From a virus, in the IMG/VR virus record IMGVR_UViG_3300021085_000136, positions 1 to 30,264 of that record: a stretch of DNA of 30,264 nucleotides. One strand, written 5' to 3'. Shown here piece after piece: positions 1 to 30,264 of this stretch; position 1 is the first letter of the stretch, and each line of letters opens with the position of its first letter. The notes beneath the pieces are model-generated. The model did not search any database, was not told the origin of the DNA, and saw only the letters and a list, made by a program, of their open reading frames with translations. Both the position numbers and the translations under genes were made by a program.

Positions 1-1
1 T

Positions 2-163
2 GAAAAGATAATAGAGTTAGGGTATTCAGAGTTTGATACAATTAAAATGATACTATCAAAACATATAACAACTATGGTAAAGGGTGAGTCGCACATATCA
101 ATAAAACAATTTGATAGACTTACAGAAGATTTGATGTTGTGGAAAAGCGAAACAAGTAATTAA
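2..163 (+). CDS. 3' end of an unidentified gene (partial)
   Basis: An open frame with no start runs in from the left edge and stops at TAA 161-163, giving the last 53 residues of a protein. The visible piece is mixed charged and hydrophobic (it begins EKIIELGYSEFD and ends WKSETSN) and looks like a soluble helical C-terminus. It lies on the same strand as nrdB, about 70 bases before the next start, so it probably belongs to the same early or metabolic transcript. I do not recognise it. A ribonucleotide reductase large subunit would be expected near nrdB, but nothing in this tail shows the typical NrdA C-terminal cysteine pair. Confidence 0.6.
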   Translation, partial: EKIIELGYSEFDTIKMILSKHITTMVKGESHISIKQFDRLTEDLMLWKSETSN

Positions 164-235
164 CTATAACTAGGAGCTATAAGCTGTGCGTAGCATGGCG
201 TATAGGTGGAGTTATCACACAACGGAAGGGAAATT

Positions 236-787
236 ATGAGTAAAGTACAGGTTTTAAAAGGAGTGAAGTTCACTCACAAGGACGTATATCTTTTATCAGA
301 AATGAGGGAAGATTTACAAGTTGCAAACTCTGAGGGGAATCCGAATCGTGAGGAAGCTCTTCAGTACACTTGGGGAGCGATTGCTGCTCACTTTGTCAGA
401 AGATTCCTTGAAGAAGGGGGTCGGCTAGGACAGGGTTTCCCCTCTTGGTTCAAGTCTAGAAATACTGAGTGGAGGTCTTTATGTTGGAATAACCCCTATG
501 ATTTACTAGAAGATGGAAGTAAATTGTTCTTCCTGCCTGCAGAGCTTTATGCTAGTGTAGTCTGTCACCTAACTACAATATCACAACACGATATGAAGGA
601 TACTGACTACTACGAAAAGTTTACGAAACTTGGATATAAAGTAGACAGAGCTATAGGCGAAGAAATGTGGGAACTTTTAGAGGACTGGGGTGTTGTAGAG
701 GTTGAAGATAACCAACTTGTTTATACTGCTCCTGAAGACGTTATGCCGGGAATAGTCCCGCTAACAGAAAGAAAGGAAGGTCTGTAA
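236..787 (+). CDS. hypothetical protein upstream of nrdB
   Basis: This is a 183-residue protein that I do not recognise. I chose the ATG at 236 because GGAAGGG lies 5-11 bases upstream; the frame also has a GTG at 206 with no such signal. The protein is acidic, rich in Trp and aromatic residues, with no signal peptide or membrane segment. Its C-terminal third (VDRAIGEEMWELLEDWGVVEV) resembles a small helical domain of winged-helix size, but I cannot assign a fold. Its TAA shares one base with the nrdB ATG (TAATG at 785-789), so the two are almost certainly translated together. That suggests a role beside nucleotide metabolism, which is inference from position only. Confidence 0.8.
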   Translation: MSKVQVLKGVKFTHKDVYLLSEMREDLQVANSEGNPNREEALQYTWGAIAAHFVRRFLEEGGRLGQGFPSWFKSRNTEWRSLCWNNPYDLLEDGSKLFFLPAELYASVVCHLTTISQHDMKDTDYYEKFTKLGYKVDRAIGEEMWELLEDWGVVEVEDNQLVYTAPEDVMPGIVPLTERKEGL

Positions 788-1830
788 TGGCTAAGATTGA
801 AATTGAATTTGGAGGACACGCACAGTCTATAAACGACAGACGTGTAATCAATGGTGTGATGGATGGGATGATGCAAGTTGCCCCCCTCAAACACGCCTGG
901 ACTGAAGAACTTGTGATGGAAGCTATCAAGAATACTTGGATACCTCAGGAGATCCCTATGGCCCCTGATATTCAAGACTGGAATAATCCAGACATTATGA
1001 ACGAAAATGAGAAAAAAGTTTATAAAAGAGCTTTAGCTTTCGTGTCTAATCTGGATGGCTTACAAACTAATAATCTTTCTGAGTTTATCACTCCCCATAT
1101 TACTTCACCTGAGGTTCAGATTGCGTTAGTTAGACAGACCTGGGAAGAGGCCCTACACACTAGGTCTTATTCTTATATGACAGAATCTCTCCAGCTAGAT
1201 CCTGACGAAATTTACAATATGTTCCGTAGAGATAAACATCTGTACGAGAAGAATAAATATGTTCTAGACGGTCTGAATCGAATCGCAGCAGATGGATTCA
1301 AAACTGGTACTTTACAATCAGACCAAGATTTCCTAGAAGCCTGTTATAATAATGTAATCCTTGAGGGGGTATATTTCTATTCCAGTTTTATCGTATTCTA
1401 TAACTTCAAACGTAATGGTAAAATGATGGGGTCTTCTGACAATATCGCATTTATTAATCGTGATGAAGAAGTACACCTGAAAAACTTCCTGAATATTATC
1501 AAGTCAATTCGCGAAGAACAACCTGAACTTTACACAGAAGAGTTTGAACAAAAAATCATTAAAAACTTTGTTGGGGCTGTGGAACATGAAATTGCTTGGG
1601 GCTTGTCTTGTATAGGTGATGGAATCCTTGGATTAACCCCTCAGAGCCTCACAGAGTACATTCAATTCGTAGGTAATACAAGATTAAGGTCTTTAGGTCT
1701 TCCTAAGCAGTGGGACGTTAAAAACCCCTTTCCTTGGTTAGATGAATACACTCAAGGAAATATGACAGAGACTAACTTTTTTGAAGGAACTGTTCGTGAG
1801 TATCAGACTGGTTCTTTGGATTGGGATTAA
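787..1830 (+). CDS. nrdB: Ribonucleoside-diphosphate reductase, small (beta) subunit, class I
   Basis: This 347-residue protein is the radical-generating subunit of class I ribonucleotide reductase, which with NrdA converts ribonucleotides to deoxyribonucleotides in the cytoplasm. Ligands of the dinuclear metal centre fall in the expected order: D90 (NLDGL), E121 and H124 (WEEALH), E193 (ILEGVYFY), E227 and H230 (INRDEEVH). Y128 sits four residues after H124, where the stable tyrosyl radical of E. coli NrdB (Y122) is found, so this is Ia-like rather than the Phe-bearing Ic type. W51 matches the radical-transfer tryptophan. The C-terminal tail (REYQTGSLDWD) carries the Tyr (Y339) and acidic end that dock on NrdA. 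No nrdA lies in the window. Phage copies raise dNTP supply for replication. Confidence 0.97.
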   Translation: MAKIEIEFGGHAQSINDRRVINGVMDGMMQVAPLKHAWTEELVMEAIKNTWIPQEIPMAPDIQDWNNPDIMNENEKKVYKRALAFVSNLDGLQTNNLSEFITPHITSPEVQIALVRQTWEEALHTRSYSYMTESLQLDPDEIYNMFRRDKHLYEKNKYVLDGLNRIAADGFKTGTLQSDQDFLEACYNNVILEGVYFYSSFIVFYNFKRNGKMMGSSDNIAFINRDEEVHLKNFLNIIKSIREEQPELYTEEFEQKIIKNFVGAVEHEIAWGLSCIGDGILGLTPQSLTEYIQFVGNTRLRSLGLPKQWDVKNPFPWLDEYTQGNMTETNFFEGTVREYQTGSLDWD

Positions 1831-1832
1831 TT

Positions 1833-2048
1833 ATGAAAACCGTCAAAGGGTCGCCTTACGATAAAGCAGAAGGGTTTATAGGAGTCAATAGAGAAAGGTT
1901 GGACGTACAAGGTAAGTGGATTGTTAAACTAGAGCAGAGGTTATACAGGCAGGAGAAGTTAAATTTAGTGTTAGGTGTATTTACTCTTCTACTATTTGGA
2001 CTACTATTTGGACTACTTATGTATGCTAGACTGAGAGGTTATTTATGA
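1833..2048 (+). CDS. Small single-pass membrane protein
   Basis: This is a 71-residue protein. An in-frame TTG at 1821 would overlap nrdB; the ATG at 1833, two bases after the nrdB stop, is a better start. The first 43 residues are polar and basic. Residues about 44-64 (LNLVLGVFTLLLFGLLFGLL) form one clear transmembrane helix, followed by a short Arg-containing tail. An N-in or C-in single-pass topology is possible. The stop overlaps the next start as ATGA at 2045-2048, so translation is coupled on both sides. Size and layout would allow a holin or another inner-membrane effector, but nothing specific supports that, and the position beside nrdB is unlike a lysis cassette. Confidence 0.75.
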   Translation: MKTVKGSPYDKAEGFIGVNRERLDVQGKWIVKLEQRLYRQEKLNLVLGVFTLLLFGLLFGLLMYARLRGYL

Positions 2049-2335
2049 ATCCAAACAGTCATAAGAAATACTGCGTAGAAGTAAAAGGTATGTCAGACGA
2101 CTTATCTATACAGACTAAAACTCATATTGATTTCTACTCTCTGTGTAGAGGGTTTAATGTAATTGATCCAGCTCACGCACACGGACTGAAGAAATTGATT
2201 ATGCCTGGAGACAGAGGGGTTAAAAATTTTGCTAAGGATATGTCTGAGGGGATAAACTCCATTCTGGATTATGCTTATCACCTAGACCCTAAAATCTACG
2301 AGGAAGTTTTAGAAAAGATAGGACACAGAGAATGA
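2045..2335 (+). CDS. Small hypothetical protein
   Basis: This is a 96-residue soluble protein with mixed charge (MNPNSHKKYCVEVKG at the start, LEKIGHRE at the end) and no membrane segment or motif that I can name. It begins in an ATGA overlap with the preceding membrane protein and ends in a second ATGA overlap (2332-2335) with the next one. The three genes after nrdB therefore form a chain of stop-start overlaps typical of reinitiation. Its function is unknown. The tight coupling to two membrane peptides suggests that the three products are needed in similar amounts. Confidence 0.75.
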   Translation: MNPNSHKKYCVEVKGMSDDLSIQTKTHIDFYSLCRGFNVIDPAHAHGLKKLIMPGDRGVKNFAKDMSEGINSILDYAYHLDPKIYEEVLEKIGHRE

Positions 2336-2505
2336 TATTCAACCAAAAGACAGATGATAGAATATTAGCAGTAATACTTATTCTATCTCTGCCAATCACA
2401 TTCCCTTTAGCTTTAGTGTTTGAGTATGGATTTAAGGTCAAGGAGTGTTATTCTGACTTGAAACTAAATCTAAGGATATTAATATATCCAGAAAAATTCC
2501 GCTAA
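2332..2505 (+). CDS. Small membrane protein, last gene of the plus-strand block
   Basis: A 57-residue protein starts at the ATG of an ATGA overlap and stops at TAA 2503-2505, followed immediately by TAG. Residues about 11-31 (ILAVILILSLPITFPLALVF) form a strong hydrophobic helix, preceded by a charged N-terminus (MIFNQKTDDR) and followed by a basic tail ending PEKFR. This fits a single-pass inner-membrane peptide with a short cytoplasmic N-terminus. The stop-start overlap is the best evidence that it is real. Its function is unknown. It is the last gene before the convergent terminator at 2620-2653. Confidence 0.6.
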   Translation: MIFNQKTDDRILAVILILSLPITFPLALVFEYGFKVKECYSDLKLNLRILIYPEKFR

Positions 2506-2534
2506 TAGTATTAGGTTTTCAGTTCTGGATATTG

Positions 2535-2542
2535 TATATTTG
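2535..2542 (+). promoter_or_regulatory. Possible promoter box TATATTTG
   Basis: The box is identical in type to the TATATTT(A/G) boxes that precede five late genes on the other strand, but here it points along the plus strand into non-coding DNA. No clear upstream element is visible. If active it would produce an RNA of about 100-110 nt ending at the hairpin at 2620-2653. Confidence 0.25.
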
Positions 2543-2619
2543 TATATAGTACCTTGACGATACAATCTGCTTTAGATGTATTTAGTTGGATAAGGGAAGC
2601 CTAGAATCGTATTGAAAAT

Positions 2620-2653
2620 AAGAGCCTGCACTTCTAATAAGTGACAGGCTCTT
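2620..2653. terminator. Bidirectional terminator between convergent operons
   Basis: A 14-nt arm (AAGAGCCTGCACTT) pairs with AAGTGACAGGCTCTT across a CTAAT loop, with one bulged base. A-rich sequence lies on the left and a C/T-rich CTTCTTCGTT stretch on the right. The hairpin sits 115 bases after the last plus-strand stop and 6 bases past the last minus-strand stop, so it can serve both operons. Confidence 0.8.
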
Positions 2654-2658
2654 CTTCG

Positions 2659-3093
2659 TTATAGAGGTGTAATTTCAATCTCTGCAAATTTCAAATTATC
2701 TTCTAATTTAGCAGTACATTTATCCCAAGCACTTCCACCGAACCAATCTACAGCTTGATAAACTGCCGCAGATGTAAACGAATCTTCTCGTTCATCGTCC
2801 ATAAGCATTTCAAGAATGGAGTCTGCATCGGCTCTAGACATAAGCTCTCTGGGAATACATCTATAACAGACATCGTGCCAAAATGTAGGAACTCTATACT
2901 CTCCAACAAAAGGAGAACCGATTAAACTCCAAGCTGTCTGAGGTATAGAAGCTCCATCGTAATTAAACCCTTTAAAGGCTGTGATACGATACATTTTATC
3001 TTTCCAAGCAAAACAGATAGTAATATCTTCGTAAAGAATCATATCTCTGTTATTAGAGTGGAATTGTAAGATAGGCTGGTAATGTGTAGGCAT
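2659..3093 (-). CDS. DUF1353 family phage protein
   Basis: This 144-residue protein has the hallmarks of DUF1353, a family common in phage late regions: GFNYDGASIP at residues 42-51, a conserved tryptophan soon after, FWHDVCY with H73, D74 and Y77, an RADAD motif at 87-91, and a C-terminal Y-x-A-V-x-x-FGG-x-AW block. The His/Asp and Asp-rich motifs look like a metal or catalytic site, but no activity is established to my knowledge. The ATG shares one base with the TAA of the upstream gene (TAATG). It is the last gene of the late operon, next to a DUF5675 protein and a membrane protein, so an accessory role in lysis or cell-wall attack is possible; that is inference. Confidence 0.85.
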   Translation of the reverse strand: MPTHYQPILQFHSNNRDMILYEDITICFAWKDKMYRITAFKGFNYDGASIPQTAWSLIGSPFVGEYRVPTFWHDVCYRCIPRELMSRADADSILEMLMDDEREDSFTSAAVYQAVDWFGGSAWDKCTAKLEDNLKFAEIEITPL

Positions 3094-3875
3094 TAGGACT
3101 CCTCAGTTAGGTATTCAATTTCGTCTGCTTCAAGTATAAATTTAACTTTAGACTCTATATCATCCCAAGCAGAGATAAGATTCTTTTTATCGTTCTGCAT
3201 CCACTTCTTAGCTTCGCTGATAATAATACTTGTAAATCTATCTAGAGCAGACTCTACATCTTCTTCATTAAGAAATGAGCTCTGTTCTTTAGCTTGAGCT
3301 AAGTGATTTTCGAAAAGTTCTTCGGTAATTCTGTGGAATAGTAAATCTCCGCCATTTGTATTAAGAAATCCAGAAAGCTTCCTTCCGTTTGTCATACAGG
3401 TATAGCCGTTTAGATCCACGTATAATTTCCCAGAAATCTCTTCTCCGCCTCTGTGATACCTTCCAAGTACAATGTGTCTGTCTCTTAGAATATGATTTTT
3501 CCTAAGTCTTTCGTGATAAAGTGAGATACACTGCAACATTGAAAACTTTATAGCATTATGGAATTTTTTAATGGACAGAGCTTCATCTAACATTCCTGGC
3601 TTTACAGAATCATTCAACTTTATCTCTATCGCTGCGATAGATTTAGCCATAGTCTGTATAGTGATAGCAGTAGGATCTACTTCTCTACTCTTCTTAAACC
3701 TTACTGCTACAGGTAGTACAAAGTAAAAGAATATTACAGCTAAAATCCCGTAAAGGAATGTATCGGGTGTCATAGTAGGGACTAAGGAGGTGTTCTGAGG
3801 GGTGTAAGAGGTCGTAGCCATTGCTAACGAGTCGTTAAATAAGTCAGTTACAGACTTTATGGAATCTTGTGGCAT
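3093..3875 (-). CDS. Membrane-anchored hypothetical protein
   Basis: This 260-residue protein has a polar N-terminus of about 38 residues, one strong transmembrane helix at about 39-60 (TFLYGILAVIFFYFVLPVAV) followed by RFKKSR, and a 200-residue, mostly helical, charged domain. The positive-inside rule puts that large domain in the cytoplasm. CTAGGAG lies 6-12 bases before the ATG, and a TATATTTG box (3899-3906) and a terminator (3913-3947) precede it. The gene therefore probably has its own promoter, and it is coupled to the DUF1353 gene downstream. I do not recognise the family. A single-pass topology with a large internal domain is unusual for a holin. A membrane-bound host-takeover or superinfection protein is as likely. 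Confidence 0.8.
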   Translation of the reverse strand: MPQDSIKSVTDLFNDSLAMATTSYTPQNTSLVPTMTPDTFLYGILAVIFFYFVLPVAVRFKKSREVDPTAITIQTMAKSIAAIEIKLNDSVKPGMLDEALSIKKFHNAIKFSMLQCISLYHERLRKNHILRDRHIVLGRYHRGGEEISGKLYVDLNGYTCMTNGRKLSGFLNTNGGDLLFHRITEELFENHLAQAKEQSSFLNEEDVESALDRFTSIIISEAKKWMQNDKKNLISAWDDIESKVKFILEADEIEYLTEES

Positions 3876-3898
3876 AGAAGCTCCTAGAGGTTATACAA

Positions 3899-3906
3899 CA
3901 AATATA
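3899..3906 (-). promoter_or_regulatory. Late promoter-like box TATATTTG
   Basis: On the minus strand the box lies directly after the T-run of the terminator at 3913-3947. Its downstream edge is 24 nt before the ATG at 3875. Four other late genes carry the same box at 24-27 nt. No conserved -35 or -33 element is seen. Confidence 0.5.
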
Positions 3907-3912
3907 ATACAA

Positions 3913-3947
3913 AAAAATCCAGACCACTCGGAGTAATCTGGATTTTT
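3913..3947 (-). terminator. Terminator after the DUF5675 gene
   Basis: AAAAATCCAGA (3913-3923) pairs perfectly with TCTGGATTTTT (3937-3947). The 13-nt loop contains a small ACT/AGT inner stem. On the minus strand the hairpin is followed by seven Ts. Confidence 0.85.
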
Positions 3948-4014
3948 AGATTGTCGTCAAACAATAGAAAGGAAGTCTTTAAATTATGTCGGACTCAAAG
4001 ACAGAGATAATATA

Positions 4015-4428
4015 CTAATAAGCATCTACTATCGTCAACATAAATTCCTTACAATCGTTAAGTTTTTCTAAAAATTCTGCAAAAGCTTTACGAGAAGATA
4101 GAATAGCCCAATCTCCATTAAGCTCTCCGAACTGCTCTCCGAGTAAAATACACCCCTCAGAATTTTTATCTCTGTTACCCCAATGGAACAATACTAAGTC
4201 ACGGCCTTGAATATCTGTAATCATATAAGTCCATCCGTATTTAGGAGACTTATGTTTCTTAACGATATATTGGCCTGCTGGAATACAAGATACTCTTTTA
4301 ACATTATCCCTAGAGTAAGGTTCTAGTGAAACACAGATTGGCTGTCCGTTCATAACAACAGAACCGAAAGTACCCTCTGAGGGGTTACTCGCGATTCTAG
4401 TTATACGAACTTGATGTTTAGGGTGCAT
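4015..4428 (-). CDS. DUF5675 family protein, candidate cell-wall-active protein
   Basis: This 137-residue protein matches the DUF5675 pattern seen in phages and many Bacteroidota: SEGTFG (17-22), a conserved LEP with E36, CIPAGQY (48-54), GRDLVLFHWGN with H82 and N85, and a GCI motif with C93. The spacing of His and Gly-Cys recalls the H...S-x-GC signature of L,D-transpeptidase (YkuD) folds, so a Cys-dependent cell-wall enzyme is plausible. I know of no proven activity, and the resemblance is inference. No classical endolysin (lysozyme, amidase or CHAP) appears in the window, which makes this gene the best local candidate for a lysis role. It overlaps the previous gene by 11 bases and ends before the terminator at 3913-3947. 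Confidence 0.85.
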   Translation of the reverse strand: MHPKHQVRITRIASNPSEGTFGSVVMNGQPICVSLEPYSRDNVKRVSCIPAGQYIVKKHKSPKYGWTYMITDIQGRDLVLFHWGNRDKNSEGCILLGEQFGELNGDWAILSSRKAFAEFLEKLNDCKEFMLTIVDAY

Positions 4429-4789
4429 CTGGAACCTCGACTAACCCGGCATCTTCGTCTGACAACCCAGAAATATCTGTTAATGTCCCGTCTCTGAGCA
4501 TATCAGACAACTCTAAGTGAGCTTGTAATAATTGAAGCCCTGTGATCCCATTAGAGAAAGTATGTCCGATTAAAGGTTCTAAACTTGCCTCTAACTGAAC
4601 TTTACCATCTGCTCTAATTTGATGAACCCCCTCAGAATCTATAACTCTGTCTAGCATCCAATACCTACCTTTACCTGACGATAAAGATTTCAAATCTCCT
4701 GTAAGACTTCTGAATCCTAGTTGGTGAGAGTAACCATCACCTATGAATAGTTCTTCTACTTGTCTTTTACCTTGAATTTGAATTGCCAT
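4418..4789 (-). CDS. Hypothetical protein downstream of the tail fibre
   Basis: This is a 123-residue acidic protein with no signal peptide and no membrane helix. It begins MAIQIQGKRQVEELF and ends in a very acidic, Pro-containing tail. It starts three bases after the tail-fibre stop and overlaps the DUF5675 gene by 11 bases, so it is translated with both. I recognise no family. Position suggests a tail-fibre accessory or assembly factor. The middle (DRVIDSEGVHQIRADGKVQL) looks beta-rich, compatible with a structural role. Confidence 0.75.
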   Translation of the reverse strand: MAIQIQGKRQVEELFIGDGYSHQLGFRSLTGDLKSLSSGKGRYWMLDRVIDSEGVHQIRADGKVQLEASLEPLIGHTFSNGITGLQLLQAHLELSDMLRDGTLTDISGLSDEDAGLVEVPDAP

Positions 4790-4792
4790 CTG

Positions 4793-7700
4793 TTAATCTC
4801 CTATTGTAGCGACTTCAATAATATCGCCTGCGTTTAGTGTTAAATAACTACCTACACGTACATTAATCTGTACGAAACCATTAGAACTCACATACCCGTA
4901 GAATGTAAATTGCAACCCTGCTAAACTCATAAGCTTAGTATAAAGGGCACTGTTCGGACTCAAAGTAACTACATCACCTACTTCACACCCTGGAACTATA
5001 ATAGTATATTCTATGTTAGTGTTCCCACTCCAAGAAGCATCACCCCCCTGCGTGAATACGTCAAAGGTAGCCTTATTAATATTATTTACTCCACTAGAAG
5101 TAGTCGTATTATCCCATCTCTGTTCTAGTACAGAACCTGAGTAGTTACCATTAATATTTTCTTCGTAAACATAAGTTTCACCGAACCCTAAAGCTGTAAC
5201 TACAAAGTTACTAGAGTTGGCGTTAGATACAACAGAACCTCTTACTTGAACTTGTACTTCGTCAAGGTCTAACTTATCAAACCCTCCAAATACTACTTTA
5301 GAGTTATAGAATATTAGATTAGATACAGTAAGAGAATCTTGTCTACTAAATATAATTTTATCCGAACCTGTACCTGTAGAAGACATTTGGAATATTTCAG
5401 TCCCGTAATGAGAAACTACTCCGTACACTGGAATATTTGTATCTGGTGCTACAGACATAGCACTAATATTTAAGAATATAACCTTTTCGTCAAACGAAGT
5501 ATCTGCTAAAGCAGCTTGCCACTCAGCTAAACTAGAAACAGAATATACTCCATCTAATCCTCCACTACTTGAACCAGACTCGGCTGTATTAATCCACATC
5601 TTCTGTACGAGTTGAGCTGGATTTGTTACAGTTAAAGTATATCCATTAAGAGTAATTTTCTCGTAATACATTTCATTAAACGAAGACGACCCTGTGATAA
5701 TTGTAGCGTTACCTTGAAGAAAAATCTCTCTATAGAATCCGTGTGCTCCAGATAGATTTAAAGTAGCTCCTGCTTCTAGGATAATCGTACAGTTAAATCT
5801 AGGGCCGTTAGATTCCTGGTCTAGAGGGTAATTGACTCCTGACCCATCTCCCGCATCATATCTGTTGAAAATTTGAGCAGTATCATTAGCTTCAACTATA
5901 ATAGGCATCCCGTCAAATTGAGGGTTGTTATCAAAATCATAAGTAGTTAAGTCTGCCAGAACAATAGGTTTCTGTAAAGTTATTTTTGAACTATCATCAA
6001 TAACAGAGCCACCACTTAAAGCTATTAAATCTGCTTCCGTGTAAACATCAAACGCACTAGACGATTGGACATCATCTACATTCAGAATCCTCTTGAAGTC
6101 TGTCCAAGATGTAGTATTTCCGTCATAGGCTCTAAAGTAAGATACTCCAGAGTTCTTCTCAATATACTCTTGATAGATTCTAACATTACCCTCAGTTGCA
6201 GTAGTTCTAACCATTCCGTAGCCGTTAGGTAAAACTCCACCTAAAGTGTCATTAGATACATCATCTACTGTAATCCCGCTACCATAAGTATTAGGGTTAT
6301 CTACATTACCAGAGGTTAGTGAGATTTTCCTAGCGTAATATTCTGAGGGGATTCCGTCTACTTTATTAACTTGAGCATTAGTAAGGTGGTTTCTCTGTCC
6401 TGTAGAGCCTCCTTGTAGTCCGTCAAGGTCGTTATGGTCTGGAATAGCAGGGATGGTAGGAGTACCTGTAATTTCAGAATAACTAACTTGTCTACTAGCC
6501 CAGTCCGACCCATTCCATCCAAGGTAATGGTTAGGGTTTACACCGTCTGGTAAGTTATCTTGTTTATCATTCTGTAAGGATGTAATAGCATTATTGTTAC
6601 TATTAACAGCATCAGCAATTCCTGGAACAGCATCTACGAGGGCTACTTGAGCCTGTGTAAGATGTTGATAGTCTGCTACATTAAGGCCAGATAAATTGTC
6701 GTGGTCTGGAATAGTAACAGGAGTCTCTTCAAAAGTATTGTCCCAGTATTCTTTAGAAATACTACCAGTCAGTGTAGTGTTGGATGAACTGTTTAATTGT
6801 TCATATCTAGACTGTTGAGCAGGACTTCCGTTCATATCTACTTGTAAAGGGGTGCTCAAAGCTAAAGGGTCTATTACTTCAATACCTCTAAAATACAGAC
6901 CTACTTCCTCTCCTACTAGATACTCGTAGCCTACCACTGCGACTGTAGGTGTATGAAAGTAAATATTACAACCTTCTACATCTCCCGGCAGAGTAGTAGA
7001 AATCTCGTAGATAGAGTTGAACTGTAAAGCACTTCCACCTATTGCAGGGTTGGAGTTTGAAAAAGCGATAGCTGAGGGGGAAATGATATTTATTTCCTGA
7101 CCCCAAACATCAAAGATTGTACTTGGAGTAGTTCCAAATAACTGCATCTGCATAATAAGAGTCTTGCTTACATTACCTCCATCGTCTGCTACGATAGGGT
7201 CAGCTAAAGCGGCCACAAACTCGTCATAAGTGTTAATTGTATATAGACCTTTATTACTAGAACCTGTACCACTAATAGAAGTCCAAGAATCCCACGCTAC
7301 TATAGATTCAGGAGTTCTACCTTCTTCGAAGTCATAAGTACCCGTTCTGATACTAATCTCATTAGTAGTTAGATTATAAGCAACCTGAAGTTGGCTACGA
7401 ACATAGATATTAGATCCACCTGGAGTAGGCCCTTCTGTACCCATATTACAATACACTACGAACTTATCAGTATCGTTAGGGAATTTTCCTGTGGCGAATC
7501 CGTTACCGTTAGGGTTAGCAGAAGTATTAGAAGTCCATCCGTTTGCGTTTACAATGTCATTAAGACTCTGTAGACCCGCCTGACCAATAGGTATTGTTAT
7601 TTGTGAAAACAGACTACCTGTGACATTACCAGACTGTTGATTTACATAAGCTAGTAAGTTGTCAATAGCTTCTTTCACTGTACTGCCATCTACGTCTCCA

Positions 7701-7912
7701 TCATAACCTAGCAGGGCAGCAGTATCTTCCTGAGATAAAGCTTCTAGTGATGGAAAGAACCTAGAAACCCCCTCAGCGGTCTTTACTACAATACCTTTTT
7801 GTTCCTGAGGGGTGGTAGCTCCATCGGAGAAGCCAAAACCCCTATCTGGAATGTTGGCTTCTACTGAGGCTCTGTCTACGTTCTGGTGCGGTGTTACGTG
7901 TACTTTTGCCAT
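4793..7912 (-). CDS. Modular tail fibre / receptor-binding protein
   Basis: This is a 1039-residue, Ser/Thr/Asn/Gly-rich, beta-rich protein at the distal end of the tail cassette. Two copies of a repeat common in phage fibres lie near residues 395-427 and 490-522 (IPDHDNLSGL...HLTQAQVALVD and IPDHNDLDGL...HLTNAQVNKVD). After them comes a receptor-domain-like block (RTTATEGNVRIYQEYI...SWTDFKRI) of the kind found in many fibres. A second module type, [YF]-x-[VI]-x-[TS]-x-x-[ED]-[FLW]-x-x-AL, starts near 222, 617 and 787, each followed by stretches that look like beta-helix. The first about 70 residues probably attach to the tail tip. AAGGAG is well placed before the ATG, and a TATATTTA box lies 24 nt upstream. 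It would determine host range. Confidence 0.88.
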   Translation of the reverse strand: MAKVHVTPHQNVDRASVEANIPDRGFGFSDGATTPQEQKGIVVKTAEGVSRFFPSLEALSQEDTAALLGYDGDVDGSTVKEAIDNLLAYVNQQSGNVTGSLFSQITIPIGQAGLQSLNDIVNANGWTSNTSANPNGNGFATGKFPNDTDKFVVYCNMGTEGPTPGGSNIYVRSQLQVAYNLTTNEISIRTGTYDFEEGRTPESIVAWDSWTSISGTGSSNKGLYTINTYDEFVAALADPIVADDGGNVSKTLIMQMQLFGTTPSTIFDVWGQEINIISPSAIAFSNSNPAIGGSALQFNSIYEISTTLPGDVEGCNIYFHTPTVAVVGYEYLVGEEVGLYFRGIEVIDPLALSTPLQVDMNGSPAQQSRYEQLNSSSNTTLTGSISKEYWDNTFEETPVTIPDHDNLSGLNVADYQHLTQAQVALVDAVPGIADAVNSNNNAITSLQNDKQDNLPDGVNPNHYLGWNGSDWASRQVSYSEITGTPTIPAIPDHNDLDGLQGGSTGQRNHLTNAQVNKVDGIPSEYYARKISLTSGNVDNPNTYGSGITVDDVSNDTLGGVLPNGYGMVRTTATEGNVRIYQEYIEKNSGVSYFRAYDGNTTSWTDFKRILNVDDVQSSSAFDVYTEADLIALSGGSVIDDSSKITLQKPIVLADLTTYDFDNNPQFDGMPIIVEANDTAQIFNRYDAGDGSGVNYPLDQESNGPRFNCTIILEAGATLNLSGAHGFYREIFLQGNATIITGSSSFNEMYYEKITLNGYTLTVTNPAQLVQKMWINTAESGSSSGGLDGVYSVSSLAEWQAALADTSFDEKVIFLNISAMSVAPDTNIPVYGVVSHYGTEIFQMSSTGTGSDKIIFSRQDSLTVSNLIFYNSKVVFGGFDKLDLDEVQVQVRGSVVSNANSSNFVVTALGFGETYVYEENINGNYSGSVLEQRWDNTTTSSGVNNINKATFDVFTQGGDASWSGNTNIEYTIIVPGCEVGDVVTLSPNSALYTKLMSLAGLQFTFYGYVSSNGFVQINVRVGSYLTLNAGDIIEVATIGD

Positions 7913-7935
7913 AATGTTTTATTCTCCTTATAGGG

Positions 7936-7943
7936 TAAATATA
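7936..7943 (-). promoter_or_regulatory. Late promoter-like box TATATTTA
   Basis: The box lies 24 nt before the tail-fibre ATG, partly beside the stop of the tail-tip gene. It is the only box of its class here without a hairpin in front, so it would add transcription to the fibre gene on top of readthrough. Confidence 0.4.
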
Positions 7944-7946
7944 ACA

Positions 7947-10900
7947 CTATTCGTCTGGGTCAGCATACGTTCCATCTTGAAACTCGTAATCAGGTGGATT
8001 CTGCACCCCTCCACTCCCTCCGTCAGGGTATCCTATAGAGTCATCTTTGAAGTCCCACTTATAAGGAGAGTTCTGCAAAACAAAGGTATCTACGTCTGTT
8101 TCTATATTCCCACCATCCCAGTAAGTATCTTCCAGAGTAGAGAATACAGCAGGAGGAATAGGCATATAAACTTCAAGCTGTACCTTACCGTTATAATAAT
8201 CTGGAGTTATACGCTGGACGAAACCATAACCTTCTGCTTCAAACCCAGTACCACCCGTATTAGTATGAAACCAAGTCTGTAACTTCACAGCATCCCCGAT
8301 ATCTAACTTCTGGGCCTCTGTAGCTACTCCTTCTTTGTAGACTGTGTGATTCATATTAACTTCGAATGTTACAGTCCACGCTTCAAATAGATGCCACAGA
8401 ATTATTCTCTCAGCTACCTTGTACATAGAATTTACTGGAGGTTGATTACCGCTATAAACGTAAGGAATATTCATATCGTAAAACCATTCCAACTCTTCTT
8501 CTTTTTCAGACTCTACTACAGCTTTAAAATACTTATTTGAAATTCTGTATCCGTCAAGAACTCGTGAAGCATTTCCATTAAGAGTATCCTCAAAAGTTTT
8601 ATATCCTGGACACGTAACCTTGTCCCCCTCAGCATCGTAGTTTACTGTAATAGTCTTATCTACTTTTTCCTTACCTGTATGGTAGTGAAATTTGAAAGTG
8701 AACTTAGATATGATTTCTGACATAGGGCGTAATTTAACACCTACACCAGAAGTTCTAATAATGTCAGAATCTTTAAATGTAAATGCTGAATTTTCGGATA
8801 ACTCTGTACGAGCAGGGTTGTAATAATTTAATTCATGATCCCTGTAATACAAAGATTTCAGAATTGCTCTGTCATTAGAGTTGAAAGTCACCAATCCTCT
8901 AACGTGTCTAGTTTCATTCTCTAGAACCTCGCTGACTGTACTTTGGTTTGTGAACTGAACCCTAGCCATCAAACCTTGTAAGGCTTTAGTAGCTGTACGG
9001 TCTGGAGTAGGAGCATACTTACCAAAACCTTCTCTAAACATCAGATTTTTGACTATATCGTTAGGTGACTCTTCGAGTCTATCTGAGGGGGTATTATTTG
9101 AGAGTAAATCCGTTCTACCATTAGTATGAACAAAGATGTTATCAGACTCGATATTAATCTCTCTAGAAGTCATAAGGTAGGCTTTATCATCACCTTCCAT
9201 CTGACCTCCGAAGTCATAAGTAGCGTGATCTGTACGCAGTACACTTAACGGAGAGATTCCTTTATATGTGCCGAAATCTCCATCTGTAGATTCAGAAGCA
9301 CCTGAGAAAAATGAGATTGTGTATCCAGTACAACTCCTCAAAAATTCAATTTCTTCATTGAAATATTTTTGCGGGATTGTAAGAATATTCTTACCTGTGT
9401 GGATAACGTAAGGAGTCTTTGGTAATCTACCTATCCAAGAACCGTCAGTAGGTCTGTTATCTAATTCATCTACAGGATCTAACCCTAGAGAATCCGAAAA
9501 CTCAGTAGATGTCCCGTCTTCGTTAGTTAGATACATATTCTGGTCAGCATCAAAATCGAAAAACTTATCATTACCCCCAATAACTGCTGGTCTGTTATAG
9601 AATATATGCCAACCATCATTAGAGTACAACTCATTCGTCAGGTCGGCTCCAGAATGACTTAAATAAACAGTGTCTGCAAATACTACTCTTGAAAGTCTAG
9701 GGTTTATGTGGTTAAGTGTGACTGTATATCTAAGACTCCCGCAAAATTTTTCAGCAGCATCTTTACCGGATACTCCATGCATATAGTTATAAGGAGATAC
9801 ACCATACTGGTCTATGTCATAGTCTGGACTAGCCCTCTCTAACCTTATAGCTTTAGAGATTACTATAGATACGTCAGTATCAGAACCTTCTAATCCGTTT
9901 ATGGTATCGGAATCTAGTTCGTAGTCGTAAGTCTGTTTGATGTCAGGAGCTATATCATTAAACCTATCTAGTGTTTGGTCAGCAGAGATTTGAGTGTTTC
10001 TTCTCATAAACCCTAGACCTAGAAGTTTAGATTGACCGGCCCTTCCTGGATGTACTGGGAATAAAGCGTTTGTAAACCCTGTAGTATCAGTAAGTTTTAG
10101 AGGTGTAGTAGAAGGGTATGTACTTCTGTCAAATGTACTAACAAAAGGGTTTTCGTAATCGTAAACCTGAGAAGGGCTGAACTCATTCCATAATATCCTA
10201 GACCATAACCCTGCAACTCTTCCAGAGATAAATTTAGATTTATCCGTAGCTTGATTTATTCTGTATACACTCCAAGCTGTAGAGAAACTTAAAAAGTCTA
10301 TATCTTCTGTGTTAGTAGTACCTGTCTCGTATGTACGGAAAATCAACCCCTCAAAATTTCTTGACTCCACAGAACTTAAAATTCCTGAAAATCCAGAGTC
10401 ATAAAATACTCCTGTACTAGAGTCTTTATACCAGGAAATTGAAGGGAAAGTATTAATCATACTAGGAGTGTATAAAGACATTCTCTCTTGCTGAGTCATA
10501 GTGTTCAAAGCTGGGTCTGTAGATTCTCCGTTAACCATATACTCAGAGTATTCATCCCAAGGTTTATAAAAACCTCCTTGGGCTGTGTGAATATTCACTC
10601 TTTTATATAACTCTAATCCGCTACCTTCATCGTCCTCTAGTAGTCGTACCGAATACTCCGTAGGTAATTCTAAAGAGTATTTATCTATATTAACTGAAGT
10701 AGCCCCTTGGGGGTAAATAGACCTGTCGACCTTACCTGAGCCGTTAGGGTTCTGAGTGTAGGTAAAAGGATTGGATGCGGTACAGGCAGAAACATTAAAA
10801 GTCCCTTTTACTTCTCCTATTATTCCTGTATCTGATGAATCATCTATAACAGCAGGTATTTTAATACTTGAAGTAGATTCTTGGTATGCAGTATAGGCAG

Positions 10901-12788
10901 GAGTATTAAGTAGGACATAACTAGAACCTTCTGCTTCCCCTTCTTGTGTTAAGTCTCTGGCTTCTAATACTGTATGTTTTGTAGAAGTTTCAACTAAATC
11001 TAACCCTTTTAGAGGTTTGAATTTTTTAGAGTCCGTATCGTAAGAAAACAGCTCAATTTCAGATTGGTTAACTTGAGGGGTGATTCCTCTATTAATAAAT
11101 CCGTCCTGTTGTTGGTAATCTGTAATTAATATTACAGCCTTCTCTTTAAGTTTCGCTAGATAGGTAGTCTCTGCAAAAGACTCTTCCGGGTCTTGCTCAT
11201 AAGGAGTGTCTGTAAGATCTAAGTAGAAGGAGACTGTACCGAAAACCTCCGCTATCTTATTCACTTTAAATAATTCGTACTCTTGAAATACTACTTTATC
11301 GTCATTAGCATCTACATTAGAAACTCCTGAAGTAGCGACAATACTTATGTATAAATCAGGAACTCTAGTAGTCGTAGTGAAGCTTAAAGCAGGTTTATCT
11401 GAAGTTACTCCTGGAATATCAGCGAAAGTTTTAGCTACGTCCAGCTTTGTATTAAGAGTAACTTTAATCTCGTCTGTGTCAGGCTTACTGACAACTTTAA
11501 ATTTCATATAAGTTGAATCGGACGTACTAACAAGAGGTAAAACTTGGTTCTTATTAACCACACTCTGCATCTTCGCATAGTCCCATCTACCATACGTTAC
11601 ATAGGCTATATTCCCTTGCTCGTCTTCATTGTCGGTTTGAGGATAAAGGTCGCTCAAGAGCTTGCTAGGTATCTTTTTATTGTAGTCTAATAATAATTTA
11701 GGCTCTACCTTTACAACATATTTATCGTAATCAAAATTTATCTCCATCGTATATCCGTGAGAATACTCGTGCGTTACTCCTGAAGTCCTGTCGTGAATAT
11801 AGAGAGTACAGAATGATCCATTCAGGTTACTCTGTAGAGTTTCCCAATGGAATCGGTCAGCATTAGAAATACCTACCGAGAACCCCTCAAGAGTTTCTAC
11901 TCCGTAGCCTTTAGAAATATCTGCGTACTTTACAGGAAAGCCAATACCTTTATCTACTATAGAATCAGCTTTGAAAACGGTTGGGTAATAAGGCTTGTCT
12001 AAATCTGTATCTATTGTGGAGTCACTGACAGCTAAATCTGCAAATGCAGCATACCTAATTCGACCACCGAAAAAGTTTATATCTGGATTATTTTCAGTAA
12101 CAAGTCTATTACTCGGCACTGAATCCTCTCCACACAATTCTTCTGTGATGTCTTCTTCAGTTACGGTAGGGTCTGTGTGGTAGGCAAACCAAATTTTTGC
12201 TGTATCTCTAGCGTAGAAAGTTTTGTTGTCTTCTGAGGGGGATAGTACAAAGTCAGCTTTGGTGTCTACCGAGTAATCAACAGAGATAGCATTTAGCGTA
12301 AAGTCTACTAGAAATTCATAAACTGGAGTAGTAGGTTTCAAACTACCTGTAGCAGGCTTGTATAGAAGAACTAAGTCGATAGAGAACAGGTTAGTGTCAG
12401 TCTCACCTTTAGGTTGCATCTCAACTATGGTGACTTCCATATCCATAAGGTTTATAGGTGCACCATCTTCGTAAGGGTCTAAGTCTGCTCCGAATACAAG
12501 CTCACCTTTGTTTAAAGTAATTACAGGATTGTTATCTCCTTCGTCAGAAGGTGTTCCGGTATTATCAATTAGATACTGCACTAGAGGTTGATAGTCAGGC
12601 CGAGTAATATTTTCCAGTGTGAACTTACCTAGAATCTCCTGCCTATCGTCACCGAAATTAATAAGGTCTACTGACCCATTAGTGTAAATAAGCTCTTTGA
12701 CAGACTTACCATCATTTACAGTGACCCCGCCTTCAAACCTAGTGTTTACGTCAAAGTGCTGTTCGTCATTAAAACCCTTGAATATCAT
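7947..12788 (-). CDS. Very large tail-tip / baseplate-hub protein (Tal-like by position)
   Basis: This 1613-residue protein is encoded between the distal-tail candidate and the fibre, where siphophages put the tail-associated (Tal or hub) protein. It has no signal or membrane segment. Residues about 1-170 look like a beta-rich ring domain. The region near 290-400 (EGFSVGISNADRFHWETLQ, FCTLYIHDRTSG, KLLLDYNKKIPSKLLSDLYP) resembles hub domains of other phages. The C-terminus, near 1515-1560 (YGFVQRITPDYYNGKVQLEVYMPIPP), looks like a beta-sandwich followed by a Gly/Pro/Asp tail. No peptidase or lysozyme motif was found. It is much longer than a minimal Tal, so extra host-binding domains are likely. 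It shares ATGA with the upstream gene. Confidence 0.75.
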   Translation of the reverse strand: MIFKGFNDEQHFDVNTRFEGGVTVNDGKSVKELIYTNGSVDLINFGDDRQEILGKFTLENITRPDYQPLVQYLIDNTGTPSDEGDNNPVITLNKGELVFGADLDPYEDGAPINLMDMEVTIVEMQPKGETDTNLFSIDLVLLYKPATGSLKPTTPVYEFLVDFTLNAISVDYSVDTKADFVLSPSEDNKTFYARDTAKIWFAYHTDPTVTEEDITEELCGEDSVPSNRLVTENNPDINFFGGRIRYAAFADLAVSDSTIDTDLDKPYYPTVFKADSIVDKGIGFPVKYADISKGYGVETLEGFSVGISNADRFHWETLQSNLNGSFCTLYIHDRTSGVTHEYSHGYTMEINFDYDKYVVKVEPKLLLDYNKKIPSKLLSDLYPQTDNEDEQGNIAYVTYGRWDYAKMQSVVNKNQVLPLVSTSDSTYMKFKVVSKPDTDEIKVTLNTKLDVAKTFADIPGVTSDKPALSFTTTTRVPDLYISIVATSGVSNVDANDDKVVFQEYELFKVNKIAEVFGTVSFYLDLTDTPYEQDPEESFAETTYLAKLKEKAVILITDYQQQDGFINRGITPQVNQSEIELFSYDTDSKKFKPLKGLDLVETSTKHTVLEARDLTQEGEAEGSSYVLLNTPAYTAYQESTSSIKIPAVIDDSSDTGIIGEVKGTFNVSACTASNPFTYTQNPNGSGKVDRSIYPQGATSVNIDKYSLELPTEYSVRLLEDDEGSGLELYKRVNIHTAQGGFYKPWDEYSEYMVNGESTDPALNTMTQQERMSLYTPSMINTFPSISWYKDSSTGVFYDSGFSGILSSVESRNFEGLIFRTYETGTTNTEDIDFLSFSTAWSVYRINQATDKSKFISGRVAGLWSRILWNEFSPSQVYDYENPFVSTFDRSTYPSTTPLKLTDTTGFTNALFPVHPGRAGQSKLLGLGFMRRNTQISADQTLDRFNDIAPDIKQTYDYELDSDTINGLEGSDTDVSIVISKAIRLERASPDYDIDQYGVSPYNYMHGVSGKDAAEKFCGSLRYTVTLNHINPRLSRVVFADTVYLSHSGADLTNELYSNDGWHIFYNRPAVIGGNDKFFDFDADQNMYLTNEDGTSTEFSDSLGLDPVDELDNRPTDGSWIGRLPKTPYVIHTGKNILTIPQKYFNEEIEFLRSCTGYTISFFSGASESTDGDFGTYKGISPLSVLRTDHATYDFGGQMEGDDKAYLMTSREINIESDNIFVHTNGRTDLLSNNTPSDRLEESPNDIVKNLMFREGFGKYAPTPDRTATKALQGLMARVQFTNQSTVSEVLENETRHVRGLVTFNSNDRAILKSLYYRDHELNYYNPARTELSENSAFTFKDSDIIRTSGVGVKLRPMSEIISKFTFKFHYHTGKEKVDKTITVNYDAEGDKVTCPGYKTFEDTLNGNASRVLDGYRISNKYFKAVVESEKEEELEWFYDMNIPYVYSGNQPPVNSMYKVAERIILWHLFEAWTVTFEVNMNHTVYKEGVATEAQKLDIGDAVKLQTWFHTNTGGTGFEAEGYGFVQRITPDYYNGKVQLEVYMPIPPAVFSTLEDTYWDGGNIETDVDTFVLQNSPYKWDFKDDSIGYPDGGSGGVQNPPDYEFQDGTYADPDE

Positions 12789-13315
12789 ACAATCTCTCCA
12801 GACTCGTCATCTAACATCTTCACTAAAGATACTTTATAAGTCCAGAAAATATTGTCGGCTTTTCTAGGTCTTTCAAGTTTAACTAATTTACATCTGTATC
12901 TTTTTGAAAAAGCTTCTACTTTATTCTCGTCATTCAACTGAGCATTACCTACAACAAAAGGGTCTAGTAGTGACAACTCTAGGTAAATTTCCTCTGTACG
13001 ATAAGATTTAAAAAATCTATTGAAAGCTTTAGCATTATCGTCTGTAAGGTCAAACTCCATGTGTGCGTGTCTAACAGAACCGTCCCCTCCATAAAAAGGA
13101 TCTATCGTACCTCCTTCAATTCTGGAACCTCTAAGGTATTTAACCGAGTCAGTCTTGACGGTATAGAATCTACTCATAATTTCAACCTCTGAGGGGGTTT
13201 TGATGAACGACCCTTCGGTTAAATCTAATACAGCATTTTCATCGGCAACCAAAACAAACCTGAAGAGTTTAGACCCCCTCAGGATTGCTTTTTGATTATA
13301 TTCTAATACTTCCAT
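12785..13315 (-). CDS. Distal tail protein candidate
   Basis: This 176-residue, beta-rich protein is encoded directly after the tape measure and before the large tail-tip protein, the usual place of the distal tail (Dit) protein that links tube and tip. It has no signal or membrane segment. Visible blocks are KLFRFVLVADENAVLDLTEG near the start and FSKRYRCKLVKLERPRKADNIFW near the end, alternating hydrophobic strands that would suit a ring-forming fold. It overlaps the tape-measure stop by one base and the tail-tip start by four. The assignment rests on gene order; a minor tail protein of another family is the alternative. Confidence 0.7.
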   Translation of the reverse strand: MEVLEYNQKAILRGSKLFRFVLVADENAVLDLTEGSFIKTPSEVEIMSRFYTVKTDSVKYLRGSRIEGGTIDPFYGGDGSVRHAHMEFDLTDDNAKAFNRFFKSYRTEEIYLELSLLDPFVVGNAQLNDENKVEAFSKRYRCKLVKLERPRKADNIFWTYKVSLVKMLDDESGEIV

Positions 13316-16300
13316 TAAATCCTCACTCTTGTATTTTTGTCGTAACCTCTAGCGTTCGTATCTTTCAACATCTCTGAGAATTTACGTCTATTTTCAGCTT
13401 CGTTATTCTGAATATCAGCAGGACTTGAACTCGAACCAGTGTAGGTAGTGGTAGGAGAATAACTAATATGATAAACATTACTTGTAGAGTTCTCAGAATT
13501 ATCATCTGAAGAGTAACCTTTATTTAAGTTATGTAGATTACGAGAACCCATACGAGCCATAGCGGAAGCATTAAGTACACCTTCCTGACCGTGTTCATTC
13601 ATCGTAACATTCGCATTAGCTCCTCTAGGCATACCACCATTAGCATACTTCTGAGAGTCTACCATATTCATCTGAACTGTAGCCAGTCCAGCAAGCATAG
13701 CTGTCTGAGCACTTGCGGCAATCATACCTGGAAGACCCATTGCAGCATAACCAGCCCAAGTACCCATAATAGCCTGAGCTGTGTTCAGTACGATTTGAGC
13801 TTTCTTGTATTTCTTCTCTTTCTGAAAAGCTTTCTTTTTAGCTTCTTCTTTATTTTTCTCTAAGAGAATATTTCTACGTTCTGCGGCTCTATCTGTAAGC
13901 ATACCTTGCTTATTAAGAGTATCAGTCCAAGACATAGCTCTCTTATACTTATCGTCAATCTGCTTAATCTCACGTTGATATTGTAAGTCTCGCATTTGCA
14001 TATAAGTGTTAGCTAGGTTGGTAACAGTAGAGTAATATTTTTGAGCTCCTGCTATCATCTGACCAAACATTTCATATCTGGCAGCCATACGTTCAGATTG
14101 TTGAGCCTTTTCAAAATCTTTAAAGTTTAAGGCTAATTGCTTCTGAGCATTTATGTATAGTTGAGCTTCTTTAGAACCTTCTTCGTACTCACCTTCAGCT
14201 ATACTTAAATTCATAGACAATTCATTATACCTAGCAGTCTGAGTATCTTTCTGAACTCCTCTTCTATTTTCTCCTGCTTGGTATTTTACAGCAGCAGAAG
14301 AGAATGGGTCGTAGGCCCACCCACCAGAAGATGAATAAGCGTTATAAGAGGATAGATTTCTCTGCTTATATGATTTACCAGCCATATCTGCATCAGATAG
14401 GGTCTTAGCAATTTTTTGTTGTTTCTGTACTGGTGTAAGAGCTTCTTTTAACGCTCCTGTAAATTCTATACCTGCATCACGCATTTGCTTCATCACTTCA
14501 ACAATATCGCCTGCTGTAGTGAATAATTGTAATGCTCTGTTGATTTCCTCTGGTGAAGAACTTCCAACTTTTTCCTTCCCAAAAACTTTAATAGCTTGAG
14601 CTTTCTTCTGAGCATCGGTAGCTGTCTCGTGGTTATAACCTTTCATCAAACCATTAATAACCTTAGCCATCTCTTTAACCTGAGCTGTCTGAGCATCAAT
14701 AAGTTTTTGTTGGATAGCCAATTCCCCTTCAGAGAATCTACCTGAAGCTTTCATCAAATCGTATTTTTGTTGTTCTTGGGCTTTCCTGTGAATACTCCCA
14801 GTATCGATTCCAGCAGTTTTACCCGGGGCCATTTCTTTGAAAATAACCTGTAATTTGTCAGCAATATTCTTATTAGCATTAACAGTCTGCTCGGCAATTT
14901 TGTGTTCTATTTCTAGACGTTTCTGGTCAAACCTTTTGTTAATAGCGTTAATCTGTTTTACATAATCAATACGTTGTTTTATAGAGTCTTCGTATTGTTT
15001 GGTCGTAGCAGTTTCTCTATTAATAAATTCTCTAATGGAATTATTGAGGGGGACAAAATAATCCTGTACGTCAAAGTTACCCAAAGAGATTTTACTCAGA
15101 CCACTACTTCTACGCCCTCCACCCTTTTTAGTAGAAACTGGGTCAGTGTTCATAGGAGATTTAGTAAACCCTACATCTTTCTGAAAACCTACCATATAAA
15201 GGTCTAGTAAGTTACCTCCTACTCTATTAGCTCTACTTTCCATCTTCTTAAAGAAATCTTTTGTAGAGTCTGAGCTAAGTTTAAAAGCTTTAAATGCTTG
15301 GTCTGCTTCACTTTTAGTTCTACCGGACTGAACTCGAGTATCGTAAGCGTGACCTATTTCAAACTTTATATCGTCTGCTGTTAGACCTTCCTTAGCTACT
15401 AATTTAACAGTAGCTCCGTACATTTTATTAAACTCAGATACTAAGGCTTGTATCTCTGTAGATATAGCTTGGGCATCAGCAGCAGTATAACCCTCAGCCC
15501 ACTCTCCGTTAGTTTTATTGTTTATATCTGCCATTTTAAGGCGTTTAGCGTTTAATACGGCTATTTTATCTACGGCTGTATCGTAAGCAGTCTTGACTTG
15601 AGCTTCTAACGAGTTACGAGTCATTTCAGGAGTGTCTGCAAGTTTATAAATACTTCTTAATTCTTCCACCACTTTATTATGTGCTTGTAACTGATTCTCG
15701 GCTATCCTGTCAGACTCCTCTGCTCTATGTAAAACTCTTTCTTGGTATGCAATCGACCTTTCATCTTTTCCTGTAAGTGCGTCTATAATAGATTGATTGA
15801 TAAAATTATCTGGGCCTAGTTCAGCACCTTTCAATTCACTTTTACGTCTCTCTAACTCTGCATAAGCTTCCATCACTTTAGCAGAAGTATTGTATTCTCT
15901 ATCAGTAATCTTTACAAGAGCTTTACTAGCCTCTGTAAGGTCGCTCTTATCCATTTTAGCATCTCTTGTAGTAAGGTTGTCTAAGGTGTGGAATATACCC
16001 TTATACATACTCTTAGCTTCCTGTACTGCTGCTATATGGCCCTGTGCTTTAAAAGTAGTTGAAACCATCTGACTTCTAGCAGCGTTGTTACCTATCTCGA
16101 TAGCCTGAAGACCTCCTAGTTTTTCAGAGATTTCATCAAGTCCAGCAATTACTGCATTTACAGGAGTCACTAACGCTTTATAAAAAGCTGAACCTATAGA
16201 ACCTATAGTATCGAAGACTGCACCGAAACCTTCTGTGATACTATCCATCAAACCTAAAATATTATGTTCGTTCCTTTTCCACCATTCTGTAACTTGGTCT

Positions 16301-17994
16301 AAGGAATCCATCAATCCACCATTATCAAAGAAGCTAAAAGCTTTAATGAAGGTGTTTCTGATAGTCTCACCTAATTTATCAAACTTACCGCTAAATGTAT
16401 CAATGGTAGTCTCAGCCATACTCTGAACTGTACCTTTATAGTTAGATACATCAGAATATACACTCATTAAGTCTCTATATGATGCAGCAGTCTCTCCTGC
16501 CGCTATACGTTCCTTTTTCTGAGCTTCTGTAAGTCTTATGGTGGATAGTAAGGCTAAAGCACCTGTAGAGGCGTACTGACCGAAGTATTCTTTAACTCTA
16601 GCAGAAGAGAGTTTCATATCAGCTAGAGATTCTAGCTTCTCTGAAAATTCTGCTGTTACAGGAATACCTTCTTTTTTAAGTCTTTTTGAAACTTTAGAAG
16701 TAGCATCACCTAGACGAAGCATCATCGTCCTAGCGGCAGTACCAGCACGAGACGAGTTCACTCCCTGATTCGCCATAGTTGCTAGGGTTGCAGTAGTTTC
16801 TTCTAAGGTAACATTTGTATTACCTGCGATAGAACCTACATACTTCATTGATCCTGCTATCTTTTCAAAATCCAAAGCAGAGCTAGAAACCGAGTTAGCT
16901 AATAAGTCGCCTACTCTACTGGTTTCAGCAGCAGAGAGTTTATACATATGTAAAACCTCACCAATAAGTTCTGCAGAGGATTTAGTGTCAGCTCCTACTG
17001 CTTTGGAGAATTTGGTGATTTGAGGGGCGATACGAGCTGCTGTATCTGCGTTAAATCCTAGTTTTGAAAGCTCTAAGTTAGCTTTCAGTACATCGTCAGC
17101 AAGTACACCAAACGCAGAGGCTGCTGCCATAGCAGAGTTAGCAGCCGTATTCAACTGAACATCCGTAGCTCCTGTAACAGCCTGGATACCAGCTAAGGTC
17201 TGTTGTATTTTTGTACCTTGTGCGAAGATAGCGATCGCAGTAGCCATAGCAGCAGTAGTAGCAGCTATATAAGGGGTAAGACCTGCGAACCCTAGACTGA
17301 GACTAGAAATACCTGAGATTGCAGCAGGAAGAGCTGTAGCAAATTTACCAAGCTCCCCCTCAAAGGCTCCTGAGTAATGCATAGCTTGACCCATACTTCT
17401 AGCTCCGTGTAGAGCGTTCTGCATAGGGGTTCTCTTACCTCTACTTAAACCTAGCTTCTGAGCATTAGCTTGTAGTTCCAGAGTGTTCAATCTACGTTTT
17501 TCTAAAATTTCTAATTTCTGAGCTTGTTTAAGTTTAGTTACTTCAATAGCAGCCTGTTTCTGAAGCTCTAAAGTTTCTTTCTTTTCAGTGTGTAGAATAG
17601 ACTTAGCTACAGATTGTTGCTTGATAAGATTAGCTTGTAAAGGTTTATTTAACGCATCCTGCTGCTTTAGAGCTAGACGCATCCCTGCGGCTTCCATCTT
17701 CCTTACGTGGTCTAGCTTCATAGCTAGAACATTATCTAGAGTTTTCTGAACATCAGACTCATAAGCTTTATTAGCTCTTCGTCTAGAAGCTGTAAGCTCC
17801 TTCTGAGTCTTCTCTATATTGTTCTCAATCCGTTTAGTACCCTTACCGGCAGCAGAGGCTTCTACTTTAGCTTCTTTCAACTCTTTCAGAGACTGAGTAA
17901 GTTTCTTGACCTCTTTCTGAGAGTCTACGAAATCCTTCTTGAGGTCGGATCTAACCTTAATATTCAGTTCTATGTCAGTCTTCTTAGAAGCCAT
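13315..17994 (-). CDS. Tail tape measure protein (TP901 family core)
   Basis: This 1559-residue protein sets tail length and is ejected with the DNA. The first about 190 residues are Lys/Glu/Gln-rich coiled coil. A hydrophobic Ala/Gly stretch lies near 215-260. Then comes the TP901-type core with typical phrases (LELSKLGFNADTAARIAP, VGADTKSSAELIGEVLHMYK, VTLEETTATLATMANQGV, SRAGTAARTMMLRL). A second hydrophobic stretch lies near 1400-1445 (TAQAIMGTWAGYAAMGLPGM), followed by a conserved NGGMPRG...NEHGQEGVLN segment near the C-terminus. At about 0.15 nm per residue the tail would be roughly 230 nm, an inference from other siphophages. The gene starts inside the end of the second chaperone frame (11-base overlap). 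Confidence 0.95.
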   Translation of the reverse strand: MASKKTDIELNIKVRSDLKKDFVDSQKEVKKLTQSLKELKEAKVEASAAGKGTKRIENNIEKTQKELTASRRRANKAYESDVQKTLDNVLAMKLDHVRKMEAAGMRLALKQQDALNKPLQANLIKQQSVAKSILHTEKKETLELQKQAAIEVTKLKQAQKLEILEKRRLNTLELQANAQKLGLSRGKRTPMQNALHGARSMGQAMHYSGAFEGELGKFATALPAAISGISSLSLGFAGLTPYIAATTAAMATAIAIFAQGTKIQQTLAGIQAVTGATDVQLNTAANSAMAAASAFGVLADDVLKANLELSKLGFNADTAARIAPQITKFSKAVGADTKSSAELIGEVLHMYKLSAAETSRVGDLLANSVSSSALDFEKIAGSMKYVGSIAGNTNVTLEETTATLATMANQGVNSSRAGTAARTMMLRLGDATSKVSKRLKKEGIPVTAEFSEKLESLADMKLSSARVKEYFGQYASTGALALLSTIRLTEAQKKERIAAGETAASYRDLMSVYSDVSNYKGTVQSMAETTIDTFSGKFDKLGETIRNTFIKAFSFFDNGGLMDSLDQVTEWWKRNEHNILGLMDSITEGFGAVFDTIGSIGSAFYKALVTPVNAVIAGLDEISEKLGGLQAIEIGNNAARSQMVSTTFKAQGHIAAVQEAKSMYKGIFHTLDNLTTRDAKMDKSDLTEASKALVKITDREYNTSAKVMEAYAELERRKSELKGAELGPDNFINQSIIDALTGKDERSIAYQERVLHRAEESDRIAENQLQAHNKVVEELRSIYKLADTPEMTRNSLEAQVKTAYDTAVDKIAVLNAKRLKMADINNKTNGEWAEGYTAADAQAISTEIQALVSEFNKMYGATVKLVAKEGLTADDIKFEIGHAYDTRVQSGRTKSEADQAFKAFKLSSDSTKDFFKKMESRANRVGGNLLDLYMVGFQKDVGFTKSPMNTDPVSTKKGGGRRSSGLSKISLGNFDVQDYFVPLNNSIREFINRETATTKQYEDSIKQRIDYVKQINAINKRFDQKRLEIEHKIAEQTVNANKNIADKLQVIFKEMAPGKTAGIDTGSIHRKAQEQQKYDLMKASGRFSEGELAIQQKLIDAQTAQVKEMAKVINGLMKGYNHETATDAQKKAQAIKVFGKEKVGSSSPEEINRALQLFTTAGDIVEVMKQMRDAGIEFTGALKEALTPVQKQQKIAKTLSDADMAGKSYKQRNLSSYNAYSSSGGWAYDPFSSAAVKYQAGENRRGVQKDTQTARYNELSMNLSIAEGEYEEGSKEAQLYINAQKQLALNFKDFEKAQQSERMAARYEMFGQMIAGAQKYYSTVTNLANTYMQMRDLQYQREIKQIDDKYKRAMSWTDTLNKQGMLTDRAAERRNILLEKNKEEAKKKAFQKEKKYKKAQIVLNTAQAIMGTWAGYAAMGLPGMIAASAQTAMLAGLATVQMNMVDSQKYANGGMPRGANANVTMNEHGQEGVLNASAMARMGSRNLHNLNKGYSSDDNSENSTSNVYHISYSPTTTYTGSSSSPADIQNNEAENRRKFSEMLKDTNARGYDKNTRVRI

Positions 17995-18391
17995 CTTTTC
18001 CTGCCTTTGAGTTCATCATTGCTACTCTCTGTTTATGCTCATCGTCTAGTTTACCAGTGAGATTAGTTACAGTTTCGCAAAATTCCAATACTTTTAAAAA
18101 ATAACTACTTTGTTCCGCCATACCTCCTGATTCTGGAAGAATGTTATAATTTTTGAAATGACAATAGAATCTAAAACCCTGATGGTTGTGGTCTGTTATC
18201 TGACTGAGGGGGCATCGCGATTGTGGTATCTTCTTCATACCATTACACTCAGGACACACCTTACCTTGAACTCTACCTTCTGCCATACAAGAAAGGCAAG
18301 GGATAGTCCACCTTGCCTTTTTCACTTCAGAGTGACATCCCATAGAGTTATCTGAGTCAGGTAAACAGCTCCCGTGTTTAACCCAACCCAC
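17984..18391 (-). CDS. Tail assembly chaperone, frameshift extension (gpT-like) with Cys-rich motif
   Basis: This is the second frame of the chaperone pair, lying between the first chaperone and the tape measure. A GTG at 18391 gives 135 residues, but the frame is open upstream to the slippery site at 18415-18421. The more likely product is a 279-residue fusion starting at 18822. C32-x2-C35 and C46-x2-C49 (CLSCMAEGRVQGKVCPECNG) resemble a zinc ribbon or half of a DnaJ-type finger, with extra Cys at 9, 19, 60 and 77. The region YCHFKNYNILPESGGMAEQ and a helical tail match the C-terminal segment typical of such extensions. The fusion should bind the tape measure and recruit tail-tube subunits. 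Confidence 0.8.
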   Translation of the reverse strand: MGWVKHGSCLPDSDNSMGCHSEVKKARWTIPCLSCMAEGRVQGKVCPECNGMKKIPQSRCPLSQITDHNHQGFRFYCHFKNYNILPESGGMAEQSSYFLKVLEFCETVTNLTGKLDDEHKQRVAMMNSKAGKDGF

Positions 18392-18408
18392 ATATAAACA
18401 AGTAAGGA

Positions 18409-18822
18409 TTATGAGTTTTTTGAGTCTTCCTCGTCAATCTCTTTACCTAACTGAATCTGGGCCGCAAGCTCTGTACGAACAGATTTAGGGATGCGAGCAA
18501 GAAAATCATCGTTAATAGGATTAACATTCCCATAAACTTTAACCAGTTGGTTACGCACCACCTGAATAGGTTTACCTTCTTCGTCAAAGAAGTTACGAAC
18601 TCCGATAAGACCGATAGTAAGTGCTGCATAATTCTGATCCCCGTTACGCATTTCGATTGCACCAGTACGAGTAACATTACCCATAAGGTTTTCCAGAATT
18701 GTGTCATCTGAGGGGGTTAGAACCTTTAACTCAAAAACTGTTTGTTCTGCTACAGGTAATTCTCTGTCCTCGAAAGGAACGTAATCGTATGTAGACTTTG
18801 ATAAAATTGGTACTGATTTCAT
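18409..18822 (-). CDS. Tail assembly chaperone (gpG-like)
   Basis: This 137-residue protein lies between the major tail protein and the tape measure, in the place of lambda G. The start ATG has TAGGAG 7 bases upstream and a TATATTTA box 26 nt upstream. The sequence has a beta-rich N-terminal half (VFELKVLTPSDD) and a C-terminal helical part ending in acidic residues plus KNS (LGKEIDEEDSKNS), as in many siphophage chaperones. The KNS codons sit on an A-AAA-AAC heptamer three bases before the stop, so a fraction of ribosomes should shift -1 into the next frame and make the longer G-T product. It is released before the virion is complete. Confidence 0.85.
   Translation of the reverse strand: MKSVPILSKSTYDYVPFEDRELPVAEQTVFELKVLTPSDDTILENLMGNVTRTGAIEMRNGDQNYAALTIGLIGVRNFFDEEGKPIQVVRNQLVKVYGNVNPINDDFLARIPKSVRTELAAQIQLGKEIDEEDSKNS
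18415..18421 (-). promoter_or_regulatory. Programmed -1 frameshift slippery site A AAA AAC
   Basis: On the minus strand the zero frame reads TCA AAA AAC TCA TAA. The heptamer A-AAA-AAC fits X-XXY-YYZ, and after a -1 slip the frame reads AAA AAA CTC ATA ATC and continues without a stop into the next chaperone frame to 17984. The position between tail tube and tape measure is where nearly all siphophages use this device. I found no strong downstream stem; a weak TCACT/AGTGA hairpin lies about 100 nt further on. Confidence 0.85.
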
Positions 18823-18847
18823 AGTAACTCCTATTTGTTGGCTTCAT

Positions 18848-18855
18848 TAAATATA
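18848..18855 (-). promoter_or_regulatory. Late promoter-like box TATATTTA
   Basis: The box lies just beyond the T-run of the terminator at 18866-18893. Its downstream edge is 26 nt before the chaperone ATG at 18822. It would start a tail-assembly transcript (chaperones, tape measure, tail tip). Confidence 0.5.
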
Positions 18856-18865
18856 CACAAATAAA

Positions 18866-18893
18866 AAAAGTACAGAGCGAACTCTGTACTTTT
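18866..18893 (-). terminator. Strong terminator after the major tail protein gene
   Basis: A perfect 12-bp stem (AAAAGTACAGAG with CTCTGTACTTTT) closes a tetraloop that reads TTCG on the transcribed strand, an especially stable loop. The hairpin is followed by a T-run (TTTTTTTATTTG). It ends the major tail protein message 26 bases past the stop and should lower expression of the downstream chaperone genes. Confidence 0.92.
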
Positions 18894-18918
18894 AGATGCA
18901 GATTTTGAACAATTACGC

Positions 18919-20721
18919 TTAGTAGAACACTATACGATATTCATCGTCCTGGTCTTTCGTAGAGCCAACAAAAGAAGCCTCTGCACCAAGAGTCGTAACT
19001 CCGTCACGTTCTGAGTTAGAACCACCTGTAGTCTGTGCCTTTTTCGCATAGAAGTACATACGGTTATTAATCTCGTCATTACTCAACTGATACTCAAGAG
19101 CAACAGGCTCACCTGAGAACCACTTACCGAAGTAGTCGTAATCAGCTTCACTCATAAACTCTGGGTCAAATGAACCTTTAGGAGAACGAGCATTAACAAC
19201 AGCGTTGATGAATCCTCTATCTGCTGAGTTACCAGATTGACGAAGGGCTACTTCATTACCAGATTCTACTGAAACTTCAGAGAAGGCTGGTTTGTATCCA
19301 CCGAACAACAAGTTTGCATCACGAAGAGTTGGAGGTACAAGAGAAGAGTAAACAACATCTTCTGTCATAACGTGGTCGCCAAATCCAGCTCTGTAGTTAT
19401 CGTTAGTATTAGCTAAAGATAATGCTAGAGTAGTTGTAGTACCTGTCGCTGAACCGTCCTGTAAGAATAAGATGTCACCATCTACTACAGTTGACACGTC
19501 CCCCTCAAGAACCTCAATCCAAATCTCAGCATCAGTCAAAGCACCACCGGCTACTGTAAGAGCTTTACGAACTACAAATTTAACGTCTCCGCCAGAACCT
19601 ACAAGTAATACAGAACCTTCTGGTAAGTCCATCGCAGGAGTTCCGTTCACAGTGTAAATTTGTCCGTCTGGTACAATACCTTGGAAGTCAAATTCGAATT
19701 TACCAAGACCAGAGTTCTCTGCCATAATAGAGAAGTTACCCATTGCTCCGTAAATTGTACGTTGATAACCTTCTTCTTCTACACGAATAGTCATAGATTT
19801 CTGGTTACGAGAAATTGGATATACAGCAGAACCTACTACAGCGGATTCTACACTACCTGTTATAAACGTACCTAATACAGACCCGTCCTCTGAAACTACT
19901 TCATACTCTGTAGCGTCTGCAAGAGAAGGAGCAGTAACACCATCAGCTTTAAGAGTTTCGTAGTAAACTACATCTCTACGCTTACCTAAATCTACTGGGA
20001 TTACGATACGAGCACCCATATCGGACAACCCGCCTGCGCCTACAGTGTCGATATTCAAAACACCACCGACAAAAGAGCTACCATCAATCTGAGAGATTAA
20101 GATACCTTCGTTAGCGTTGAAGCCTGTACCGCCTACATTTACTACAGCAGATACGATAGCGTTAGAGGCTACTGTTACGTCAATAGTAGCTCCTACACCT
20201 GAACCTGTAGTAGTAAAATCTACACCTTGTACGATAGTGTAAGTACCGTCTGCATTAGAGCCAAAACCTGTTCCTACTACAGATAATGTAGCGATAGATC
20301 CCGAAGCTCCTCCACTCGTAGCATATAATTTACTATTCACAGTAAACGTCTCTGCTGTGTTTGAAGGGTCGAATGAAACTGTATCCAAGTCAATGGAGAA
20401 TACATTTCTAACACCCATTGAGCAGGCTTCTAAGTAATCTACTACTTTTGGTTTTACAAATCCTGGCCCTTCTTCACCTTTGAACTCGTGAGTGAATTTA
20501 GCACCACCAGAAATTTTTCCGATAACACCTTGAAGTTTAGTGATAGAGGATCTGGCTACATCACGCTCAATCATTTCTACTTCTGGGTCGATGTTAGGAG
20601 CTACAGCTACTTCAAGTCCTGCATCCGCAGCACCTAAATCTAACTCCATCCCTGTCTCACAGTCTTCTAGTCGTCCTAGAATCTGTCTTACTCTTTGTAA
20701 CTTAGTATTACAACCTGACAT
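18919..20721 (-). CDS. Major tail (tube) protein with an inserted beta domain
   Basis: This 600-residue protein has the start typical of siphophage tube proteins: a basic helix (TKLQRVRQILGRLEDCETG), then about residues 45-80 a run ending in MIERDVARSSITK and FTHEFKG. A Gly-rich repeat-like block near 135-232 (SVVGTGFGSNADGTY, VNVGGTGFNANEG) interrupts the fold and resembles surface beta domains of other phage structural proteins. The C-terminus (RMYFYAKKAQTTGG ... DDEYRIVFY) is again typical of tube subunits. AAGGAG precedes the ATG by 8 bases, and a very strong terminator follows, fitting a highly expressed single gene. It is about twice the size of a simple tube protein, so decorated tails are expected. 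Confidence 0.85.
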   Translation of the reverse strand: MSGCNTKLQRVRQILGRLEDCETGMELDLGAADAGLEVAVAPNIDPEVEMIERDVARSSITKLQGVIGKISGGAKFTHEFKGEEGPGFVKPKVVDYLEACSMGVRNVFSIDLDTVSFDPSNTAETFTVNSKLYATSGGASGSIATLSVVGTGFGSNADGTYTIVQGVDFTTTGSGVGATIDVTVASNAIVSAVVNVGGTGFNANEGILISQIDGSSFVGGVLNIDTVGAGGLSDMGARIVIPVDLGKRRDVVYYETLKADGVTAPSLADATEYEVVSEDGSVLGTFITGSVESAVVGSAVYPISRNQKSMTIRVEEEGYQRTIYGAMGNFSIMAENSGLGKFEFDFQGIVPDGQIYTVNGTPAMDLPEGSVLLVGSGGDVKFVVRKALTVAGGALTDAEIWIEVLEGDVSTVVDGDILFLQDGSATGTTTTLALSLANTNDNYRAGFGDHVMTEDVVYSSLVPPTLRDANLLFGGYKPAFSEVSVESGNEVALRQSGNSADRGFINAVVNARSPKGSFDPEFMSEADYDYFGKWFSGEPVALEYQLSNDEINNRMYFYAKKAQTTGGSNSERDGVTTLGAEASFVGSTKDQDDEYRIVFY

Positions 20722-20779
20722 ATATTACTCCTTGCAAGAATATGTAAAATAATGGTCTTCTTAAAAAATACAACTTTTT

Positions 20780-21556
20780 TTAGTTTCTAGGGACTCTAGT
20801 GTTTCTTTCTGCGTGTCTATAGTGTACCTGACCTTTAATATAACCTCCTACCCAGTCAGAAATACCGTCAGAAGCATAATCTTCTACTTTATCTACCCAA
20901 AGCTCAATATTTAAACAAAGGTCTGGATTAGTTTCTCTAAGTCTATGAGAACGAGTTAATTCATCTTGGATGTCTCCTAACCATTCCTCCATATCCATTA
21001 ACTCAGAAGCTTCCATATTAAGTTTATACTCTATGATAAAATGGAGCTTATTATTATATCTATCTGAAATTTTCGTAGCTTTATTTTCCGTTTCAGGTAG
21101 AACTGTGATACAAGGATAGTGAGTAGAGTCTTCAGTTTGGATGTATCGAGTGACTGAATTAGAAGAATAATCTGCTTGATTCATACGTACGTTGAAAGAC
21201 TGGCCCACCACAAGAACTCCGTCGGTTGACGTAAATTCCAGTGATATTCCTGAATCCGATAAAGCAAATACATTGCTGCCGACAGACACATTATGAGTAA
21301 CAGGACTGTCCGATGACTTCTCTTCATAAGTTCTCGTTATGTTGATTTCTGAGGGGGAGATGGTTTCGATTAAATATCTACGATAAGTGTATTCATCGTC
21401 CGGGTCTGGTGTATAAGTTCCAGAGAGTGAAAGCATCTGAAAAGATGTCACTGGCCCTGTATCAAAACGTAGATTCCCCTCAGGAGAAGCTACATCTTTC
21501 ATACGCTCTTTTATCGTTTCCAAAATTCTATTTCTTACTGTCTTCTGTTTTGCCAT
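20780..21556 (-). CDS. Tail terminator / tail completion protein candidate
   Basis: This 258-residue protein lies between the gp10-like neck protein and the major tail protein, the standard slot for the tail terminator that caps the tube and joins the head. An N-terminal helix (KTVRNRILETIKERMKDV), a middle beta region, and a C-terminal half with TRYIQTEDSTHYPCITVLPETE, a long helix (MDMEEWLGDIQDELTRSHR) and a strand-rich end fit that family in outline. Residues about 40-140 look like an inserted beta domain that would explain the extra length. Its ATG overlaps the upstream stop by one base. The assignment is mainly from gene order. Confidence 0.6.
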   Translation of the reverse strand: MAKQKTVRNRILETIKERMKDVASPEGNLRFDTGPVTSFQMLSLSGTYTPDPDDEYTYRRYLIETISPSEINITRTYEEKSSDSPVTHNVSVGSNVFALSDSGISLEFTSTDGVLVVGQSFNVRMNQADYSSNSVTRYIQTEDSTHYPCITVLPETENKATKISDRYNNKLHFIIEYKLNMEASELMDMEEWLGDIQDELTRSHRLRETNPDLCLNIELWVDKVEDYASDGISDWVGGYIKGQVHYRHAERNTRVPRN

Positions 21557-22230
21557 TATAAAAACCTATCTGCTATGGTAGCTCGGCTACCGTTAAATCC
21601 TGCTTTACCTTCACCAAAACGCTCCACAATAGTTGAAGCTAGTCTATTCGACAATATATCAGACTTCTCATTTATATATTGCTGTAAACCTCTAGGCTGT
21701 CTAGGTAATGTAAGTTTATCTACTAAGAACCAGTGAGCAGTCTTAGCTTTTTTACTAGCTCCTAGAACTCCCCATACATTTTTATTCTTGCCTCTAGGTT
21801 CAGAGAACATCCTAAGAATAACTGCCTTACTAGGGTTTACTCTACGTTTTACTTTTGTATTAGGAGCTAATAAGAATTTACGGCCTGCTGCAGGGTAGAT
21901 AGAGACTTCATCAGGACGGGTAAGAGACAGTTTACCTTTTGGGGTGTAAGCAAACACACTTCCTGTAAACGCATTACTCTGACCCATCCTAGTTTCAACA
22001 ACATCGGTATAACTCCAGGCGTTGTAAAGTCTACCTTTATTTCGTCTGAAAGCTCCTCCGTTATTAGATCCATAATCGTCTTTATCTCTATTGTAAAATT
22101 TATATCTGATACCGTCACGTAAAGCCTGTAGATTCCTCTGCATAGACCTTTTAACGGTTTTATCGGCATCCCTCATAGAAGATAACCTTTTGATTACCTT
22201 CTGTTCGAATTTAGCTATTTCGTCAGCCAT
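21556..22230 (-). CDS. HK97 gp10-like neck protein
   Basis: This 224-residue basic protein begins with a helix typical of the gp10-like group (MADEIAKFEQKVIKRLSSM) and has Arg/Lys-rich stretches and a central beta region (AFTGSVFAYTPKGKLS, AAGRKFLLAPNTKVKRR). It lies between the head-tail adaptor and the tail-terminator candidate, where head-closure or gp10-like neck proteins are found. It follows the adaptor gene after a 9-base gap and overlaps the next gene by one base. At 224 residues it is longer than the usual 120-150, with a C-terminal extension (ASTIVERFGEGKAGFNGSRA). Confidence 0.6.
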   Translation of the reverse strand: MADEIAKFEQKVIKRLSSMRDADKTVKRSMQRNLQALRDGIRYKFYNRDKDDYGSNNGGAFRRNKGRLYNAWSYTDVVETRMGQSNAFTGSVFAYTPKGKLSLTRPDEVSIYPAAGRKFLLAPNTKVKRRVNPSKAVILRMFSEPRGKNKNVWGVLGASKKAKTAHWFLVDKLTLPRQPRGLQQYINEKSDILSNRLASTIVERFGEGKAGFNGSRATIADRFL

Positions 22231-22239
22231 ACTGAACTG

Positions 22240-22827
22240 TTACCCGAAGAACGCTAATCTATAAGGTCGTATTGCTCTGATAAGCTCTTTTCTAAATACT
22301 GGAGCATAGTATTCTTCAGCGTTAGTTCCAGAGTTACCAATCTTAGATACAGAGATTGTTTTCTTTCTTTTGTATTCAAACAGACATTGTAGTAATACTT
22401 CATATTCAATCTCTGGGTATTTGGCGATAAAGTCGGCTGTATCTGTAGCCATACCGCCAGTGTAAGTTACAGAGAAAGAATCCCCTTGTAATGTGAAATC
22501 GTAGGCGAATAAATCTTGAATCCAACCTCTGTCAGAATATAGACTGAAAGGTTTAATTTCGTCAAGGTCTAGTACAACATCCTGAATCAAATCTTTAACT
22601 TCAACTAAGGGCCCTGTTAAAGGAGCAGCCTGTAACTGAAATTTACAATTCGTTTTCTTGGTGTAATGGAAAATTTCGGTGTACTCACCAATTTGAATTT
22701 TCCGCCCCATGTATTGAGCTACCTTATAAGAAACCCCTTTTATAATCATATTAAGAAGGTTATCTTCTTTCCCATTAGGAAAAGTGTTATCAAGCTCTAA
22801 AAGTCGCTCTAGTGTGGTTAAATTCAT
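22240..22827 (-). CDS. Head-tail connector / adaptor (gp6-like)
   Basis: This 195-residue protein has the layout of the HK97 gp6-like adaptors that ring the portal: an N-terminal helical bundle (LLNMIIKGVSYKVAQYMGRKIQIGEYTE), a strand block with LQAAPLTGPLVEVKDL, then a beta region ending in SFSVTYTGG, and a C-terminal helix pair (YEVLLQCLFEYKRKK ... IRAIRPYRL). It lies after the capsid gene and one small gene, and before the gp10-like protein, as expected. The TATATTTA box 24 nt upstream and the terminator in front of it suggest that it starts a connector/tail transcript. The Shine-Dalgarno (GAGG) is weak. Confidence 0.82.
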   Translation of the reverse strand: MNLTTLERLLELDNTFPNGKEDNLLNMIIKGVSYKVAQYMGRKIQIGEYTEIFHYTKKTNCKFQLQAAPLTGPLVEVKDLIQDVVLDLDEIKPFSLYSDRGWIQDLFAYDFTLQGDSFSVTYTGGMATDTADFIAKYPEIEYEVLLQCLFEYKRKKTISVSKIGNSGTNAEEYYAPVFRKELIRAIRPYRLAFFG

Positions 22828-22850
22828 CTATTACCTCGTGTTTTATATTC

Positions 22851-22858
22851 TAAATATA
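22851..22858 (-). promoter_or_regulatory. Late promoter-like box TATATTTA
   Basis: The box lies three bases beyond the T-run of the terminator at 22866-22893 (TTTTTGTTTATATTTAG) and 24 nt before the adaptor ATG. The sequence TTTTTGTTTATATTTA is repeated exactly in front of the gene at 22919-23281. Confidence 0.5.
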
Positions 22859-22865
22859 AACAAAA

Positions 22866-22893
22866 AGCCTGCAAGTATTAGAACTTACAGGCT
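22866..22893 (-). terminator. Terminator between the Lys-rich gene and the adaptor gene
   Basis: AGCCTGCAAGT pairs with ACTTACAGGCT around a short AT loop. The one mismatch is a G-U wobble in the minus-strand RNA. Five Ts follow on the minus strand. It lies 25 bases past the stop at 22919. Confidence 0.88.
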
Positions 22894-22918
22894 GATAGTT
22901 GAAATTCCTTGTCGGGGT

Positions 22919-23281
22919 TTAATTTCTACGTAATGCTTCTGCTAATAAATCTGATAACTCTACAGGCATTTCAAGTTTACGGAATTGGCCCGCACAGTCT
23001 TTGTCTGTAATAGGGTCAGATATTTCAACTTCTTCTCCTGCTGGGATAGTAGCCAGAATACGAGTAGAAGGATGGTCATACTTATAGTAAGCATAACCTT
23101 TCTTTACTTTGAATTTCTTAGGTACTACTACATCACCTTTCTTAGGCTCTTTTGACAAGTCTTCGTCTGTCAAAGTCTTTACAACTTCTTCAGGTACAGA
23201 CTCGTGAGGTACTGCTAAATCTTTTTCTTCTTTAACTTCTTCTGCTTTCACTTTCTTTGTAGATTTTTTCTTTGCTGCCAT
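22919..23281 (-). CDS. Lys/Glu-rich small structural or accessory protein
   Basis: This is a 120-residue protein. I chose the ATG at 23281 because CAGGAG lies 7-12 bases upstream and a TATATTTA box lies 27 nt upstream; an in-frame TTG at 23320 falls inside the terminator. The first about 55 residues are low-complexity Lys/Glu/Val (KKKSTKKVKAEEVKEEKD), followed by a compact domain (KFKVKKGYAYYKYDHPSTRILATIPAGEEVEI read in parts) and a helical end. It is encoded between capsid and adaptor, as an independent unit flanked by two terminators. That fits a head decoration or head-completion protein, or a nucleoid-like packaged protein. I recognise no family. Confidence 0.75.
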   Translation of the reverse strand: MAAKKKSTKKVKAEEVKEEKDLAVPHESVPEEVVKTLTDEDLSKEPKKGDVVVPKKFKVKKGYAYYKYDHPSTRILATIPAGEEVEISDPITDKDCAGQFRKLEMPVELSDLLAEALRRN

Positions 23282-23307
23282 TATAAGGCTCCTGTTAAAT
23301 GGTGTTA

Positions 23308-23315
23308 TAAATATA
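23308..23315 (-). promoter_or_regulatory. Late promoter-like box TATATTTA
   Basis: The box directly follows the T-run of the capsid terminator (23322-23353) and ends 27 nt before the ATG at 23281. It is the same TTTTTGTTTATATTTA arrangement as at 22851-22858. Confidence 0.5.
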
Positions 23316-23321
23316 AACAAA

Positions 23322-23353
23322 AAATCCCCTCAAAGTAATCTCTGAGGGGATTT
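23322..23353 (-). terminator. Strong terminator after the capsid gene
   Basis: A perfect 11-bp stem pairs AAATCCCCTCA (23322-23332) with TGAGGGGATTT (23343-23353). The minus-strand T-run follows (GATTTTTTG). Both arms contain the genome-wide TGAGGGG heptamer, one in each orientation. It ends the capsid message 21 bases past the stop. Confidence 0.92.
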
Positions 23354-23373
23354 AGGTTTTACTGGACTACTTA

Positions 23374-24567
23374 TTAAGCTAAGTCAAAGTTTCCGTATGC
23401 AAATGATTTGCCGTGACGTACTGCCACATCAACTTCTGCAACCGCTTTGATGTTAACTTGGTGAGCGTTAAATGCTCCACCACCAACAGTCGTAGCTTCA
23501 AGAGTGATACCGTTCCACATACCCAAGATAAGGTCTGAGAAGTTACCGAAGAAGCCAGGAGTAGTTGTACTTGAACTACCTGTAGTTTGACCAGTTGGGA
23601 AGTAAGTAGACTTACCGAATTTGTAACCCAAGAACTCTGCAATTTGAGCATCATTCATAATAGGATTAACATAAGGTTGTCCGTTTTCTGCACCTTGACC
23701 AGAGAACTGCTCAACAGTTTGACGTTTCAATTTACGCCAAAGTTTTGGATTACCTGCATAAGCAAGGTTTCCACGCATTGCATCAACATCTTCTAGAAGA
23801 CCTTGAAGCTCGTCCATATTGTTCCAAGATACTGCGTCACCATTAACTCCACCTAGAGTCTGAACTCCAGCTTGATTAATGATACCTACTGGAGTGTTAC
23901 CAGTACCGTCACCGAAGAACGCTTTTTCGTCAATTGCAAGAGCAAGAGACTTAGCAAGGTCTGCACGAATCATACCTTCGATAGATTGGTTCGATTGCAT
24001 AAGAAGTCTGCGAGAAGACACAGAGCGAGCTGCAACCATTTTCGGACTCATAAGCAAGTTACCGAATGTTTGAGAAGTTGCAGGAATGTCAACATTCTCG
24101 TCCAACCAGTTAGCCGTAGCTCCACCAGTCATTTTCGGAATTTCAATCTGTCCGTGTCCGTTCAAGTCAATCCAAGTAGCACCAACTTGGTCAAGAACAG
24201 TTTCAGCACGAAGTAATTCGATCATCTGTTTTGCAAGTTCAGTAGGGACTGTGAATCCACCATTTGAATCTGGAGTTGTTGCAAGTGCTTTTTGAGAAGC
24301 ATCAAATACTTCTTTCTCAAGTCCTGCATCATCCCATACACCTAAAGCCAGTCCACGAAGAGCTTTAGTAAAAGAGAAGTTCTTCTCTTCTTCAATTCCA
24401 GGAAGAGCCCACTTCTTAGAAGCTTCCTCGTGTTTAAGCTCTAAAGCTTTCAACTCGTCAGTAAGACCAGTGATTTCTTCCTGCATCGCTTTTTGTGACT
24501 CTGCAGAAGAGGAAGCTTGTTTTTCAACGGCAGCATCCAGTAACGCTTGTAATTCTTTTTTGTCCAT
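23374..24567 (-). CDS. Major capsid protein, HK97 fold
   Basis: This 397-residue protein forms the icosahedral head. The first about 60 residues are a charged coiled coil (KKELQALLDAAVEKQ ... ELKALELKHEEASKKW), the scaffold-like delta domain removed by the protease in this family. The mature part shows classical phrases: TTPDSNGGFTVPTELAKQMI, NWLDENVDIPATSQTF, RSVSSRRLLMQSNQ, DEKAFFGDGTGNTPVGI and a C-terminal VAVRHGKSFAYGNFDLA. GAAGGAG lies 8 bases before the ATG. A 14-bp inverted repeat lies in the leader and a strong terminator behind, consistent with high expression. Cleavage probably falls near residues 85-100, before the GGFTVP start of the E-loop region. Confidence 0.97.
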   Translation of the reverse strand: MDKKELQALLDAAVEKQASSSAESQKAMQEEITGLTDELKALELKHEEASKKWALPGIEEEKNFSFTKALRGLALGVWDDAGLEKEVFDASQKALATTPDSNGGFTVPTELAKQMIELLRAETVLDQVGATWIDLNGHGQIEIPKMTGGATANWLDENVDIPATSQTFGNLLMSPKMVAARSVSSRRLLMQSNQSIEGMIRADLAKSLALAIDEKAFFGDGTGNTPVGIINQAGVQTLGGVNGDAVSWNNMDELQGLLEDVDAMRGNLAYAGNPKLWRKLKRQTVEQFSGQGAENGQPYVNPIMNDAQIAEFLGYKFGKSTYFPTGQTTGSSSTTTPGFFGNFSDLILGMWNGITLEATTVGGGAFNAHQVNIKAVAEVDVAVRHGKSFAYGNFDLA

Positions 24568-24597
24568 TACAGACTCCTTCGATAGGGTTAGTTATAT

Positions 24598-24633
24598 AAC
24601 TGCTAAATAATATAACATAATTATTTAACAGTT
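24598..24633 (-). promoter_or_regulatory. AT-rich inverted repeat in the capsid leader
   Basis: AACTGCTAAATAAT (24598-24611) pairs with ATTATTTAACAGTT (24620-24633), 14 bp with one G-U wobble in RNA and an 8-nt loop. There is no T-run, so it is not an ordinary terminator. On the minus strand it is followed by GTTATATAAC, whose downstream end is 24 nt before the capsid ATG, the same distance as the TATATTT(A/G) boxes. It may be an mRNA processing or stabilising hairpin or a variant late promoter. Confidence 0.5.
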
Positions 24634-24648
24634 GTAGTGTTGTTGTAA

Positions 24649-25515
24649 CTAAGCTTCTGCTTTTTCCTTGAAAAAGTCCAGAATAGCCGCGTCTGAAGCC
24701 TGTTTTTCTTTTTCTTCATCAGATAATTGCGGATTCTCAAGAGCTTCTAAACGAGCTGCCAGAGCCTTGTTTTCTTCTTTGAGTAGCACTAACTCTTTTT
24801 CGAAAAACTTCTCTGTTTCAGTTTTTTCAGATTCTTCTGAGGGGGAATTTTTCACGGTAGTAGCCACTGGATTAGAGCCGATAGTAACCACAGACAACTC
24901 ACGCAAAATAGCTGACTTAACAAGAACACCATAAGGCCACTGAACTCCTGCCTCTTTTGCGGACTGTTCGTCTTCAAAGTAAGAGTATTCTTTATAAGCA
25001 AAGCCAACGCTTGTAGACGTAAGAAGACCAGATTCAACTTCTTTAAATGCTTGGTCTGCTTCAGGAGAAATGTCTTTAGTTGGAAAATAACCGACAACAT
25101 ATAAACCCTTCTTCCCCTCAAAGTCCATCACTTCTGCTTTTAAACCTTTTGCAATTACTTGTCGTCTGTCGTGTTGTTTCAGAAGTACCGGGTTAGCTTC
25201 CCACTCTGTTAGATCCCACCCATCAAGTTTGATAACGTCTCCGTCTCTGTCTTGAGTTTCATCAGAAGCTAAAAACATTTTGATTCGGTCGCGATGCGCA
25301 ACTTTAAGAAGTTGTTTATCAGATAGTCCTTCGAGATAAGCCGCTTTCTCGTCTGCATCCTCAATATGAGAACCGTCAGAAATCATACCAGCAGCTTCTA
25401 CTAGACTTTTATATGCTTGCGCATCTGTGTCGTAGTCGTACATTGATTTTGTCAGAGAGAGGTCTAAGAACTTTTCTTTTTCTAAAAGTTGCTTCTCTGT
25501 GCGTTTCTTCTTCAT
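24649..25515 (-). CDS. Prohead protease (HK97 family, S78/U35 type)
   Basis: This 288-residue protein cleaves the capsid delta domain during head maturation. Family blocks are in order: DRDGDVIKLDGWDL (89-102), NPVLLKQHDRR with the probable catalytic H115, LLTSTSVGFAYKEY with the probable nucleophile S169, and ILRELSVVTIGSNPVA (203-218). The first about 75 residues are a charged extension. Residues about 225-288 form a Glu/Lys-rich coiled coil (KFFEKELVLLKEENKALAAR) that could act as internal scaffold, though the capsid also has its own delta domain. CAGGAGGG lies just before the ATG and is the arm of a long inverted repeat with the other arm after the portal stop. Confidence 0.95.
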   Translation of the reverse strand: MKKKRTEKQLLEKEKFLDLSLTKSMYDYDTDAQAYKSLVEAAGMISDGSHIEDADEKAAYLEGLSDKQLLKVAHRDRIKMFLASDETQDRDGDVIKLDGWDLTEWEANPVLLKQHDRRQVIAKGLKAEVMDFEGKKGLYVVGYFPTKDISPEADQAFKEVESGLLTSTSVGFAYKEYSYFEDEQSAKEAGVQWPYGVLVKSAILRELSVVTIGSNPVATTVKNSPSEESEKTETEKFFEKELVLLKEENKALAARLEALENPQLSDEEKEKQASDAAILDFFKEKAEA

Positions 25516-25594
25516 AAACCCTCCTGGGTATATATAAAAATAAGTAGTACATAAAATATACTACTTATTTCTGTTTTATAGTTCAGGAGGGTTT
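25516..25594 (-). promoter_or_regulatory. Nested hairpin that can hide the protease Shine-Dalgarno
   Basis: On the minus strand AAACCCTCCTG (25594-25584), which begins 4 bases after the portal stop, is perfectly complementary to CAGGAGGGTTT (25526-25516), which contains the protease Shine-Dalgarno and ends at its ATG. The 12-bp hairpin at 25538-25570 lies inside the loop. Folding would block protease initiation. A ribosome finishing portal would cover the upstream arm and could release it. Confidence 0.65.
25538..25570 (-). terminator. Hairpin between portal and protease, terminator-like
   Basis: AAATAAGTAGTA (25538-25549) pairs perfectly with TACTACTTATTT (25559-25570) around a 9-nt loop. 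Five Ts follow on the minus strand before TATATATACCC. The stem is AT-rich, so termination may be partial, which would set the ratio of portal to protease and capsid message. Confidence 0.6.
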
Positions 25595-25598
25595 AGAT

Positions 25599-26909
25599 TT
25601 AGTTCTTAGAGGGTGATACTTCCCCCGCAGAGGACTCTGGAGTTGTATCTGATTGACCCCTACGAGAATTAGAAGAGACATCTTTACGAGTATCCTCTGC
25701 TGCTGAGGCCCAAGTCTCTTTAATTTCCATCATACCTAAATCCTGAATCTTGTTAATTTCATTAAGAGGAAATCCTAATTCATACAGACCCTTAGCCCCC
25801 TCAATTTTTTCTTTACGTTCATCCTTCAGAGGTTCGATTGTCAAGAAATCAAAGAAACACTCCAGATTAGTAGAGTATAGTAGAGAACTGTTAATAACAG
25901 ATGCAAAATATTCCATCTTAGGTATAAGGTTGTTAGTGAAGAACTGTCTGTCGGAAATTTTCGCAGTAGCGAAGTTAAGTCCGTCTGTAATACCAAATTG
26001 ATTCTTTGGAACATTGTAAGTTCCCAGAATTTCTTCCCTAGACATTTTAGTGAGGTTTTCAAAGTCCATATCCTTATGTGTTGTACCAGTAGTGACATAT
26101 TCTACACCACCAGTCATCATCGGTGTTTTATGAGCTCCTGGCAGTCCACCAAAGTTCATATCAAAATCGTCCTGCATCCTACGAATTTCTTTTTCATCTA
26201 AATCTGAATCAGGATTCTTGTCTAGAAGATACCCTGCGATGTTAGCTCCGTTTTCGAAAAACTGGTCGTTATAGGCAATAGCCTTATTATAACCTTTAAT
26301 AGAAATCGCAGAAGCTTGCTGAGGGGAGTATGAGTCTAACTCATCCAGAGGGTTAGGTTCGAAGAACCTGATAATTTGTCTGTCGTCTAGATCCTCTTCA
26401 CCCCATTTCCAGTTCTTGAAAATAGTTCTACCGTGTTTAATCTCAGTATTAGCAGAGATTCCAGAACCTCCACGTCTAACTACTTCAATACGAGCAGGAG
26501 CAGACTTAGAAGTAAGTTTACCTTTCCAAGGTCTGCCAGACTCGTCTGTAAGTACCCAGAAACACTCTCCGTCCAGTTCGTAATACATACTGGTTGTTTT
26601 CCAGAGTAGCATCGGAGTGTTAATAATCGCGTTAGGGCGGTTGAACAGTTTAACCCAAGGATTTCCCTTAGATTTTCCAGTAGTGGTGTTGATAGTGTTC
26701 TGAGAGACTTCCTCACGGAGGAGAAATGGGACTCCTCCGATATTGGTAGAGATGGATCGTACTGCTGCAAAAACCCAGGGGTTAGTATAACCTCCAGGTT
26801 TGTAAGCAGTATTGATTATAGAGCTTGTTTTGTTGAAATCGAACAGACTTTTAACACGGCCTATAAGTGCGTCTTTTATGGTAATGTTTGTACTGGTATT
26901 TTTATCCAT
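25599..26909 (-). CDS. Portal protein (HK97 gp3 family)
   Basis: This 436-residue protein forms the dodecameric DNA gate at one head vertex. Family phrases appear throughout: NPWVFAAVRSISTNIGGVPF, WVKLFNRPNAIINTPMLLW, CFWVLTDESGRP, IIRFFEPNPLDELDSYSPQQA, SIKGYNKAIAYNDQFFENGANIAGYL, EEILGTYNVPKNQFGITDGLNFATAKISDRQFF (quoted in part) and a C-terminal helical wing region. Length is normal. The start shares one base with the large-terminase stop (TAATG at 26907-26911), so it is coupled to the motor protein. A Ser/Asp/Pro-rich tail of about 25 residues is probably disordered. Confidence 0.95.
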   Translation of the reverse strand: MDKNTSTNITIKDALIGRVKSLFDFNKTSSIINTAYKPGGYTNPWVFAAVRSISTNIGGVPFLLREEVSQNTINTTTGKSKGNPWVKLFNRPNAIINTPMLLWKTTSMYYELDGECFWVLTDESGRPWKGKLTSKSAPARIEVVRRGGSGISANTEIKHGRTIFKNWKWGEEDLDDRQIIRFFEPNPLDELDSYSPQQASAISIKGYNKAIAYNDQFFENGANIAGYLLDKNPDSDLDEKEIRRMQDDFDMNFGGLPGAHKTPMMTGGVEYVTTGTTHKDMDFENLTKMSREEILGTYNVPKNQFGITDGLNFATAKISDRQFFTNNLIPKMEYFASVINSSLLYSTNLECFFDFLTIEPLKDERKEKIEGAKGLYELGFPLNEINKIQDLGMMEIKETWASAAEDTRKDVSSNSRRGQSDTTPESSAGEVSPSKN

Positions 26910-28390
26910 TAGTATAATATCCTGGGTTTACGCTTCTTATAAGCCGAGTTAAAGCCTATAGACACAGCATCAATCATATCGTCTTCCTGCTTGTTTTGCT
27001 CAGGGTCGAAAGCTTGACACTGTTCTATAAATTCTGGTATCCACTTAGAATTTATAAAATTTTGCGTTAAATACTCATCTTTTGTTTCCGTGACAAGATA
27101 AACTTGCCCCATTTCTTGCTTCTCAATCCAAGGCAGAGCCCTTGTAAGCTTATCTTTTGTAACTTGAACCTCTTTGACTATACACTTACCTTGTAGAGCT
27201 TGTCGTATCTCTGTGACAGCGATACTCATAGCCGCTACCCCTTCAATATACAGAGGAATCTTCTCTTTCTTAGCCACACGTACGATATGGTTTTTAGAAT
27301 CCGACCATTTACGTTTATAGTTGTGCATAGCTTGAATGTATAAATCCCCCTCAGAGGATACTGTTACTCTAACTCCTGCTGTATGGTCAGAGTTAGCCTT
27401 AGCTTTTACTGCCAAGTCCCAGGCCCTTACTGTACGGTATCTGGTTTTATGGTTGTAGTCCTCAGACTGTTTGATAGTAGTTTCTAATTCCGGTTGAGAG
27501 ATGTATTTGAAAAGTGTCGTATTGATGTAACGACCTTCATCACTTCTGGGTTTCTGTTGATACAGAGAAATCCAGACTTTCTCGGAACGACCTCTGATCA
27601 CATTTAACCTACTGAGGGGGAATCGTTCTTCGTGTAGGGCTTCACCCATCTTACGATGTTTTTCGTCTTTTTCTGCAATCGCAGGGTACGACAGAACTTC
27701 CCAGCCTTCTTTAGATGGATCTCCGTCTTCTTTTTCTGCATCTTCTGCAAGCAGGCGGCCAGCCAGGTCGTCCTCGTGCCATCTGGTCATAATAACCAGT
27801 ACACCGGATTTAGGAGCAAGGCGTGTAGAGGCTGTAGAAGTCCACCAGTTCCACACACGTTCTCTCTGAGTCGATGAGTATGCTTCTTCCCAGTCTTTAA
27901 CCGGGTCATCTATTACAAGAATGTGAGCTCCATTACCAGTAAGACCACCTCCTACACCTACTGACTTATACCCACCTTTGAGTTTAGTCTGCCAGTGGTC
28001 TACAGCTTGCTTGTTTGGGTCTAATTCGATTCCAGGAAAAATAAGAGGGAACTGCTCTTTAGAAATATCCAAAGCAGTTTTCGAAAATTTCTTAGATAAG
28101 TCTGCAGAGTATGAAGATGCTACAATCTCCCAGTGTGGGTGTTTACCCAGGGCCCATACAGGAAATCTCTCTGTCGCGATATAAGATTTTCCAGAACGGG
28201 GAGGCATAAATAACATCAACCTTGGATTCTTACCTTCCTCTACATCTCTGACGAACTTCTCTAATTTTTTACAAATCTCTTTATGTACCCACCCTGCTAG
28301 GTATGGTGCAGATGGCGGAGATGTATTAATTATGAAGTCTAGTAAATGTCTACGTGACAGCTCGTGCTGAATCTGTTCCTTGTCATACAT
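26909..28390 (-). CDS. terL: Terminase large subunit (DNA-packaging ATPase/nuclease)
   Basis: This 493-residue motor protein translocates DNA into the prohead and cuts the concatemer. The ATPase domain has Walker A PPRSGKS (63-69), Walker B ILVIDDP (157-163) with the catalytic acid beside it, and a coupling block VIMTRWHEDDL (199-209). The RNase H-like nuclease has AWDLAVKA with D325, YIEGVA with E383, and EDDMIDA with D471 or D474. The arrangement resembles the psiM2-ORF9-type terminases. GAGG lies 9-12 bases before the ATG, which follows the 59-aa gene by 5 bases. The exact packaging type (cos or headful) cannot be read from the sequence. Confidence 0.96.
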   Translation of the reverse strand: MYDKEQIQHELSRRHLLDFIINTSPPSAPYLAGWVHKEICKKLEKFVRDVEEGKNPRLMLFMPPRSGKSYIATERFPVWALGKHPHWEIVASSYSADLSKKFSKTALDISKEQFPLIFPGIELDPNKQAVDHWQTKLKGGYKSVGVGGGLTGNGAHILVIDDPVKDWEEAYSSTQRERVWNWWTSTASTRLAPKSGVLVIMTRWHEDDLAGRLLAEDAEKEDGDPSKEGWEVLSYPAIAEKDEKHRKMGEALHEERFPLSRLNVIRGRSEKVWISLYQQKPRSDEGRYINTTLFKYISQPELETTIKQSEDYNHKTRYRTVRAWDLAVKAKANSDHTAGVRVTVSSEGDLYIQAMHNYKRKWSDSKNHIVRVAKKEKIPLYIEGVAAMSIAVTEIRQALQGKCIVKEVQVTKDKLTRALPWIEKQEMGQVYLVTETKDEYLTQNFINSKWIPEFIEQCQAFDPEQNKQEDDMIDAVSIGFNSAYKKRKPRILY

Positions 28391-28395
28391 TAATA

Positions 28396-28575
28396 TTAAC
28401 CTCGCAACACTTCATATAAGGCTGTAGCACCTATAAGTAAAGCCCATACGATAGCTGTAAAGCAGTAGATGTTCAATTTAGGTTCTGGTTCAGATTTTGG
28501 GTTTGAAGGCTTTTTAAGTCTTTGGTACTCTGCTTCAAACTCTTCTGAAGTTCTAAGGATTTTATTTTTACTCAT
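28396..28575 (-). CDS. 59-residue single-pass membrane peptide between the terminase genes
   Basis: This small gene starts at 28575 inside an 8-base overlap with the small-terminase stop (ATGAGTAA) and ends 5 bases before terL. Residues 1-34 are charged and Pro-rich (SKNKILRTSEEFEAEYQRL, KPSNPKSEPEPK). Residues about 35-53 (NIYCFTAIVWALLIGATAL) form one transmembrane helix, and the end is YEVLRG. The tight overlap argues that it is translated. A membrane peptide between terminase subunits is unexpected. Its C-terminal helix resembles a 29-residue frame at 29578-29667, suggesting a duplication. Function unknown. Confidence 0.75.
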   Translation of the reverse strand: MSKNKILRTSEEFEAEYQRLKKPSNPKSEPEPKLNIYCFTAIVWALLIGATALYEVLRG

Positions 28576-29278
28576 CGTTAGGCTTCTTTGTTGATTTTCT
28601 TTTTGTTAGACCCCTCAGGACTTCTGTAGGGAGTTCAGTTAGATTGACTAGGTTATGATCAGAGTCAGGATTACTGTTGTCTTCAGATGCGAGTCGTGGG
28701 TCTGCTTCGTAGACTGTTTCTCCGTTAGGGAGTCTGACAGCTACCATAGTTGGAACTTTTGAGGGGGAGTTTTGGTTGGAAGAGTTGGCTTGCGGGTCTG
28801 TCGCTAAGAGAGGAGATAGTTCTTCTCGTAGGATTAGATCGTCAGTAGCCGTTAGAATAGCGTTTGTAGACGTTGCTACTGTCGCGAGTGTCTTGGCTGC
28901 CTTTTCCAGGAGAGGTATTGCTTCAGGTGCGGAGATGTTGGAATCTAATTCCAGATTGTCTATAGCTTCGTTGGTTTTAATTAGAGTGGTTTCTGCTGAG
29001 TGGAATACAGCTTCGTCTATGGCAGCTTTTCTGGCGATTAACTTGGAACGATTCAGTTTAATTGCCATTGTACGGATATTGGCCAGATGATTAGCACGAA
29101 ACATCATCCAATTATTCTGAAGGGATTCACCTCTAAGCTCCTCTAGAGGAACTTGATAGGTTTGAGAGAGAGCTAGAAGAGTTTTAGAATCGTCTTCTGC
29201 TTCTATGAACTCGTTTCTTATTTTGAGAAGGAGTTCTGGATCGAGGGATTTTTGTATAGTCATAGACAGAATATACAT
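28568..29278 (-). CDS. terS: Terminase small subunit
   Basis: This is a 236-residue protein at the head of the packaging/morphogenesis operon. Residues about 34-62 (LLALSQTYQVPLEELRGESLQNNWMMFR read in parts) match the helix-turn-helix of phage small terminases, which bind the packaging site. A helical oligomerisation region follows (about 70-160), then a Pro/Asn/Ser-rich segment and a basic tail (LRGLTKRKSTKKPNDE) that could contact TerL. Starts at 29278 or 29263 are both possible; neither has a clear Shine-Dalgarno. Its coding strand is A/C-rich, the opposite skew to its neighbours. An alternative start would remove five N-terminal residues only. Confidence 0.82.
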   Translation of the reverse strand: MYILSMTIQKSLDPELLLKIRNEFIEAEDDSKTLLALSQTYQVPLEELRGESLQNNWMMFRANHLANIRTMAIKLNRSKLIARKAAIDEAVFHSAETTLIKTNEAIDNLELDSNISAPEAIPLLEKAAKTLATVATSTNAILTATDDLILREELSPLLATDPQANSSNQNSPSKVPTMVAVRLPNGETVYEADPRLASEDNSNPDSDHNLVNLTELPTEVLRGLTKRKSTKKPNDE

Positions 29279-29298
29279 ATATATTACTGAAAAGTCTG

Positions 29299-29311
29299 TG
29301 AAAATTTTTCA
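29299..29311. repeat. 13-base palindrome TGAAAAxTTTTCA
   Basis: A perfect inverted repeat of TGAAAA around one central base lies 21 bases before the small-terminase start. It could be a repressor or activator half-site pair or part of the terminase binding site. A wider CTGAAAA/TTTTCAG pairing also includes it. Confidence 0.4.
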
Positions 29312-29320
29312 GAAAAAAAT

Positions 29321-29344
29321 GCCTTACATACATATATGCAAGGC
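29321..29344 (-). terminator. Hairpin with T-run just before the small terminase (possible attenuator)
   Basis: On the minus strand GCCTTGCATA pairs with TATGTAAGGC around a TATG loop (10 bp with one G-U), followed at once by ATTTTTTT. This is a full intrinsic terminator shape, yet it sits 43-66 bases upstream of the terminase start with no complete gene directly before it. It may act as an attenuator or antitermination point for the late operon. Confidence 0.65.
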
Positions 29345-29355
29345 GAAAATGACGG

Positions 29356-29421
29356 TTTTTGCTCTGAATTTTAGTATATACGCATACATTCGAAAAGTCT
29401 AGATTTTTGCTCTGAATTTTA
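29356..29421 (-). repeat. Two direct repeats of an 18-base element upstream of terS
   Basis: TAAAATTCAGAGCAAAAA (minus strand) occurs exactly at 29356-29373 and 29404-29421, 48 bases apart start to start. In each copy it is followed 6-8 bases later by TTTTCG, so the conserved unit is about 30 bases. GAAAAGTCT (plus strand) is also found twice nearby (29289-29297 and 29392-29400). Iterated sites next to terS suggest binding sites for TerS or a regulator. Confidence 0.6.
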
Positions 29422-29577
29422 ATTATGTCTAGCTACCCATTACAGCAATATTACGGCAAAATTCTCAAATCCTACCCCAATATTACAGAATCTTACTTAA
29501 ACTATCTGAAACCTAACCAAAAGATACATAAACTCACTATACATGTAAGAACATACTGTTTTTTATTACTCACAAAA

Positions 29578-29667
29578 CTACCTCTTCTTAAAGACTAAAT
29601 ACGTAAGGTGTAAAGCACCTATAACAACGAAGACCCACACTATAAAACCGATATTAAATAAAACCAC
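29578..29667 (-). CDS. Possible 29-residue membrane peptide, or remnant of one
   Basis: A GTG-initiated frame encodes a hydrophobic helix with a basic end (NIGFIVWVFVVIGALHLTYL, then VFKKR). It shares IVW, IGA and a spaced L...Y with the peptide encoded at 28396-28575, and the DNA shares the decamer GCACCTATAA with flanking TAAGG. The Shine-Dalgarno is poor, and the frame is too short to stand alone as evidence. It may be a real micro-gene, the decayed end of a duplicated gene, or chance. Confidence 0.3.
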   Translation of the reverse strand: MVLFNIGFIVWVFVVIGALHLTYLVFKKR

Positions 29668-29690
29668 ACCCCGATACTATTGACAAAAGC

Positions 29691-29725
29691 CACACCCACA
29701 ACCAAACTGTCTAGTTGTGAGTGTG
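29691..29725 (-). terminator. Terminator after the right-edge gene
   Basis: CACACCCACAAC (29691-29702) pairs with GTTGTGAGTGTG (29714-29725), 12 bp with one G-U wobble on the minus-strand RNA and an 11-nt loop. GCTTTTGTC follows on the minus strand. It lies 17 bases past the stop of the gene ending at 29742. Confidence 0.75.
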
Positions 29726-29741
29726 TTAATTTGTTCACTTG

Positions 29742-30263
29742 TTACGCTTCCACTTTTAAAGGGTTATTTTTGATAAACTCTAGCTTATCGGATTCGTCAA
29801 ACAAGCCCACAAAGGTCATAAACAAATCAATGTTTTGAATAGGCATCTTAGTTGAATATTCAATAATCAAGTCTTTGTTTGCGTTCGCTTCTTTGAGAGC
29901 GTTCACCTTACTAGTGTTTACAGCTTTGGGAGTTGGTTTGTATTGTTCAATCACACCCTTAGCAATACTCTCAAGAATGTTAAATTCTAAAGACTTAAAG
30001 TCTTGCTTAGGGTGTAGCAACTTAGAGCTAAAATGGTTACCGCCTTTGTCATCACCCTCAACCTTAGCACTTAAAGTGTAATAAAGCGGATACTCAACCC
30101 CCTCGAAGGCTAGTGTCAGCATAGGTTTGTCAAACTTGTAAACCTTAAAATTATCTACACTAGCTTTGTTAGTGCTATTGAATACTCTAATGGTTTGAGG
30201 CTTATAAGACTTAATACTAAACCCTAGTTGTAGCTGCACCTCCCCTAAACACTCTAAGTTAGT
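29742..30263 (-). CDS. Unidentified gene entering from the right edge (5' end missing)
   Basis: The frame is open from the right edge to TAA 29742-29744, giving at least 173 residues. A GTG at 30239 with a purine-rich run in front is possible, but the frame stays open upstream (TNLECLGEV before it), so I treat it as partial. The protein is mixed alpha/beta and soluble, with a beta-rich first half (VYKFDKPMLTLAFEGVEYPL) and a Lys/Asn-rich helical second half. I recognise no family. It is separated from the structural operon by its own terminator, and therefore belongs to a different transcript, perhaps early or middle. Confidence 0.65.
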   Translation of the reverse strand, partial: TNLECLGEVQLQLGFSIKSYKPQTIRVFNSTNKASVDNFKVYKFDKPMLTLAFEGVEYPLYYTLSAKVEGDDKGGNHFSSKLLHPKQDFKSLEFNILESIAKGVIEQYKPTPKAVNTSKVNALKEANANKDLIIEYSTKMPIQNIDLFMTFVGLFDESDKLEFIKNNPLKVEA

Positions 30264-30264
30264 A

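Follow-up and report, generated by a model that had tools for sequence, protein, structure and literature searches.

The window, a virus fragment of 30,264 bases analysed here over its whole length, carries five boxes of the form TATATTT(A/G), all before late genes and at a nearly constant distance from the start codon, and four of the five lie directly behind a strong hairpin. We think it likely that the five boxes are promoters. Our preferred reading, to which we give roughly even weight, is that they are late promoters independent of a -35 element, placed behind terminators and read by host RNA polymerase together with a phage late factor; that a phage factor is what reads them is, taken by itself, an even call. 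The preliminary description of this DNA had proposed modules made of a terminator and a -35-less promoter. These modules are well supported by the position of the boxes, their 8-nt extent, the terminator context, and a layout that recurs around TATAAATA, while the readers that had been suggested for them are not established.

The boxes and their genomic setting

The plus strand of the window holds NrdB and small genes. The long minus-strand block runs in the order TerS, TerL, portal, prohead protease, major capsid (HK97 type), head-tail adaptor and tail genes, followed by a 1559-aa tape measure, large tail proteins, and late accessory genes. The boxes precede the head-tail adaptor and other genes within the block of head and tail genes. 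The window is strongly divergent: portal and major capsid have about 20-31% identity to known phages, the best TerL match has 44.6% identity with partial protein coverage, and the 1613-aa tail protein matches nothing in known phages. Rfam and tRNA scans of the window found nothing.

As side observations, a 135-aa gene with CxxC pairs (17984-18391, zinc-finger-like) sits between the position of the tail assembly chaperone and the tape measure, and it is an unusual occupant of the slot before a tape measure. Upstream of TerS (29350-29431) we observe TAAAATTCAGAGCAAAAA twice and a sigma70-like promoter, TAGACT-17-TATACT; TerS itself has no Shine-Dalgarno sequence and starts directly after a TATATT.

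All five boxes that had been described before late genes are present on the minus strand (Table 1). The distances to the ATG given for them earlier, 24, 24, 26, 24 and 27, agree with the 23, 23, 25, 23 and 26 nt that lie between box and ATG, because they had been counted to the A of the ATG. We correct the start of the gene behind box 23308 to the ATG at 23281. Shine-Dalgarno sequences precede all five boxed ATGs, and their core is the only thing common to all five sites in the stretch from box to ATG. Upstream of the box, only the T-run and TTTTGT are common to the sites.

Table 1. Boxes, adjoining terminators, and upstream regions of late genes that start without a box (window coordinates)
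Feature	Position	Strand	Details
Box TATATTTG	3899-3906	minus	23 nt before ATG 3875 of gene 3093-3875
Box TATATTTA	7936-7943	minus	23 nt before ATG 7912; gene 4793-7912, 1039-aa tail-region protein
Box TATATTTA	18848-18855	minus	25 nt before ATG 18822; gene 18409-18822, tail assembly chaperone position
Box TATATTTA	22851-22858	minus	23 nt before ATG 22827; gene 22240-22827, head-tail adaptor
Box TATATTTA	23308-23315	minus	26 nt before ATG 23281; gene 22919-23281
Intrinsic terminator	3913-3947	minus	16-bp stem, -18.3 kcal/mol, z -5.9; T-run runs into box 3899
Intrinsic terminator	18866-18893	minus	12-bp stem, -14.7 kcal/mol, z -5.6; behind gene 18919-20721
Intrinsic terminator	22866-22893	minus	11-bp stem, -17.3 kcal/mol, z -5.6; behind gene 22919-23281
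Intrinsic terminator	23322-23353	minus	14-bp stem, -21.3 kcal/mol, z -5.6; behind major capsid gene 23374-24567
Upstream region, major capsid	24568-24648	minus	AT-rich hairpin, no box; nearest variant TATATAAC exactly 23 nt before ATG
Upstream region, prohead protease	25516-25598	minus	AT-rich hairpin containing TATATTTT, 36 nt before ATG; TATATATA 13 nt before ATG
Upstream region, gene 18919-20721 (tail tube-like)	20722-20779	minus	No box, no hairpin

Counted over the entire window, the box word is not over-represented. It is found 7 times where 4.5 are expected, and 13 of 100 shuffles reach 7. The earlier statement that almost all AAATATA words are these sites goes too far: the plus strand has AAATATA seven times, five of them at these sites, and there are two further occurrences of TATATTT. 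The overall count is thus ordinary, and the unusual thing is the placement before gene starts. Five genes have a box 20-30 nt before the start against 0.06 expected, and none of 5000 shuffles, performed region by region so as to preserve the dinucleotides of each upstream region, reaches five. As a guard against choosing the motif after the fact, we compared the most frequent 7-mer found anywhere in the upstream regions with that of shuffled ones. The top 7-mer is TATATTT, present before 6 genes, and in none of 2000 shuffles was any 7-mer as frequent.

Three late genes with an intergenic start do not have the box: the major capsid, the prohead protease (no box at the standard distance), and gene 18919-20721. 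The hairpins upstream of capsid and protease both contain TATATT. These three starts may use variant boxes or other promoters, or they may be read from upstream.

Extent of the element and its terminators

How long is the element that is recognised? We count 35 TATATT hexamers on the two strands, and 7 of them are followed by TR, namely the five boxes and 2 of the 30 others. At the background rate of 2/30, finding TR at five of five sites has a probability of about 1e-6. Because TR is fixed at the boxes and rare elsewhere, we take the recognised element to be 8 nt, longer than a sigma70 -10 hexamer.

The strong hairpins described directly before the boxes hold up at four of the five sites, with stems of 11-16 bp and folding z-scores of -5.6 to -5.9. 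At these four, a G+C-containing hairpin is followed by a T-run as in an intrinsic terminator, and the box comes 6-10 nt past the stem. The exception is box 7936, whose 34-nt gap has no hairpin (folding z +1.7).

That the sites share no -35 was also borne out: terminator stems of unrelated sequence occupy -20 to -35, and no -35 is common across the sites. A promoter scan scored none of the five as a sigma70-type promoter. Neither a TTGACA-like -35 16-18 nt upstream nor an extended -10 TGn is found, save the TGn at 7936, which forms a perfect extended -10 (TGT-TATATT) and is the sole correctly spaced TG; the distance of TG before the hexamer is otherwise inconsistent (1, 2, 2, 0 or 2, and 3 nt across the sites). 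A class of promoters with an upstream activator, which would have a common site at -55 to -36, was considered and rejected, as no word is shared there. Since unrelated stems fill -20 to -35 and there is no common upstream site, a promoter that depends on a -35 or on upstream activation is unlikely. The box, its spacing, the terminators, the extent of 8 nt, and the absence of a common -35 or upstream site are all direct observations.

Relatives and T4-type late promoters

The only near relative found for the window is contig 3300021084_000028 (L008, L012), which is 99.6% identical over 16 kb, and because of this identity L008 is uninformative as to whether the boxes are conserved. Searches of viral contigs with the major capsid and TerL returned only the 99.6% identical L008, L009 and L012, and a search of viral contigs with NrdB returned no relative. 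With a profile built from five TerL sequences we obtained 80 loci, none of which has another gene in common with the window; the same holds for 80 TerL loci from named genomes, and a portal search in genomes found nothing. Among the named TerL kin, Gammaproteobacteria come first, which we regard as a weak pointer to the host.

Two differences from L008 are seen elsewhere in the window. Of the 58 substitutions that separate the window from L008, the tape-measure gene (13795-16980) contains 42, with 36 synonymous and 5 non-synonymous codons, a cluster that looks like a recombination patch. And at 29487-29570, between the last gene and TerS, about 83 bases of the window are replaced in L008 by about 230 unrelated bases.

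Late promoters of T4-type phages are served by gp55, gp33 and gp45 together with host RNA polymerase. T4 itself has a late promoter that consists of a single isolated box, TATAAATA, located at -13 to -6 and recognised by gp55, a sigma factor of the phage (PMC1524935). We scanned IMG/VR for the arrangement TTTTGTN-box-SD-ATG using three boxes: TATAAATA, the reversed control ATTTATAT, and TATATTTA. The TATAAATA scan found at least 120 stretches. The 120 matches listed comprise 38 products, with a gap to the ATG of 24.7 +/- 3.2 nt; 80 loci examined among the matches listed include 33 distinct products in a promoter context, 26 of them with a hairpin directly upstream. The reversed control found 23 stretches, 1 product, and 0 hairpins. 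Terminator, TTTTGT, TATAAATA, about 25 nt, and ATG is thus a common layout of T4-type late promoters.

We propose that the window modules function in the manner of T4-type late promoters but with a different box, because their layout and spacing match those of the TATAAATA modules. The resemblance to T4 noted earlier thus stands for the layout (same spacing and terminator context, no -35) and fails for the letters of the box. Like the T4-type promoters, those of the window would have an 8-bp AT-rich box before late structural genes, without a -35, with terminator and TTTTGT directly upstream and about 25 nt to the ATG. Unlike them, the box is TATATTTR and not TATAAATA, and the capsid of the phage is of the HK97 type and its gene order siphovirus-like, unlike in T4. 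The record of L012, which is nearly identical to the window, contains no TATAAATA with an SD and ATG behind it. The layout is already known from T4-type phages; the box in it is a different one here.

The TATATTTA scan found 61 stretches, with 25 products in a promoter context (against 1 in the reversed control) and 14 with hairpins. We had considered these as evidence that the box is conserved in unrelated phages, and dropped them because most are a different promoter. In two of the carriers, the marine phages G005 and G006, which use Shine-Dalgarno sequences, motif discovery finds a longer enriched motif, TATTTATATATGAA, with TATATTTA forming no more than its front part, and for this reason we do not count the carriers as using the same box. 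The motif does contain TATATTTA in some copies, and one copy, before an endolysin, stands behind a terminator and TTTTGT, but the boxes of the window do not have its downstream extension. A similar extension, TATATTTATATGAAAG, is found in G013. In the two marine phages (113 and 169 kb; loci L415-L429), TATTTATATATGAA recurs before many genes, and neither has a gp55-family or sigma70 region 2 match. Another candidate carrier, L108, which has a tail-tube-like protein in common with the window, was rejected; its box is antisense to its genes, and we take it to be chance. A contig with Bacteroidota-like genes, L152, has a box with TTTTGT directly before an ECF-like sigma gene (10625-11273). Among the publications searched, none joins a TATATTTR box with phages.

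Candidate readers and the proposed mechanism

Which factor would read such a box? Scanned against transcription-factor families, the genes of the 30-kb fragment include no sigma, gp55-family or RNA polymerase gene. Using a gp55-family profile that also recognises the cyanophage gp55 of Syn9 (phrog_234), we find the family in 7 of 14 large TATAAATA records versus 0 of 13 large records with a TATATTTA match. Genes with sigma70 region 2 above the cut-off are present in 3 of 15 TATATTTA records versus 5 of 21 controls; as they are not commoner in the former, we do not connect the box with a sigma gene. A phage sigma reads the late promoters of phiEco32 and 7-11, which consist of a small number of well conserved -10-like motifs ahead of structural genes (PMC4331800); the motif there is TGTGATGTTATA-like and unrelated to TATATTTR. 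Jumbo phages also have short motifs without a -35, but of other sequence: a late TATG at the start site in phiKZ and a late AACA-N6-TA/G in AR9 (PMC7598289).

A simpler explanation would do without a phage factor altogether. The boxes could be the TATATT -10 elements of weak host promoters of the sigma70 type, in which T-rich upstream DNA or an extended -10 replaces the -35. TATATT matches TATAAT at 5 of 6 positions, site 7936 has its perfect extended -10, and the use of Shine-Dalgarno sequences, together with TerL kin that are mostly gammaproteobacterial, suggests a host with an ordinary sigma70. We still find this explanation rather unlikely, given that the TR after the hexamer is fixed at five sites and rare elsewhere, that four sites are without a -35, and that the spacing of TG is inconsistent. 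The preliminary description had noted a resemblance to the Bacteroidota -7 element (TAnnTTTG), and the host could be a member of that phylum whose sigma-A uses the boxes as its -7 element. The published consensus is TAHHTTTG with a near-invariant G-5, in a phylum that does not use Shine-Dalgarno sequences (PMC6847099). What survives of the resemblance is the TA..TTT core. TATATTTR agrees with T-12, A-11, T-8, T-7 and T-6, box 3899 ends in G, the tape-measure protein weakly matches Cellulophaga and Bacteroides phages, and there is the box of L152. The key G, however, is A in four of the five boxes, and a Shine-Dalgarno core is present at 17 of the 23 ORF starts of the window (74%), versus 7% of internal ATGs, and versus 0 of 7 starts in L152, whose neighbouring genes are judged Bacteroidota-like from their translations. 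This reader is disfavoured by the last base and by the use of Shine-Dalgarno sequences, and we consider it very improbable.

The boxes might instead act in the RNA, as an AU-rich leader for mRNA processing or for ribosome (S1) binding, with the hairpins as processing or stability elements. The constant distance of the box to ATG and Shine-Dalgarno sequence would fit, as would a hairpin upstream at four of the five sites. Such roles do not need a strict eight-letter sequence, though, the T-runs of the hairpins are typical of terminators and so require a new start downstream, and the same layout is found around T4-type late promoter boxes; we regard an RNA role as improbable. It could also be that AT-rich spacers between T-runs and Shine-Dalgarno sequences hold the same word by chance, as these regions are short and AT-rich and the word shows no enrichment across the window. 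With dinucleotide-preserving shuffles that average 0.06 and never give 5, we hardly believe this at all.

We return to the reading that we prefer, in which late gene expression is probably restarted at the boxes in the style of T4. From the arrangement of the sites we infer promoter function, start position, late timing, and a phage factor. Transcription of the preceding late operon would end at the intrinsic terminator, and RNA polymerase would start anew on TATATTTR just past the T-run. The box would lie at about -13 to -6, with the start some 6 nt downstream of it, and the resulting mRNA leader would be about 17-20 nt long and contain the Shine-Dalgarno sequence. Such restarts would allow head, connector, tail, and late-accessory genes to be expressed at separate levels. 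Because unrelated stems occupy the -35 region, recognition would have to rest on the 8-bp box alone, as in T4 late promoters, and for recognition of this kind we propose that the host RNA polymerase carries a late specificity factor made by the phage, whose gene would lie outside the fragment. It is possible, and we suggest it only tentatively, that a siphovirus-like lineage with its own late factor outside the gp55 family, reading TATATTTR, has converged on the T4 layout of a terminator plus a minimal promoter.

If this is true, a minimal 8-bp late box fused to terminators is also used, with different letters, by an unrelated siphovirus-like lineage. Such use would speak for a phage specificity factor not yet described and for a convergent design of late promoters, a promoter class that could be recognised in orphan phages from its layout alone.
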